Source of the DNA: Pseudomonas cavernicola
GTDB taxonomy: Bacteria > Pseudomonadota > Gammaproteobacteria > Pseudomonadales > Pseudomonadaceae
Reading direction: 5' to 3'
Assembly (NCBI RefSeq): GCF_003596405.1
Contig: NZ_QYUR01000008.1
Location: 62,001-126,000 of the forward strand
Length of the DNA stretch: 64,000 bases
Below are positions 1-64,000 of this stretch, in pieces. The translations under genes and the position numbers were made by a program. Below the pieces are notes generated by a model. That model was not told the DNA's origin, did no database searches, and was given only the letters and a program-made list of their open reading frames with translations. Position 1 is the first letter of the stretch. Each line of letters begins with the position of its first letter.

Positions 1-218
1 TGCTCGGCGTGCTGCAGTTGGAGCCCGAGGTTTTTCTGCAGGCCGGCGCTGAAGGCAAAGTCGATGCGGCGCAGGTCGAGGCGCTGATTCAGGCCCGCTT
101 GGCGGCGCGCGCGGCTAAGGACTGGGCCGAGTCGGATCGGATTCGTGATCAGATCACGGCGATGGGTGTGGTGTTGGAAGATGGCAAGGGCGGGACGACT
201 TGGCGTTTGGCTGAGTAG
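1..218 (+). CDS. cysS: cysteinyl-tRNA synthetase, C-terminal end (partial)
   Basis: Open from the window edge to a TAG at 216-218. The last 70 or so residues match the C-terminal anticodon-binding end of cysteinyl-tRNA synthetase, with the family pattern of a charged helix ([17 protein letters not shown]) followed by [14 protein letters not shown]. The enzyme charges tRNA-Cys with cysteine in the cytoplasm. Only the tail is present, so the catalytic domain cannot be checked. cysS next to folD and this tRNA cluster is the usual Pseudomonas arrangement, which supports the call. Confidence 0.9.
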
Positions 219-227
219 GTCTCTGCC

Positions 228-245
228 GCAAAAAAGGCCGCTTCT
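228..245. terminator. left half of cysS/folD bidirectional terminator, split by an IS
   Basis: GCAAAAAAGGCCGC at 228-241 is followed by TTCT at 242-245. The matching half, TTCT then GCGGCCTTTTTTGC, is at 1847-1864 on the other side of the insertion sequence. Joined, they form a perfect hairpin with a 4-nt loop and A/T tracts on both sides, as expected for a terminator shared by convergent cysS and folD. The inserted element has separated the arms. Confidence 0.85.
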
Positions 246-286
246 CAGATTGTGTGAAAACCTAGCGTTCTGATTGGTAGTTGAAG

Positions 287-319
287 AAAATGCCCGCATC
301 GAAAGATACGGGCATTTTT
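287..319 (+). terminator. inward-facing terminator just upstream of the transposase
   Basis: TGCCCG at 291-296 pairs with CGGGCA at 309-314, flanked by AAAA before and TTTTT after. It ends only 5 nt before the transposase ATG at 324. It should stop transcripts entering from cysS and leaves no room for a normal ribosome-binding site, so it probably keeps transposase expression low. Confidence 0.7.
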
Positions 320-323
320 CGTT

Positions 324-1748
324 ATGGCGTACATCCAAGGAGAGGCGCGAGACCAGACCAGTCTGTTTCCGGTTTCGCTGGAAGAGTTGATTCCCGACGA
401 CCATCTGGTCCGTGTGATCGATGCCTACGTGGCTCGACTGGACCTCAAGCTACTCGGGTTTGCCAAAGCCACTCCCAAGAGTACGGGGCGTCCTGCCTAC
501 GATCCGGCGGACCTGCTCAAGCTGTACCTGTATGGCTATTTCCACCGCATCCGCTCCTCCCGACGCCTCGAAGCTGAATGCCTGCGCAACGTCGAAGTCA
601 TGTGGTTGCTCAATCGGCTCAAGCCGGACTTCAAGACCATCGCCGATTACCGCAAGGACAACGGACAAGCGTTCAGCGCGACCTGTCGGGCCTTCGTGCA
701 GTTTTGCCGTCAAGCCGGGCTGATCGCCGGAGAGTTGGTGGCCATCGATGGCAGCAAATTCAAGGCCGTGGCCTCAGCGCGTCGGCATGTGGATCTGAAG
801 AAGCTCAAGCGTCAGCAAGAGAAGCTGGATAAGCGTATCGCCCAGTACCTGGCGGAGCTGGATGAGGCGGACAAGTCCGAAGCCAATGAGGCCGTTGACC
901 GTAGTGCGGTAAAAACGGCGCTGGAGCGACTGCAAGCCAAACAGGCCGACAACCTGACTTGCCAAGCACTGATGCAGGCCCTGGAGCTTGAGCAATTCAT
1001 CACCACCGAGAGCGATGCCCGGATGATGCGTACCCCTCGGGGTGGGCGCGTCGCTTACAACGTGCAAACAGCTGTGGACGCCGAGCATTGCCTGATCCTG
1101 CATCACGAGGTCACACAGGACGGCAACGATACCCAGCAGCTCGAGCCGATGGCTAAAGCCGCCCAGTCCGAGTTGCAGCAGGACGTGCTGACGGTCACTG
1201 CCGATGCCGGTTACTCCAACGGCGAGCAGTTCCAGGCATGCGAAGATGCCGGCATTACCGCCTATGTGCCGCCCAACCGGGCAGTTAACAACCGGGGTGG
1301 TGATACGCAGCTGTTCGAGCGAAGTGATTTCACTTACGACGCAGAGAGCGACCAGTACCGCTGTCCGGCAGGCAAGTTGCTGACGCTCAAGCAACTGAAT
1401 CGCGGGGAGCGTATCTACCACGCGGCGATCAGCGACTGCAGCGCTTGCCCGCTCAAGGCACAGTGCACCAACGCCCAGCGTCGCTACCTGAGACGCCATG
1501 CCCACGAGGCGGCCTTTGAGCGAATGGAGCAGCGGCTGCAGGCGCAGCCCGAGATGATGGCGAGTAGGCGATCCATCGTCGAGCATCCATTTGGCAACCT
1601 CAAACAATGGCTATTTGGTAATGGTCGCTTCCTGCTTCGCCAATTGAAGGGAGCACGAACCGAAATGGCCTTAGCGGTACAGGCCTATAACCTCAAAAGA
1701 GCGATCAACGTGCTCGGCGCACGCCACCTCATCGGATTGATGGGCTGA
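324..1748 (+). CDS. IS1182-family transposase (DDE), arm 1 copy
   Basis: A 474-residue transposase of normal length for IS1182. It has an N-terminal DUF772-like part (RPAYDPADLLKLYLYGY), a DDE core with VAIDGSKFKAV near residue 140 and TADAGYSNG near 290, a cysteine-rich segment (CSACPLKAQC), and the C-terminal RRSIVEHPFGNLK motif carrying the last acidic residue. It cuts and joins element ends during transposition. The ATG follows a terminator hairpin with no visible Shine-Dalgarno. This copy is intact; the copies at 18,549 and 19,748 have broken N-termini at the second turn point. Confidence 0.92.
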   Translation: MAYIQGEARDQTSLFPVSLEELIPDDHLVRVIDAYVARLDLKLLGFAKATPKSTGRPAYDPADLLKLYLYGYFHRIRSSRRLEAECLRNVEVMWLLNRLKPDFKTIADYRKDNGQAFSATCRAFVQFCRQAGLIAGELVAIDGSKFKAVASARRHVDLKKLKRQQEKLDKRIAQYLAELDEADKSEANEAVDRSAVKTALERLQAKQADNLTCQALMQALELEQFITTESDARMMRTPRGGRVAYNVQTAVDAEHCLILHHEVTQDGNDTQQLEPMAKAAQSELQQDVLTVTADAGYSNGEQFQACEDAGITAYVPPNRAVNNRGGDTQLFERSDFTYDAESDQYRCPAGKLLTLKQLNRGERIYHAAISDCSACPLKAQCTNAQRRYLRRHAHEAAFERMEQRLQAQPEMMASRRSIVEHPFGNLKQWLFGNGRFLLRQLKGARTEMALAVQAYNLKRAINVLGARHLIGLMG

Positions 1749-1784
1749 TACAGCCTTTTTCTCCCCTGGGTCCGCACACAGCAA

Positions 1785-1813
1785 AACGCCCCGAACCAGT
1801 CGGGGCGTTTGCT
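1785..1813. terminator. terminator near the right end of the IS
   Basis: AACGCCCCG at 1785-1793 and CGGGGCGTT at 1801-1809 form a 9-bp stem with a 7-nt loop, followed by a T-containing stretch, 37 nt after the transposase stop. It ends the transposase transcript inside the element. Confidence 0.75.
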
Positions 1814-1875
1814 TGGTCAACCATTAGTACGTTTTCGCACAGCCTGTTCTGCGGCCTTTTTTGCGTCTGTACGGC

Positions 1876-2730
1876 TTAGGTGTGTAGATGTTCGGCTGCG
1901 TACAGGGTGTTTTCCAGCAGGCAGGCACGCGTCATCGGGCCCACGCCGCCAGGTACCGGGGTAATCCAGCCGGCGCGAGGTAGGGCGGTTTCGTATACCA
2001 CGTCGCCGACCAGTTTGCCGTCTTCCTGGCGGTTGATTCCAACGTCAATAACGATAGCGCCTTCTTTGATCCACTCGCCTTTGACCAGTCCGGGTTTGCC
2101 GGCTGCAACCACGACCAGATCGGCATTGCCTACATGGCCAGCCAGGTCGCGAGTGAAGCGGTGTGTGACCGTTACAGTGCAGCCAGCCAACAGCAACTCC
2201 ATCGCCATCGGTCGGCCAACGATGTTGGAAGCGCCAACGATGACTGCATTCATGCCGTACAGATCGGCGCCGGTACTGGCCAGCAGGGTCATAATGCCTT
2301 TGGGGGTGCAGGGGCGCAGCACTGGGATGCGTTGTGCTAAGCGGCCGATGTTGTAGGGGTGAAAGCCGTCGACATCTTTATCTGGGCGAATGCGCTCCAG
2401 CAGCAGGGAGGCGTCCAGGTGCTCCGGTAGCGGAAGCTGGACCAGGATACCGTCGATGCTGGGGTCTTCATTAAGGCTGTCGATCAGGTCGCGCAGCTCA
2501 GTCTGGCTGGTGCTGGCCGGCAGGTCGTAGGCCCGGGACAGGAAACCAACTTCTTCACAGTCTTTGCGCTTGTGCGAGACATACACCTGAGAGGCGGGGT
2601 CGCTGCCTACCAGGATCACCGCCAGGCCAGGGGTACGAAGGCCCTGTTGGCGACGCTCGGCGACACGTTGGGCGATCTGCTGGCGCAGGCTAGCGGCGAT
2701 CGCTTTGCCGTCGATTAGTTGTGCGGTCAT
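1876..2730 (-). CDS. folD: bifunctional methylenetetrahydrofolate dehydrogenase / cyclohydrolase
   Basis: A 284-residue cytoplasmic enzyme that converts 5,10-methylene-THF to 10-formyl-THF in two steps using NADP. Visible family motifs are [11 protein letters not shown] near residue 50 with the catalytic lysine, the [12 protein letters not shown] substrate-site segment near 120, PCTPKGIM near 140, the nucleotide-binding GASNIVGRP near 165, and [10 protein letters not shown] near the C-terminus. Length is standard. It faces cysS across the IS-split terminator and lies opposite in strand to the tRNAs. Arms 2 and 3 hold copies with the same predicted protein at 17,567-18,421 and 21,219-22,073. 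Confidence 0.97.
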
Positions 2731-2862
2731 GACGCTTGGTTAACCATCGGAAATGATTGAAAAAGGACGCGCATTCTCGCATGACAAGCCGGGCGGGCAA
2801 AGGCGGCTGGTCAGCAATTTCCCGTAACTCCTTTATCTCACTGAATTTTTTACGTTTTAGTG

Positions 2863-2889
2863 TTGACGGCAGTGAAAGCTGACTATAAC
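2863..2889 (+). promoter_or_regulatory. candidate tRNA-cluster promoter
   Basis: TTGACG at 2863-2868 and TATAAC at 2884-2889 are separated by 15 bp, short for sigma-70, although ATAACA one base on would give 16. They lie about 120 bp upstream of tRNA-Arg on the same strand. No other gene starts here on this strand. The hexamers are seen directly; promoter use is inferred. Confidence 0.5.
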
Positions 2890-3007
2890 ATTCGCCCCGC
2901 TTGTCGAGCACAGCCAGACGCTGGGTAAGAAGGCAAGGCGAGTCGATGTTTGGTTCGCTGCAGCCAAAGCTTTAAGTCTGCGCTTCATGCGGAATGCAGA
3001 TGAATAA

Positions 3008-3084
3008 GTGCCCGTAGCTCAGCTGGATAGAGCATCCGCCTTCTAAGCGGATGGTCGCAGGTTCGAGTCCTGCCGGGCACGCCA
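3008..3084 (+). tRNA. tRNA-Arg (anticodon UCU)
   Basis: A 77-nt cloverleaf with acceptor GTGCCCG pairing with CGGGCAC, anticodon stem TCCGC/GCGGA with loop CTTCTAA giving UCU, T-arm GGTTCGAGTCC and an encoded CCA. First of a three-tRNA cluster. Arm 2 and arm 3 copies are at 17,213-17,289 (minus) and 22,351-22,427. Confidence 0.95.
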
Positions 3085-3114
3085 ATAGGCTGTTTGGCAC
3101 AAGTAGCGCAATAT

Positions 3115-3191
3115 GGTGGGCGTAGCTCAGTTGGTAGAGCACAGGATTGTGACTCCTGTTGTCGTGGGTTCGATCCCCATCGTCCACCCCA
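3115..3191 (+). tRNA. tRNA-His (anticodon GUG)
   Basis: Acceptor GTGGGCG pairs with CGTCCAC, a G at 3115 precedes it as the expected extra 5-prime G of tRNA-His, and C73-CCA is encoded. The anticodon stem CAGGA/TCCTG encloses TTGTGAC, giving GUG. Confidence 0.95.
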
Positions 3192-3247
3192 TATTCGAAA
3201 AGACGCCAGACCTCAAAGTCTGGCGTCTTTGCTTCAAAGCCTGTTAC

Positions 3248-3332
3248 GCGGACGTGGTGGAATTGGTAGACACACTGGATTTAGGTTCCAGCGCCGCAAG
3301 GCGTGAGAGTTCGAGTCTCTCCGTCCGCACCA
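3248..3332 (+). tRNA. tRNA-Leu (anticodon UAG), integration target
   Basis: An 85-nt class II tRNA with acceptor GCGGACG/CGTCCGC, a long variable arm, loop TTTAGGT giving UAG, and an encoded CCA. The integrase gene ends only 9 nt downstream, so the 3-prime end of this tRNA is the likely attachment site of the integrative element. I did not find a second copy of the tRNA 3-prime end elsewhere in the window, so the far end of the element is not located. Confidence 0.95.
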
Positions 3333-3341
3333 CCTTATAAA

Positions 3342-4442
3342 TCAAGGGGTTACGAGCTTTAACAGCGCTCCTCCTTGATGCGCTGGAACAGCAGCGTGAA
3401 CTAAACGTGAACTGCCGTGTTCGCGTAGCCCATCCAGTACCCGCACGGCAGCCCTGACCCTGGCCGGCGCCAAATGCGCATACCGCTCGGTCATCATGAT
3501 GGTCGAGTGGCCGAGTAAATCCCTGACCTCCGCCAGCGCCACCCCAGCACTGATTAAGTGCGCCGCGCAGGTATGCCGCAGATCGTGAATCACCAGGTCA
3601 TCGATGTGTGCGGACTTGCAGGCGCTGACAAAACCCTGGCGAATGCTTGCCACCCGATCACCTGTTGCCCTGGCAAATACCCAGGGTGATCCCGGGCAAG
3701 CCTCTGCCCGATATGCCATCCGGCCCTTCAGGGCATCCATAGCCCCGTCATTCAGCGGGATGCTCCGGCGCTTACCGGCCTTGGTGTGCTGTCCTTCCAA
3801 GTAGATCAGGCGATTGACCAGATCCACGCGGCGCCACTCAAGCCCGAGCATTTCCTCCTTCCTGCAGCCGGTGTTGACCGCCAGATGGATAAAGTCCACC
3901 AGCAGCGCGCCATTCCTTTGTTTGCTGGCTACCCGACAGAGCGATTCAACCTCTGCCCGTGTCAGCCAGCGCACCCTGCCTTCCGGCTCACGCATCGTCC
4001 GACCCTTCACGGGGTTGGGTAGGGCCCATTCATACTCGACATTGCACCAGTTAATGGCTGCCGACAGCGCCGCAAGCTCCGGTTGATCGTCGCTGCCGAT
4101 GCGCCTGCCGGCATGGCGCTTTGTCTGTAGGCGCGGATCTGTGGCCATCCAGGCATCATCACCACGCCTGTAAACTGGCGCGCCAATGCTTTAAACCCGA
4201 TGAAGGTGTCTCGTAGCTCGCTTGATGCTGGCTGCGTTGCGCAGCTAGGGGGAGCATCAACCTCTTCGAACTCCGGTGGTGATCACCCCCCCAATCCCTT
4301 CTTTCCTTCAGGCATTCGGCCGCGACTGTTTGCTCTAGCTTTTCCGCTGCGAAGTCGGTAGTTCCAGCAGAGCGTCAGATTCTTTTGCCATCTGATTGTT
4401 TGACAAGATTCCACAGTGGTGAATCGCTCTTTTGTAGGGCAT
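3342..4442 (-). pseudogene. integrase, arm 1 copy, frame-broken by sequence errors
   Basis: The C-terminal part is identical in translation to the integrase at 22,685-23,794. From about 4,030 toward its N-terminus the copy loses and gains single bases and the frame is lost. The same error style continues for 6 kb, so this is taken as poor sequence of one true gene, not as biological decay. Confidence 0.75.
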
Positions 4443-4654
4443 ACGGTACCTCCGTAATTGCCGCCCGCGTTGGAGATTTACGTTTAGCAGCGCCCTCATC
4501 GATCATCTGCTGAAAGCTGGTTGCGTGACGCGAACACCACGTTGCATCAGCCGAACGGAGGGATTCAGGCGGTCACTGACCATTACGGTATTGCAGTGTA
4601 CGGCTGACCGCCGAGCATACCTGCCGCCCTCGCTCAACTGAAATAAGGCTTCAT
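4330..4654 (-). pseudogene. excisionase-like gene, arm 1 degraded copy
   Basis: Degraded duplicate of the 106-residue helix-turn-helix gene at 23,680-24,000. The start region and the segments encoding the helix-turn-helix are recognisable but the frame is broken. See the third-arm copy for the annotation. Confidence 0.6.
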
Positions 4655-5272
4655 GGCAATACCGCGCGCGCGAGTATTGCCCCCGGCGCGCGTGTATGAG
4701 TGGTCTCGGCGCGGCTGCGCAGATGGCGACGATCACGGTGAGCTTGTGCATGACCAGGAATTTCTCCTCTGCGTATCGCACGTCGTCAGCTTCCACGTAA
4801 CGGGAGGCCAGTCGTCTTAATCACCTCATCCAGCCCCCATCAAGCGGCGTCGACCAGGTGCAGCGGCTCGCAAGGCTCCCAGCCGTCCACAACCCTACCC
4901 AGGGTGACGGCTGCGATGTAGGCTCGGGGCGGTCTCCTATTGCCGGCGGCGGAGCCGCGGACGCCTTGTCCATTGCGCTCTGTCGAGGTCGATCAGGGCA
5001 AGGCGCCCCTGATCGCCTGTCCAGCTGGTGCCAGTGCTGGCTACCCTTCCGAGACGTGATCAACTTCAACTAGGCGGGGTCGACTGCCTGGCTGAACGTG
5101 TCGGTTGCTGCGGAGAGTCGCAAGATGAACCAGCCAAGCCGGCTAGAGGGTTAAATTGGCGTTAGGTCTGCAGTCGTGGGACTGGTTGCGGTTTTCATAG
5201 TGCTGCGGATGAACGCCACGGCGTTCGTCGGCATCAATCCTTTCTACGGCGGTGCTGGGACTACATATTTTC
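4651..5272 (-). pseudogene. 205-residue element gene, arm 1 degraded copy
   Basis: Degraded duplicate of the gene at 23,997-24,614. Many single-base indels; the start codon region is altered. The end positions are estimated by alignment to the third arm. Confidence 0.55.
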
Positions 5273-5945
5273 AGTGGGCGCCCGGCGTACCCCTGAGAAA
5301 ACCAAGGGCCGAAAGTTCCTGTACAAAAAGAGACGGAAAAAGCCCGGACAAACCGGCACTAAAATGTGATGTTGCCGCCCTTTCGTTTGGAGGCGGCACC
5401 CGTAATCAATCCTAACGCCCAATTAAGTATTAACCCAAAACTCCTGATTTTTCTGCCGAAATCTGCCTCTGCAGGCCCCGAATTTACTGCTTTCAGCTTG
5501 CGCGAAGTTGTACCAGGCACCTCGTCTGTTTCGGTAGTTTGGCCAACCCGCGCCCGCGAGGACTTGGAAGGGTTGAACCGTGCGCATCTCCTTGTTGTGA
5601 TGCAAGACCATAGCCGCTTGTTTATCAGGAGGCGCTGACCCTCAAGCGCTATTACACTCGCCCGGCTCCAGCCGCTCGCCATGAGACCCACCGACAATCC
5701 ACCACGCCCCGTTGGGCCGCTGTCCACCTCTTCGGGCAGCACCCAATGCTGTCGGGGTGGTTCTTGTGTTTTTTTCGGGGCCAAATCCCACAGAACGCTT
5801 GGGCTTTATGTCATTTGGGTGCAATTGGTCAAGTTGCCGGTTGAGGAGCGTGCATTTGGTGTGCCTTTAGGATCAGGTTTGAGGCGCACCGATGAATCGA
5901 CCCTTTTTTTGTAGACGTTTCTGAAAGCCGAGTCCCGACAAATGT

Positions 5946-6136
5946 CAGCTGTGTGAAAACGTTTTGAGTCAAGCGTTCTGATCAATCAACCAAAATGACA
6001 GACCACCAAAAACCTCTGATCAGAACTCGGTGCTCCTCTCGCGGATTCTATGCAAGCTAGCCGATAACTCTGCAGATTTCGCCGTAGCAACCGCGAAATC
6101 TCCCAGATGTGAGCCGGGAGTTTTTCACACAGCCTG
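5946..6136 (+). repeat. IS1182-type MITE, arm 1 degraded copy
   Basis: Starts CAGCTGTGTGAAAACG and ends TTTTTCACACAGCCTG. It aligns to the 159-bp MITE at 25,257-25,415 but is inflated to about 190 bp by insertions, as is usual in this arm. Confidence 0.6.
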
Positions 6137-6324
6137 GGGTTTCGCAAGCAGTACCTTGCACGACTGCAGCAACGACCAATCAGATCAATGTTTCAATTCG
6201 AGTGCGTGTGCATCCACCTGTGAGCGGGGCGAAACAACGGTTCAGCCCAAAACCCGAAGCAGGCCCTGCAGGAATGGGCCTGAACACGAGCAAAAATTCC
6301 AGTTATAAAACTAATCAGGCACCC

Positions 6325-6712
6325 CACTTTATGTAACCACAGTGAATTTCCGGCGGAACTCGAACGACCTCGCAGACCCCCGTGTGCCCAGCCGGAATCG
6401 AGACGCAATCTGTCTGCGCTCATCCTCGAATCGCTCGCCGGTGTCATGTAATTGCAGATACGCCCCTCGAATCAGCACGAAGGCTTCGTCGTTGTCGAAG
6501 CGCAGTTCGAACTTCGCAAGGTTGCGACGTGAAAGAACGCCACGCTTTTACGGGGTCTCACGCCGACGGTGCAGTAGAAAGCTCATGCGTGGTGTCGGGA
6601 TTACCTTCGATCACATCATCACCCAGCGGGTAGGCAAGCCAGCATCGGGGTAATTCAGAGCGATGCCAGCCAGAATCGATCGGCTTGGGCAGTTGGGAGC
6701 GTAGGCAGTCAT
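6325..6712 (-). pseudogene. cupin gene, arm 1 degraded copy
   Basis: Degraded duplicate of the 131-residue cupin at 25,579-25,974. Stretches such as the one encoding the C-terminal half are readable but several indels break the frame. The copy at 13,669 is intact. Confidence 0.6.
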
Positions 6713-6817
6713 CCTTCCCGGAGCCTCGTTATCGGAAGAGGTGGAATGAACGGCTATGACAAGTGGCAAAGTCGAGGCTGAGGCTACACCAAAATATGAC
6801 AGGTGGCATATGTTACG

Positions 6818-7432
6818 ATGAGCACTGTCTACCCGTGACCGAATGATCGCCGGGCCGCGGATCTTCTTCGCGTAAAGGCATGACAGCGACCAGCATTGCG
6901 TGAGGTCGTTGCGTTACTCGTACACCCCGCGCGTTCGATGCGCACCACTTCCGGCGCAAAGCGTCAGCTACTCGAAGCTGCCTCTACCACGCGCGAGAAG
7001 TTAGCGACCGCTGGCGCAGCTTACTGGCAAAGCATGGTCCGAGTGAAAGGCTTGAGATGTTTTCGTTGCCTTGTGGCCGAAAGATCCTTGAAGAGACAGC
7101 CTTCCAGGCCGGTGGGTGCGTGCTGGCCGTAAGCGTTAGCAAAGACGCTTCGACCAGCGCGGGCGAGTCGGAGACCGAGCTGCGAAGCCAGATCCAGCTG
7201 CAGCCTGCCTTGGACCAGGCCCAACGGCATCTTTGTGCAATGCAGGAAATCATCTCAGTCATTCGCTACAGGAAGCAGGTCGTAGCGACATCCGCTCTCG
7301 CAGCTTTGCACTGCTGGCCGAGTTGCTTCCATCGCAGGTCTGTTCGCCCGGCAGAGCCGCCGCAGTGTGGAGCCGCTCGACCTGATCTGGCAGGAATTGC
7401 AAACGGAGTTTTTGAACGGAGTTACCTAGACC
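6818..7432 (+). pseudogene. TetR regulator 1, arm 1 degraded copy
   Basis: Degraded duplicate of the TetR gene at 26,077-26,688. The start ATGAGCAC and the upstream operator-like repeat are recognisable, but the frame is broken repeatedly. Confidence 0.6.
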
Positions 7433-8019
7433 GAGTTTCCACTAGTTCCAGCTGGCGCAGGCCATCGCTCGGTCACTGCGTCGATGTAGCTTCGGATCGC
7501 CGTAGATTACGAGCCCAGCAGGATAGCCCCTCGAAGTCCCTCGACTCAGTTGCCTCCCATCGTTGCGCCTCCTCCGGCTGATTACCCGCGCTATAGAGCT
7601 TTGGCGAAAACCCGGCAGTCATCATCCAGAAGGCCGCCGGATCGGCTCCATAAGCTCCACTTGCCTAGGTGCGATCGACCGTCGACACGGGCACCCATCA
7701 GGCAAGCCAAATCGAGTCTCCTGGAAGAGCTTCTTGGCTTTGCCCCATGCTTGTGATCGCTCATGCCGGAGCCAGTCTTCATCCGAAGGCGATGGAGAAC
7801 AGCCGACTGTTTCAACCGCTCATGCGTCCCATGTCCAGCCCACGTCCCTCAGGGACGATTCCCTTGTTGGGTAGTGATGGCTAGAAGGACGCCTTTGTTA
7901 GCCCGCAAGGCGGATTGACAAAGCGCATTCCATGGTGTGCCGGGTAGCCGAGGACGCTTGAAGGATATTGGCGCAACGCTTGCAAAGCCTCCAATCGCGT
8001 TGGATTTATCAGTGGGCAC
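7430..8019 (-). pseudogene. TetR regulator 2, arm 1 degraded copy
   Basis: Degraded duplicate of the TetR gene at 26,685-27,260. It lies convergent to the preceding copy exactly as in the third arm, but with broken frames throughout. Confidence 0.6.
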
Positions 8020-8201
8020 GGGCTACTCCTGCTCTAAATCATGCAGATTGACTTCTATGTCATAAGCCTTGGCGTTCTCCACTTTGACCCGGTTACCGAA
8101 TGTTTTGCTTGAGTCTGGGCAAACCAACATTCGGTAAGTAATTGAAGGATTGCTTGGAAAAACCAGGCAGCACCCTTCATAAAGGCAAGGAGAGTCTCCC
8201 T

Positions 8202-9136
8202 ATGAGCGAAGCAACAGCGGCCGGGTCGCGTCACCGAGAGCAAGCGTGGTCATCTTGTTCCTTATCGGCCTCGACCGTGGCCGGAAACGTTAATGGCTTT
8301 CCGACACGCCATGCTGACCACCTGGCCCCGGCCTTGGGCGCAGTACGAGCGCAAGATGAGATGCTCGCTGCGCCGTCCGTGTTCGCCATCAGCGAAGCAT
8401 TCCACAGCTGGCCTCGATCTTGTTGGAAGCTGACGCCGAAGCTGGCTTCGTGGCTTCAAGTATCCGGATGAAGGCATCCCCGATCTGCGGGCGTACGAAA
8501 ACCGCGCCGCCCGCAAGGCCAGGTAGTTGCTCGCCGTGCAAGCACCTGCATGGACCCGCCGGGATCAGCTGTCGTCCTAAGGCATCAAATCTCTGGTCTG
8601 ACACGCATACTGCCGCCATACACCCGCTCGCTCCACCTTGGAAAGTGCCTGCCGGCATTCCGCCGTGGTGGCCGCCACCGGGTGCTGGCGTCTTACCCAG
8701 CGCACCAGCGTGGTCCCAGACGCTCTCCCGTATCGAAAGTTCGAGTTCAAGCCGCAGGCGACTACTACAAAGAGTGCGCGGCTCCCAGATAGAACGCTTC
8801 GTGCGTGACGAGGCTCGGCTATATGCGTTTGCTGCCACCCGAGGTCGTTGAGGTGCGCCATGCTCAAGACACTGGCCTGGGCCGCGCGCCATCGAGTACG
8901 CAACGACGCGATCCGTCAAAAGCCGCCTCTCTCTGGCCTGAATCCTTATCCACGACGCCACCCCTGCATGTAGTACTGCACCTTTCGCGATGTGCGAGGC
9001 GCGAGACGCACATGAGCGGATGCTGCGCCTCTGCCAACTCAACGGAACTGCTGTTCACGCTATTCAAGAGCGAAGACCTGCGTGTGAAGGCTCATGCGAT
9101 GATGCCAGAAGCGTGAACCGTGTTCAAGGTCGTTAA
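8202..9136 (+). pseudogene. enoyl-CoA hydratase, arm 1 degraded copy
   Basis: Degraded duplicate of the crotonase-family gene at 27,434-28,231. The first codons and the last 30 or so codons are recognisable. The copy is about 140 bp longer than the intact gene because of insertions. Confidence 0.6.
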
Positions 9137-9153
9137 CGTGATAAGCAGGGGCA

Positions 9154-10192
9154 AAGATGATTTGCTGCATATGGACCAAGCTCCACTCGAAGGAGTTCAA
9201 CTTACCTCGCTCACAAGGTTCGTCGACTCAGAGACTCGTGCCTCTGCTGCCATGAGCACCACCCTCCATATCGGACGCGACCTGTTTCAGGGCCACTCTG
9301 GAGGTCGTGCCGAACTCCACCCAAAGAGCAGCTGCTGCCCCTGAACGGCAGTGGTGATGCCTGAGGTGCAGCTGAACATGTCGTAGTCATTCATAACCCA
9401 CAGGGCTTGCCAAGTCAGGCTTACCGTCTGTCTACGAGAACGTAGGCCGGGCCCTGAACAGTCCCCGCTTGTCCATTGGGGGCAAGGCCTTCCCAGGAGG
9501 CGGCAGGCGTCTTCTTGTTGCGAGATTTCTCCTTTCACCAACCTATCTTTCAGCATTTGCGCCAACGTTGCCCCGCGAAGGTGTGCTTCGTTGCTCGACC
9601 GCTGTCGTCGATTGAGGGGTTCGATTCCCTGCTCTCTGAAACAAAAACTAGCCAGTGGCGAATGGTTAGGCACCATGGGCCTTACCCGGAGCCGCAGCGG
9701 CAGCGATCTTGGCGCTGATTTCGCACGACTAGCAGTACGCAGTCGGACGCTTCCCTACCATCCTCAGTGGAACCAGAATGCTTCTCGGAACGCGACCACA
9801 TCTACCGAGAACATCAGTTCACTGGTTCTCGCCAGAACGTGAAGGGGCTCCGGCAGGTTACTGGCGGCCTCAGCCACTATGCGTCGTGCCGGATATTAAC
9901 CAAGGGGATGCTCCTGCCTCGCCCACGGGGTGTCGGTCATCGCGCGTTGAGGCACAACATGGCATGCGTGCCAAACCGCCCACATGCCCCTGGCATCGGA
10001 GAATGCACCAGGGGTTACCGCGTCGGTGAATTGAATACCTGCGGGCACATTGCATGTCCTCGCTGATGATCAGTGCGCGGCTCGCCGTGGGTGTGCAAAC
10101 CGTAGCCTTGGCCGTAACGTCGCGCCTCAGCTCCTTACTCACACCTATCGGCCTGCGCAGCTCACAACCAGTGAGATGGCGTTTTTCAAGGC
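9154..10192 (+). pseudogene. acyl-CoA dehydrogenase, arm 1 degraded and incomplete copy
   Basis: Corresponds to the first 960 or so bases of the gene at 28,253-30,028 and stops where the sequence folds back on itself near 10,225. Frames are broken by indels. It is not an independent gene. Confidence 0.6.
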
Positions 10193-10259
10193 TCGTGGTC
10201 TGCAACACGCTATCTGGCGCGAGTGCGAGTGTCTGATGACCGCCCCCAGACCACGAGCA
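10191..10259. other. first turn point of the fold-back
   Basis: GCTCGTGGTCTG at 10,191-10,202 is followed by its exact reverse complement CAGACCACGAGC at 10,248-10,259. Bases to the left run forward through the acyl-CoA dehydrogenase gene and bases to the right run backward through the same gene. The 45 nt between them match neither the forward nor the reverse continuation. This is the apex of the first fold. Confidence 0.8.
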
Positions 10260-11390
10260 AGCGTGCTGACCGATAAACGAGCCGCTGCTCTGAACGAGGC
10301 TCGATCTTGACGCCAATATGACTTAACAGAGGTCGGCGGGTTGTCGGGTGTGCGTGGACCCGTTCAGTGCACGGCTTGAAAACGCTCCTGTGGTCTAGCC
10401 GCAGCGCTGTCTCTGGTAAGCGACCTCCGGCCAGGCCTACGGTTTGCACCACCACGGCGAGCCGCCGCACTGTCATCAGCAGACATTGCAGGAAGGCCGC
10501 GGTTCAATTCACCGACGCGGTAAACCCCCGGGCAAATTCTCTCGAATTGCCAGGCGGCCTGTGCGTTGGGCAACGTAATGCCTTGTTTGTGCTCAAGCGC
10601 GATGAACCGACACCTCCGGTGGGCGAGCAGGAGGCAATCCCCTTTGGTACTTCGCACGAACGAAGTATGGTGAGGCCGCTCATTACCTGCCGGAGGCCCC
10701 TTCCGTTTTGCGAGAACCCAGCGTAACGATGTTCTCGGTCAAAAAGGAAAATTCGTTGGGTCCGCGTTTCGAGTGATGAATATCGGGTCCACGAGGAGGT
10801 AGGCAAGCTCGTCCGACTGCACGTCACTTGCAGTTCGTGCGAACAGGCCACAGATCGCTGGCGGCCTGCGGCTCGGGTAAGGCACATGGCTGCCTAACCA
10901 TTCGCCACTGGCTAGTTTCAGAGAAGAGGGATCGAACCCGTCTTCATCGCCGAAGCGAGTCGACGCAACCGAAGCACACCTTCGCCGCCACTTGGCGAAT
11001 AAGTTGCTAGAAAGACATGGTTGTGGAACGAAGGCATATTTCGTCACAAGAAGACGCGCTTGCCGCTCCTTGGTGGAAGCCTTGCCCCCCAATGGACAGC
11101 GGGACTGTCAGGGCCGGCCAGCCGTTCTCGTAGAACAGACGGTAAGCTGACTTGAAGCCCTGTGGGGTTATGACTCCGCCATGTTCAAGCCTGCAACCCT
11201 CGGCATCACCACTGCCGTTCAGGGGCAGCAGCTGCTCTTGGGTGAGTTCGGCACCGACCTCCAGAGTGGCCCTGAACAGGTCGGCGTCGATATGGTGGTG
11301 CTCTGGCAGCAGAGGCAACAGCTCTGAAAGTCGAAGAACCTTGTGAGCGAGGAAGTTGAACTCCTCCAGTGGAGCTTGGTACTGCAGCAT
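10246..11390 (-). pseudogene. acyl-CoA dehydrogenase, arm 2 incomplete copy
   Basis: Reverse-strand duplicate of the 5-prime part of the gene at 28,253-30,028. The first 90 or so residues (from the ATG at 11,388-11,390) are readable; beyond that the frame fails and the copy ends at the first turn point. Confidence 0.65.
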
Positions 11391-11411
11391 CTCTTGCCCC
11401 TGCCTTATCAG

Positions 11412-12209
11412 TTAACGACCTTTGAACACCGGTTCACGCTTCTGCATCATCGCCATGACGCCTTCACGCAGGTCTTCGCTCTTGATCAGCGTGAACAGCA
11501 GTTCGTTGAGTTTGGAGAGCGCAGCATCGTCGCCCTCGTCGCGCGCCTGGAAGGCAGACTGCAGGGTGGCCTTGATGGCCAGAGGAGCGGCTTTGGCGAT
11601 GCGCTCGGCGTACTCGATGGCGCGCGCCAGCTCTTGGCCAGGCTCAACGACCTCGGTCAGCAAACGCATAGCCAGAGCCTCGTCAGCACCGAACTCTTCG
11701 CCGGTCAGCATGTAGCGCATGGCGTTGGTCCAACCTGCGGCCTGGGTAAAGCGCACGGTGGAGCCACCGGACGGCGGAATGCCGCGCAGCACTTCCAGGT
11801 GAGCGAAGCGGGTGTTACTGGCGGCGGATGGCGATGTCGGCGTTGAGCACCAGCTCGATCCCGGCGGTCCAGCAGGTGCCTTGCACGGCGAGCACTACCG
11901 GCTTAGCGCGGCGCGGTTTCGATACGCCCCCACGGATCGATGCCTTCATCCGGATACTTGAAGCCCCGAAGCCAGCTTCGGCGTCAGCTCCATCAGATCG
12001 AGGCCAGCTGTGAAATGCTCGCCGTGGGCGAACACGACGGCGCAGCGCATCTCATCGTTGCGCTCGTACTCGCCCAAGGCCAGGGCCAGGTCGGTCAGCA
12101 TGGCGCTGTCGAAAGCATTACGTTTGCCGGCCCGGTCGAGGCCGATAAGGAACAGATGACCACGCTGCTCTCGGGTGACGCGACCCGGACCGCTGTTTGC
12201 TTCGCTCAT
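11412..12209 (-). pseudogene. enoyl-CoA hydratase, arm 2 copy with frameshifts
   Basis: Duplicate of the gene at 27,434-28,231. Residues 1 to 80 (12,209 down to about 11,960) and the C-terminal 126 (11,792-11,412) are in separate frames, with errors near 11,820-11,960. Accuracy is much better here than in arm 1. Confidence 0.75.
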
Positions 12210-12270
12210 GGGAGACTCTCCTGGCTTTATGAAAGGGTGCTGCCTGGTTTTCCAAGCAATCCTTAATTAC

Positions 12271-12314
12271 TTACCGAATGTTCGGTTTGCAAAAACTAAA
12301 CAAACATTCGGTAA
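12271..12314. promoter_or_regulatory. inverted-repeat operator, arm 2 copy
   Basis: TTACCGAATGTT and AACATTCGGTAA arms with a 20-bp spacer. Duplicate of the site at 27,329-27,372, where it is described. Confidence 0.6.
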
Positions 12315-12382
12315 CCGTCAAATTGAGACGCCAAGGCTTATGACATAGAATCAATCTGCATGATTTAGAGCAGGAGTAGCCC

Positions 12383-12957
12383 GTGCGCCCACTGAAAATC
12401 CCACGCGATGAGCTTCTGCAGCGTTGCGCCAATACCTTCAAGCGCCTCGGCTACCACGGCACCACCATGGATGCGTTGTCATCCGCCTGCGGGCTAACCA
12501 AGGCGTCCTTCTACCATCACTACCCCAACAAGGAATCGCTCCTGCGGGACGTGCTGGACTGGACGCATGAGCGGTTGAAACAGTCGCTGTTCTCCATCGC
12601 CTTCGATGAAGACCTGGCTCCGCATGAGCGACTCACAAGCATGGGGCGCAAAGCCAAGAAGCTCTTCCAGGACGACTCGATTGGCTGCCTGATGGGCGTC
12701 GTCGCGGTCGACGCCACCTATGGCAAGGTGGAGCTTATGGAGCCGATCCGGCGCTTCCTGGATGACTGGACTGCCGCGTTCGCCAAGCTCTATAGCGCCG
12801 GGTACAGCCAGGAGGAGGCGCAACGACTGGCGAGGCAACTGGTCGCGGACTTCGAGGGGCTATCCTGCTGGCTCGTATCTACGGCGATCCGAGCTACATA
12901 GACGCAGTGACCGAGCGTGGCCTGCGCCAGCTGGAACTAGTGGGAACTCGCGTCTAG
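12383..12957 (+). pseudogene. TetR regulator 2, arm 2 copy with a late frameshift
   Basis: Matches the 191-residue protein at 26,685-27,260 up to about residue 158, then shifts frame near 12,858 (one C missing in a CCCC run) and reads to a false stop near 12,900. The true ending in GTRV is present in another frame up to 12,957. Confidence 0.75.
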
Positions 12958-13566
12958 GTCAACTCCCGCTCAAAACTCCCGTTGCAATTCCTGCCAGATC
13001 AGGTCGAGCGGCTCCACACTGCGAGCGGCTCTGCACAGCGCGACAGAACCCTCGATGGGAAGCAATCGCCAGCAGTGCCAAGCTGCGAGAGCGGATGTCC
13101 GCTACGCCGCTTCCTGTAGCGAATGACTGATGATTTCCTGCCATTGCACAAAGATGCCGTTGGCCTGGTCCAGCAGCTGCAGCTGGATCTGCGCTTCCAG
13201 CTCGGTCTCCGACTCGCCGCGCTGGTCGGAAGCGTACTGCTCAACCGCTACGGCCAGCACCGCACAACCGGCCTGGAAGGCTGTCTCTTCAAGGATTTTT
13301 CGCCACAAGGCAACGAACATCTCCAAGCCTTTCACCGGACCATGCTTGCCCAGTAGCTGCGCCAGCGGCTCGCTAACTTCTCGGCCCGCGTGGTCGACGG
13401 CAGCTTCGAGTAGCTGACGCTTGCCGCCGGGAAAGTGGTGCGCAATCGAACCGCGCGGGGTGTTCGAGTAACGCACGACCTCACGCATGCTGGTCGCTGT
13501 CATGCCCTTACGGCGAAGAAGATCCGCGGCCCCGGCGATCATTCGGTCACGAGTAGAAGTGCTCAT
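12954..13566 (-). pseudogene. TetR regulator 1, arm 2 copy with frameshifts
   Basis: Matches the gene at 26,077-26,688 from its ATG at 13,564-13,566 to about residue 150. Indels near 13,040-13,110 then break the C-terminal part. Confidence 0.75.
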
Positions 13567-13668
13567 CGTAAAAATTATGCCACCTGTCATATTTTGGTGT
13601 AGCCTCAGCCTCGACTATGCCACTTGTCATAGCCGTTCATCCACCTCTTCCGATACGAGGCTCCGAAG

Positions 13669-14064
13669 ATGACTGCTCGCTCCCAACTGCCCAACCCGAT
13701 CGATTCTGTCGCCCTGGCATCGCTGAATACCCCCGATGGCTGGCTTGCCTACCCGCTGGGTGATGATGTGATCGAAGGTAATCCCGACACCCGCATGAAG
13801 CTTCTACGCACCGTCGGCGTGAAGACCCCGTACAAAGCCGTGGCGTTCTTCACGTCGCAACCTTCGAAGTTCGACTGGCGCTTCGACAACGACGAAGCCT
13901 TCGTGCTGATCGAGGGGCGTATCGCAATTACCATGGACACCGGCGAGCGATTCGAGATGAGCGCAGGCGATGCCGTCTCGATTCCGGCTGGGCACACGGG
14001 GGTCTGCGAGGTCTTCGAGTTCAGCCGGAAATTCACTGTGGTTACCAGTGGGGTTGCTGATTAG
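13669..14064 (+). CDS. cupin protein, arm 2 duplicate (intact)
   Basis: Predicted protein identical to the 131-residue cupin at 25,579-25,974. It lies in the reversed arm and is considered the same chromosomal gene seen a second time; function is described at the third-arm copy. Confidence 0.7.
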   Translation: MTARSQLPNPIDSVALASLNTPDGWLAYPLGDDVIEGNPDTRMKLLRTVGVKTPYKAVAFFTSQPSKFDWRFDNDEAFVLIEGRIAITMDTGERFEMSAGDAVSIPAGHTGVCEVFEFSRKFTVVTSGVAD

Positions 14065-14227
14065 TTCCACATGGATTTTTGCATCGTGTTCAGGCCATCT
14101 GCAGGCCTGCTTCGGGTTTTGGCCTGAACCGTTGTTCGCCCCCGCTCACAGGTGGATGCACCCAACTCGAATTGAAAATTGATTGATTGGGTCGTTAGCT
14201 GCCGGTCGTGAAGGTCTGCTTGCGACC

Positions 14228-14386
14228 CAGGCTGTGTGAAAACTCCCGCTCAAATCTGAGGTTCGCGTTGCTACGCGAAATCTGCAGAAGTTATCCGAGC
14301 TAGCTTGCATAGAATCCGCGAGAGAGCACCGAATTTGATCATTGATTGATCAGCGCTTGGCACTCAAAACGTTTTCACACAGCCTG
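14228..14386 (-). repeat. IS1182-type MITE, arm 2 copy
   Basis: A 159-bp copy with ends CAGGCTGTGTGAAAAC and GTTTTCACACAGCCTG. Reverse duplicate of the element at 25,257-25,415. Confidence 0.75.
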
Positions 14387-14513
14387 GACCCTTTGCGGAC
14401 GTTCAGAAACGTCTACAAAAAAAGGGTCGATTCATCGGTGCGCTCAAACCGATCCTAAAAGGCACACCATCACGCTCCTCAACCAACCCTCAACTAGACC
14501 CAAATTGCACCCA

Positions 14514-14688
14514 ATGACAAAAGCCCAAGAGGTCTGTGGATTTGCCCCGAAAAAACCAAGACCACCGACAGCATTGTGCTGCCCGAAGAGGTGGCCGAGC
14601 GGCCCAACCGGGGCGTGGTGATTGCGGTGGGTTCTGGCCGCGGCTGGGCACGGGCGAGGTGTATGCGCTTGAGGTCAGCGCCTCCTGA
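14514..14688 (+). pseudogene. GroES-like short gene, arm 2 copy, frameshifted
   Basis: 175-nt region from ATG to TGA, not a multiple of three, with the GroES-like VLPEEVAERPNRG segment in a different frame from the start. The third-arm copy has the same length, so the shift is shared by two arms. Confidence 0.5.
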
Positions 14689-14727
14689 TAAACAAGCGGC
14701 CTATGGTCTTGCATCACCAACAAGGAG

Positions 14728-14886
14728 ATGCGCACGGTTCAACCATTCCAAGTCATCGCGGCGAGGTTGGCCAAACATACCGAACAACGAGGTGCCTGGT
14801 ACAACTTCGCGCAAGCTGAAAAGCCAGTAATTCCGGGGCCTGCAGAGCAGATTTCGGCAGAAAATCAGGAGTTGGTTAATACTTAA
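14728..14886 (+). CDS. 52-residue hypothetical protein, arm 2 duplicate
   Basis: Same 52-residue product as 24,757-24,915, preceded by CAAGGAG. It sits in the reversed duplicate arm and is described at the third-arm copy. Confidence 0.55.
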   Translation: MRTVQPFQVIAARLAKHTEQRGAWYNFAQAEKPVIPGPAEQISAENQELVNT

Positions 14887-15028
14887 ATCGTTAGGATTGA
14901 TTACGGGTGACCGCCCCAAACGAAAGGGCGGCACTCACATTTAGTGCCCGGGTTGTCCGGGCCTTTTTCCTCTCTTTTGTACCAGGAACTTCGGCCCTTG
15001 GTTTTCAGGGGTACGACCAGGGCGCCCA

Positions 15029-15645
15029 ATGAAAATAAGTATCGTCCCAGCACCGCCGTGGAAAGGATGACTGCCGACGAACGCCTGGCGTTCATCCGCA
15101 GCACTGCTGAAACCCGCAACCAGTCCCACCGAGACCTAACGCCATTTACCCTCTACCGGCTTGGCTGGTTCATCCCTTGCGACTCTCCCAGCAACCGACA
15201 CGTCTCAGCCAGGGCAGTCGACCGCCCGCTAGTTGAGTTGGATTCACGTCATGGTAAGGGTAGCCAGCACTGGCACCAGCTGGACAAGGCGATCAGGGCG
15301 CTTGCCCTGACGACCTCGACAGAGCGCATGGACAAGGCGTCAGCGCTCCCGCCCGCCGGCATAGGAGACCGCCCGCGCTACTCGCAGCCGGTCACCCTGG
15401 TAGGGTTGTGGACGCGCTGGGAGCCTTGCGAGCCGCTGCACCTGGTCGACGCGCTTGTGGGGCTGGATGAGGTGATTAAGACGATGGCCTCCCGTTACGT
15501 GGAAGCTGACGACGGCGATACGCAGAGCGAGAAATTCCTGGTCATGCACAAGCTCACCGTGATCGTCGCCATCTGCCGCAGCGCCGACGAGACCACTCAT
15601 ACTCGCGCCGCCGGCAATACTCGCGGCCGCGAGGTATTGCCATGA
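15029..15645 (+). pseudogene. 205-residue element gene, arm 2 copy, one base short
   Basis: Differs from 23,997-24,614 by loss of one A in the run right after the start codon (4 instead of 5), which puts the ATG out of frame. The rest of the frame is intact and ends overlapping the excisionase-like start. A homopolymer length error is the simplest explanation. Confidence 0.7.
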
Positions 15646-15962
15646 GCCTTATTTCAGTTGAGCAGGCGGCAGGTATGCTCGGCGTCAGCCGTACCACTGC
15701 ATACCGCATGGTCAGTGACCGCCTGATCCCATCCGTTCGGCTGATGAAACGTGGTGTTCGCGTCCACGCAGAACAGCTTCAGCAGATGATCGATGAGGCC
15801 GCCGCTGCTAGTATCTCCAACGCGGGCGGCATTACGGAGGTACCCGTATGCCCTACAAAAGAGCGGATTCACCCTACTGGTGGATCTTTGTCAAACAATC
15901 AGATGGCAAAAGAACTCGACGCTCTGCTGGAACTACCGACTTCGCAGCGGCAAAAGCCCTAG
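15642..15962 (+). CDS. excisionase-like helix-turn-helix protein, arm 2 duplicate
   Basis: Predicted product identical to the 106-residue protein at 23,680-24,000. Duplicate through the fold-back; see the third arm for the description. Confidence 0.7.
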   Translation: MSLISVEQAAGMLGVSRTTAYRMVSDRLIPSVRLMKRGVRVHAEQLQQMIDEAAAASISNAGGITEVPVCPTKERIHPTGGSLSNNQMAKELDALLELPTSQRQKP

Positions 15963-16956
15963 AGCAACAGTCGCGGGCCGATGCCTGGAAGGAAAAGGAA
16001 TGGGGGGTGAATCCACCCGGAGCTTCGAAGAGGTGATGCTCCCCTACCTGCGCAACGCCAGCCAGCATCAGCGCAGCTACGAGACCACAACTCATCGGGT
16101 TAAAGCATTGCGCGCCCAGTTTACAGGCGTGGTGATGAATGCCCTGGATGGCCCACAGATCCGCGCCTACACGACAAAGCGCCATGCGGCAGGCGCATCG
16201 GCAGCGACGATCAACCGGGAGCTTGCGGCGCTGTCGGCAGCCATTAACTGGTGCAATGTCGAGTATGAATGGGCCCTACCCAACCCCGTGAAGGGTCGGA
16301 CGATGCGTGAGCCGGAAGGCAGGGTGCGCTGGCTGACACGGGCAGAGGTTGAATCGCTCTGTCGGGTAGCCAGCAAACAAAGGAATGGCGCGCTGCTGGT
16401 GGACTTTATCCATCTGGCGGTCAACACCGGCTGCAGGAAGGAGGAAATGCTCGGGCTTGAGTGGCGCCGCGTGGATCTGGTCAATCGCCTGATCTACTTG
16501 GAAGGACAGCACACCAAGGCCGGTAAGCGCCGGAGCATCCCGCTGAATGACGGGGCTATGGATGCCCTGAAGGGCCGGATGGCATATCGGGCAGAGGCTT
16601 GCCCGGGATCACCCTGGGTATTTGCCAGGGCAACAGGTGATCGGGTGGCAAGCATTCGCCAGGGTTTTGTCAGCGCCTGCAAGTCCGCACACATCGATGA
16701 CCTGGTGATTCACGATCTGCGGCATACCTGCGCGGCGCACTTAATCAGTGCTGGGGTGGCGCTGGCGGAGGTCAGGGATTTACTCGGCCACTCGACCATC
16801 ATGATGACCGAGCGGTATGCGCATTTGGCGCCGGCCAGGGTCAGGGCTGCCGTGCGGGTACTGGATGGGCTACGCGAACACGGCAGTTCACGTTTAGTTC
16901 ACGCTGCTGTTCCAGCGCATCAAGGAGGAGCGCTGTTAAAGCTCGTAACCCCTTGA
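15848..16956 (+). pseudogene. tyrosine integrase, arm 2 copy, one-base frameshift
   Basis: Starts MPYKRADSPYWW as the third-arm gene does. One C is lost from a CCCC run near 16,016, so the frame shifts after residue 57. The remainder is identical to the third-arm protein. Read as a homopolymer error in the duplicate arm. Confidence 0.8.
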
Positions 16957-16965
16957 TTTATAAGG

Positions 16966-17049
16966 TGGTGCGGACGGAGAGACTCGAATCTCACGCCTTG
17001 CGGCGCTGGAACCTAAATCCAGTGTGTCTACCAATTCCACCACGTCCGC
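16966..17049 (-). tRNA. tRNA-Leu (UAG), arm 2 duplicate with one base missing
   Basis: Identical to 3248-3332 except for a missing G before the T-arm, leaving 84 nt. A one-base deletion in an otherwise perfect duplicate tRNA is direct evidence of residual sequence error in this arm. Confidence 0.75.
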
Positions 17050-17105
17050 GTAACAGGCTTTGAAGCAAAGACGCCAGACTTTGAGGTCTGGCGTCTTTTC
17101 GAATA

Positions 17106-17182
17106 TGGGGTGGACGATGGGGATCGAACCCACGACAACAGGAGTCACAATCCTGTGCTCTACCAACTGAGCTACGCCCACC
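17106..17182 (-). tRNA. tRNA-His (GUG), arm 2 duplicate
   Basis: Exact reverse-strand duplicate of 3115-3191. Confidence 0.85.
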
Positions 17183-17212
17183 ATATTGCGCTACTTGTGC
17201 CAAACAGCCTAT

Positions 17213-17289
17213 TGGCGTGCCCGGCAGGACTCGAACCTGCGACCATCCGCTTAGAAGGCGGATGCTCTATCCAGCTGAGCTACGGGCAC
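17213..17289 (-). tRNA. tRNA-Arg (UCU), arm 2 duplicate
   Basis: Exact reverse-strand duplicate of 3008-3084. Confidence 0.85.
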
Positions 17290-17566
17290 TTATTCATCTG
17301 CATTCCGCATGAAGCGCAGACTTAAAGCTTTGGCTGCAGCGAACCAAACATCGACTCGCCTTGCCTTCTTACCCAGCGTCTGGCTGTGCTCGACAAGCGG
17401 GGCGAATGTTATAGTCAGCTTTCACTGCCGTCAACACTAAAACGTAAAAAATTCAGTGAGATAAAGGAGTTACGGGAAATTGCTGACCAGCCGCCTTTGC
17501 CCGCCCGGCTTGTCATGCGAGAATGCGCGTCCTTTTTCAATCATTTCCGATGGTTAACCAAGCGTC

Positions 17567-18421
17567 ATGACCGCACAACTAATCGACGGCAAAGCGATCG
17601 CCGCTAGCCTGCGCCAGCAGATCGCCCAACGTGTCGCCGAGCGTCGCCAACAGGGCCTTCGTACCCCTGGCCTGGCGGTGATCCTGGTAGGCAGCGACCC
17701 CGCCTCTCAGGTGTATGTCTCGCACAAGCGCAAAGACTGTGAAGAAGTTGGTTTCCTGTCCCGGGCCTACGACCTGCCGGCCAGCACCAGCCAGACTGAG
17801 CTGCGCGACCTGATCGACAGCCTTAATGAAGACCCCAGCATCGACGGTATCCTGGTCCAGCTTCCGCTACCGGAGCACCTGGACGCCTCCCTGCTGCTGG
17901 AGCGCATTCGCCCAGATAAAGATGTCGACGGCTTTCACCCCTACAACATCGGCCGCTTAGCACAACGCATCCCAGTGCTGCGCCCCTGCACCCCCAAAGG
18001 CATTATGACCCTGCTGGCCAGTACCGGCGCCGATCTGTACGGCATGAATGCAGTCATCGTTGGCGCTTCCAACATCGTTGGCCGACCGATGGCGATGGAG
18101 TTGCTGTTGGCTGGCTGCACTGTAACGGTCACACACCGCTTCACTCGCGACCTGGCTGGCCATGTAGGCAATGCCGATCTGGTCGTGGTTGCAGCCGGCA
18201 AACCCGGACTGGTCAAAGGCGAGTGGATCAAAGAAGGCGCTATCGTTATTGACGTTGGAATCAACCGCCAGGAAGACGGCAAACTGGTCGGCGACGTGGT
18301 ATACGAAACCGCCCTACCTCGCGCCGGCTGGATTACCCCGGTACCTGGCGGCGTGGGCCCGATGACGCGTGCCTGCCTGCTGGAAAACACCCTGTACGCA
18401 GCCGAACATCTACACACCTAA
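17567..18421 (+). CDS. folD: FolD, arm 2 duplicate
   Basis: Predicted protein identical to the FolD at 1876-2730. Its presence three times with no amino acid change in a 20-kb palindrome fits a structural artifact, not gene amplification. Confidence 0.85.
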
Positions 18422-18450
18422 GCCGTACAGACGCAAAAAAGGCCGCAGAA

Positions 18451-19671
18451 CAGGCTGTGCGAAAACGTACTAATGGTTGACCAAGCAAACGCCCCGACTG
18501 GTTCGGGGCGTTTTGCTGTGTGCGGACCCAGGGGAGAAAAAGGCTGTATCAGCCCATCAATCCGATGAGGTGGCGTGCGCCGAGCACGTTGATCGCTCTT
18601 TTGAGGTTATAGGCCTGTACCGCTAAGGCCATTTCGGTTCGTGCTCCCTTCAATTGGCGAAGCAGGAAGCGACCATTACCAAATAGCCATTGTTTGAGGT
18701 TGCCAAATGGATGCTCGACGATGGATCGCCTACTCGCCATCATCTCGGGCTGCGCCTGCAGCCGCTGCTCCATTCGCTCAAAGGCCGCCTCGTGGGCATG
18801 GCGTCTCAGGTAGCGACGCTGGGCGTTGGTGCACTGTGCCTTGAGCGGGCAAGCGCTGCAGTCGCTGATCGCCGCGTGGTAGATACGCTCCCCGCGATTC
18901 AGTTGCTTGAGCGTCAGCAACTTGCCTGCCGGACAGCGGTACTGGTCGCTCTCTGCGTCGTAAGTGAAATCACTTCGCTCGAACAGCTGCGTATCACCAC
19001 CCCGGTTGTTAACTGCCCGGTTGGGCGGCACATAGGCGGTAATGCCGGCATCTTCGCATGCCTGGAACTGCTCGCCGTTGGAGTAACCGGCATCGGCAGT
19101 GACCGTCAGCACGTCCTGCTGCAACTCGGACTGGGCGGCTTTAGCCATCGGCTCGAGCTGCTGGGTATCGTTGCCGTCCTGTGTGACCTCGTGATGCAGG
19201 ATCAGGCAATGCTCGGCGTCCACAGCTGTTTGCACGTTGTAAGCGACGCGCCCACCCCGAGGGGTACGCATCATCCGGGCATCGCTCTCGGTGGTGATGA
19301 ATTGCTCAAGCTCCAGGGCCTGCATCAGTGCTTGGCAAGTCAGGTTGTCGGCCTGTTTGGCTTGCAGTCGCTCCAGCGCCGTTTTTACCGCACTACGGTC
19401 AACGGCCTCATTGGCTTCGGACTTGTCCGCCTCATCCAGCTCCGCCAGGTACTGGGCGATACGCTTATCCAGCTTCTCTTGCTGACGCTTGAGCTTCTTC
19501 AGATCCACATGCCGACGCGCTGAGGCCACGGCCTTGAATTTGCTGCATCGATGGCCACCAACTCTCCGGCGATCAGCCCGGCTTGACGGCAAAACTGCAC
19601 ACGAAGGCCGCGACTGCCTTGGGTAATCGCGAGGTCTTGGTCCTTGAGCCGATGGCCCAATGATCGACGTT
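18451..19671 (-). mobile_element. IS1182-family element, arm 2 partial copy
   Basis: Begins at the right terminal repeat CAGGCTGTGCGAAAAC and runs through the transposase until the second turn point. The left end of the element is missing. Confidence 0.75.
18549..19580 (-). pseudogene. IS1182-family transposase, arm 2 copy, N-terminus lost
   Basis: The C-terminal 340 or so residues match the intact transposase at 324-1748. Upstream of about 19,560 the sequence has errors (one C missing in the GCCATCG stretch) and then folds back, so the apparent N-terminus is chimeric. Confidence 0.8.
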
Positions 19672-19700
19672 GGGCACGAGGCGTCATCCAAGGAGGCGCG
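19640..19700. other. second turn point of the fold-back, inside the transposase gene
   Basis: To the left the sequence is the reverse complement of transposase codons down to about position 575 of arm 1. To the right it resumes forward from about position 325 (ATCCAAGGAGGCGCGAGACC, with errors). About 250 bases of the gene are skipped between the two, so this fold is asymmetric. Confidence 0.8.
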
Positions 19701-21189
19701 AGACCAGACCAGTCTGTTGGTGCTGGAAGGTTGATTCCCGACGACATCTGGTCCGTGTGATCGATGCCTACGTGGCTCGACTGGACCTCAAGCTACTCGG
19801 GTTTGCCAAAGCCACTCCCAAGAGTACGGGGCGTCCTGCCTACGATCCGGCGGACCTGCTCAAGCTGTACCTGTATGGCTATTTCCACCGCATCCGCTCC
19901 TCCCGACGCCTCGAAGCTGAATGCCTGCGCAACGTCGAAGTCATGTGGTTGCTCAATCGGCTCAAGCCGGACTTCAAGACCATCGCCGATTACCGCAAGG
20001 ACAACGGACAAGCGTTCAGCGCGACCTGTCGGGCCTTCGTGCAGTTTTGCCGTCAAGCCGGGCTGATCGCCGGAGAGTTGGTGGCCATCGATGGCAGCAA
20101 ATTCAAGGCCGTGGCCTCAGCGCGTCGGCATGTGGATCTGAAGAAGCTCAAGCGTCAGCAAGAGAAGCTGGATAAGCGTATCGCCCAGTACCTGGCGGAG
20201 CTGGATGAGGCGGACAAGTCCGAAGCCAATGAGGCCGTTGACCGTAGTGCGGTAAAAACGGCGCTGGAGCGACTGCAAGCCAAACAGGCCGACAACCTGA
20301 CTTGCCAAGCACTGATGCAGGCCCTGGAGCTTGAGCAATTCATCACCACCGAGAGCGATGCCCGGATGATGCGTACCCCTCGGGGTGGGCGCGTCGCTTA
20401 CAACGTGCAAACAGCTGTGGACGCCGAGCATTGCCTGATCCTGCATCACGAGGTCACACAGGACGGCAACGATACCCAGCAGCTCGAGCCGATGGCTAAA
20501 GCCGCCCAGTCCGAGTTGCAGCAGGACGTGCTGACGGTCACTGCCGATGCCGGTTACTCCAACGGCGAGCAGTTCCAGGCATGCGAAGATGCCGGCATTA
20601 CCGCCTATGTGCCGCCCAACCGGGCAGTTAACAACCGGGGTGGTGATACGCAGCTGTTCGAGCGAAGTGATTTCACTTACGACGCAGAGAGCGACCAGTA
20701 CCGCTGTCCGGCAGGCAAGTTGCTGACGCTCAAGCAACTGAATCGCGGGGAGCGTATCTACCACGCGGCGATCAGCGACTGCAGCGCTTGCCCGCTCAAG
20801 GCACAGTGCACCAACGCCCAGCGTCGCTACCTGAGACGCCATGCCCACGAGGCGGCCTTTGAGCGAATGGAGCAGCGGCTGCAGGCGCAGCCCGAGATGA
20901 TGGCGAGTAGGCGATCCATCGTCGAGCATCCATTTGGCAACCTCAAACAATGGCTATTTGGTAATGGTCGCTTCCTGCTTCGCCAATTGAAGGGAGCACG
21001 AACCGAAATGGCCTTAGCGGTACAGGCCTATAACCTCAAAAGAGCGATCAACGTGCTCGGCGCACGCCACCTCATCGGATTGATGGGCTGATACAGCCTT
21101 TTTCTCCCCTGGGTCCGCACACAGCAAAACGCCCCGAACCAGTCGGGGCGTTTGCTTGGTCAACCATTAGTACGTTTTCGCACAGCCTG
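19672..21189 (+). mobile_element. IS1182-family element, arm 3 partial copy
   Basis: Offset by exactly 19,343 bases from the intact element from about 19,760 onward. It has the right terminal repeat but no left end, because it starts at the second turn point. Confidence 0.75.
19748..21091 (+). pseudogene. IS1182-family transposase, arm 3 copy, damaged N-terminus
   Basis: From LVRVIDAYVARLD onward it equals the intact transposase at 324-1748. The first 25 or so residues are scrambled by several deletions at 19,672-19,745 next to the turn point, so the long open frame starting at 19,670 has a false N-terminus. Confidence 0.75.
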
Positions 21190-21218
21190 TTCTGCGGCCT
21201 TTTTTGCGTCTGTACGGC

Positions 21219-22073
21219 TTAGGTGTGTAGATGTTCGGCTGCGTACAGGGTGTTTTCCAGCAGGCAGGCACGCGTCATCGGGCCCACGCCGCCAGGTACC
21301 GGGGTAATCCAGCCGGCGCGAGGTAGGGCGGTTTCGTATACCACGTCGCCGACCAGTTTGCCGTCTTCCTGGCGGTTGATTCCAACGTCAATAACGATAG
21401 CGCCTTCTTTGATCCACTCGCCTTTGACCAGTCCGGGTTTGCCGGCTGCAACCACGACCAGATCGGCATTGCCTACATGGCCAGCCAGGTCGCGAGTGAA
21501 GCGGTGTGTGACCGTTACAGTGCAGCCAGCCAACAGCAACTCCATCGCCATCGGTCGGCCAACGATGTTGGAAGCGCCAACGATGACTGCATTCATGCCG
21601 TACAGATCGGCGCCGGTACTGGCCAGCAGGGTCATAATGCCTTTGGGGGTGCAGGGGCGCAGCACTGGGATGCGTTGTGCTAAGCGGCCGATGTTGTAGG
21701 GGTGAAAGCCGTCGACATCTTTATCTGGGCGAATGCGCTCCAGCAGCAGGGAGGCGTCCAGGTGCTCCGGTAGCGGAAGCTGGACCAGGATACCGTCGAT
21801 GCTGGGGTCTTCATTAAGGCTGTCGATCAGGTCGCGCAGCTCAGTCTGGCTGGTGCTGGCCGGCAGGTCGTAGGCCCGGGACAGGAAACCAACTTCTTCA
21901 CAGTCTTTGCGCTTGTGCGAGACATACACCTGAGAGGCGGGGTCGCTGCCTACCAGGATCACCGCCAGGCCAGGGGTACGAAGGCCCTGTTGGCGACGCT
22001 CGGCGACACGTTGGGCGATCTGCTGGCGCAGGCTAGCGGCGATCGCTTTGCCGTCGATTAGTTGTGCGGTCAT
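21219..22073 (-). CDS. folD: FolD, arm 3 duplicate
   Basis: Predicted protein identical to 1876-2730. Same chromosomal gene read a third time; see that entry for motifs. Confidence 0.85.
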
Positions 22074-22350
22074 GACGCTTGGTTAACCATCGGAAATGAT
22101 TGAAAAAGGACGCGCATTCTCGCATGACAAGCCGGGCGGGCAAAGGCGGCTGGTCAGCAATTTCCCGTAACTCCTTTATCTCACTGAATTTTTTACGTTT
22201 TAGTGTTGACGGCAGTGAAAGCTGACTATAACATTCGCCCCGCTTGTCGAGCACAGCCAGACGCTGGGTAAGAAGGCAAGGCGAGTCGATGTTTGGTTCG
22301 CTGCAGCCAAAGCTTTAAGTCTGCGCTTCATGCGGAATGCAGATGAATAA

Positions 22351-22427
22351 GTGCCCGTAGCTCAGCTGGATAGAGCATCCGCCTTCTAAGCGGATGGTCG
22401 CAGGTTCGAGTCCTGCCGGGCACGCCA
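22351..22427 (+). tRNA. tRNA-Arg (UCU), arm 3 duplicate
   Basis: Exact duplicate of 3008-3084 at the constant 19,343-base offset. Confidence 0.85.
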
Positions 22428-22457
22428 ATAGGCTGTTTGGCACAAGTAGCGCAATAT

Positions 22458-22534
22458 GGTGGGCGTAGCTCAGTTGGTAGAGCACAGGATTGTGACTCCT
22501 GTTGTCGTGGGTTCGATCCCCATCGTCCACCCCA
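22458..22534 (+). tRNA. tRNA-His (GUG), arm 3 duplicate
   Basis: Exact duplicate of 3115-3191 at the constant offset. Confidence 0.85.
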
Positions 22535-22590
22535 TATTCGAAAAGACGCCAGACCTCAAAGTCTGGCGTCTTTGCTTCAAAGCCTGTTAC

Positions 22591-22675
22591 GCGGACGTGG
22601 TGGAATTGGTAGACACACTGGATTTAGGTTCCAGCGCCGCAAGGCGTGAGAGTTCGAGTCTCTCCGTCCGCACCA
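22591..22675 (+). tRNA. tRNA-Leu (UAG), arm 3 duplicate
   Basis: Exact duplicate of 3248-3332. The intact integrase gene ends 9 nt downstream on the other strand. Confidence 0.85.
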
Positions 22676-22684
22676 CCTTATAAA

Positions 22685-23794
22685 TCAAGGGGTTACGAGC
22701 TTTAACAGCGCTCCTCCTTGATGCGCTGGAACAGCAGCGTGAACTAAACGTGAACTGCCGTGTTCGCGTAGCCCATCCAGTACCCGCACGGCAGCCCTGA
22801 CCCTGGCCGGCGCCAAATGCGCATACCGCTCGGTCATCATGATGGTCGAGTGGCCGAGTAAATCCCTGACCTCCGCCAGCGCCACCCCAGCACTGATTAA
22901 GTGCGCCGCGCAGGTATGCCGCAGATCGTGAATCACCAGGTCATCGATGTGTGCGGACTTGCAGGCGCTGACAAAACCCTGGCGAATGCTTGCCACCCGA
23001 TCACCTGTTGCCCTGGCAAATACCCAGGGTGATCCCGGGCAAGCCTCTGCCCGATATGCCATCCGGCCCTTCAGGGCATCCATAGCCCCGTCATTCAGCG
23101 GGATGCTCCGGCGCTTACCGGCCTTGGTGTGCTGTCCTTCCAAGTAGATCAGGCGATTGACCAGATCCACGCGGCGCCACTCAAGCCCGAGCATTTCCTC
23201 CTTCCTGCAGCCGGTGTTGACCGCCAGATGGATAAAGTCCACCAGCAGCGCGCCATTCCTTTGTTTGCTGGCTACCCGACAGAGCGATTCAACCTCTGCC
23301 CGTGTCAGCCAGCGCACCCTGCCTTCCGGCTCACGCATCGTCCGACCCTTCACGGGGTTGGGTAGGGCCCATTCATACTCGACATTGCACCAGTTAATGG
23401 CTGCCGACAGCGCCGCAAGCTCCCGGTTGATCGTCGCTGCCGATGCGCCTGCCGCATGGCGCTTTGTCGTGTAGGCGCGGATCTGTGGGCCATCCAGGGC
23501 ATTCATCACCACGCCTGTAAACTGGGCGCGCAATGCTTTAACCCGATGAGTTGTGGTCTCGTAGCTGCGCTGATGCTGGCTGGCGTTGCGCAGGTAGGGG
23601 AGCATCACCTCTTCGAAGCTCCGGGGTGGATTCACCCCCCATTCCTTTTCCTTCCAGGCATCGGCCCGCGACTGTTGCTCTAGGGCTTTTGCCGCTGCGA
23701 AGTCGGTAGTTCCAGCAGAGCGTCGAGTTCTTTTGCCATCTGATTGTTTGACAAAGATCCACCAGTAGGGTGAATCCGCTCTTTTGTAGGGCAT
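22685..23794 (-). CDS. tyrosine-recombinase integrase of the tRNA-Leu element
   Basis: A 369-residue site-specific recombinase that would insert and excise the element at tRNA-Leu. The N-terminal arm-binding part (MPYKRADSPYWW) leads to a SAM-like core-binding domain at about 55-140 and the catalytic domain at 160-330. The active-site set is complete: Arg197 (TGCRKEE), Lys224, His289/Arg292 (HDLRH), His315 (LLGH) and Tyr324 (TERYAHL). The ATG at 23,794 has GGAGG seven bases upstream. Its 3-prime end lies 9 nt from tRNA-Leu, and the excisionase-like gene overlaps its start by 115 nt. This is the only intact copy of three. Confidence 0.93.
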   Translation of the reverse strand: MPYKRADSPYWWIFVKQSDGKRTRRSAGTTDFAAAKALEQQSRADAWKEKEWGVNPPRSFEEVMLPYLRNASQHQRSYETTTHRVKALRAQFTGVVMNALDGPQIRAYTTKRHAAGASAATINRELAALSAAINWCNVEYEWALPNPVKGRTMREPEGRVRWLTRAEVESLCRVASKQRNGALLVDFIHLAVNTGCRKEEMLGLEWRRVDLVNRLIYLEGQHTKAGKRRSIPLNDGAMDALKGRMAYRAEACPGSPWVFARATGDRVASIRQGFVSACKSAHIDDLVIHDLRHTCAAHLISAGVALAEVRDLLGHSTIMMTERYAHLAPARVRAAVRVLDGLREHGSSRLVHAAVPAHQGGALLKLVTP

Positions 23795-24000
23795 ACGGGT
23801 ACCTCCGTAATGCCGCCCGCGTTGGAGATACTAGCAGCGGCGGCCTCATCGATCATCTGCTGAAGCTGTTCTGCGTGGACGCGAACACCACGTTTCATCA
23901 GCCGAACGGATGGGATCAGGCGGTCACTGACCATGCGGTATGCAGTGGTACGGCTGACGCCGAGCATACCTGCCGCCTGCTCAACTGAAATAAGGCTCAT
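23680..24000 (-). CDS. excisionase / AlpA-like helix-turn-helix protein
   Basis: 106 residues. The first 50 form a MerR/AlpA-type helix-turn-helix (SVEQAAGMLGVSRTTAYRMV then RVHAEQLQQMI), typical of small directionality factors beside integrases. The C-terminal 45 residues are read from DNA that also encodes the integrase N-terminus in another frame, an unusually long 115-nt overlap. Two arms agree on this reading, so it is not a single-read error. The start overlaps the stop of the upstream 205-residue gene in ATGA, implying translational coupling. The DNA-binding role is well supported; excision is inferred from context. Confidence 0.75.
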   Translation of the reverse strand: MSLISVEQAAGMLGVSRTTAYRMVSDRLIPSVRLMKRGVRVHAEQLQQMIDEAAAASISNAGGITEVPVCPTKERIHPTGGSLSNNQMAKELDALLELPTSQRQKP

Positions 24001-24614
24001 GGCAATACCTCGCGGCCGCGAGTATTGCCGGCGGCGCGAGTATGAGTGGTCTCGTCGGCGCTGCGGCAGATGGCGACGATCACGGTGAGCTTGTGCATGA
24101 CCAGGAATTTCTCGCTCTGCGTATCGCCGTCGTCAGCTTCCACGTAACGGGAGGCCATCGTCTTAATCACCTCATCCAGCCCCACAAGCGCGTCGACCAG
24201 GTGCAGCGGCTCGCAAGGCTCCCAGCGCGTCCACAACCCTACCAGGGTGACCGGCTGCGAGTAGCGCGGGCGGTCTCCTATGCCGGCGGGCGGGAGCGCT
24301 GACGCCTTGTCCATGCGCTCTGTCGAGGTCGTCAGGGCAAGCGCCCTGATCGCCTTGTCCAGCTGGTGCCAGTGCTGGCTACCCTTACCATGACGTGAAT
24401 CCAACTCAACTAGCGGGCGGTCGACTGCCCTGGCTGAGACGTGTCGGTTGCTGGGAGAGTCGCAAGGGATGAACCAGCCAAGCCGGTAGAGGGTAAATGG
24501 CGTTAGGTCTCGGTGGGACTGGTTGCGGGTTTCAGCAGTGCTGCGGATGAACGCCAGGCGTTCGTCGGCAGTCATCCTTTCCACGGCGGTGCTGGGACGA
24601 TACTTATTTTTCAT
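23997..24614 (-). CDS. 205-residue hypothetical protein of the integrative element
   Basis: I do not recognise the family. The protein is soluble in appearance, with no signal peptide or membrane segment. The middle has GSQHWHQLDKAIRAL near residue 80 and a hydrophobic helix (KFLVMHKLTVIVAICRS) near 170. It heads a tight three-gene run with the excisionase-like gene (4-nt overlap) and the integrase, which suggests a role in control or mobility of the element. The start ATG at 24,614 precedes AAAAAT; a one-base change in that A run breaks the copy at 15,029. Confidence 0.55.
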   Translation of the reverse strand: MKNKYRPSTAVERMTADERLAFIRSTAETRNQSHRDLTPFTLYRLGWFIPCDSPSNRHVSARAVDRPLVELDSRHGKGSQHWHQLDKAIRALALTTSTERMDKASALPPAGIGDRPRYSQPVTLVGLWTRWEPCEPLHLVDALVGLDEVIKTMASRYVEADDGDTQSEKFLVMHKLTVIVAICRSADETTHTRAAGNTRGREVLP

Positions 24615-24756
24615 TGGGCGCCCTGGTCGTACCCCTGAAAACCAAGGGCCGAAGTTCCTGGTACAAAAGAGAGGAAAAAGGCCCGGACAACCCGGGCACT
24701 AAATGTGAGTGCCGCCCTTTCGTTTGGGGCGGTCACCCGTAATCAATCCTAACGAT

Positions 24757-24915
24757 TTAAGTATTAACCAACTCCTGATTTTCTGCCGAAATCTGCTCTG
24801 CAGGCCCCGGAATTACTGGCTTTTCAGCTTGCGCGAAGTTGTACCAGGCACCTCGTTGTTCGGTATGTTTGGCCAACCTCGCCGCGATGACTTGGAATGG
24901 TTGAACCGTGCGCAT
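24757..24915 (-). CDS. 52-residue hypothetical protein
   Basis: A short frame running from ATG at 24,915 with an AAGGAG site five bases upstream, to TAA at 24,757. The product is hydrophilic, with an N-terminal helix (MRTVQPFQVIAARLAKH) and a Pro/Gly-rich tail. The same 52 residues are encoded in arm 2. No family recognised. It follows the GroES-like fragment on the same strand, so the two may be one transcript. Confidence 0.5.
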   Translation of the reverse strand: MRTVQPFQVIAARLAKHTEQRGAWYNFAQAEKPVIPGPAEQISAENQELVNT

Positions 24916-24954
24916 CTCCTTGTTGGTGATGCAAGACCATAGGCCGCTTGTTTA

Positions 24955-25129
24955 TCAGGAGGCGCTGACCTCAAGCGCATACACCTCGCCCGTGCCCAGC
25001 CGCGGCCAGAACCCACCGCAATCACCACGCCCCGGTTGGGCCGCTCGGCCACCTCTTCGGGCAGCACAATGCTGTCGGTGGTCTTGGTTTTTTCGGGGCA
25101 AATCCACAGACCTCTTGGGCTTTTGTCAT
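24955..25129 (-). pseudogene. GroES-like short gene, frameshifted
   Basis: One frame encodes TDSIVLPEEVAERPNRGVVIAVG and a second encodes PRLGTGEVYALEVSAS before a TGA. Together they resemble the core of a GroES co-chaperonin barrel (IVLPE..EKPQRG.VVAVG). The ATG at 25,129 is in a third frame. The region is 175 nt in both arm 2 and arm 3, so at least two shifts are shared. Either it is a real remnant or both arms share the same base-calling faults. It is too short for a full GroES. Confidence 0.45.
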
Positions 25130-25169
25130 TGGGTGCAATTTGGGTCTAGTTGAGGGTTGGTTGAGGAGC

Positions 25170-25209
25170 GTGATGGTGTGCCTTTTAGGATCGGTTTGAG
25201 CGCACCGAT
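25170..25209 (+). repeat. 40-bp dispersed repeat, copy A
   Basis: Begins GTGATGGTGTGCCTTTTAG and ends GCGCACCGAT. It matches 54,250-54,289 at 34 of 40 positions by eye. The two copies lie near the integrase end of the element and just before the serine recombinase, so they may be shared ends of a mobile unit. Confidence 0.5.
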
Positions 25210-25256
25210 GAATCGACCCTTTTTTTGTAGACGTTTCTGAACGTCCGCAAAGGGTC

Positions 25257-25415
25257 CAGGCTGTGTGAAAACGTTTTGAGTGCCAAGCGCTGATCAATCA
25301 ATGATCAAATTCGGTGCTCTCTCGCGGATTCTATGCAAGCTAGCTCGGATAACTTCTGCAGATTTCGCGTAGCAACGCGAACCTCAGATTTGAGCGGGAG
25401 TTTTCACACAGCCTG
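25257..25415 (+). repeat. IS1182-type MITE with 4-bp duplication
   Basis: 159 bp with perfect 16-bp terminal inverted repeats CAGGCTGTGTGAAAAC, no coding capacity, and GGTC directly on both sides. The ends differ from those of the IS1182-family element at only one or two of 16 bases, so that transposase probably moves it. An apparently identical 159-bp copy is at 42,412-42,570. Confidence 0.8.
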
Positions 25416-25578
25416 GGTCGCAAGCAGACCTTCACGACCGGCAGCTAACGACCCAATCAATCAATTTTCAATTCGAGTTGGGTGCATCCACCTGTGAGCG
25501 GGGGCGAACAACGGTTCAGGCCAAAACCCGAAGCAGGCCTGCAGATGGCCTGAACACGATGCAAAAATCCATGTGGAA

Positions 25579-25974
25579 CTAATCAGCAACCCCACTGGTA
25601 ACCACAGTGAATTTCCGGCTGAACTCGAAGACCTCGCAGACCCCCGTGTGCCCAGCCGGAATCGAGACGGCATCGCCTGCGCTCATCTCGAATCGCTCGC
25701 CGGTGTCCATGGTAATTGCGATACGCCCCTCGATCAGCACGAAGGCTTCGTCGTTGTCGAAGCGCCAGTCGAACTTCGAAGGTTGCGACGTGAAGAACGC
25801 CACGGCTTTGTACGGGGTCTTCACGCCGACGGTGCGTAGAAGCTTCATGCGGGTGTCGGGATTACCTTCGATCACATCATCACCCAGCGGGTAGGCAAGC
25901 CAGCCATCGGGGGTATTCAGCGATGCCAGGGCGACAGAATCGATCGGGTTGGGCAGTTGGGAGCGAGCAGTCAT
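25579..25974 (-). CDS. small cupin protein (EutQ/DUF861-like)
   Basis: A 131-residue single cupin barrel with FDNDEAFVLIEGRIAI as motif 1 and GDAVSIPAGHTGVCEV as motif 2. The usual second metal His of motif 1 is not obvious, so metal binding is uncertain. Such proteins act as small isomerases, lyases or ligand sensors. It diverges from TetR regulator 1 across a region with two operator-like repeats, so it is probably controlled by that regulator. No signal peptide. A role in the neighbouring catabolic cluster is inferred from position only. Confidence 0.75.
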   Translation of the reverse strand: MTARSQLPNPIDSVALASLNTPDGWLAYPLGDDVIEGNPDTRMKLLRTVGVKTPYKAVAFFTSQPSKFDWRFDNDEAFVLIEGRIAITMDTGERFEMSAGDAVSIPAGHTGVCEVFEFSRKFTVVTSGVAD

Positions 25975-26011
25975 CTTCGGAGCCTCGTATCGGAAGAGGT
26001 GGATGAACGGC

Positions 26012-26067
26012 TATGACAAGTGGCATAGTCGAGGCTGAGGCTACACCAAAATATGACAGGTGGCATA
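26012..26067. promoter_or_regulatory. paired palindromic operators between cupin and TetR 1
   Basis: TATGACAAGTGGCATA at 26,012-26,027 and TATGACAGGTGGCATA at 26,052-26,067 differ at one base. Each is an imperfect palindrome of ATGNCA and TGNCAT half-sites, the form bound by TetR dimers. They sit between the divergent cupin and TetR starts, 40 bp apart (close to four helix turns). Binding by TetR regulator 1 is inferred. Confidence 0.65.
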
Positions 26068-26076
26068 ATTTTTACG

Positions 26077-26688
26077 ATGAGCACTTCTACTCGTGACCGA
26101 ATGATCGCCGGGGCCGCGGATCTTCTTCGCCGTAAGGGCATGACAGCGACCAGCATGCGTGAGGTCGTGCGTTACTCGAACACCCCGCGCGGTTCGATTG
26201 CGCACCACTTTCCCGGCGGCAAGCGTCAGCTACTCGAAGCTGCCGTCGACCACGCGGGCCGAGAAGTTAGCGAGCCGCTGGCGCAGCTACTGGGCAAGCA
26301 TGGTCCGGTGAAAGGCTTGGAGATGTTCGTTGCCTTGTGGCGAAAAATCCTTGAAGAGACAGCCTTCCAGGCCGGTTGTGCGGTGCTGGCCGTAGCGGTT
26401 GAGCAGTACGCTTCCGACCAGCGCGGCGAGTCGGAGACCGAGCTGGAAGCGCAGATCCAGCTGCAGCTGCTGGACCAGGCCAACGGCATCTTTGTGCAAT
26501 GGCAGGAAATCATCAGTCATTCGCTACAGGAAGCGGGCGTAGCGGACATCCGCTCTCGCAGCTTGGCACTGCTGGCGATTGCTTCCATCGAGGGTTCTGT
26601 CGCGCTGTGCAGAGCCGCTCGCAGTGTGGAGCCGCTCGACCTGATCTGGCAGGAATTGCAACGGAGTTTTGAGCGGGAGTTGACCTAG
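26077..26688 (+). CDS. TetR-family regulator 1
   Basis: 203 residues from the ATG at 26,077. The upstream in-frame ATG at 26,053 is not preferred because it lies inside an operator repeat. The N-terminal helix-turn-helix covers about residues 10-55 (AADLLRRKGMTATSMREVV, then GSIAHHFPGGKRQLL). The C-terminal ligand domain is of the LmrA/YxaF type seen in many Pseudomonas repressors. It probably represses itself and the divergent cupin. Its stop overlaps that of the convergent TetR 2 by four bases (CTAG). Confidence 0.88.
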   Translation: MSTSTRDRMIAGAADLLRRKGMTATSMREVVRYSNTPRGSIAHHFPGGKRQLLEAAVDHAGREVSEPLAQLLGKHGPVKGLEMFVALWRKILEETAFQAGCAVLAVAVEQYASDQRGESETELEAQIQLQLLDQANGIFVQWQEIISHSLQEAGVADIRSRSLALLAIASIEGSVALCRAARSVEPLDLIWQELQRSFERELT

Positions 26689-27260
26689 ACGCGAGTTCCC
26701 ACTAGTTCCAGCTGGCGCAGGCCACGCTCGGTCACTGCGTCTATGTAGCTCGGATCGCCGTAGATACGAGCCAGCAGGATAGCCCCCTCGAAGTCCGCGA
26801 CCAGTTGCCTCGCCAGTCGTTGCGCCTCCTCCTGGCTGTACCCGGCGCTATAGAGCTTGGCGAACGCGGCAGTCCAGTCATCCAGGAAGCGCCGGATCGG
26901 CTCCATAAGCTCCACCTTGCCATAGGTGGCGTCGACCGCGACGACGCCCATCAGGCAGCCAATCGAGTCGTCCTGGAAGAGCTTCTTGGCTTTGCGCCCC
27001 ATGCTTGTGAGTCGCTCATGCGGAGCCAGGTCTTCATCGAAGGCGATGGAGAACAGCGACTGTTTCAACCGCTCATGCGTCCAGTCCAGCACGTCCCGCA
27101 GGAGCGATTCCTTGTTGGGGTAGTGATGGTAGAAGGACGCCTTGGTTAGCCCGCAGGCGGATGACAACGCATCCATGGTGGTGCCGTGGTAGCCGAGGCG
27201 CTTGAAGGTATTGGCGCAACGCTGCAGAAGCTCATCGCGTGGGATTTTCAGTGGGCGCAC
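26685..27260 (-). CDS. TetR-family regulator 2
   Basis: 191 residues starting at GTG (27,258-27,260) with AGGAG seven bases upstream. The helix-turn-helix is at about 10-55 (FKRLGYHGTTMDALSSACGL, then SFYHHYPNKESLL), followed by a C-terminal ligand-binding domain. It is divergent from the crotonase/acyl-CoA dehydrogenase operon, with a long inverted-repeat operator in between. The likely role is repression of the catabolic operon until a CoA-ester or free-acid inducer is present. The inducer cannot be read from sequence. Confidence 0.88.
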   Translation of the reverse strand: MRPLKIPRDELLQRCANTFKRLGYHGTTMDALSSACGLTKASFYHHYPNKESLLRDVLDWTHERLKQSLFSIAFDEDLAPHERLTSMGRKAKKLFQDDSIGCLMGVVAVDATYGKVELMEPIRRFLDDWTAAFAKLYSAGYSQEEAQRLARQLVADFEGAILLARIYGDPSYIDAVTERGLRQLELVGTRV

Positions 27261-27328
27261 GGGCTACTCCTGCTCTAAATCATGCAGATTGATTCTATGT
27301 CATAAGCCTTGGCGTCTCAATTTGACGG

Positions 27329-27372
27329 TTACCGAATGTTTGTTTAGTTTTTGCAAACCGAACATTCGGTAA
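27329..27372. promoter_or_regulatory. inverted-repeat operator of the catabolic operon
   Basis: TTACCGAATGTT at 27,329-27,340 and AACATTCGGTAA at 27,361-27,372 are perfect 12-bp arms with a 20-bp AT-rich spacer. They lie between divergent TetR 2 and the enoyl-CoA hydratase gene, 61 bp before the latter's ATG. ACCGAATGTT-type arms are common among TetR repressors of acyl-CoA pathways. TetR 2 is the obvious candidate ligand. Confidence 0.75.
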
Positions 27373-27433
27373 GTAATTAAGGATTGCTTGGAAAACCAGG
27401 CAGCACCCTTTCATAAAGCCAGGAGAGTCTCCC

Positions 27434-28231
27434 ATGAGCGAAGCAAACAGCGGTCCGGGTCGCGTCACCCGAGAGCAGCGTGGTCATCTGTTCCTTATCG
27501 GCCTCGACCGGGCCGGCAAACGTAATGCTTTCGACAGCGCCATGCTGACCGACCTGGCCCTGGCCTTGGGCGAGTACGAGCGCAACGATGAGATGCGCTG
27601 CGCCGTCGTGTTCGCCCACGGCGAGCATTTCACAGCTGGCCTCGATCTGATGGAGCTGACGCCGAAGCTGGCTTCGGGTGGCTTCAAGTATCCGGATGAA
27701 GGCATCGATCCGTGGGGCGTATCGAAACCGCGCCGCGCTAAGCCGGTAGTGCTCGCCGTGCAAGGCACCTGCTGGACCGCCGGGATCGAGCTGGTGCTCA
27801 ACGCCGACATCGCCATCGCCGCCAGTAACACCCGCTTCGCTCACCTGGAAGTGCTGCGCGGCATTCCGCCGTCCGGTGGCTCCACCGTGCGCTTTACCCA
27901 GGCCGCAGGTTGGACCAACGCCATGCGCTACATGCTGACCGGCGAAGAGTTCGGTGCTGACGAGGCTCTGGCTATGCGTTTGCTGACCGAGGTCGTTGAG
28001 CCTGGCCAAGAGCTGGCGCGCGCCATCGAGTACGCCGAGCGCATCGCCAAAGCCGCTCCTCTGGCCATCAAGGCCACCCTGCAGTCTGCCTTCCAGGCGC
28101 GCGACGAGGGCGACGATGCTGCGCTCTCCAAACTCAACGAACTGCTGTTCACGCTGATCAAGAGCGAAGACCTGCGTGAAGGCGTCATGGCGATGATGCA
28201 GAAGCGTGAACCGGTGTTCAAAGGTCGTTAA
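27434..28231 (+). CDS. enoyl-CoA hydratase/isomerase (crotonase family)
   Basis: 265 residues, standard crotonase length. The fold is marked by KRNAFDSAML near residue 30, the oxyanion-hole segment HFTAGLDLMELTPK near 65, and VLAVQGTCWTAGIELVLNADIAIA near 105 with the second oxyanion Gly. At the usual catalytic positions the glutamates are not both clear, so hydratase versus isomerase activity is open. It starts at ATG after AGGAGAG and opens an operon with the acyl-CoA dehydrogenase 21 nt downstream. Cytoplasmic. Works on CoA esters made by the ligase at 30,041. Confidence 0.88.
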   Translation: MSEANSGPGRVTREQRGHLFLIGLDRAGKRNAFDSAMLTDLALALGEYERNDEMRCAVVFAHGEHFTAGLDLMELTPKLASGGFKYPDEGIDPWGVSKPRRAKPVVLAVQGTCWTAGIELVLNADIAIAASNTRFAHLEVLRGIPPSGGSTVRFTQAAGWTNAMRYMLTGEEFGADEALAMRLLTEVVEPGQELARAIEYAERIAKAAPLAIKATLQSAFQARDEGDDAALSKLNELLFTLIKSEDLREGVMAMMQKREPVFKGR

Positions 28232-28252
28232 CTGATAAGGCAGGGGCAAGAG

Positions 28253-30028
28253 ATGCTGCAGTACCAAGCTCCACTGGAGGAGTTCAACTTCCTCGCTCAC
28301 AAGGTTCTTCGACTTTCAGAGCTGTTGCCTCTGCTGCCAGAGCACCACCATATCGACGCCGACCTGTTCAGGGCCACTCTGGAGGTCGGTGCCGAACTCA
28401 CCCAAGAGCAGCTGCTGCCCCTGAACGGCAGTGGTGATGCCGAGGGTTGCAGGCTTGAACATGGCGGAGTCATAACCCCACAGGGCTTCAAGTCAGCTTA
28501 CCGTCTGTTCTACGAGAACGGCTGGCCGGCCCTGACAGTCCCGCTGTCCATTGGGGGGCAAGGCTTCCCAGGAGCGGCAGGCGTCTTCTTTGACGAGATG
28601 CTCGCTTCCACCAACCTGTCTTTCAGCATTTTCGCCAACGTGCGCGAAGGTGTGCTTCGTTGCGTCGACCGCTTCGGCGATGAGCGGGTTCGATCCCTCT
28701 TCTCTGACAAACTAGCCAGTGGCGAATGGTTAGGCACCATGTGCCTTACCGAGCCGCAGGCCGGCAGCGATCTTGGCCTGATTCGCACGACTGCAGTGAC
28801 GCAGTCGGACGGCTCCTACCTCCTCAGTGGAACCAAGATATTCATCTCGAACGGCGACCACGATCTGACCGAGAACATCGTTCACCTGGTTCTCGCCAGA
28901 ACGGAAGGGGCTCCGGCAGGTACTGGCGGCCTCAGCCTATTCGTCGTGCCGAAGTACCAAGGGGATGCTCCTGCCTCGCCCAACGGGGTGTCGGTCATCG
29001 CGCTTGAGCACAAACATGGCATTCGTGCCAACGCCACATGCGCCCTGGCATTCGAGAATGCCAGGGGTTACCGCGTCGGTGAATTGAACCGCGGCCTTGC
29101 CTGCATGTTCCTGCTGATGAACAGTGCGCGGCTCGCCGTGGGTGTGCAAACCGTAGGCCTGGCCGAGGTCGCTTACCAGAACGCGCTGCGCTACACCCAG
29201 GAGCGTTTTCAAGGCCGTGCACTGAACGGGGCCACGCACCCCGATCAACCCGCCGACCCTCTGTTAAGTCATATTGGCGTCAAGTCGAGCCTCGTTCAGC
29301 AGCGGCTGTTTATCGAGCCAGCACGCTTGCTCTGCGCCTGGGTCGGCAGCCTGCTCGATGAGGCGCGTTGCCACCCGGACGACACGTGGCGCAAGCAGGC
29401 ATCGCAACTGGCGGAACTGCTGACTCCCATCGTCAAGGGCTATCTGTCTCATCACGCGGGCACTCACATCGCCTCGGCGCTTCAGCTATTCGGCGGGCAT
29501 GGCTACATAGTCGAAACCGGCATGGAGCAACTGCTGCGCGATGCGGCCATCTGTTCGATCTATGAAGGCACGAACTACATCCAGTCTCTGGACTTGCTAG
29601 GGCGCAAGACCCTGGGTGATCAGGGGCAGCGCTTGGGGATCTTCCTCAGCCACATTCCCGTGCTGGCCGAGCGTCTGCGCCAGCGTCCAGGGCTGGAAGG
29701 TGTCGCCACGACCCTGGCTTCATGGGCGGCCGAGTTCGAACCATTGGTTCAGCAAGTCTCGGTCGACACGGTTTTTAACCGGGACGCTGTGGGCTTGGTT
29801 GCGCCGGACTTTCTTGAACTGCTGGGCACCGTAGTCTTTGGCTACCTGTGGGCTTGGATCGCGGACGCCGCCGTGCCATCAGCTTCTGGAGAAGAGTTCC
29901 CTAGAAGCAAACCTGCTCTGGCCCAGCTGTATTTCTCAGAAGCAGAAGTCCGTGTTCCGTCACTTATCGAGAAGTTGAAGCGCAGTGCATCGCGCCTTGA
30001 GCAACTCGAACAGATCCAACTCTGCTAA
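28253..30028 (+). CDS. acyl-CoA dehydrogenase, long DmdC-like form
   Basis: 591 residues, the length of the long acyl-CoA dehydrogenase group that includes DmdC, not the 380-residue short-chain type. FAD-binding motif TEPQAGSDLG is near residue 167, then ISNGDHD near 200. The C-terminal region has ALQLFGGHGYI and the loop YEGTNYIQSLDLLGRK near 437, which carries the catalytic Glu in this group. It oxidises an acyl-CoA to the 2-enoyl-CoA and passes electrons to ETF. The start ATG follows GGGGCAAGAG. Only this copy is complete; arms 1 and 2 hold broken 5-prime parts. Confidence 0.92.
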   Translation: MLQYQAPLEEFNFLAHKVLRLSELLPLLPEHHHIDADLFRATLEVGAELTQEQLLPLNGSGDAEGCRLEHGGVITPQGFKSAYRLFYENGWPALTVPLSIGGQGFPGAAGVFFDEMLASTNLSFSIFANVREGVLRCVDRFGDERVRSLFSDKLASGEWLGTMCLTEPQAGSDLGLIRTTAVTQSDGSYLLSGTKIFISNGDHDLTENIVHLVLARTEGAPAGTGGLSLFVVPKYQGDAPASPNGVSVIALEHKHGIRANATCALAFENARGYRVGELNRGLACMFLLMNSARLAVGVQTVGLAEVAYQNALRYTQERFQGRALNGATHPDQPADPLLSHIGVKSSLVQQRLFIEPARLLCAWVGSLLDEARCHPDDTWRKQASQLAELLTPIVKGYLSHHAGTHIASALQLFGGHGYIVETGMEQLLRDAAICSIYEGTNYIQSLDLLGRKTLGDQGQRLGIFLSHIPVLAERLRQRPGLEGVATTLASWAAEFEPLVQQVSVDTVFNRDAVGLVAPDFLELLGTVVFGYLWAWIADAAVPSASGEEFPRSKPALAQLYFSEAEVRVPSLIEKLKRSASRLEQLEQIQLC

Positions 30029-30040
30029 GGCGGGCCGCAG

Positions 30041-31729
30041 ATGAATCGCCCCAGAAAAGACAATGCAAGACTGAAGCTGGTTAGCGCCCTGCAGGATAGC
30101 AATGAGCTTCCCGATCTCGGCGTTGCCACCATCGATGAGCTGCTGCATCGCAGCGCAGCAAGGACTCCCCATGCGCCGGCCCTATCCGCCCTGGGTGCCA
30201 GCATCAGCTATGAGGAACTGCAGAATCTGAGCGCTTCGGTAGCGACCTGGCTGATCAATCAGGGGCTGCAACCGGGGGCTCGGATTGCCATTGCGTTACC
30301 GAACATGCTCGCCCACCCCGTGGCATGCCTGGGGATCATCCGGGCCGGCTGCACCGCCGTCTGCGTGAACCCTTTGTATACGGCGCAGGAGCTGGCTCAA
30401 GTCTTCATAGACAGTGAGGTCAAAGCCGTATTTCTCTTCGAGCCCATGAGTCTGAATGTTCAACATGCCATGCGCGAGGCCGGTGTAAGCATCGCTGTGC
30501 GGGTCGCCCCTGGTGACCTGCTGGGCTGGCGGCGCCCGCTGGTCAACTGGGTGGCGCGCCGGCGCCCGGGTGGTGAATCCGTCCGGGTCGAAGGTGCCGT
30601 TGCCTGGCGCAGGGTCGTGGCGACTCGTGCTGCCGGTCTAACCCCGCGCTCGCCCCTAACGGCCGAGCAGACGGCCTTTATGATCTACAGCGGCGGCACG
30701 ACAGGGCAGCCGAAAGGCGTGCCGATCACTCATCGGGCCCTGCTGTTCAATGTTGCCCAGCAGTATTCGGCTCTGCGCCTGCACCTTCTGGGCAAGACCG
30801 ATTGCGATTACGTGTTGCTGCTCGCCGTGCCGCTCTACCACATCCTCGGTCTGGGCAATCTGCTCTTCACCCTGGCCAAGGGCGGCAAAGCGGTGTTGGT
30901 GATGAATCCGCGTGATACCGCAGCCTTTGTCAAAGAGTGGTCCAGGCACCGCGTCAGCAGTTTTCCCGGCGTCAATACGCTCTACAACTCGCTCCTGGAG
31001 AACGATGCATTCCGTTCGCTGGACTTCAAGGGGCTGGCCATCTGCCTCGGTGCGGGCATGCCGGTCAGCGAGGCCACGGCCAAGCGCTGGCATGAGGTCA
31101 CGGGCTGCCATATCACCGAAGCCTACGGCATGACCGAGACCGGGCTGATTGCTTGCAATCCGGTCGGACGCTCTCGCCCTGGATCAGTTGGCCAGCCAGT
31201 AGCAGGAATTGAAATTTCCCTACGCGATGACGCAGGCGACGAGGTCACCATCGGGGACGCAGAGATATGCGTGCGCAGCCCAGCCGTCATGGCCGGTTAC
31301 TGGCGGCGGCCCGAAGAAAACGCGTCCGCCTTCACCAACGATGGTTTCTTCCGCACGGGAGACATCGGTCTCTTCGACCCGGATGGCTATCTACGTCTGG
31401 TCGACCGCAAGAAGGAAATGATCATTTCCTCGGGATTCAAAGTGTTCCCCTCGGAGATCGAGCGAGTTCTGAACGCTCACCCTGGGGTGATGGAGTCGGC
31501 GGTCGTACCGGCACCTGACGAGAAGGCCGGAGAAATACCCATCGCCTACGTCGTTCGTCGCCAACCCTATCTGGATGAAGCCCACGTGATCGCACACTGC
31601 GAAAAGCATCTGGCCAGCTACAAGCGTCCTCGCCGCATCATCTTCCGAGACGACTTGCCCAAGAGCAACGTGGGCAAGATTCTCCGCAAAGAGCTGGTCG
31701 GCGCAGAACAGCAGGAGTGCTCTGAATGA
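30041..31729 (+). CDS. AMP-dependent acyl-CoA synthetase
   Basis: 562 residues of the ANL superfamily. The ATP-binding P-loop YSGGTTGQPKGVPITH is near residue 215, the A5 motif YGMTETG near 362, and the A8 hinge DRKKEMIISSGFKVFPSE near 455, with the closing A10 lysine in PKSNVGKILRKE. It activates a carboxylic acid to its CoA ester through an acyl-AMP. The likeliest substrates are medium to long chain or alicyclic acids, judged by overall similarity to FadD. It sits 12 nt after the dehydrogenase and overlaps the hydrolase start by four bases, so it is in one operon with both. Confidence 0.92.
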   Translation: MNRPRKDNARLKLVSALQDSNELPDLGVATIDELLHRSAARTPHAPALSALGASISYEELQNLSASVATWLINQGLQPGARIAIALPNMLAHPVACLGIIRAGCTAVCVNPLYTAQELAQVFIDSEVKAVFLFEPMSLNVQHAMREAGVSIAVRVAPGDLLGWRRPLVNWVARRRPGGESVRVEGAVAWRRVVATRAAGLTPRSPLTAEQTAFMIYSGGTTGQPKGVPITHRALLFNVAQQYSALRLHLLGKTDCDYVLLLAVPLYHILGLGNLLFTLAKGGKAVLVMNPRDTAAFVKEWSRHRVSSFPGVNTLYNSLLENDAFRSLDFKGLAICLGAGMPVSEATAKRWHEVTGCHITEAYGMTETGLIACNPVGRSRPGSVGQPVAGIEISLRDDAGDEVTIGDAEICVRSPAVMAGYWRRPEENASAFTNDGFFRTGDIGLFDPDGYLRLVDRKKEMIISSGFKVFPSEIERVLNAHPGVMESAVVPAPDEKAGEIPIAYVVRRQPYLDEAHVIAHCEKHLASYKRPRRIIFRDDLPKSNVGKILRKELVGAEQQECSE

Positions 31730-32649
31730 CTCTGCCTGCTTCAGCAGCCACCTTCTCGGTGATTGATCAGCTGACTCTAGTGACCGACGACGGCTATCGC
31801 CTCACCGCTACCCGCTATTCCGCACAGGGGCCATTGAAGGGCAGCCTCATCATGGCCGGTGCAACTGGCGTGCAACAGCGTTTCTATCGCCGCTTCGCCG
31901 AGCATGCCAGCAAGCAGGGCTTCAACGTCCTCACTGTCGATTACCGGGGGATCGGAGAGTCCAGACCCAAATCCCTGAAAGGTTTCGAGATGTCCTATCT
32001 GGACTGGGGCTTCCGCGACCTGACAGCAGCGGTCGAGTACTTGGACGATGGCAGGACACCACTTTTCTGGGTCGGTCACTCCTTTGGTGGTCATGCCCTG
32101 GGTCTGCTGCCCAATCATCACAAGATCATAGCGGCCTATTGCTTTGGTACCGGTGCCGGATGGGCTGGATGGATGCCAAAGTTTGAGGCATTCAAGGTTC
32201 GCCTGCTGTGGTCCTGCATCCTGCCACTGATTGTCGCGTACAAAGGCTACATGGCCTGGAGCATGCTGGGGATGGGCGATGACCTGCCGCTGGGTGTCTA
32301 CAAAGACTGGAGGCGCTGGTGTGCTCACCCCCATTACTTCTTCGACGACCCCGCAATGGCCCCGGTCGCCCGCCTTTACGCAGAAGTCCGCATGCCTTGC
32401 ATCTTCGCCAACGCAGTGGACGACCCGTGGGCGCCACCTGCATCGCGAGACGCCTTTATCAAGGGCTACCGCAACGCCCAGTTGCTGGCGCGTGACCTTC
32501 ATCCCGAGACGAAAAAACAGCCCATCGGTCATATGGGTTATTTCCGGGCCTCAGCTACGGAAATCTGGGATGAGGCGCTCAACTGGTTCGCGATACAGAG
32601 CGACAGTGCAGCGATGCAACGTCGCTCTGGTAGAGGAGGCGGCCGATGA
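31726..32649 (+). CDS. alpha/beta-hydrolase
   Basis: 307 residues. Nucleophile elbow GHSFGGHA near residue 117, acid candidate DDPWAPP near 231 and catalytic-His candidate GHMGYF near 268 make a full triad. The N-terminal strand LTLVTDDGYRLTATRY and GATGVQQRFYRRFAEH near 45 resemble the YheT/serine-aminopeptidase-like esterases of Pseudomonas. It probably frees an acid for the neighbouring CoA ligase by cleaving an ester, or hydrolyses a ring-cleavage product. Cytoplasmic; ATGA-type overlaps join it to both neighbours. Confidence 0.85.
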   Translation: MTLPASAATFSVIDQLTLVTDDGYRLTATRYSAQGPLKGSLIMAGATGVQQRFYRRFAEHASKQGFNVLTVDYRGIGESRPKSLKGFEMSYLDWGFRDLTAAVEYLDDGRTPLFWVGHSFGGHALGLLPNHHKIIAAYCFGTGAGWAGWMPKFEAFKVRLLWSCILPLIVAYKGYMAWSMLGMGDDLPLGVYKDWRRWCAHPHYFFDDPAMAPVARLYAEVRMPCIFANAVDDPWAPPASRDAFIKGYRNAQLLARDLHPETKKQPIGHMGYFRASATEIWDEALNWFAIQSDSAAMQRRSGRGGGR

Positions 32650-33380
32650 GCACTGTAGCTCCGCGTACAGACCTCGCTGAATGTGCCGAGATATTCCGTT
32701 CCCTGGTAGAGAGCCGACGTGCGGTGCGTCGTTTTACGGCCGAGGCAGTGCCCGATACGGTTATTCGGGACTGCCTGGAGCTTGCCGTGCTAGCTCCCAG
32801 CTCATGCAATCTGCAGCCTTGGTCTTTTCATGTCGTACGCAATCCCGATCTCCTGCAACAACTGCAGCATGTGTGTTTGGGCCAGAGCGCTGCGAAAGCC
32901 CCGCTGATCATTGCCGTGCTCGCACACCCGAACACCTGGAAACAGGCATGTGCCGATGTACTCAGGCTTTGGCCAGAACCCGCTGTGCCCAAGGCGATTG
33001 ATCATTTCTACAAGAACAGCGCCCCATTCCAGTACAACCAAGGCTGGATGGGCTGGCGCGGCCTGCTCAAGCGCCAGATGGTCAGGCTGATAGGCCTCAG
33101 GAGCCCCGTCATGCGCACTCCTAATAGCCTGGAGCAGATGCGACTCTGGGCCGTGAAGTCGACAGCGCTGGCGGCGCAGAGCTTGATGCTGGCATTCCAG
33201 AGTTACGGCTACAGCACATGCCCCATGGAGGGCTTCGATGAGAAACGCTTGAAGCAGGTGCTGCCCATTCAGAAAGGTGCAATCCCAATCATGCTACTCG
33301 CAGTCGGGATACCGGGAGAGCGTGCAATCTACAACCCACGCTTACGCTTCCCTCTCGATCAGAGCGTGTCGTGGCACTAA
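32646..33380 (+). CDS. nitroreductase-family flavoprotein
   Basis: 244 residues. It has an FMN-binding N-terminus (SRRAVRRFTAEAVPD, then LAPSSCNLQPWSFHVV) and the C-terminal GAIPIMLLAVGIPGE segment typical of the family. Members transfer hydride from NAD(P)H to nitro groups, quinones or enones. Here it probably acts as an ene- or enone-type reductase in the pathway, although no nitro substrate can be excluded. The start overlaps the hydrolase stop by four bases. Confidence 0.85.
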   Translation: MSTVAPRTDLAECAEIFRSLVESRRAVRRFTAEAVPDTVIRDCLELAVLAPSSCNLQPWSFHVVRNPDLLQQLQHVCLGQSAAKAPLIIAVLAHPNTWKQACADVLRLWPEPAVPKAIDHFYKNSAPFQYNQGWMGWRGLLKRQMVRLIGLRSPVMRTPNSLEQMRLWAVKSTALAAQSLMLAFQSYGYSTCPMEGFDEKRLKQVLPIQKGAIPIMLLAVGIPGERAIYNPRLRFPLDQSVSWH

Positions 33381-33417
33381 GCATTTGCAGACAACAACAA
33401 TAATAGGACTACCTGCT

Positions 33418-34251
33418 ATGGCATTTACACAAATCGAATACGAGGCGCACGGTCCGATCAGGGTCATCCGTTTCAATCGCCCGGACAAGCGCAACTGCAT
33501 CGGGCCAACCACCCACCTTGAACTGGTGGAAGCCTGGACACGTTTTCGCGATGACCAGAGCGCCCTCGTTGCCATCATCACAGGCACCGGTGACAAGGCA
33601 TTCTGCGCGGGCGGTGACCTGGACGCAGGCTTCGACCTAGTGCCGTCTACTGCAGAGGAGATCGCCGCGCACGACCGCGGTGAGCGCCCCGGCATCCTCG
33701 GCCCGAGCCGCTGGACGGACATCTACAAGCCTGTGATCGCCGCGGTGAACGGTGCAGCCTACGCCGGTGGCCTGGAGTGGGCCTGCTTTGCGGACATGCG
33801 CATCGCCGAAGAGCATGCCTCGTTTGGCGTGACCTGCCGACGCTGGAACATCGGCCTGGCCGATGGTGGCAGCCAGCGCCTACCGCGCATCGTGGGTATG
33901 GGCAGGGCGATGGAGCTGATCCTGACGGGCAAGGTCATTTCGGCCGCGGAGGCACTCAATATTGGCCTGGCCAATGAGGTTGTCCCAAAAGGACGTTCAC
34001 TGGCGCGGGCGATGGAGCTGGCCCAGTTCCTCTGCACTCTCCCTCAGCCCGCCATGCGCTCCGACAAGGAAGCCGCCATCCGTGGCTATGGCCAGCCGCT
34101 GGCAGAGGGCCTGCGCATCGAGGCAGAGTGTTTCAATCGCTCCATCCATCAACCCGAGACCCGCGAGGGGCTGCGTCGCTTTCTTGAGCGTGACCATCCC
34201 GACAGACGCGCCGATGCACCCGTCAAAACACCAGGCTTGATCAGGGATTGA
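33418..34251 (+). CDS. enoyl-CoA hydratase/isomerase (second crotonase)
   Basis: 277 residues from ATG at 33,418; a weak AGG lies 11 bases upstream. Upstream codons in the same frame overlap the nitroreductase gene and are not counted. Motifs: FNRPDKRNCIGP near residue 20, KAFCAGGDLDAGF near 61 (first oxyanion Gly) and VNGAAYAGGLEWACFADMRI near 105 (second). The long insert before IYKPVIAAV is unlike the crotonase at 27,434, so the two probably act on different steps. The 37-nt gap from the upstream stop is the widest in the operon. Confidence 0.87.
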   Translation: MAFTQIEYEAHGPIRVIRFNRPDKRNCIGPTTHLELVEAWTRFRDDQSALVAIITGTGDKAFCAGGDLDAGFDLVPSTAEEIAAHDRGERPGILGPSRWTDIYKPVIAAVNGAAYAGGLEWACFADMRIAEEHASFGVTCRRWNIGLADGGSQRLPRIVGMGRAMELILTGKVISAAEALNIGLANEVVPKGRSLARAMELAQFLCTLPQPAMRSDKEAAIRGYGQPLAEGLRIEAECFNRSIHQPETREGLRRFLERDHPDRRADAPVKTPGLIRD

Positions 34252-34261
34252 GGAGAACAGC

Positions 34262-34699
34262 ATGCGATTTGATCTTCTGCTTCAGATACATCTTTTCGCC
34301 GTGGCCTTCTGGCTGGGCGTCGTAGCGGTCGAGTACCTGCTTGAACGCACCCGAGCACAGAGTCGGAATCAGGGCTTCACAGTTGCCAGGCTGCACCGCA
34401 AGATCGATCTGTTCTTCGAGATGCCAGCCTTCACAGTGGTGCTTGTTACCGGATTGCTGCTTATCGAACCAGCGCGCTTCGACGGCATTTACGCCTTAAA
34501 AGTTGTGGCAGGAGGCATCGCTGTTCTCGGCAATGCACTGTGCCTTGTGCCCGTACTGAAGCGACGAGCATCCGCAGAGACAGACGACCTCGCCGATGTC
34601 ATTCATCAGTCAAAGATGATCGATCGGATCTCCTTGTTGGCCATCCCGGCTGGGCTGCTAGCACTCGCCTGTGGTGTCTATCTGACGGTACTTCGCTGA
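34262..34699 (+). CDS. small four-helix membrane protein
   Basis: 145 residues with about four hydrophobic helices (LHLFAVAFWLGVVAVEYLL near 8-28, AFTVVLVTGLLLI near 56, VVAGGIAVLGNALCLVP near 80, LLAIPAGLLALACGVYL near 125). His and Arg residues at helix ends recall small haem-type membrane proteins of the CopD/DUF2269 kind, but the match is not firm. GAGGAGA precedes the ATG. It is the last gene of the catabolic operon. Confidence 0.6.
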   Translation: MRFDLLLQIHLFAVAFWLGVVAVEYLLERTRAQSRNQGFTVARLHRKIDLFFEMPAFTVVLVTGLLLIEPARFDGIYALKVVAGGIAVLGNALCLVPVLKRRASAETDDLADVIHQSKMIDRISLLAIPAGLLALACGVYLTVLR

Positions 34700-34733
34700 C
34701 ATCTTGATACCCTACTCAAGGGGCCGCTTTTGG

Positions 34734-34773
34734 CCGAAAGCAGTCCTCTACGACCGGCTGCTTTCGGTCAAAA
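34734..34773. terminator. inverted repeat after the catabolic operon
   Basis: CCGAAAGCAG at 34,734-34,743 and CTGCTTTCGG at 34,758-34,767 form a 10-bp stem, followed by TCAAAAA. It could end the operon transcript, but it also belongs to a family of CTGCTTTCGGCC-type repeats scattered through the island. Confidence 0.5.
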
Positions 34774-35320
34774 ACGGACTGTCAGAACTACGAAATCAGG
34801 GGCGATTCAGAATTCGTCCCCCAAGAAAAGCAAAAGCATCAGCATAGACGGCTAAACCTGGGGCTGAGAGAAGGCGAAATAGCCTAAAAATAAAAATCAC
34901 GCAATATCAGTAAGTTACAGAACGAATGTCCTAATTTTCCCTTATCTCGGCATGACGCCTATAGCACAGGCCAACAAAACTTTTCGCATGGCTTGGGCGA
35001 TGCTGCGTCATGACACTGATTACCAACCGGGACGGGCAGCGGCCTGATCCACTCACCTTAGGAGAGACACCCCTTCACCACGATTGCGAAGCAACCCGAA
35101 CGATGGCAAACCGGTCGAACCGGCGTCGGCAAAACCCTCAAATGCCCAGGTGCGAAAAGCGCGGCAAAGCGATTGGGAGCCAGCGCGCGAATAGCCCATC
35201 AGGGCCCAGCATCAATACGATGCCGCAATCAGAGGCCGAATATACGTGTGCAGTCGGCACGGGCGCCAAAGCGAAGGGGGCTTGCAATGAGGAGGAGTCC
35301 ATATAGGACTCTCGCAATAA
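34774..35320. other. 550-bp stretch without a supported gene
   Basis: AT-richer than the operon up to 34,990. Short frames exist near 35,010-35,300 but have no ribosome-binding site and no recognisable product. I see nothing else here. Confidence 0.5.
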
Positions 35321-35962
35321 CTAACGTCGCGGTTCACTTGTCTGGTTCTGCCAGAGCATCTTCGCTGCGGTGCCGAAGTTTCCGAGTTGGTAGATAGCCA
35401 CTCCATCTGCCTTAAATGTGAAGGCCTCATAAGGCTCCGCTTTCATTTGCTTTACAAAATCTTCCTTAGCAATGCCCGCCGTGACGTGGGGCACATAGTT
35501 CTCCCCGCTGGACTTCGGAATGAATGTCTCGACCCAACCAATGGTCGTGGGGTTGATCTCGTTACCAACGAAAGCCGCTGCGGTCCCGTCGCTCACCGAA
35601 AACGGCGCTACGGCATCAATCACCTTCTGATGCAGGCGCATCAGCTCAGGCGTGCGCTCGACGATGATGGCTGTTACTGCTTGGCGTCCCCAAACTGCAT
35701 ATTCGTAACCCTTCGTCTTCAGCCGCAACTCCGTCGGCCGCTCGGCGACGAGGACCTTCGTGAGCGCGGCGGTCACCGCGTCGAAGTCCTTCGCTCGTAC
35801 GAAGCGCTGCAACAGCGTGACATGCGGCGCATGCGAAGCGTCCAGCTCATATCCAGCCGGGAAGTTCTCTCGCAACCGAGCGTTGACCGCCCTGGACTTG
35901 CCTATCATCGTCAGATCCGGTTGGAGGAGGACGTCGATGGCGATTATGTTTACGCGCAACAT
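35321..35962 (-). CDS. 2H phosphoesterase (2'-5' RNA ligase-like)
   Basis: 213 residues with the two hallmark H-x-T/S motifs of the 2H superfamily: HVTLLQRF near residue 45 and HVTAGIA near 160. These hydrolyse cyclic or 2'-5' phosphodiester bonds. N-terminus IIAIDVLLQPD then AVNARLRENFPAG is typical of the bacterial LigT-like branch. The ATG at 35,962 has no clear ribosome-binding site. It stands alone between the catabolic operon and a transposase remnant, so its role is not indicated by context. Confidence 0.75.
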   Translation of the reverse strand: MLRVNIIAIDVLLQPDLTMIGKSRAVNARLRENFPAGYELDASHAPHVTLLQRFVRAKDFDAVTAALTKVLVAERPTELRLKTKGYEYAVWGRQAVTAIIVERTPELMRLHQKVIDAVAPFSVSDGTAAAFVGNEINPTTIGWVETFIPKSSGENYVPHVTAGIAKEDFVKQMKAEPYEAFTFKADGVAIYQLGNFGTAAKMLWQNQTSEPRR

Positions 35963-36073
35963 GGGAGAGTCGCCTGGAGCTTACATTGGCAGTCGACGAA
36001 GCAAGCGTAGTCTAGATAAGTTCGTTGATAAGGATCTTGGCTGAAGCTGCCACTTCACTTACGGAAGAGGTCC

Positions 36074-36190
36074 TTAGGCTCTGTACGAAAAGTACTGTCG
36101 TAAACAGCGCAGGGTGCAGACCAGTGTGACCAAGGCATCAAAAACTCTTGCCAGCTTGTCGTATCGGGTGTCGATACGACGGTTTTCCTT
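36074..36190 (-). pseudogene. IS5-family transposase, C-terminal remnant
   Basis: Encodes 38 residues, including RIDTRYDKLARVFDALV and TLRCLRQYFSYRA, the end of an IS5-group transposase. The stop overlaps GGCTCTGTACGAAAAGT at 36,077, a typical terminal repeat of that group. The rest of the element is gone. Confidence 0.7.
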
Positions 36191-36215
36191 ACCTGAGGCG
36201 GACCTAACAGACATG

Positions 36216-36350
36216 CTATGGGGCGATGCCATCATGTCGAGTGCTTTCGAACAGCCACGGCTCTTCGTTCCGGCGGGACTGTTCGAACTGTCTGATCTTG
36301 TCAGTCTGTTGCATGGTCAAGCCGATTTCATCCAACCCGTTTAACAGAGA
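36216..36350 (-). pseudogene. leuD: 3-isopropylmalate dehydratase small subunit, C-terminal remnant
   Basis: Encodes [19 protein letters not shown] and then an FEQSR tail before a TAG. This matches the conserved C-terminal LLNGLD.IGLTLQ..D.I.AFE pattern of LeuD. No upstream part of the gene is present, so it is a fossil joined directly to the IS5 remnant. Confidence 0.65.
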
Positions 36351-36569
36351 GTCCACGCTATGGCCGTGTCGGGCTACACCTAAAAGCGGCAGATTTCACG
36401 GCGCAAAATCATTCCGTGCATGGGACATCATCTTCAATTCCTCTGCCCATACCTGCTTGTCTTGCTTCTCGGTAGGTTAAATCAGTGTTTTCGCGGCGTT
36501 TAACCACCTATGTCCCTAAGCCGCTGACACTCGCTTGGTAATTGAAAGATAAGGGATTGGCGCTGCGCT

Positions 36570-37481
36570 TCATCGAACCCTCTGGATGCGCTTTAAGGTC
36601 TCGCTGGGCAATTCCTTGAACAACGCCCGGTAGCTGCTGGAAAACCGCCCCAAGTGCCAGAACGACCAGTTCATCGCCACTTCGGCGACGGTGGTTTCCA
36701 CGGCCGAGCGCGTCAGCAGTTCGCGATGGGCGCTGTTGAGCCGGCGCAAACGCAGCCATTGCGCGGGGCTCATGCCGGTGTAGGTCTTGAAGGTTTGCTG
36801 CAACTGGCGCAGAGACACGCCGGCGACGTTCGCCAGCTCCAGGCCATTGAGGGTTTCGTCGGGGGCGTCGGCGGCCCATTCGCCGACCCGGGCCATGATG
36901 GCGCGCTCTTTGGCCCGGCGCCTGCGTGCGCCTTGATCAAGGCACACGCAGGCGTTATCGAGGATGAACAGGCAGTCTTCCAGCAACTGCTGGGTCAGGG
37001 CCTCGCGGCTGGGTGGGTCAAAGGTCTGGGAAAGGCGGGTGAGGGTGCCGCTCAGCCAGCGGCTGAACAGGGCGTTTTGCAGGGAATTGAGAGGTGCCAT
37101 GAACAGCCCCTCAAGGCGCGCGATGTCCAGGCCGTGGCGCTGAACAAATTCCGCCCCGAACACCACGGCCACTTCCCGGTAGTTTTCCGGGGTGATCCAG
37201 GTGTTGCGGCTCTCGCCATTGAGCACATACAGGGCGTTGTCGCTGCCATCGAAACAGAACACTAACGAGCCCTTGGGCGCATTGAAATTCTGTTCGACGC
37301 GGGTGTTCATCCGCTCCTCGTACACCTGCACACCTTGCAGGTCCAGGTAGCGGATCAGCCCGGCGAAGTGTCCCGGCGACATCTGTTGGTACTGCTGCAC
37401 CCAACCGGGCGTCGCACGAATCTGCTCGGCCACATCACCGGTGTTGAAGGCCTGAACGTGCAAGGGATTTGACTCTGTCAT
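36570..37481 (-). CDS. AraC-family transcriptional regulator
   Basis: 303 residues from ATG at 37,481; the in-frame ATG at 37,499 lacks a better site. The C-terminal 100 residues hold two helix-turn-helix motifs (LELANVAGVSLRQLQQTFK and WSFWHLGRFSSSYRALF) with the family ending. The N-terminal 180 residues form a sensor domain like that of EutR-type regulators. It is divergent from the gamma-glutamyl-amine-synthetase-like gene, 139 bp away, and is the likely activator of that operon in response to an amine. Confidence 0.88.
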   Translation of the reverse strand: MTESNPLHVQAFNTGDVAEQIRATPGWVQQYQQMSPGHFAGLIRYLDLQGVQVYEERMNTRVEQNFNAPKGSLVFCFDGSDNALYVLNGESRNTWITPENYREVAVVFGAEFVQRHGLDIARLEGLFMAPLNSLQNALFSRWLSGTLTRLSQTFDPPSREALTQQLLEDCLFILDNACVCLDQGARRRRAKERAIMARVGEWAADAPDETLNGLELANVAGVSLRQLQQTFKTYTGMSPAQWLRLRRLNSAHRELLTRSAVETTVAEVAMNWSFWHLGRFSSSYRALFKELPSETLKRIQRVR

Positions 37482-37620
37482 GCGGCGACCTTGGCGCACT
37501 CATTTGGTGCGTTCGACGTTGCGTAAAGTGGATAGATGCAATCAACCGGCTTGCCCAAGATAGACCTCAACGCGCCGCGGGTGAACCGCCGGCGCTAATA
37601 AAACCAATAACGAGGTCTTT

Positions 37621-38979
37621 ATGAACGCCCCCTTCGATCAGCTGTCCGCCTGGCTGAAAGAACACAAGATTACCGAAGTCGAGTGCGTGGTCAGTGACCT
37701 GACCGGTATCGCCCGCGGCAAGATCGCACCCACCAACAAGTTCCTGCATGAGCGAGGCATGCGCCTGCCGGAAAGTGTGCTGTTGCAAACGGTAACCGGG
37801 GACTTCGTCGACGACGATATCTACTACGACCTGCTGGACCCGGCCGATATCGACATGATCTGCCGCCCGGTGGCCACCGCTACTTACGTGGTGCCATGGG
37901 CCATCGAACCGACCGCCATCGTCATCCACGACACCTTCGACAAGCAGGGCAACCCGGTCGAGTTGTCGCCGCGCAACGTGTTGAAGAAAGTCTTGCAGCT
38001 CTACACCGACAAGGGCTGGCAGCCGATTGTCGCGCCGGAGATGGAGTTCTATCTGACCCAGCGCTGCGAAGACCCGGACTTGCCCCTGAAGGCGCCGCTG
38101 GGCCGTTCGGGGCGGGCGGAAAGCGGTCGGCAGTCGTTCTCCATCGATGCCGCCAACGAGTTCGATCCGCTGTTCGAAGACGTCTACGACTGGTGCGAAG
38201 CCCAGGGCCTGGACCTCGACACGCTGATCCACGAAGACGGTCCGGCGCAGATGGAAATCAACTTCCGCCATGGCGATGCCTTGCATTTGGCTGACCAGAT
38301 CACGGTGTTCAAACGCACCCTGCGCGAGGCGGCGCTCAAGCACAACGTCACCGCCACCTTCATGGCCAAACCGGTGGCGGACGAGCCGGGCAGTGCCATG
38401 CACCTGCACCAGAGCGTGGTCGACATCGCCACCGGCAAGCCGATCTTCGCCGACGCCAACGGGCAGAAGAGCGAGCTGTTCCTGCACCACATCGGCGGCC
38501 TGCAAAAGTACATCCCCAAAGTGCTGCCGATGTTCGCGCCCAACGTCAACTCGTTCCGCCGCTTCCTGCCGGACACCTCGGCGCCGGTGAACGTGGAATG
38601 GGGCGAAGAGAACCGCACCGTCGGCCTGCGGGTGCCAACGTCCAGCGCCGATGCCATGCGCGTGGAAAACCGCCTGCCGGGGGCCGACGCCAACCCTTAT
38701 CTGGCCATCGCTGCGAGCCTGTTGTGCGGCTACCTGGGTATGGTCGAAGGCATCGATCCGAGTGCGCCGGTGGAAGGTCGGGCCTACGAGCGGCGCAACC
38801 TGCGCCTGCCGATCACCATCGAGGACGCTCTGACGCGCATGGAGGAATGCGAAACCCTCTCGCGCTATCTGGGGGAAAAATTCGTTCGCGGCTATGTCGC
38901 GGTCAAGCGTGCCGAGCATGAGAATTTCAAGCGGGTGATCAGTTCCTGGGAGCGGGAGTTCCTGTTGCTGAGCGTCTGA
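37621..38979 (+). CDS. glutamine-synthetase-like gamma-glutamyl-amine synthetase
   Basis: 452 residues of the glutamine synthetase superfamily. Visible are the metal-site EMEFYL near residue 141, GPAQMEINFRHGD near 210, the ATP-site KPVADEPGSAMHLHQS near 250, and NSFRRFLPDTSAPVNVEW near 310 with ENRLPGADANPYLAIAA near 350. Neighbours (amine-binding protein, FAD oxidase, AraC regulator) point to an enzyme that joins glutamate to a small amine or polyamine, as PuuA or IpuC do, not to GlnA. GAGG lies 8 nt before the ATG. Confidence 0.88.
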   Translation: MNAPFDQLSAWLKEHKITEVECVVSDLTGIARGKIAPTNKFLHERGMRLPESVLLQTVTGDFVDDDIYYDLLDPADIDMICRPVATATYVVPWAIEPTAIVIHDTFDKQGNPVELSPRNVLKKVLQLYTDKGWQPIVAPEMEFYLTQRCEDPDLPLKAPLGRSGRAESGRQSFSIDAANEFDPLFEDVYDWCEAQGLDLDTLIHEDGPAQMEINFRHGDALHLADQITVFKRTLREAALKHNVTATFMAKPVADEPGSAMHLHQSVVDIATGKPIFADANGQKSELFLHHIGGLQKYIPKVLPMFAPNVNSFRRFLPDTSAPVNVEWGEENRTVGLRVPTSSADAMRVENRLPGADANPYLAIAASLLCGYLGMVEGIDPSAPVEGRAYERRNLRLPITIEDALTRMEECETLSRYLGEKFVRGYVAVKRAEHENFKRVISSWEREFLLLSV

Positions 38980-38992
38980 TACCGATCCTTAA

Positions 38993-41427
<2,435 letters not shown>

Positions 41428-41977
41428 CGCCCAACCTTGCTACCGCGGCCCGCAACTCTGCACGTCAACTGACAGCAACTACCCGCACCATTATCTACAC
41501 TAATAAACAGTGAGTAATTGACTAACTCACGCTGCTTTGCACACTCCCGCCACCGTGCGCAAGACCTTGCGAGGGATCGGGCGCATGCGTGTACGACCGC
41601 GACAAAAAGCCACGGCGCTGCTCTTTGAACCGCCCCGACTTTCCCGGAGGCTCCAACTCTTGAGAGGATGGAGCCTCCGGGAAAGTCGGGGCGGTTCACT
41701 GCAGCGGCAGGGACACCCCGTGGATGAAGCTGTGCTCAAGGCGCTGTCACCGTAGAGGACGAGTCATATCAATCGTTTTGGCGACTACACGTTAGACCTT
41801 GATCGGAAGATTAAGTCGATCGATTACAAAGTAATATTTTAGCATTAAAATCATACACTTAACTTCATTTTGGCGAATTTAGAGCGAATCCCGGCCAACC
41901 CTCGATCCTTGCAAACGTCAACAGTGCGAGCGATTTCGGCTGAGCCTTTCCTGGGCGAGGCTGGCTGACGAGGCGAT
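41428..41977. other. intergenic stretch with a large perfect inverted repeat
   Basis: No gene supported. An AT-rich segment lies at 41,760-41,880. The main structure is the perfect inverted repeat at 41,626-41,698. Confidence 0.5.
41626..41698. repeat. perfect 30-bp inverted repeat, probable IS3-type end pair
   Basis: Two 30-bp arms beginning TGAACCGCCCCGACTTTCCC, exact reverse complements, are separated by 13 bp. The outer ends TGAACC...GGTTCA and GC-rich arms look like paired terminal repeats of an IS3-family (IS407-type) element with its body deleted. No target duplication is seen. In RNA it would form a very stable hairpin after the amine operon. Confidence 0.6.
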
Positions 41978-42169
41978 TTAGTCGAGGTTCTTGGCGAGGA
42001 AGTCGACCAGCAAGAGTGGCTTCGAACTGTCGATGACCGAGAACATCAAGTAGCGCTTGCTCCGCGGCAGTTGCTTTGCGCAGCGCTTGGCGGTGGCTTT
42101 GATCGCCTCGTTGGTGCCGTGAATCTTTGCGGCCAACAGCAAGGCGATGGTCGCATCAATTATCGTCAT
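41978..42169 (-). CDS. 63-residue hypothetical protein
   Basis: From ATG at 42,169 with GGAAGGAA upstream, ending at 41,978. The N-terminus is hydrophobic (MTIIDATIALLLAAKIHG), then a basic stretch (KATAKRCAKQLPRSKR) and a hydrophobic end. I do not recognise it. It lies alone between the inverted repeat and the MITEs. Confidence 0.45.
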   Translation of the reverse strand: MTIIDATIALLLAAKIHGTNEAIKATAKRCAKQLPRSKRYLMFSVIDSSKPLLLVDFLAKNLD

Positions 42170-42234
42170 GGGCTTATCGTTCCTTCCTGGCGAGCCCCCG
42201 ATGCGGCCCGATGCTGTCAGACCGCTTTCGACCG

Positions 42235-42373
42235 AGGCTGTGTAAAAACGCAAATCCTGGATGTTTTAGGGGGTACTTGACCCCATACCCAAGTGGAGAA
42301 AATCGCTTGTAGAGCCTTATAGGAAGTCAGTTTCCTATCGCGGTGAATTTTCCAAGTGTTTTCATACAGTCTG
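42235..42373 (+). repeat. MITE family 2, left copy
   Basis: 139 bp from GAGGCTGTGTAAAAACG to TTTTCATACAGTCTG. The inner part (GGATGTTTTAGGGGGTACTT, then CCCAAGTGGAGAAAATCGC) recurs in inverted orientation at 47,013-47,154. No coding capacity. The ends are related to but distinct from the IS1182-type MITE. Confidence 0.7.
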
Positions 42374-42411
42374 GGTCGAATGAAGACCATCACGACAGGC
42401 AGCTTTCGGCC

Positions 42412-42570
42412 CAGGCTGTGTGAAAACGTTTTGAGTGCCAAGCGCTGATCAATCAATGATCAAATTCGGTGCTCTCTCGCGGATTCTATGCAAGCTAGCT
42501 CGGATAACTTCTGCAGATTTCGCGTAGCAACGCGAACCTCAGATTTGAGCGGGAGTTTTCACACAGCCTG
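42412..42570 (+). repeat. IS1182-type MITE, second genomic copy
   Basis: 159 bp, the same length and apparently the same sequence as 25,257-25,415, with 16-bp terminal repeats CAGGCTGTGTGAAAAC. Flanks are GGCC and GACC, a 3 of 4 match. It ends about 200 bp before gajA. Confidence 0.8.
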
Positions 42571-42770
42571 GACCCATAGCGGACATTCGCGAAAGCCAGC
42601 TATCGGCCATAAGCAGCCATTGGCTGTGACTACGGAACTCGAGGTGATTCAAACCTGCTCTAGACGTTCGTCTTCAGCTGATCGCCATATGGACAGCATG
42701 CAGCACCCGAGGTACGGTTCAATCGCTATGGCAATCCGCCATCGTTGAGTGATATCTAGAGGGATTTAGA
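42571..42770. other. gajA upstream region
   Basis: 200 bp between the MITE and gajA. It holds one CTATCGGCCATAAGCAGCC-type repeat and the GAGGG site 8 nt before the GTG start. No clear promoter boxes found. Confidence 0.4.
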
Positions 42771-44429
42771 GTGCACGTTAAATCGATCAAGCTAATCAAC
42801 TTCAAAAAATTTCGAGACGAACTTCTAGAATTCAACGACGACGTCAATATTTTTGTCGGCGACAACAATGCCGGTAAAAGCACAATTCTAGAAGCGTTAG
42901 AAATTGTGCTCAATTACAACCATCGGGGACGGCCCTTCAACGGCGAATTCTCCCCTGATCTTTTCAATCAGGACGCCGTCACTCAATTTCTCGCTTCCGA
43001 CTTGAGCTCCAAGCACCTACCCAGTCTGATCATAGAAGCCTACATTGACGGTGTGCCTGAGTACCGAGGCTCGAACAACAGCCAAAAGGCTGACGCTCAG
43101 GGCGTCGTAGTACAAGCCTGTTTCGACCCGTCGCTGGAGGCTGTTTACGAGGCTCACCTGCTGACCAAGCCGAATATCACTAGCATTCCGATTGAGTTCT
43201 ATAAGGTGGAATGGCTCGATTTCGGCTGGAACCCGATAAAACCAATCGCCAAGAAGTTCAAGGCGCTGTATATCGACCCCACACGTATCCACCCCACCAT
43301 GGGGAAGAACCAGTACATCTCGAGCATCCTCAACACCGCGTTGGCGAAGGAAGAGCTCGTCAAGCTGACCCTCAATTATCGTGAAAACCTGCAGGTGTTT
43401 AACAACTCTGGGGAGGTCAGGACGGTCAATGCCAGCCTTGATGCGGGTCACCTTATCACTGATAGCAAGCTCACTATTGCAGCAAGTACGTTACCAGCGG
43501 GCTCCATCCAGACTGGCCTACAGCTTGAGGTCGATGATGTGCCGTTTCACTTCATCGGCAAGGGTGAACAGAGCAACGTGCAGATCAAACTGGCCATTCA
43601 GAACAAATCCCACGACATCGATCTGGTGATGATGGAAGAGCCCGAAAACCATCTATCGCACACCAATCTGAACAAGCTGGTGCATTACATCGAAACCCAG
43701 CGGGCGGACAAGCAGCTGTTCCTCACCACCCACAGCTCCTATGTGTTGAACAAGCTGAGTATCGATAAGATTTGCCTAGTGCAGTCGGGGTACAAAAGGC
43801 TGCACACGCTAGACCCTAAAGTGGTAAAGACCCTCAAGCGTCTTCCTGGCTACGACACCTTGCGGGTGGCACTGTCGGGCAAGGTCGTCCTGGTCGAGGG
43901 GCCGTCGGACGAACTGGTGCTCAAGAAAATCTACCAACGGAAACATAACCGACTACCCGAGCAGGACGGGATCGATATCATCGTGGTACGCGGTGTGGGG
44001 TTCAAGACGTTCATCGAGGTGGGCAAAGAGATAGGCACCAAGATCCATGTGCTCAGGGATAACGACGGCGACTATGACGGTAACGTTGTGCAAGGACGTC
44101 TGGAATATGCCGGGTTCCCTAACATCCAGCTGTACTCGTCGATGAACAACGCCGAATTTTCGCTTGAGCCAGCAATGATTTATGCCAACGCAATTGACAT
44201 CCAAACCCTTGACGCTTTCGCGAAGGAAGCCTTGTCGAAGGAAACCTTCAATATCTACAACGCAGAGGTCACTCTGGAGGATCGAAGGGAGAATCTGATC
44301 CGTTGGTTCAAAAGCGTAAAGGGCAACGGTAAAGGCGCTCGAAAGGTTGATTCGGCAGTCAAACTTTTCGATGGTGAATTGGATTTCAAGTACCCAGCCT
44401 TTCTGGACGAGGTGCTCGATTTTGCCTAA
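42771..44429 (+). CDS. gajA: GajA-like OLD-family ATPase/TOPRIM nuclease (Gabija defence)
   Basis: 552 residues starting at GTG with GAGGG upstream. The N-terminal ABC-type ATPase has Walker A GDNNAGKST at 30-38, a MEEPENHLSHTNLNKLV signature/Walker B near 286 and LTTHSSYVLNKL after it. The C-terminal TOPRIM domain has VVLVEGPSDELVLKK near 372 (catalytic Glu) and VLRDNDGDYDG near 427 (DxD). This order and length match GajA of the Gabija anti-phage system, a nucleotide-sensing DNA-nicking enzyme. The partner helicase follows and overlaps by eight bases. A stand-alone OLD nuclease is the alternative, made unlikely by the helicase. Confidence 0.88.
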   Translation: MHVKSIKLINFKKFRDELLEFNDDVNIFVGDNNAGKSTILEALEIVLNYNHRGRPFNGEFSPDLFNQDAVTQFLASDLSSKHLPSLIIEAYIDGVPEYRGSNNSQKADAQGVVVQACFDPSLEAVYEAHLLTKPNITSIPIEFYKVEWLDFGWNPIKPIAKKFKALYIDPTRIHPTMGKNQYISSILNTALAKEELVKLTLNYRENLQVFNNSGEVRTVNASLDAGHLITDSKLTIAASTLPAGSIQTGLQLEVDDVPFHFIGKGEQSNVQIKLAIQNKSHDIDLVMMEEPENHLSHTNLNKLVHYIETQRADKQLFLTTHSSYVLNKLSIDKICLVQSGYKRLHTLDPKVVKTLKRLPGYDTLRVALSGKVVLVEGPSDELVLKKIYQRKHNRLPEQDGIDIIVVRGVGFKTFIEVGKEIGTKIHVLRDNDGDYDGNVVQGRLEYAGFPNIQLYSSMNNAEFSLEPAMIYANAIDIQTLDAFAKEALSKETFNIYNAEVTLEDRRENLIRWFKSVKGNGKGARKVDSAVKLFDGELDFKYPAFLDEVLDFA

Positions 44430-45606
44430 CGAACTCTGGATCGCGGGCGCCGGGTCAGGGAAAACGCACAAGATCATTACTGAAGCCATTGAGGTCATCA
44501 AGGCTGGTGGGCGGGTACTTGTAGTCACTTATACGACCAATAATCAGGCAGAGCTACGCGCTCGTTTTGTTGAGCTGTACGGTGCTAGCAGTGAGCACTT
44601 CGTCGTCAAGGGACTGTTCTCTTTTTACCTGGAAGATATGGTACGCCCCTATCAGAGCGAGGTATTTCCAGATCGGATCACGACTATCTCGTTCACTGAG
44701 AACAACCCTCATTTGATACCAGGTACAACCTACTACATTGAAGGCCGAGCTGAAAAATCAGAAGACGGCACGATCAATCCGCTACATTACCTGACACCCT
44801 GCAAATCCAAGGCGTACTCCGGACTGTTGGCAAAGCTTGCGAGTCTCATTGCGAAGCTATCCAAAGATGCCCCTGCCAAGCGGCTGAAAGAGATTTATCA
44901 AAGGGTCTTTTTTGATGAAGTGCAGGATTTGGTCGGTTGGGACTACGACGTGATCAAATCACTCAACAAGGTCATGGTCGACTCGATCTGTTGTGTGGGC
45001 GACTTTCGACAGACAATCTACACCACGACGTTCGGCCATAAAGCTCCGCAGACGCCTCAACAGAAGGTCGATTACTTCGTCGGGAAAATGAAGTTCGAAA
45101 AGCATTCGATGCCGAAGAATCGTAGGTGCATCCAAGAAATCTGCGACCTCTCCGACACGATCCACCCGGGGCTGTATGACAAGACGGTATCGGGTGTCGA
45201 GAAAGTGCCAGACGAAATATCGCATCACCACGGCACCTTCATAGTGAAGCAATCTCAGGTGCGCGATTACCTGGCAGCGTTTCAGCCCCAAGTACTGCGC
45301 TGGTCGTCAACCACCGGCACTGGATACCTACCGGGCAACCTTATCTGTTACACGTTCGGGTCCTGCAAAGGCTTAGGCTTTGATCGAGTGCTTATGATCC
45401 CGCCAGATAAACATCTGAAGTTCGTTGGCGGGAATGCCAAGGTGTTCGACAAGGATAAAACGGAGGAGTCGCGAAACAAACTATACGTCGCGATCACCCG
45501 GGCGCGCTATAGCCTGGCCTTCCTCGTCGAGGACAAGAAGGTGAAAGGGCTCCCTTACCCCGTTTGGGATGGCGCTGGCGCGCTCACTGCAGCGATTGAA
45601 ACCTGA
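44422..45606 (+). CDS. gajB: GajB-like UvrD-type helicase (Gabija defence)
   Basis: 394 residues. The start is TTG at 44,422, inside the last codons of gajA, with GAGG nine bases upstream; it is chosen because it puts Walker A (AGAGSGKT, residues 8-15) at the N-terminus as in UvrD helicases. Further motifs: FFDEVQDL near 163 (Walker B), GDFRQTIY near 193 (motif III) and YVAITRARYS near 355 (motif VI). It is shorter than typical GajB (about 490). It is thought to sense or unwind DNA ends and to activate GajA. The overlap implies translational coupling. Confidence 0.87.
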   Translation: MPNELWIAGAGSGKTHKIITEAIEVIKAGGRVLVVTYTTNNQAELRARFVELYGASSEHFVVKGLFSFYLEDMVRPYQSEVFPDRITTISFTENNPHLIPGTTYYIEGRAEKSEDGTINPLHYLTPCKSKAYSGLLAKLASLIAKLSKDAPAKRLKEIYQRVFFDEVQDLVGWDYDVIKSLNKVMVDSICCVGDFRQTIYTTTFGHKAPQTPQQKVDYFVGKMKFEKHSMPKNRRCIQEICDLSDTIHPGLYDKTVSGVEKVPDEISHHHGTFIVKQSQVRDYLAAFQPQVLRWSSTTGTGYLPGNLICYTFGSCKGLGFDRVLMIPPDKHLKFVGGNAKVFDKDKTEESRNKLYVAITRARYSLAFLVEDKKVKGLPYPVWDGAGALTAAIET

Positions 45607-45789
45607 GGCGGAGAGGCAGGTGGCTCATTGATGTTGAGATAGCTGAAATGCTCTATGTCTCATAGGCACATCGAATGGCTGCTTTGGCCGATTGCTGTCT
45701 GTCATGACCGGCTGCTATATTGGGTCGAAAGCGACCTGACTGACGCATCCTTCTTCAGCCAGGCGCCCCTCTTATTCCTGCGGCTCAGT

Positions 45790-46083
45790 TCACCCAATTT
45801 TTCGCTGCTTGAACCAGATATGCTCAGGCTCGAAGTAAAAGGCTTTGTGAACCTCCTTCTCGTATTGCGAGAGGGTGAACTCTTGGCCTGTATAGCGGTA
45901 GAACACCAAGCCATACAGGTGCTCAAGGATAGACTGCTCGTTATCGGCGTCTGCTGGATCGAAATCGTAGCCCTCCACCTCCTCCTCGGCCTTCCAGGAC
46001 TCGAACAAGTGAGGGCGGACCACCGCTATCAGGTTGGCCTCCCTGCTGGTTCCCATGATTTCTGTCCGATAGCCGCCGTTCAC
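45790..46083 (-). CDS. 97-residue acidic hypothetical protein
   Basis: Starts at GTG 46,083 or at ATG 46,056. The product is acidic in the middle (EEEVEGYDFDPADADNEQS) and aromatic-rich at the end (HKAFYFEPEHIWFKQRK). No family recognised. It is convergent to gajB and 70 bp downstream of the Xre-type regulator on the same strand, inside the interval bracketed by family 2 MITEs, so it may belong to the defence module. Confidence 0.55.
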   Translation of the reverse strand: MNGGYRTEIMGTSREANLIAVVRPHLFESWKAEEEVEGYDFDPADADNEQSILEHLYGLVFYRYTGQEFTLSQYEKEVHKAFYFEPEHIWFKQRKIG

Positions 46084-46153
46084 TACCGACGGCTATCGAG
46101 CAGGCTTTCCTGGGCGTTGCCCTTACTTTTTCCTAGATGCGGACGTGCCGTCA

Positions 46154-46831
46154 TTATTTCGTCGATTTAGCCACTTCCTCCATGAGCTCAGCGATCGCCC
46201 TATCCATTTTGTTCATAAGCTTCAGACGGACATCTTCAGGCTCATCCGTGGCATGTTCGAGTTCAGATTTAGCATCGTTGATTGCTGCTTTCAGCTTCGT
46301 CAGATTGGGGTTGTTGAGTTCTCCCTTGAGCACCATGCGCATTAACCAGCGCTGCATATCGTAAGCAGCACGCTGGTTGCTGGGGATTTCTTCCTGCCTT
46401 GCAGTCTCCCAGCGCTCAATTGCCCGAATTACGTGGTGGTTCAACTCGACCGAAAATCGTTGGCGGTGAAGTTCTGGAGTGCCTTGGCGATTGATGCTAT
46501 GCGACGCAATCAGTGCCGTACGTCCGTCCTCACTGACCGTGTAACCTGCATAGTTATCACTCGAGACAACGTCGATTGGCGTTTGGCGTTCGCCTAAAAC
46601 AACAACGCAGTCCAACGAGTCGCCACGCTGTACCTCTGCCGCCACCTCATGAACAAGCAAACGCCAACGAGCATCCGGCATTATCTGGCTGCCGCTTTCG
46701 ACGGATGAAATAGTGCGCGTGCTGACTCCGACACGCTTGGCGACTTCGCCGACACTCCAGCCGAGTGTCGTTCGCCACTTCAACATAAGTTTGCCACGCC
46801 CTTCTGGAGCGACAGCCTGGGCTTCAGACAT
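46154..46831 (-). CDS. Xre-type helix-turn-helix regulator with a long C-terminal domain
   Basis: 225 residues from ATG at 46,831, chosen because GGGAGG lies six bases upstream; the open frame extends further but through the MITE. The helix-turn-helix is at about 15-50 (TLGWSVGEVAKRVGVSTRTISSVESG). The following region binds no known ligand that I recognise, and the last 60 residues look coiled-coil (LTKLKAAINDAKSELEHA). It may control the 97-residue gene and possibly the Gabija pair. Confidence 0.75.
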   Translation of the reverse strand: MSEAQAVAPEGRGKLMLKWRTTLGWSVGEVAKRVGVSTRTISSVESGSQIMPDARWRLLVHEVAAEVQRGDSLDCVVVLGERQTPIDVVSSDNYAGYTVSEDGRTALIASHSINRQGTPELHRQRFSVELNHHVIRAIERWETARQEEIPSNQRAAYDMQRWLMRMVLKGELNNPNLTKLKAAINDAKSELEHATDEPEDVRLKLMNKMDRAIAELMEEVAKSTK

Positions 46832-47012
46832 TGCATACCTCCCGCCAGCTTCCGTCGGAGTGCCAGAATTCATTCCTGGTCGCATACTTCCGATATCGGA
46901 AGTTTTAGCATGCCAAGGAAGACCGCTGCTGTCAAAAGCCGAGTTCAAATGAGCGCGCGGAGATGGTGAATCTCGACCAGAAGCGGCTTTCCGTGAGCGG
47001 CTGCTTCCGGCC

Positions 47013-47154
47013 CAGGCTGTGTAAAAACGCCCAGAGAGATCAGCTTGGTAGAAAACCGACCTCCTGTAAGGCGCTACAAGCGATTTTCTCCACTTGGGTA
47101 TGGGGGCAAGTACCCCCCCTAAAACATCCAAAATTTACGTTTTTACACCGCCTC
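47013..47154 (-). repeat. MITE family 2, right copy (inverted)
   Basis: 142 bp, the inverted counterpart of 42,235-42,373. It carries the same GGATGTTTTAGGGGGG and CCCAAGTGGAGAAAATCGC blocks and ends CAGGCTGTGTAAAAACG. The two copies face each other around gajA, gajB and two further genes. Confidence 0.7.
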
Positions 47155-47380
47155 GGCCAAGAGCAGCCATCTGAATCAGGGAGAGTAAAGTTCCCCTGAA
47201 CTTGTGAAGGTGGAAAGATAACTGGATTTCATCTTCAGCGACGAAAAAGGGGGCAGATCTATTTTTCCACTCTAGGTTTACCTGCGTGAATGGTGATGCG
47301 TGGCTAGAGATTCGGAACTAGAGCAACTAAAATAAATCTGTCTCTCTTGCTTATCCTTTGGTCATTTTGTTCAGGATTTT

Positions 47381-47409
47381 TTGACAGAATTTCTCTTGTA
47401 AACTAGATT
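47381..47409 (+). promoter_or_regulatory. candidate sigma-70 promoter
   Basis: TTGACA at 47,381-47,386 and TAGATT at 47,404-47,409 with a 17-bp spacer, 86 bp before the 338-residue gene. The surrounding 340 bp (47,155-47,494) holds no gene and is AT-rich. Confidence 0.6.
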
Positions 47410-47494
47410 TTCTATCATTGATTGGGAGGTGGTTCTTATTTGAATGTCCTGGCAGTAGAGGCAGAGGGATTCTAAGTGGCTAGGGGAGGGCTGA

Positions 47495-48511
47495 ATGAAA
47501 GGCTCATCGCTCCATATGGTTGGAATGTATCTAAAGAGCATATTCCTCGGTACTGTTTACTTACGCTTCGCACTTGCATTGCTAGCATTGGGTGGGGCTA
47601 TCTTTGCTATGCCAAATGTCTGGGAGTATGGTTACGAACTGGTGGTAACGTTTCTGAAGTATAAATACCCGGATTTAGAAATGCCACTACCTCCATCGAT
47701 TGACCGAGCCTCCAGTTATCTCACGGGAGGCGTGTTTATTGCATCTGGCTTCGGGGTTTTTTTGTGGTTTTATCGAATTGATAGAAGGCAAAAGATTGAG
47801 GATGCTGCTAGAGCATCTTATTTTACACTGATGGCCGACGAAGACTCGAATTGGGTGACGTGGAGCGAGGAATATAAACAGGCCAGCGATCCAGTCTGCA
47901 ATTTTCGATTAAGTTTCTTGATCGAAACAGGCGTAGTCGGAGCAAGAATTTACACAATTGACATTGATCGCCTAGTCAAAGGCTGCCATTGTTGGGTGCA
48001 TAACCCTTCCCTAGTTAACTACCATACTAGGGAGGTATATGAGTTCCTAGGAGATAATAAAACGCTTGCTCGTCCAATTCTTATTGAGTCAAATCAATCG
48101 GTAAAGTTATCGTACAAGAATCGCGCTGCTGGCCCCACGCCAAGGTTTGATTATACGGAGCTGGAAAGTGGAGAGTACAAGGTTGAAGTTAGTTACAGGA
48201 TGGAAAGCAGCAAGGAGGCTCAGATTTACACAATTTTCCTTCTTCAGAAAGATGGGGGTATTCGCAAGATAGATAGGCTTAGCCCTCCCCCAAAACTCAA
48301 TGATGAAATAATAAAGATGGCATTTCATAACGAAATATTATCTCAGGATGAAATGGATCGTCTGGAGCTGATCTCTGAGCGCAGTCGATACTTGGCTTAT
48401 CGTTATGGTGATGCATATTACAAGTCATGGCCTGAACTGCGTACTTTTGATGGCCTACTCCAAAGCTGCCAGCAGAAGATTGAGCAGGCAAAACTAGAAG
48501 TTAAACACTAG
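47495..48511 (+). CDS. 338-residue membrane-anchored protein, unknown
   Basis: Two hydrophobic segments at about 14-45 (VYLRFALALLALGGAIFAM) and 73-90 (LTGGVFIASGFGVFLWFY) anchor a soluble C-terminal domain of about 240 residues. No family recognised; no catalytic motif seen. GGGAGGGCTGA precedes the ATG. The gene is AT-richer than the chromosome around it, suggesting transfer, and it follows the defence module. An effector or sensor role is possible but not shown. Confidence 0.6.
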   Translation: MKGSSLHMVGMYLKSIFLGTVYLRFALALLALGGAIFAMPNVWEYGYELVVTFLKYKYPDLEMPLPPSIDRASSYLTGGVFIASGFGVFLWFYRIDRRQKIEDAARASYFTLMADEDSNWVTWSEEYKQASDPVCNFRLSFLIETGVVGARIYTIDIDRLVKGCHCWVHNPSLVNYHTREVYEFLGDNKTLARPILIESNQSVKLSYKNRAAGPTPRFDYTELESGEYKVEVSYRMESSKEAQIYTIFLLQKDGGIRKIDRLSPPPKLNDEIIKMAFHNEILSQDEMDRLELISERSRYLAYRYGDAYYKSWPELRTFDGLLQSCQQKIEQAKLEVKH

Positions 48512-48992
48512 AAAGTAATCGTCATCGGTAAATTGACCATGAATAAATATTCATTGCATCAACTCTGCTGATTTTACGCCGCTATTTTAGGCTGCGCTTT
48601 CGTATTTGCCGCCTACCGGTCAAGGTTGAATGTTAGCTGTGGTCACACTGATAGAGCGGACTGGCTAGGCGGAAAGCAACGCGAACCTAGCCTAGGCAAT
48701 ACGTTGCGTCGACCAGTTTAATTCGCCGCCGAAAGCGGTCAGCTGCGACCGGCTGCTTCCGGCCAGGAGCGGCCGGTGAGACGTGCCTCAAGTGGCGCCC
48801 CTTTACCTTTCACGTCACCAGCCAGACGCTCTGCTGAGTCGCTCGGATGGCTCTGATGCATAACCTCCAGTAGTCGCCGTCGCCAAAAGAGCCAGCACAG
48901 ACTAGGCTAGCTATAAAGCTATGATGTGTTTCCGTCAGCTTCATAGAGGCGTTATCGAACCATTAGTGTTTATCAAAAGTTAGACATACATT
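48512..48992. other. 480-bp stretch without a gene
   Basis: Holds a repeat of the CTGCTTCCGGCC type at 48,730-48,780 (GAAAGCGGTCAGCTGCGACC, then GGCTGCTTCCGGCC). Nothing else recognised. Confidence 0.45.
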
Positions 48993-49964
48993 ATGAGCGA
49001 CTTAAAATCTGATTATCTAGAGATCGAAGAGGACCTCCACTGTCCAGAATTATTTAATAGAATAGAAAATGCTAGAAAGCTCTATCGGATCTTCTTGGAT
49101 CTTAAGGTAAAAGCTCGGGAGCTATCCCTTAGCGAACAGCTCAGCCCAACCGATTATAGAGAGCGCCTCAGTAAGCTGATAAAATTCACTGATAACTTGT
49201 ACTTCGCGTTCAATACGTACTCTGAAGACTCGCCCGATGAAAAAAAGGATAAACAGCATGAATGGAGTCATGTCTGGGATAGTCGGGTTGGACATCAAAT
49301 GCCTTTTATAATTGAATTGATAGATGATGATACTGTCAACTATCGAGAGGATCTCTTGGAAGTTGCCGCTCAATACCTAGCGAATCCGTGGCTGCAACAT
49401 GATCGGATTGACTGGATTCTTATTGACTCTCTGATTTTTGCTGAGCTCGCTTTCAAGAGAGGACTCATTCTAAGCGGTGAGGCAATCAGAAAGATAAAGT
49501 GGTCGCATTACATCTTTCATTACCTCTTCAGAGTAGACGTTAAAAAGGCCTTCCAGATTAAGCTGGCGTTGGCTCTCGTCTATTTTGCTCTGCAATACAT
49601 TGTTCCGCCAGCAACAATCTTCGTGCTGTACTACCTTCAGTACGAAGTGGCAACCATAATCGCAGGGGGCGCGTACGCTGCTTACTTATTTATACGAGCT
49701 TTCCTTTGGTCGGTGCACTATCGAAAACGAAGGCTAGAAAAGAAGACCTTGCACGACCATATGAACCGGCTACAGAATATTGCGGACGCCTACTACCAAT
49801 GCAAGCCGCCGATTATCAATCTAACAACCCTGCGCACATACTTGAATAAGGCGATCGAAGCCGGTGCAGTATTCGATGGAGCATTGTTCACCGTTCTGAA
49901 AAGAGTCGAAGAAACTAAAGGCGAGACATTCATCCCTTTTACAGAATCAGAGGAAAGCACCTGA
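48993..49964 (+). CDS. 323-residue protein with central membrane segments, unknown
   Basis: A hydrophilic N-terminal half of about 190 residues, helical and charged, is followed by two or three membrane segments (FQIKLALALVYFALQYIV, then TIFVLYYLQY and TIIAGGAYAAYLFIRAFLW) at about 190-250, then a basic C-terminal domain. No family recognised. It is AT-rich and ends in a clear hairpin terminator at 49,994. Both this and the preceding gene look like transferred accessory genes. Confidence 0.6.
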   Translation: MSDLKSDYLEIEEDLHCPELFNRIENARKLYRIFLDLKVKARELSLSEQLSPTDYRERLSKLIKFTDNLYFAFNTYSEDSPDEKKDKQHEWSHVWDSRVGHQMPFIIELIDDDTVNYREDLLEVAAQYLANPWLQHDRIDWILIDSLIFAELAFKRGLILSGEAIRKIKWSHYIFHYLFRVDVKKAFQIKLALALVYFALQYIVPPATIFVLYYLQYEVATIIAGGAYAAYLFIRAFLWSVHYRKRRLEKKTLHDHMNRLQNIADAYYQCKPPIINLTTLRTYLNKAIEAGAVFDGALFTVLKRVEETKGETFIPFTESEEST

Positions 49965-49993
49965 CCAGTGATTAAGGGGCGAAGTGATTTGGG

Positions 49994-50025
49994 GGCGGTT
50001 GCACTCAGCTCCTGCAACCGCCTTT
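49994..50025 (+). terminator. rho-independent terminator
   Basis: GGCGGTTGCA at 49,994-50,003 pairs perfectly with TGCAACCGCC at 50,013-50,022, followed by TTTGCTTCTTCTT. It ends the gene at 48,993-49,964. Confidence 0.8.
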
Positions 50026-50181
50026 GCTTCTTCTTGGGGCTAATGTAGTGCCTATCCAAGCGCCCGTAGTCTTATCGAATGAAAAGCCCGCAGCCAAATC
50101 AGAAACGCAAAGATATGAGTTTGCAGCGAAGGCGGAGGGTGACAATAACAACGCTCCTAGCGCGAGAGCTATTTTTGACAT
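50005..50181 (-). CDS. truncated secreted cassette protein, 58 residues
   Basis: From ATG at 50,181 with AGGAGAG upstream and a GTTAGGG core 22 bases before it. The product has a signal peptide (MSKIALALGALLLSPSAFA) and then NSYLCVSDLAAGFSFDKTTG, a pattern I associate with small secreted proteins from integron cassettes. It stops within the terminator hairpin of the opposite-strand gene, so its 3-prime part has probably been replaced by other DNA. Confidence 0.55.
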   Translation of the reverse strand: MSKIALALGALLLSPSAFAANSYLCVSDLAAGFSFDKTTGAWIGTTLAPRRSKGGCRS

Positions 50182-50203
50182 ATCTCTCTCCTGGCGATAC
50201 GAC

Positions 50204-50257
50204 CCCTAACGAACGAGATCAGCGGGGCTGCGTCGTCCGCCGGAACGACTGTTTGCT
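50204..50257 (-). repeat. attC-like site of the PIN cassette
   Basis: On the minus strand it runs from AGCAAAC (inverse core, 50,257-50,251) to GTTAGGG (core, 50,210-50,204), with imperfectly complementary inner arms (GTCGTTCCGGCGG against CCGCTGATCTCGTTC). It begins five bases after the PIN gene stop, as cassette recombination sites do. The inverse core departs from consensus. Confidence 0.5.
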
Positions 50258-50261
50258 AGTG

Positions 50262-50801
50262 TCAGCATAGATGAGCTGCGTCTTTAGGATAAAGCACTTC
50301 ATTGATGCCAGCCTTCTTGAGTTCATCCTTGTGTTTGTGAAAGTTTTCGTCACTGGTGACCAGATAGTCCCATTTGTGGAATGCATGTGACCAAGCAACC
50401 AAAACATCGCATAGCTGGTTTCTCCAGACGCTATTTTCTTCAATGCTTTCAGGTGGGGTGGCCTGAATGTTTGGAAATAGAATATTGCGTATTTCAGATT
50501 CTAACTTTTCCATTTCATCATCAGCCGAAAGGACATGATCCCAATAGAAGACATCCCATTTTGCTAGCGGTAATAGATACTGTACTCCGGTCAATCCAGC
50601 CCTTTCTAACTTCTTCTCAAATGCCGAAAAATGCCTGTTTGCTGTTCCGCCCTGCTGATTTTCGGAGGCGCTTACTGCGACAACCGCCAATTCGATCCGG
50701 CCATTTTTCCACGCATCTACCAATTTTCGAACGTGCTCTGCATTCGATCGATTCTCTTCTAAATCGATTATGCAATTTGTGTCCAGGGTAAACTTGCTCA
50801 T
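50262..50801 (-). CDS. PIN-domain protein in a gene cassette
   Basis: 179 residues. The PIN nuclease acidic set is visible: Asp7 in FTLDTNCIIDLE, an Asp in QLCDVLVAWSHA near 132 and an Asp in YLVTSDENFHKH near 147. It probably cuts RNA as a toxin-like nuclease, but no antitoxin gene is adjacent. The start ATG lies 10 bases after a GTTAGGA core and the stop lies 5 bases before an attC-like site, so the gene fills a cassette. Codon use is AT-richer than the chromosome. Confidence 0.75.
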   Translation of the reverse strand: MSKFTLDTNCIIDLEENRSNAEHVRKLVDAWKNGRIELAVVAVSASENQQGGTANRHFSAFEKKLERAGLTGVQYLLPLAKWDVFYWDHVLSADDEMEKLESEIRNILFPNIQATPPESIEENSVWRNQLCDVLVAWSHAFHKWDYLVTSDENFHKHKDELKKAGINEVLYPKDAAHLC

Positions 50802-50811
50802 CAGTATTAGA

Positions 50812-50869
50812 TCCTAACGCTTGAACTCATTGGCTGCCGAAGGCGATCTGCTGGAACGAGGGGTTAGGC
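50812..50869 (-). repeat. attC-like site of the IS-interrupted cassette
   Basis: On the minus strand it starts GCCTAAC (50,869-50,863) and ends GCGTTAGGA (50,820-50,812). The arms CTCGTTCCAGC and GAGTTCAAGC resemble the well-known attC of aadA cassettes. The TAA stop of the interrupted gene lies inside the inverse core. This is the best attC in the window. Confidence 0.65.
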
Positions 50870-50981
50870 GTCATTCCCGCGTGCTTGTAGGTCCATGGGT
50901 AAGCGCTCCATAAACCCCACCTACAAAAAGTAGGCGCCACTGACGAAGCTATGCTCCCGATTATTTTCAGGAGTAGCCGTC

Positions 50982-51341
50982 ATGATGCGTCCCGACGCCA
51001 AGGTCGAAAAAGTCTACCTCTACCCCAAGCCGGTGGATTTCCGAAAGTCCATCGACGGACTGGCTGCTCTGGTTGAGTTGGATATCAAGGTGGCGGTGTT
51101 CGACCCGGTGCTATTTGTCTTCCTCAACAAAACTCGCAACCGAGTGAAGATATTGTATTGGGAACGCAACGGTTTCTGCCTGTGGCTCAAGCGCCTCGAG
51201 TCCGAACGCTTCAAAACTTCGCCCGAGCCCAGTGACGAAGCTATCGTGCTGACGGCTCAGGAGTTGAATTGGTTGCTGGACGGTTTTGATCTCTGGCGCA
51301 ACCGTCCGCATCAGGTTCTGACGCCTAGATTTGTCGCGTAG
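50982..51341 (+). CDS. tnpB: IS66 family accessory protein TnpB
   Basis: 119 residues with the family's [20 protein letters not shown] start and the [20 protein letters not shown] core. TnpB is needed for transposition by an unclear mechanism. The start may be either of two adjacent ATG codons (50,982 or 50,985). It is followed 17 nt later by the transposase. Confidence 0.92.
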
Positions 51342-51358
51342 TTGGGTATAATCCGGGC

Positions 51359-52906
51359 ATGAATTTGATGCCCGAAAACCTCCCTGATGACCCCGTGCTG
51401 CTCAAGCAAATGCTGCTTGAAGCGCTTGGCCGTCAGGCAGAAGTTGCTCAGGCTTTTCAAGTTCAGATAGTCGATCTGAAAGAGCAGATCAAGTTGCTTC
51501 GCCAACGCTTGTTCGGACGTAAATCCGAGCAGTCAGTTGACTCAGCCACTCCACAGTTGGCCCTTTTCAACGAAGCGGAAAGTGTCGCCATGCCGGTCAC
51601 CGACGAGACTGGTGAAGAGGAAGTCGTTACTCCAGCCACACGCCGTGGCAAGCGCAAGCCGTTACCTGCCGATCTGCCGCGCGTCGAAGTCGTCCACGAA
51701 CTGCCCGAGCATGAACTGACCTGTGCCTGCGGTTGCCGCAAGCACAGCATCGGCGAAGAAGTCAGCGAACAGCTGGAGATCGTGCCGATGCAGATCCGCG
51801 TGATCAAACACATCCGCAAGGTTTACGCTTGCCGCGACTGCGAAGCTGCACCGGTCACCGCTGACAAACCGGCACAGCTGATCGAAAAAAGCCTGGCCAG
51901 CCCCAGCGTGTTGGCGATGCTGCTGACCACCAAATACGTCGACGGCTTGCCGCTGCACCGGTTCGAAAAAGTCCTGGGCCGTCACGGTGTCGATATCCCG
52001 CGGCACACCCTGGCGCGCTGGGTTATCCAGTGCGGTGAGCACCTGCAACCGCTGCTCAACCTGATGCGCGATCGGTTGCTGGCAAGCCCTGTCATCCACT
52101 GCGATGAAACGCGGGTGCAGGTGCTGAAAGAACCTGATCGAGACCCGACTAGCCAATCCTGGATGTGGGTGCAAACCGGTGGACCGCCAGATAAACCGGT
52201 GATCCTGTTTGACTACTCGACCAGCCGAGCGCAGGAGGTGCCGTCGCGCCTGCTCGAAGGTTATCGCGGCTACCTGATGAGCGATGACTACGCCGGGTAT
52301 AACGCTTTGGGTGCGCAACCGGGTGTCGAGCGTTTGGGCTGCTGGGCCCATGCACGGCGCAAGTTCGTCGAGGCGCAAAAAGTACAACCCAAAGGCAAGA
52401 CCGGTCGGGCCGATATCGCGCTGAACCTGATCAACCAGCTGTACAGCATCGAACGCGACCTCAAAGAGGTCGGTGATGACCAGCGACTGGCTGGTCGTCA
52501 GCAACACAGCCTGCCAGTACTGGAGCAACTCAAAAGCTGGCTGGAGAAAACCCAGCCGCAGGTCACCGCGCACAATGCCTTGGGCAAAGCGGTCAACTAC
52601 TTGGCCAGCAACTGGAGCAAGCTCGAACGCTACGTCGAAGCCGGACATCTGCCCATCGATAATAACGCCGCCGAGCGCGCCATCCGGCCCTTCGTCATCG
52701 GCCGCAAGAACTGGTTGTTCAGTGACACCCCCAGGGGTGCGACCGCCAGCGCCCAACTCTACAGCCTGGTGGAAACCGCCAAAGCCAACGGCCAAGAGCC
52801 TTATACGTGGCTGCGCCACGTACTCGAGCGCTTGCCACAGGCCACCTCGGTAGAGCATTACGAAACCTTACTCCCGTGGAACTGCACGCCAGAAATGCCA
52901 CGGTAA
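51359..52906 (+). CDS. tnpC: IS66 family transposase TnpC
   Basis: 515 residues of normal length. An N-terminal coiled-coil ([19 protein letters not shown]), a zinc-finger-like block ([13 protein letters not shown]), then the DDE domain with [12 protein letters not shown] near residue 245, [12 protein letters not shown] near 305 and the closing [20 protein letters not shown] near 435. It cuts and joins the IS66 ends. No frameshift seen, so the element could still be active. Confidence 0.93.
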
Positions 52907-53804
52907 ATAGAAAGCCCATCCCTTAAAAGGTGGGGTTTATGGATCGCTTACGTCCATGGAGCCTAGTGCCACCTCGACGCGGGAAAAGGAGCTCGCTGTG
53001 TTCCAAGTCCATTGGTCGCCGCCAACATCAAATGCGATAGCGGTGATCATGTCACATGGCGCATACCGACCCGCCACATCTAAGGGTACATTGTTCTCGA
53101 CGGCTGCTTCTCTGAGTGTTTCCGCGATAGTGGTTTGGACAAGCGGCTCGAACGCGTGCATGAACTCCCTAGTCGTCGAAAGCATGGCCGACAATGAGAG
53201 CGTTCGATCAAATGCGAGCAAAGAGAAGTTGCCAATTTCGCTCGGGAGATCTTCCCGAGCCGGAATAGAAAAGTTAGAGACTTGCCCGCTTTCCACCGAT
53301 GGGCCTGATGCAATGAACGCATACAGGAAACCTCTCGCATACCTACTGTCAATCCAGGACAAACTGCCAAGTATGGGGTGCCCACTCTCGCAGTGCTCCC
53401 CACTCGCAAAATCCTCATCAAAGTGATGTAATCGATTGCGGAGAAGTCGGGCTGTGTCGAGTTCGTCTAGAAATGGATCAACAAATGCTGGGCGGGGTTC
53501 ACCAAACGGTAGTCGCTTAACGAGTTGCCGGAATCGGTGCATCCAATCAAGACAACTCCAAGCATCACATATCATTCCGGCGCGCTGTTCAGGACTGAGG
53601 TCAGTGAATCCCGGTTGTGATTCCGGTTGGTAGAAGTCACGGGCTGCAGCAACCAGTCTTGCGTGATGAAGTTCAACCGCGTCAAACGCATAGCCAAGGG
53701 CGCCGAGCAATCTACGCAATGAGATGCTGAGAGCCTGTGGGGGCTGGCGAAATATTGACTCAGGACTAAGCATATGTTTCGGACCTCGAAACTGGTGTTA
53801 TGAC

Positions 53805-53936
53805 GCCTAACGAATAGGCCCCAAGTGGTGTGATAACGCTTTTACGGGCGTGGTGGATAAAATTCCTTATCCTCTCGTCTATCCGTGTCTAGGCTGGGCA
53901 TTGCGGCGGTCGGATGACCGGATAAGGGCGTTATGC
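53805..53936 (-). repeat. attC-like site preceding the interrupted cassette
   Basis: On the minus strand it starts GCATAAC (53,936-53,930) and ends in the core GTTAGGC (53,811-53,805), 132 bp in all. The core is complementary to the inverse core of the attC at 50,863-50,869, as required for two ends of the same cassette. The inner arms pair less clearly than in the other sites. Confidence 0.45.
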
Positions 53937-54175
53937 ACCATCGCCGGAGAACCCAATCTGTTCGCTCAGTCCCGGCAATAGACTGAGCGTAGGTAGTCAA
54001 TCGGCGGTCCTCCACCCACCGACTGCTTTTGGCCGATAGCTGCCAGTCGTGAATGGCTGCTTTCAGCTGTGGATTCAACCAGCCGAGAGTGGCAGCTTTG
54101 GGTCGGTTTTTGTCTTTCGGTGCTTGTCTGATGCCCCCCAGAGTAGCGCCCGCTGACACCCATCTACTGCAAACA

Positions 54176-54243
54176 GCTGGTCAGCGTGAATGCAAATGGC
54201 TGGTCAGTTGGTGTGCAAACGGGTGGTCAAATAAGTGCAATCA
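54176..54243 (+). repeat. triple GGTCA direct repeat, possible IS21-type end
   Basis: Three loosely repeated units of about 23 bp each begin GGTCA and contain a TGCAAA-like core (GGTCAGCGTGAATGCAAATG, GGTCAGTTGGTGTGCAAACG, GGTCAAATAAGTGCAATC). Multiple such repeats occur at ends of IS21-group elements. No transposase is present. Confidence 0.35.
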
Positions 54244-54249
54244 CGCAAT

Positions 54250-54289
54250 GTGATGGTGTGCCTTTTAGAACTAGGTTGGGCGCACCGAT
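54250..54289 (+). repeat. 40-bp dispersed repeat, copy B
   Basis: GTGATGGTGTGCCTTTTAG...GCGCACCGAT, 34 of 40 identical to 25,170-25,209. It lies directly after the GGTCA repeats. Confidence 0.5.
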
Positions 54290-54842
54290 ATAGATGTGCC
54301 TTGGTTCCTGGTTGTATTGGTCGTCGATATTTTTTTTTATGACTGGGGCATTTTTGGGGATTTGTACAATGTACCGATGGGAATTAAGTGCGGGTGAGGG
54401 TGGTGATAGGGTCTGTGTACCGCTTTCGGACAGATGATCGGGTAAAAGTCGTGGGCGGGGTGCTTGGTTGGCGCGCTCACCGCCGCGGCAAGCACGCATA
54501 GCGCTGGCATTTTGACGTCTCAAAACCATCAGGGTGTGTTGCGATCAATATTTTGTGCCGTTATGCACCCGCCTACCTATCTATATGGATGGCTGTTTGT
54601 GTGATGTGCTGGTCCTCTCATGGAGGAGGGTATGCCCTCGGGAAAGTGCGCGACGCCGTTTCCTGAATTAGTAGGGGGGGGCGGACTGGGGGATCGCTCT
54701 TTTAAGAGCCTGTGGGCCGCGATCCGGGTTGCCCAGGCACTGGCCAAAGCCCACCAGCGCGACAAAAAGCGCTAAGTATCAGTCCCAGCAGGTGTTTTTT
54801 AGACCACCCTTCAGGCAGCCCACCTGCCCACCCCCGGAAAGC

Positions 54843-54894
54843 GTGCCGATTGGTTGTGTTTGACCGCTTATAGCGGTACAACCTCAATCGGCAC
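54843..54894. repeat. 52-bp palindrome upstream of the serine recombinase
   Basis: Outer arms GTGCCGATTG and CAATCGGCAC are exact reverse complements, and inner arms ACCGC and GCGGT flank TTATA at the centre. It lies 23 bp before the recombinase ATG. It could be the enzyme's own recombination site, its operator, or both. Confidence 0.6.
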
Positions 54895-54917
54895 TTCTAA
54901 TCAGCACAGGAGGCAAC

Positions 54918-55571
54918 ATGAACCCAAAACCCCGCTTTGTACGGGCGTACCTGCGCGCGTCCACTGTGGAGCAGGACGCGGATCGAGCGCGGCAAATGCT
55001 CGTGGATTTCGCCCAGGAGCATGGCCAGCACGTCGCGGCCTTCTACCTGGAGAACGAGAGCGGCACCAAACTCAACCGCCCGGAGCTGTTCCGCCTGCTG
55101 AAGGATGCCCAGCCCGGCGACATCCTCTTGTGCGAGCAGGTGGATCGCCTGAGCAGGTTGGTCGAAGCCGACTGGCTCAAGCTGCGCAGCATCATCGCCG
55201 CCAAGGAGCTGCACATCGTCGCCCTCGACCTGCCGACCTCGCACCAGTTTATGACCGGGGCGCAGGGCGACAGCTTCACCGGGCGCATGTTGTCGGCGAT
55301 CAACAGCATGCTGCTGGACATGCTCGCCGCTGTGGCCCGCAAGGACTACGAGGACAGGCGGCGGCGCACCCTGCAGGGGATCGCCAAGGCCAAGGACGCC
55401 GGCAAGTACAAGGGTCGCCTGATCGACGCCGCGCTGCACGCCCGGATCAAGGCCTGCCTCAACTCGGGGATGCCCATCAGGAAGGCGGCGACCGTCTGCG
55501 ACTGCGCGAAGTCCACGGTGCAGCGGGTCAAGGCGAGCCTCGAACGCGACGAGCTGAAGGCCGCAGGCTAG
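54918..55571 (+). CDS. serine recombinase (resolvase/invertase family)
   Basis: 217 residues. The N-terminal catalytic domain has YLRASTVEQDADRAR with nucleophile Ser15, then LLCEQVDRLSRL near 72 with conserved arginines, and a long E-helix (DMLAAVARKDYEDRRRRT) near 135. A C-terminal helix-turn-helix (PIRKAATVCDCAKSTVQRVK) binds the site. Size fits small resolvases or invertases. AGGAGG lies six bases before the ATG. It faces away from the palindrome at 54,843 and probably acts there. No Tn3 transposase is near, so it may resolve plasmid or island multimers. Confidence 0.9.
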   Translation: MNPKPRFVRAYLRASTVEQDADRARQMLVDFAQEHGQHVAAFYLENESGTKLNRPELFRLLKDAQPGDILLCEQVDRLSRLVEADWLKLRSIIAAKELHIVALDLPTSHQFMTGAQGDSFTGRMLSAINSMLLDMLAAVARKDYEDRRRRTLQGIAKAKDAGKYKGRLIDAALHARIKACLNSGMPIRKAATVCDCAKSTVQRVKASLERDELKAAG

Positions 55572-56162
55572 GCCAACCCCCACCCTTGAAGGCGAGAACG
55601 GCCCGGCGCACGCCTGGCCGAGGCCTTTGGCTGCGCGCAGGAAAGGGCGGGCCTGCGGCAGCCTCTTATTACCCCTCTTTCTATATATAAATATTTAATA
55701 ATTATTTATTTATATTAGAGAGAGAGAAACAGGCTAAAAAGGAGAATCTCTCAGACAATTAACGGGCAGCAAAAGCTCAAAAATCTAGTGAACTAGTTGC
55801 CTAGACCCACTAAGTAACTAGTTTGTCAAGCATTATTTTGCGGACCCAAAACCAACGAAAATACCCAAGCCCTTGATTTATAACAATAACACCTAAAATT
55901 CGCGGGTTACTGCTTTCCGAAATTCCACTGAGTTTCCGGTTCTACGCCTAACCCCCAAAGGGCCGCCTGCACTAATACCCAGTCACATGGAGTCGAAACC
56001 GCCATGTATCGACCCCATTCACTACCCGGCCAGTAGTGACCCCCGCGCCGAGGCCCCCAAACAGGCCCAAATCCAACCCAGCTATGAACGCGCCAACGCC
56101 CCCGCCCAGGGGGTAGGCCAACCACCCCCTGCCTGCCCCACCCAACCAAGAAGGAGACGACC
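55572..56162. other. non-coding stretch with an AT-rich block
   Basis: Between the recombinase and the first tiny gene. Bases 55,676-55,730 are almost pure A/T in a GC-rich setting, followed by two AACTAGTT repeats near 55,792 and 55,818. No gene supported. Confidence 0.55.
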
Positions 56163-56369
56163 ATGGCCACCACCACCACCGTGCCCGACGGCACCCTGCT
56201 GCTCAGCTTCCGCCTGTGCGCCGAGCTGATGGCGATCCGCCGCGCCCTCGGCGCCGAGGCCCTGCCGCTGACCCTCGACCAGCGCCGCGCCCTCACCGAG
56301 CGCCTGGGCCGTGTGCTGGAAGGCCTCGAAGACCCCCGCGACCGCGACCTGCTGGCCGGCGCGGGCTAG
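56163..56369 (+). CDS. 68-residue hypothetical protein
   Basis: ATG preceded by AAGGAG. The product is Ala/Leu/Arg-rich with a helical core (FRLCAELMAIRRALGAEA). First of three tiny genes in a row with nearly the same ribosome-binding sequence. No family recognised; small genes of this kind are common on plasmids and integrative elements. Confidence 0.5.
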   Translation: MATTTTVPDGTLLLSFRLCAELMAIRRALGAEALPLTLDQRRALTERLGRVLEGLEDPRDRDLLAGAG

Positions 56370-56404
56370 TCCACCTCCCGCCACCCCCAAACAAGGAGCC
56401 CGCC

Positions 56405-56620
56405 ATGCCCAAGCCCACCGACCAAGGCCAAGGCCAAGGCCAGTTCGTCCTGCTCGCCCCCGAACAAGGCCACGACAGCAGAGGCAAGCCGTTCGCCCGC
56501 CTGCTGGCCGCTTTTGCCCACCGCCAGGACGCCTTGAAGGCGCTGGCCAACCGCCACCGCCCTGGCGAGGAAGTGCTCGGCCGCAGCGCCGCCCTGCGCC
56601 GGTTCGCCCTGCTCGCCTGA
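56405..56620 (+). CDS. 71-residue hypothetical protein
   Basis: ATG preceded by AAGGAGCCCGCC. The N-terminus has a GQGQGQ run, and the rest is helical and basic (RKPFARLLAAFAHR-like, then DALKALANRHRPGEEVLGRS). Second of the three tiny genes. Function unknown. Confidence 0.5.
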   Translation: MPKPTDQGQGQGQFVLLAPEQGHDSRGKPFARLLAAFAHRQDALKALANRHRPGEEVLGRSAALRRFALLA

Positions 56621-56633
56621 GAAGGAGCCCGCC

Positions 56634-56843
56634 ATGACCACCCAACCTGTCATCCACACCTTCAACACCGGCCGCCAATACACCGCCCACGGCCAGCGCA
56701 TCGCCTACGCCGAACTGGGCCGGCGCGAAGACGAGTTTGGCCGGATGATCCAGGTGGCCTTCGCCGACGTGGACCGCCAAATCGTCGGCGTGGTGACCCT
56801 GTACGAGGAGCCGGTCAGCCCCTCTGACGTCAGCTCGTGCTGA
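56634..56843 (+). CDS. 69-residue hypothetical protein
   Basis: ATG preceded by AAGGAGCCCGCC, the same as the preceding gene. The product is mixed beta/alpha in appearance (PVIHTFNTGRQYTAHGQRIA, then VDRQIVGVVTLYEEPV). Third of the three tiny genes, 13 nt after the second. Function unknown. Confidence 0.55.
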   Translation: MTTQPVIHTFNTGRQYTAHGQRIAYAELGRREDEFGRMIQVAFADVDRQIVGVVTLYEEPVSPSDVSSC

Positions 56844-57093
56844 ACAGCACGGCAACACACATGCAGGTCGCCTAGAGATGATCCGCATTGATCCCACGGG
56901 GCAGGGGCGGTCTGCGTGAGCGCATCCTGGGTCGTGAGCAGGGTGTCCTGTAGGTGCCCATTGTCTTGTATCAGGCGTTGCTCCTGAGCTTGCAGTTCGC
57001 CCAGGCGTGCTTGCTGAACTGTAGGAATGGTTAGTACATACAGCTGTGCAAGTCGACGCAATTTCGCCGCGAAGTTCCAGTCGGGGCAAGCGC

Positions 57094-57330
57094 TCAGGCT
57101 TGATCTTGGCTTGGCAGTTCAAGCAGGAATGATGGAGTGACGTCGAGCGCTTCAGCCAAACGATAGATATTTAGCAATGCAATGTTGCGCTGCCCTCGTT
57201 CCACTCCGCCGAGATAGCTACGAGCCAGCCCGCTTTCCAGAGCAAGGCGCTCTTGAGACCAGCTTTTTGCTTTTCTGGCCTCTATCAATCGTTGGCCGAA
57301 AAGAACTCTTGGATCGGTTGGCATCTTCAC
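57094..57330 (-). CDS. Xre-family transcriptional regulator, 78 residues
   Basis: Almost all helix-turn-helix: RLIEARKAKSWSQERLALES then SYLGGVERGQRNIALLNIYR, ending in LDVTPSFLLELP. GAGGGG lies 6 nt before the ATG at 57,330. It is of the small SinR/controller type found with restriction or other mobile systems. It is divergent from the membrane-protein gene at 57,510 and may control that or the tiny genes. Confidence 0.85.
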   Translation of the reverse strand: MKMPTDPRVLFGQRLIEARKAKSWSQERLALESGLARSYLGGVERGQRNIALLNIYRLAEALDVTPSFLLELPSQDQA

Positions 57331-57509
57331 CCCTCAAAGAGCGTAGATGCTATGAGTACCGCCTCTATCGGGCCACGCTCTATAAGTTCACTCTTTATGA
57401 GTGACAAATTTTAATTGCAGGCTTAGGATGGCCTCTATGAGTACCTGTTGAGCTGAAAGCTTGCGGCTAGCAGTGACATTGGGCAGATAGTTGATCAGGA
57501 AAACCATGA

Positions 57510-58121
57510 ATGGCTGGCATCGTAAAAGCCCTTGGCGTTTCAGTACTGGCAGGTCTGGCGATTCCGGCAGGCGGACTCTCTGGGTTGGAGGCGGTGGGTT
57601 CCCTGCTGCCGATGCTGTCGGCGAATAACCGAACCAGTGGCGTCGTGATGTTCTTCCTTTGCTCGGCGGGGCTGTTTGGGCTCGCTTTCTGGTTTCTTGT
57701 CAAGTTTCAAAAGCAAGCCAAAGCATTGGTGGAGAGCATCAATCGGGAGAGTGATCTCCGGCTAGACTCGGCGAATCTGCTGGGTTATCCAGCCCCGATC
57801 TTTCTCATATTCGATAAACAGAACCGCAAGTTGGCGATCTGCAATCACGTGACCGGAGATTGTCGGGTTTATGACTTCGCTTATGTATTGGCTTGGCGCT
57901 GCGAGTGGCGAGAGGTCGAGCGCGTGGAGATTTCTGGCGCAGGTTCACAGGTTTCCAATATCGGCATCAGAGCCCCAACGTTTGAGCGCGTTAAAGAGGC
58001 TAAACACTTCACCTTGGTGCTGGAAGTTGCGGACGAGCACAACCCGATTCTGAAGTTACCGATCAGCGAGCGTGCGGCTAAAACCTGGTGCGCGCGCCTT
58101 AATGCTCTATTTATTGCCTGA
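57510..58121 (+). CDS. 203-residue membrane-anchored protein, unknown
   Basis: Two N-terminal hydrophobic segments (VSVLAGLAIPAGGL near 10-25; GVVMFFLCSAGLFGLAFWFLV near 45-65) and a soluble domain with FLIFDKQNRKLAIC near 100 and LKLPISERAAKTWCARL near the end, a pattern like the DUF4755 group of phage-associated proteins. The match is tentative. Upstream CAGGAAAACC is a weak ribosome-binding site. Confidence 0.5.
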   Translation: MAGIVKALGVSVLAGLAIPAGGLSGLEAVGSLLPMLSANNRTSGVVMFFLCSAGLFGLAFWFLVKFQKQAKALVESINRESDLRLDSANLLGYPAPIFLIFDKQNRKLAICNHVTGDCRVYDFAYVLAWRCEWREVERVEISGAGSQVSNIGIRAPTFERVKEAKHFTLVLEVADEHNPILKLPISERAAKTWCARLNALFIA

Positions 58122-58268
58122 ACGGATTCACTGGAAATAATCCCAATCCGCCCTACATGGCTGAATAGTGCCTAGTTGAACAATCGAGAGGAGGAGCAGA
58201 GAAAGTCTGAGCTAATTCAGATATCTCCCGCCCATCCACTTCCCATCAAACATAGCGATAGTGAAATT

Positions 58269-59633
58269 ATGCAGAATAAATTAGCTAAGCAGGATCTGAG
58301 GCAGTGCTTCATTGAGAAGGCAAGGAAGGTGCACGGGGATAAATATAGTTACGACAGTGTTGTATATAAAAATAGTACGACAAAGGTCATCATGCTCTGC
58401 AATATACATGGGGAATTTTCGCAAACACCCTCAAGCCACCTGGTGGGCTGCGGCTGTAAAGGCTGTGGTATACATAAAGCGCAGGCAATCACTGAATGAC
58501 TTTATCGCCAAAGCTCAACATAAGCATGGAGGTAAGTACTTGCTACGATCAAATAAAAAAATTGTTCGGCCAGTTCTAAAGTGCCAATTGTATGTCCCGA
58601 TCATGGTCTTTTTATGATGGAGCCTTCGAATCATCTAACCGGTCAAGGCTGCAAAGACTGCGGAGTGAGCAGGCGCGCTAACAAGTGCAGATCCAGTGGA
58701 GACGAGTTCGTTGCTCGAGCATATCGTATCCATGGGAATAGATATGGCTATGCTCAGGTTAATTACCTTAATGCAAGGGCAAGGGTAATAATTGAGTGCG
58801 CAAAGCATGGCCCATTCCAACAAACTCCAGATTCTCATCTCGCAGGTCGTGGATGTAAAAGGTGCGCAGCTGAACAGAGAGGGAAGTGTCGAGAATTAGG
58901 AATGCGCGCCCATATTGAGCGAGCAAGAAAAAAACATAAGGATTTTTATGATTATGCGCTAGTGCCAACAGAAGGGAATTCCTGCGACAAGGTACAAATC
59001 AGATGTCCCAAGCACGGGCTTTTCTCGCAAGATTTTTACCAACACTCTCGTGGGATGGGCTGTCCGAAATGTTGGAATGAAAGAAGGAATATGAGACGCA
59101 AGAAAAATGAGGTGTTCATTCTTGACGCCAAAAAGAAACATGGTGCGAAGTATGACTATTCGGAAGTCGACTACATTAATGCTTACACCAAGATTAAAGT
59201 TATCTGTGCTGCGCATGGTTCGTTTGAAATAACGCCAACAAAACATTTGAGTAGAGGTGATGGATGCCCGGAATGCGGATTTCTTAAGCGAAAAGGAATC
59301 GGGGGGATTACTGAAGCCCGGTTAAAAAATGAGCCGGAGCTCGGCAGAGTTGATGCCTGGGTGTATATTGCGTACATGGAAAGTTGTGAGGAGAGGTTCT
59401 TTAAGATTGGGCACACGACAAATAAATATCCGGAAAATCGTTTTTCCTTCTTTGATATGTATAGCTGGACCATGGAGCGTGCTGTAAATATGTCGCTTTG
59501 TGAGGCTGTCAGATTAGAAGGCGAGTTAAAGCGAGCACTGCCAGGATACAGGCCGCTGCTTAAATTTAACGGTTATACTGAATGCACCTTGGAGGACCCG
59601 TGGCCACTGTTAAAGAAACTCCTGAATCCATAG
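58269..59633 (+). pseudogene. tandem zinc-ribbon protein with C-terminal GIY-YIG-like domain, two frameshifts
   Basis: Three consecutive frames (58,269-58,499, 58,490-58,590, 58,581-59,633) together encode about 450 residues. Five units of about 65 residues follow the plan F..KA...HG.KY.Y..V.Y......I.C..HG.F.Q....H..G.GC..C, each giving one four-cysteine/histidine zinc site. The last 90 residues begin VYIAYMESCEERFFKIGHT, like a T5orf172/GIY-YIG nuclease fold. The breaks fall in unit 2 and may be true decay or indel errors near AAAAAAA. The start is ATG 58,269; an upstream TTG is possible. Confidence 0.65.
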
Positions 59634-59655
59634 CCATATACGGGTGTAACCCATT

Positions 59656-60357
59656 CTACTGAATTTCATTGGCGGCTTTTTCGACCGTCCGCTGTGGCCG
59701 AGAAGCGGACGTTCGGTCATTCAGCAAGTGCTCTCGTTCATCAGGCCTGGGATTCGCGCTGCTTCCGCCTCCGCAGCAGAACAGATCGCCGCCATCGGAC
59801 TCGAGCCCCGACACGCCTACTCCAGGCGGCATCTCGAGCCTATCCAGGACCTCTCCCGTTCGAGGATCGACTCGCCTCAACTCGCTCTCGTCACCTTCCC
59901 AGGTAACGTGCCAGAGTTCTCCGTCGATCCAGGTGACCCCGGTGACGAAGCGGTTGGACTCGATAGTGCGAGGAATCGCCCCTGTCCGGGGATCGACCTG
60001 ATGGATCTTCCGCTCCCGATACTGCCCCACCCAGAGCGTCCCCTCGGCCCACGCGAGCCCCGAGTCACCGCCGCCACCGGGCACCGGGATCGTGGCGAGC
60101 ACACGGCCGGTCTCCGGATCGATCTTCTGGATGCGATCCTCGGCGATCTGAAACAGGTGCTCGCCGTCGAAGGCCGTCCCTGCATGCGCGGCGACATCGA
60201 TCGAGCGCAGCTTCTTCCCGCTCGCCGGATCGAAGGCGTTCAGCTTGTCTCCGGAAGCAAACCAGACGCGCTGACCGTCATAGGTGACCCCATGCACGCT
60301 GTCGACATCCGGAAAGGGTCCGTACTCACGGGTGATTTCGGCCGCTGATCGCTTCAT
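59656..60357 (-). CDS. beta-propeller protein (SMP-30/glutaminyl-cyclase-like), C-terminus replaced
   Basis: 233 residues made of propeller blades marked by repeated DP.TG..L or VDPRTG turns (FDPASGKKLRSIDV, IDPETGRVLATIPV, VDPRTGAIPRTIES, VDPRTGEVLDRLEM). It resembles glutamine cyclotransferase-like proteins of soil bacteria. It ends FCCGGGSS and then a Pro/Arg-rich tail unlike the family, so the true last residues were probably cut at about 59,730. No signal peptide. Confidence 0.65.
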   Translation of the reverse strand: MKRSAAEITREYGPFPDVDSVHGVTYDGQRVWFASGDKLNAFDPASGKKLRSIDVAAHAGTAFDGEHLFQIAEDRIQKIDPETGRVLATIPVPGGGGDSGLAWAEGTLWVGQYRERKIHQVDPRTGAIPRTIESNRFVTGVTWIDGELWHVTWEGDESELRRVDPRTGEVLDRLEMPPGVGVSGLESDGGDLFCCGGGSSANPRPDEREHLLNDRTSASRPQRTVEKAANEIQ

Positions 60358-60868
60358 GTTTCCATCCTCGTCACTGGGTAGTGGAGTGCATCCTAGTCCC
60401 TCGGTAGTGGAGCGGGGAGTAACAAGGTCGTCGCGAATCCCTGCACGGGCATTTATTCCGGTTCAGGCGTGACAGTAATGGCGCCAAGTTCTAGCGTAAG
60501 TCGTTGATTTACCTACGGGATGGTGTGATATTTAGTGTGTCCAAGAAATGTCATTACGAAAACGATCAACCCCGGCCTTAGTGCCGGGGTTCTTCTTTAC
60601 GGATCAGTTGGTTTAGTAAATAGGCTGAGGAATGTGGCATGCCTGGCGCCCGGGCCGCCGATAAAGCGCCTGTTGGCCGGAAGCCAACCGCAAGCCAGGC
60701 CCGTTTTCACCCGGCAATTCCAGCAAATCTACGGACGGAAACGGGCGGGCCCGATGACCGGGGGCTGCCGCGAGCCTTGATGGCGAATACGGGAAAGAGC
60801 GGGCGCCAACCCTCTTCCCCGCCATCGCCTACTCTTAAAGCTCTCCATGCAGCGAACAGGAGGGCGAT
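60358..60868. other. 510-bp stretch with a lone terminator
   Basis: No supported gene. Contains the hairpin at 60,569-60,598, which has no gene directly before it, and a repeated CCTCGGTAGTGGAG near 60,380-60,410. Suggests a deleted gene. Confidence 0.45.
60569..60598 (+). terminator. orphan rho-independent terminator
   Basis: ACCCCGGC at 60,569-60,576 and GCCGGGGT at 60,583-60,590 with a 6-nt loop, followed by TCTTCTTT. No intact gene precedes it on the plus strand. Confidence 0.7.
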
Positions 60869-60869
60869 T

Positions 60870-61049
60870 ATGACAAGCCAGGTCAACCCCATTCCCGCCG
60901 GCTACCCCGGCGTGATTCCTTACCTGAGGTTGCGCGATGCGGCCGCCGCCAGCGACCGCTACTGCCAGGTCTTCGGCGCCTCCGAGACCATGCGGGTGGC
61001 GATAACGGCCCAGCAGCTGGGATCGAGCGGCCAACGGGCTGCCGTGTGA
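60870..61049 (+). pseudogene. VOC/PhnB-like glyoxalase-fold protein, truncated
   Basis: 59 residues after a good AGGAGGG site. The first 43 (NPIPAGYPGVIPYLRLRDAA and YCQVFGASETMRV) match the N-terminal beta-alpha unit of PhnB-like VOC proteins, which run to about 140-160 residues. It then diverges into a short unrelated tail, so about two thirds of the gene is missing. Confidence 0.65.
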
Positions 61050-61124
61050 TCCGCAGGCGGGCAGCGCGAGGCCGCAGGCGAACTGTCCTGCAGCATCTAG
61101 GCCTGCTGCATCCACGGAGGAGGC

Positions 61125-61319
61125 ATGAACAAACCCAATATCAAGGCCCAGCGCCTGGTGGCGCTCTTCCTGCTGGGCGCGGCGCTGTTCAACTATCCGC
61201 TGCTGGCTCTGTTCAACCGCACCGGCCTGGTGTGGGGGGTACCGGTTTTGTATGCCTATGTGTTTGCCGCCTGGCTGCTGCTGATCATGCTGCTGGCGCT
61301 GGTGATCGAGAAGAAGTAG
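61125..61319 (+). CDS. 64-residue membrane protein, small partner of an SLC5-type protein
   Basis: ATG after GGAGGAGG. Two hydrophobic helices (LVALFLLGAALFNYPLLALF and VLYAYVFAAWLLLIMLLALV) joined by a short loop, ending IEKK. Small two-helix proteins of this type are often encoded just before sodium-solute symporter-like genes, as here (53 nt before). Probably a helper or assembly subunit of the following protein. Confidence 0.7.
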   Translation: MNKPNIKAQRLVALFLLGAALFNYPLLALFNRTGLVWGVPVLYAYVFAAWLLLIMLLALVIEKK

Positions 61320-61372
61320 CGGTCATCCGGGGCGAGCGTTGGTTGCGGCCGGCCAGGCCGGAGGACTGAAGC

Positions 61373-64000
61373 GTGCCTGCCTGGATCATCGCGGCCGTCG
61401 CCGCCGCCTATCTCGGCCTGCTCTTCGCCATCGCCTATCGCGGCGATAAGGCCGCCGCGGTCGGCCACAGCCTGATCGCCAACCCCTATGTCTATTCGCT
61501 CTCGCTGGCGGTCTATGCCACTGCCTGGACCTTTTACGGCAGTGTCGGGCGTGCCGCCGACAGCGGTATCGGCTTCCTGCCCATCTACCTCGGCCCGACG
61601 GTGATGGCCGCGCTGTGGTGGGTGGTGTTGCGCAAGATCATCCGCATCGCCAAGGACAACCGCATCACCTCGCTGGCCGACTTCATCTCCTCGCGCTACG
61701 GCAAGAGCGCGGCGCTGGCCGGGCTGGTGACGGTGATCGCGGTGGTCGGCGTCATCCCCTACGTTTCCCTGCAGCTCAAAGCTATCTCCACCAGCTTCAA
61801 TGTTTTGCGCGGCTATCCCGACATCCTGCCGCTGGCGCAGAAGGCGCCGGAAGCGGTTCTGGGCGACACTGCGTTTTATGTGGCCCTGATCCTCGCCGCC
61901 TTCACCATCGTTTTCGGCACCCGCCATCTGGACGCCGCCGAGCGCCACGAGGGTATGGTGGCGGCCATCGCCTTCGAGTCGCTGGTCAAGCTGCTGGCCT
62001 TCCTGGCGGTCGGGATCTTCGTCACCTGGGGGATGTACGACGGCCTGGCCGACCTCTTCGCCAGGGCGTCGGAGGTGCCGCGCATCGCCGAGGTGTTCAT
62101 CATTGGCGGCGGCTCGAGCGACGTGTACCACAACTGGGCCTCGCTGTTTTCACTGGCCTTTCTCTCCATGCTGGCGATCATGTTCCTGCCGCGGCAGTTC
62201 CAGGTGGCGGTGGTCGAGAACGTCGACGAGGCGCACCTGAACAAGGCGATCTGGCTGTTTCCCCTCTACCTGCTCTTGTTCAACCTCTTCGTCCTGCCTA
62301 TCGCCATCGGCGGCCTGCTGCATTTCGGCGACGGCGCAGTCAACCCCGATACCTTCGTCCTCACCCTGCCCATGTCCGGGCAGCAGGAGGCGCTGGCCCT
62401 GCTGGTCTTCATCGGGGGGGTCTCGGCGGCCACCGGGATGGTGATAGTCGAGTCCATCGCGCTCTCGACCATGGTCTGCAACGATCTGGTGATGCCCGCG
62501 CTGCTGCGCATCAAGGCCTTGCACCTGGCTGAGCGCGAGGATCTGTCCGGCCTGTTGCTGGCGATCCGCCGTGGCACCATAGTCGTCGGCCTGCTGCTCG
62601 GCTACGCCTACTACCGGCTGGCGGGCGAGGCCTATGCCCTGGTTTCCATCGGCCTGATTTCCTTCGCCGCCGTGGCCCAGTTCGCGCCGGCACTGCTCGG
62701 CGGCATCTACTGGAAAGGCGGCACACGCGCCGGGGCCCTGGCCGGACTTGGCGCCGGTTTCCTGGTGTGGGCCTATACCCTGATGCTGCCGGCCTTCGCT
62801 CGTTCCGGCTGGCTGCCGATGGACTTGCTCGAACAGGGCCCGTTCGCCATCGCGCTGCTGCGGCCGCTGAGCCTGTTCGGCCTGGAGGGGCTGGACGAGA
62901 TCAGTCACGCCATATTGTGGAGCATGCTGGCCAACGTCGGAGCCTACCTTACCGTGTCGATCCTCTCCGATCAGAGCGAGGTTGAGCAGACGCAGGCGAC
63001 GCTCTTCGTCGATGTCTTCAAGCATGATCGTGGCGCCGAGCGCGTCTGGCGAGTCAGTGGCTCGCTGCCCGATCTCTACGCACTGCTGGCACGCTTTCTC
63101 GGCGCGGGCAACGCCAAAGTGGCGTTTACCGCTTATGCCCGACCGCGCGGGAGGGACTGGCCGCAGGAGATCGACGCCGAGTTGGCGCGCTACTGCGAGG
63201 CGCAGCTGGCCGGGGTCATCGGCGCCGCGTCGGCGCGGGTCATGCTCGCCACGGTGGTCGAGGAAGAGCTGTTGCGCGACAGCCTGACCGGCTTGCCCAA
63301 CCGGGCGCTGCTGCTGAGTCGGCTGGGCGATGCACTGGATCGGATCAGGCTCGAAGCCGGCCGCGGCTTTGCCCTCCTGTTCCTCAACCTGGATCGCTTC
63401 CGGGTCATCACCGACAGCCTCGGCGCTGCCGCCGGTGACCAACTGCTGATCGCCGTGGCGCAACGCCTAGACGCCAGCCTGCGCCCTGGCGATACCGTCG
63501 CCCGCGTGGGCGGCGAGAATTTCGCCATCCTCCTCGACGAGGCGCGGGAGGAAGGCGAGGCGGTACGCTTCGCCGACAAGTTGCAGGCCACGCTGGCGGC
63601 CGGTTTCAACATCGAGGGGCACGAGCTGTTTACCTCCGCCAGTATCGGCATTGCCATCGGGCGGGCTAGCTACGTCGATCCGGGCGACATCCTGCGCGAC
63701 GCCGATACGGCCAGCCACAGTGCATTGGAGCGGGGCGGAGCCTATTGCGAGGTGTTCGCGGCCGATATGCGGCAACGCGTCGTCGCGCTGCTCGACATGG
63801 AAACCGAATTGCGCCAGGCGGTGCTGAAGGGGCAGCAGTTCCAGGTTTTCTACCAGCCCATAGTTGAACTGCGCACGGGCACACTCGCCGGCTTCGAGGC
63901 GCTGGTGCGCATGCGCCGTCCCGACGGCAGCCTGGTGCAGCCGGGGGACTTCATCCCGCTGACCGAGGAAACCGGTCTCATCGTGCATATCGGCCGCTGG
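61373..64000 (+). CDS. SLC5-STAC-GGDEF-EAL membrane signalling protein (partial, runs off the end)
   Basis: Starts at GTG 61,373 with GGAGG eight bases before; 876 codons are present and no stop is reached. The first 520 or so residues are a sodium/solute-symporter-like domain with about 13 helices (SLSLAVYATAWTFYGSVGRA, then ADFISSRYGKSAALAGL and IMFLPRQFQVAVVEN). A STAC-like segment follows (ATLFVDVFKH...ARFLGAG). A GGDEF domain begins at DSLTGLPNR near 635, with an I-site RPGD five residues before a degenerate GGENF. An EAL domain begins with GFEALVR near 840. The likely output is cyclic-di-GMP breakdown controlled by a transported solute. The mutated GGDEF is probably inactive as a cyclase. 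Confidence 0.88.
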   Translation, partial: MPAWIIAAVAAAYLGLLFAIAYRGDKAAAVGHSLIANPYVYSLSLAVYATAWTFYGSVGRAADSGIGFLPIYLGPTVMAALWWVVLRKIIRIAKDNRITSLADFISSRYGKSAALAGLVTVIAVVGVIPYVSLQLKAISTSFNVLRGYPDILPLAQKAPEAVLGDTAFYVALILAAFTIVFGTRHLDAAERHEGMVAAIAFESLVKLLAFLAVGIFVTWGMYDGLADLFARASEVPRIAEVFIIGGGSSDVYHNWASLFSLAFLSMLAIMFLPRQFQVAVVENVDEAHLNKAIWLFPLYLLLFNLFVLPIAIGGLLHFGDGAVNPDTFVLTLPMSGQQEALALLVFIGGVSAATGMVIVESIALSTMVCNDLVMPALLRIKALHLAEREDLSGLLLAIRRGTIVVGLLLGYAYYRLAGEAYALVSIGLISFAAVAQFAPALLGGIYWKGGTRAGALAGLGAGFLVWAYTLMLPAFARSGWLPMDLLEQGPFAIALLRPLSLFGLEGLDEISHAILWSMLANVGAYLTVSILSDQSEVEQTQATLFVDVFKHDRGAERVWRVSGSLPDLYALLARFLGAGNAKVAFTAYARPRGRDWPQEIDAELARYCEAQLAGVIGAASARVMLATVVEEELLRDSLTGLPNRALLLSRLGDALDRIRLEAGRGFALLFLNLDRFRVITDSLGAAAGDQLLIAVAQRLDASLRPGDTVARVGGENFAILLDEAREEGEAVRFADKLQATLAAGFNIEGHELFTSASIGIAIGRASYVDPGDILRDADTASHSALERGGAYCEVFAADMRQRVVALLDMETELRQAVLKGQQFQVFYQPIVELRTGTLAGFEALVRMRRPDGSLVQPGDFIPLTEETGLIVHIGRW

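What the first reader, a model, noticed from the sequence alone, without database searches (positions are those of the whole stretch)
324..30028. A single locus read three times as a fold-back palindrome: assembly artifact
IS element, folD, three tRNAs, integrase, excisionase, cupin, two TetR genes, crotonase and the start of the acyl-CoA dehydrogenase occur in forward, reverse and forward order. Arm 3 is offset from arm 1 by exactly 19,343 bases over the error-free part, and arm 2 mirrors arm 1 around a fixed sum of 20,297. Intact reading frames exist for most genes in only one arm. This is what a missed hairpin in a long read, or an amplification chimera, would produce. It inflates the gene count by about 20 kb.
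Basis: partly seen in the sequence, partly recalled or inferred. Interest (0 to 1): 0.75.

Follow-up and report, generated by a model that had tools for sequence, protein, structure and literature searches.

The report
Fold-back chimera in genome assembly
The triplicated forward-reverse-forward stretch is not a real feature of this Pseudomonas-like genome: it is most likely one locus read three times from a folded-back sequencing molecule, and the same assembly holds several more such errors.

Summary
One locus (IS1182-family element, folD, tRNA-Arg-His-Leu, integrase ... start of an acyl-CoA dehydrogenase gene) appears forward, reverse, forward. About 7 kb around the first turn is uncorrected: arm 1 departs from arm 3 by 9.5% insertions, 4.2% deletions and 1.6% mismatches, the profile of a raw PacBio-CLR-type read. 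Errors on the two sides of that turn are nearly independent (6 shared, of 110 and 100), so they are reading errors, not mutations. Clean parts of arms 2 and 3 differ by indels only. Each of 35 other same-genus genomes has one such locus. Decisive: about half of the assembly was scanned, and it holds three more three-arm sets (two on C8, one on C6) and palindromes at one end or more of the other seven contigs. At all eight interior turns the strands join 73-257 bp apart with 0-3 unassigned bases, leaving no room for a 45-base adapter. That favours an adapter-less chimeric molecule over a missed SMRTbell adapter. The four sets add about 83 kb of false sequence, 19.35 kb of it here. Raw reads could not be seen. 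A real inverted triplication is very unlikely.

The parts
326..10205 (+). Arm 1; clean to 4078, raw-read-like from 4079. Its left flank is the native one.
10206..19676 (-). Arm 2, inverted copy; noisy to about 11,075, then nearly identical to arm 3 up to about 19,546.
19680..29388 (+). Arm 3; noisy only in its first ~65 bases. Its right flank is the native one.
10205..10206 (.). Turn 1: joins window-equivalent 29226 (+) to 29388 (-), offset 162 bp, no unassigned base, no adapter-like score.
19676..19680 (.). Turn 2, inside the IS: joins window-equivalent 583 (-) to 326 (+), offset 257 bp, 3 unassigned bases, no adapter-like score.
4079..11075 (.). Uncorrected stretch around turn 1.
   Evidence: errors nearly independent on the two sides
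19546..19745 (.). Short deletion-rich stretch around turn 2.
246..1846 (+). Complete IS1182-family element (1601 bp) with a 4-bp repeat TTCT on both sides, inserted in a terminator-like inverted repeat between cysS and folD.
   Evidence: flanking repeats read by eye
1876..2730 (-). folD; further copies at 17567-18421 (+) and 21219-22073 (-).
3008..3332 (+). tRNA-Arg, tRNA-His, tRNA-Leu; copies at 22351-22675 (+, all three) and 17106-17289 (-, His and Arg only).
22685..23794 (-). Tyrosine-recombinase integrase; intact frame only in arm 3.
28253..30028 (+). Acyl-CoA dehydrogenase gene; turn 1 falls inside the copies of its 5' part, the gene is whole only in arm 3.

Best explanation
One chromosomal locus was read three times from a chimeric DNA molecule that folded back twice, and the assembler threaded that read into contig C8. 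With an odd number of passes the read enters on the left and leaves on the right, so the contig is not broken; a molecule folded once would instead leave a palindromic contig end, as seen on the other contigs (this odd/even rule is inference). Ordinary reads polished the copies where they could be placed; the stretch around turn 1 kept raw single-read sequence. The molecule most likely arose by an adapter-less strand switch or snap-back of the kind known from phi29 whole-genome amplification. Shown here: the geometry, the noise, the lack of an adapter and the recurrence. Inferred: PacBio CLR as platform, single-read support, and amplification or end-repair snap-back as the cause.
For: Noise of 9.5% insertions, 4.2% deletions and 1.6% mismatches over 5985 bp of arm 3. 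Errors of the two arms near turn 1 nearly independent: 110 and 100, 6 shared. Arm 2 (11,600-19,600) and arm 3 differ by 0 mismatches and 15 inserted or deleted bases, 3 of them at the alignment edge. Three more three-arm sets with insertion-rich noise at their first turn: C8:794665-832702, C8:944744-973046, C6:1186326-1216068. Contig-end palindromes on C1, C2, C3, C4, C5, C6 and, with 175-bp arms only, C7. 8 of 8 interior turns: 0-3 unassigned bases, offsets 73-257 bp in size. One such locus in each of 35 other same-genus genomes, and folD, tRNAs and integrase collinear in G003. Literature: 406 of 475 MDA chimeras were inverted joins (PMC1855051, passages); WGA molecules can carry several turns (PMC6218980, background section).
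Against: No reads, coverage or library record could be seen, and nothing shows that this DNA was amplified. Arms of about 9.3-12.6 kb and three passes would also suit SMRTbell inserts with missed adapters. The 6 shared errors exceed the shifted-control mean of 1.9, though not its maximum of 8. The direction of the offset is not constant (plus at 5 of 8 turns, minus at 3). Short complementary bases at the joins, expected for amplification chimeras, were not tested. PMC12870357 saw no systemic fold-backs in three PacBio data sets, none of them CLR genomic reads as far as the results section tells.
Confidence: 0.85

Rival explanations
1. Missed SMRTbell adapters: one circular template was read in three passes (+, -, +) and not split; the turns are the two ends of an insert of about 9.5 kb. 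Also an artefact.
For: PacBio-like noise; arm lengths of about 9.3-12.6 kb in four sets; PMC6218980 names missed or missing SMRTbell adapters as a source of palindromic reads, in a control set where 0.5% of reads were flagged.
Against: No adapter-like score at the window's turns; 0-3 unassigned bases at 8 of 8 interior turns; the two strands do not end at the same place but 73-257 bp apart.
Confidence: 0.11
2. A real inverted triplication in the cells (tandem inversion duplication or ODIRA-like), in all or in a minority of chromosomes.
For: The order of copies and the offset joins are what such events give (PMC4689423, passages; the bacterial case of Kugelberg 2010 is recalled, seen only as a reference).
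Against: Raw-read accuracy at the first turn, no substitution between the clean copies, four sets plus contig-end palindromes on seven contigs in one assembly, one locus in each of 35 relatives.
Confidence: 0.03
3. A misassembly or rearrangement through inverted copies of the IS, without any chimeric molecule.
For: Turn 2 lies inside the IS, which has ten long matches in the genome, three of them the arms.
Against: Turn 2 joins the IS to its own other strand 257 bp away, not to another locus, and turn 1 lies in an acyl-CoA dehydrogenase gene; a search with the neighbouring 4 kb (22700-26700) finds only the three arms as long matches.
Confidence: 0.01

Closest known systems
Inverted chimeras of phi29 multiple displacement amplification / WGA palindromes in PacBio reads (PMC1855051, PMC6218980)
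   Same: Strand switch to the opposite strand a short way off, no adapter, one or several turns in one molecule.
   Different: Not known whether this DNA was amplified; complementary bases at the joins not tested.
Missed SMRTbell adapter in PacBio reads (named in PMC6218980)
   Same: Passes alternate in strand; PacBio-like noise; arm lengths suit an insert.
   Different: No adapter at the turns, and the strands end 73-257 bp apart.
Fold-back reads in long-read data (PMC12870357)
   Same: Read maps to one place on both strands, often with little or no sequence between (fewer than half of flagged reads had more than 11 bp).
   Different: That study reports them mainly for nanopore libraries, and here the reads have entered an assembly.
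Inverted triplications: ODIRA (PMC4689423), tandem inversion duplication (recalled)
   Same: Three copies with the middle one inverted.
   Different: Those are real DNA at full accuracy; here the first turn has raw-read noise and the structure recurs across the assembly.

Membership tests
Fold-back artefact read in an assembly | Copies of one place in alternating orientation | tested here: met
Fold-back artefact read in an assembly | Turn supported by one or very few reads | not testable with these tools
   No reads; raw-like error rate around turn 1 agrees with it
Fold-back artefact read in an assembly | Same structure at unrelated places of the same assembly | tested here: met
   Three more three-arm sets and palindromic ends on seven contigs
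Amplification (MDA-type) chimera | Inverted join with an offset between the joined points | tested here: met
   8 of 8 interior turns, 73-257 bp
Amplification (MDA-type) chimera | Short complementary bases at the join | not tested
   Raw noise at the joins makes it uncertain; no call
Amplification (MDA-type) chimera | DNA was amplified before sequencing | not testable with these tools
   No library record
Missed SMRTbell adapter | Adapter sequence at the turn | tested here: not met
   Scores 18-24 at 10 centres against a background 99% point of 32; adapter letters recalled
Missed SMRTbell adapter | Both strands end at the same insert end | tested here: not met
   Offsets 73-257 bp at 8 of 8 interior turns
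In-vivo inverted triplication (TID/ODIRA) | Three copies, middle one inverted | tested here: met
In-vivo inverted triplication (TID/ODIRA) | All copies are real DNA with ordinary consensus accuracy | tested here: not met
   About 15% error in arm 1 from 4079; read depth itself not testable
In-vivo inverted triplication (TID/ODIRA) | Short interrupted inverted repeats in the parent sequence at the joins | not tested
   no call

The most novel reading that the evidence does not exclude
The fold-back molecules were already present in the cells: this strain makes inverted triplications of roughly 10-kb segments at many loci in a minority of its chromosomes, and the assembler picked up four of them.
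Probability: 0.02. Interest if true: 0.6.

Novelty: not a real feature. Interest (0 to 1): 0.1.

Why it matters
The extra gene copies and broken frames here should not be counted as gene content, pseudogenes or real duplications. The same check flags three more places and palindromic ends on seven contigs of this assembly, about 83 kb of false sequence in the four interior sets (from the coordinates). A scan for local inverted repeats together with an indel-rich noise check finds such errors from sequence alone.

Tried and rejected
Adapter residue at the turns: nothing above background. A link between turn 2 and an altered IS copy on C6 (L017) that breaks near the same IS position: its pieces are 98.6-100% identical to the IS and it looks like a separate internal rearrangement, so it was set aside without proof. 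Recombination between inverted IS copies: rejected. A stop-free-run scan for other noisy stretches flagged many windows, the noisy ones among them, and was too unspecific to use. A tRNA-like pattern searched in the window gave 0 matches and told nothing; the repeat finder on two short pieces gave nothing, and the att repeat was found by script instead. Seven paper searches were made; searches listed nothing. Kugelberg 2010 is not held and was seen only in a reference list.

Full report
WHAT IS THERE. The window is G000:C8:62001-126000 of an 8-contig, 5,626,424-base assembly. Among 21 loci of named genomes found with the integrase, the best are P. graminis, P. putida and P. entomophila at 80-82% identity; the window's own genome may be left out of that search. 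So the host is most likely a Pseudomonas. One locus appears three times: arm 1 (326-10205, +), arm 2 (10206-19676, -) and arm 3 (19680-29388, +). The offset of 19,343 and the mirror sum of 20,297 are right on the clean part.

NOISE. Compared with arm 3, arm 1 has its first departure at 4079; over 5985 bp it shows 96 mismatches, 571 insertions and 249 deletions. Before that, from 401 to 3900, no difference is listed. Arm 2 is noisy from the turn to 11,075; from 11,600 to 19,600 it differs by 0 mismatches, 7 inserted and 8 deleted bases, 3 of the insertions at the alignment edge. Insertion-rich errors with few mismatches are what raw PacBio continuous long reads show (general knowledge). Over 645 bp near turn 1, arm 1 has 110 and arm 2 has 100 departures from arm 3; 6 are the same, against a mean of 1.9 and a maximum of 8 in 199 shifted controls. 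The two sides are therefore nearly independent readings, not two copies of one mutated sequence; the small excess may reflect shared context.

WHICH FLANKS ARE NATIVE. In arm 1 the IS1182-family element is complete: 246-1846, 1601 bp. It is flanked by TTCT on both sides, and the six other copies aligned with it also have 4-bp repeats (7 of 7, read by eye). It sits in a terminator-like inverted repeat between cysS (TIGR00435, 574.9 bits, cut-off 340) and folD. So the left flank belongs to arm 1. The right flank continues arm 3 without a break.

RELATIVES. One search covered 57 genomes, G000 included. Each of the 35 other same-genus genomes has one match of about 1.4 kb or longer to folD plus tRNAs, while G000 has three; the list is cut at its weak end, after tRNA-size matches. 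In G003 folD, tRNAs and integrase match in one collinear piece of 2607 bp. The 21 other genomes are of the same order and match in shorter pieces.

THE TURNS. An alignment that lets each turn choose its own cut puts turn 1 at 10205/10206, joining strands 162 bp apart with no base unassigned. Turn 2 is at 19676/19680, inside the IS, joining strands 257 bp apart with 3 bases unassigned. The SMRTbell adapter (letters recalled) scores 18-24 at 10 centres of fold-backs in this assembly, against a background median of 22, a 99% point of 32, and 90 for the adapter with itself.

THE SAME ERROR ELSEWHERE. Searched for local inverted repeats: C4-C8 whole, C1 (5,000 of its 69,669 bases read N), C3 except 9,515 bases, and 20 kb at each end of C2, about 2.7 of 5.6 Mb. 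Besides the window there are three three-arm sets: C8:794665-832702 (arms about 12.6 kb), C8:944744-973046 (about 9.3 kb) and C6:1186326-1216068 (about 9.8 kb). Their noise is insertion-rich and lies around turn 1. Palindromes occupy the right ends of C1, C2 and (175-bp arms) C7, the left ends of C3, C5 and C6, and nearly all of C4. The six further interior turns have 0-1 unassigned bases and offsets of 131, 220, -222, 73, -117 and -92 bp; the sign is not constant. Extra length from these coordinates: 19,354, 25,434, 18,838 and 19,835 bp, together 83,461.

MECHANISM. A molecule that switches strand twice gives three passes and lets a contig run through; one that switches once ends it in a palindrome. 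Both forms are present; the rule itself is inference. Multiple displacement amplification gives mostly inverted joins (406 of 475; PMC1855051, passages), and WGA molecules can have several turns (PMC6218980, abstract, background section and passages). PMC12870357 (abstract, background, results) describes fold-back reads often without sequence between the arms, but saw no systemic fold-backs in its three PacBio sets. [quoted passage not shown] A missed adapter explains the three passes and the arm lengths but not the lack of an adapter or the strand offsets. A real inverted triplication (PMC4689423, passages) explains the order but not the noise or the recurrence.

LIMITS. No reads, coverage or library record. 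Single-read support is inferred from error rate. The interior of C2 was not scanned. Joins were not tested for short complementary bases.

VERDICT.

Noticed in passing
G000 C8:794665-832702, C8:944744-973046, C6:1186326-1216068: Three more forward-reverse-forward sets with raw-read noise at the first turn, as in the window.
   Followed up: yes
G000 ends of C1 (right), C2 (right), C3 (left), C5 (left), C6 (left), C7 (right), and C4 as a whole: Palindromes at contig ends; arms of about 3.9 to 7.9 kb, 175 bp only on C7.
   Followed up: partly
G000 C1/C3 right ends, C6/C8 left ends, C2 left and right ends: Contig ends overlap each other (10.9 kb at 99.8%, 3.8 kb at 99.6%, and 1367 bp at 100% between the two ends of C2), so fold-backs may have broken the assembly at these places.
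   Followed up: partly
window 22621-22675 to G000 C8:167869-167923: A 55-bp repeat of the tRNA-Leu 3' end bounds an island of 83,248 bp next to the integrase; a second integrase gene follows the far repeat (L069:2098-3384). G003 has a 59-bp repeat 39,710 bp apart at the same tRNA gene.
   Followed up: partly
window 246-1846 and loci L011-L016: IS1182-family element with 4-bp flanking repeats in 7 of 7 copies aligned; several lie in terminator-like inverted repeats, judged by eye.
   Followed up: partly
L017:2524-3892: Another copy of the IS with an internal deletion and inversion near the IS position where turn 2 lies.
   Followed up: partly
window 14190-14390, 25253-25453, 42408-42608: A dispersed repeat of about 200 bp, with further copies on C2, C6 and C8.
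   Followed up: no
window 8700-8999: A burst of 109 inserted bases in 300 bases of arm 1, far above the rest of the noisy stretch.
   Followed up: no
window 42771-44429: AAA ATPase with an OLD-family TOPRIM domain on the island, possibly a phage-defence nuclease; no NCBIfam cut-off reached.
   Followed up: no
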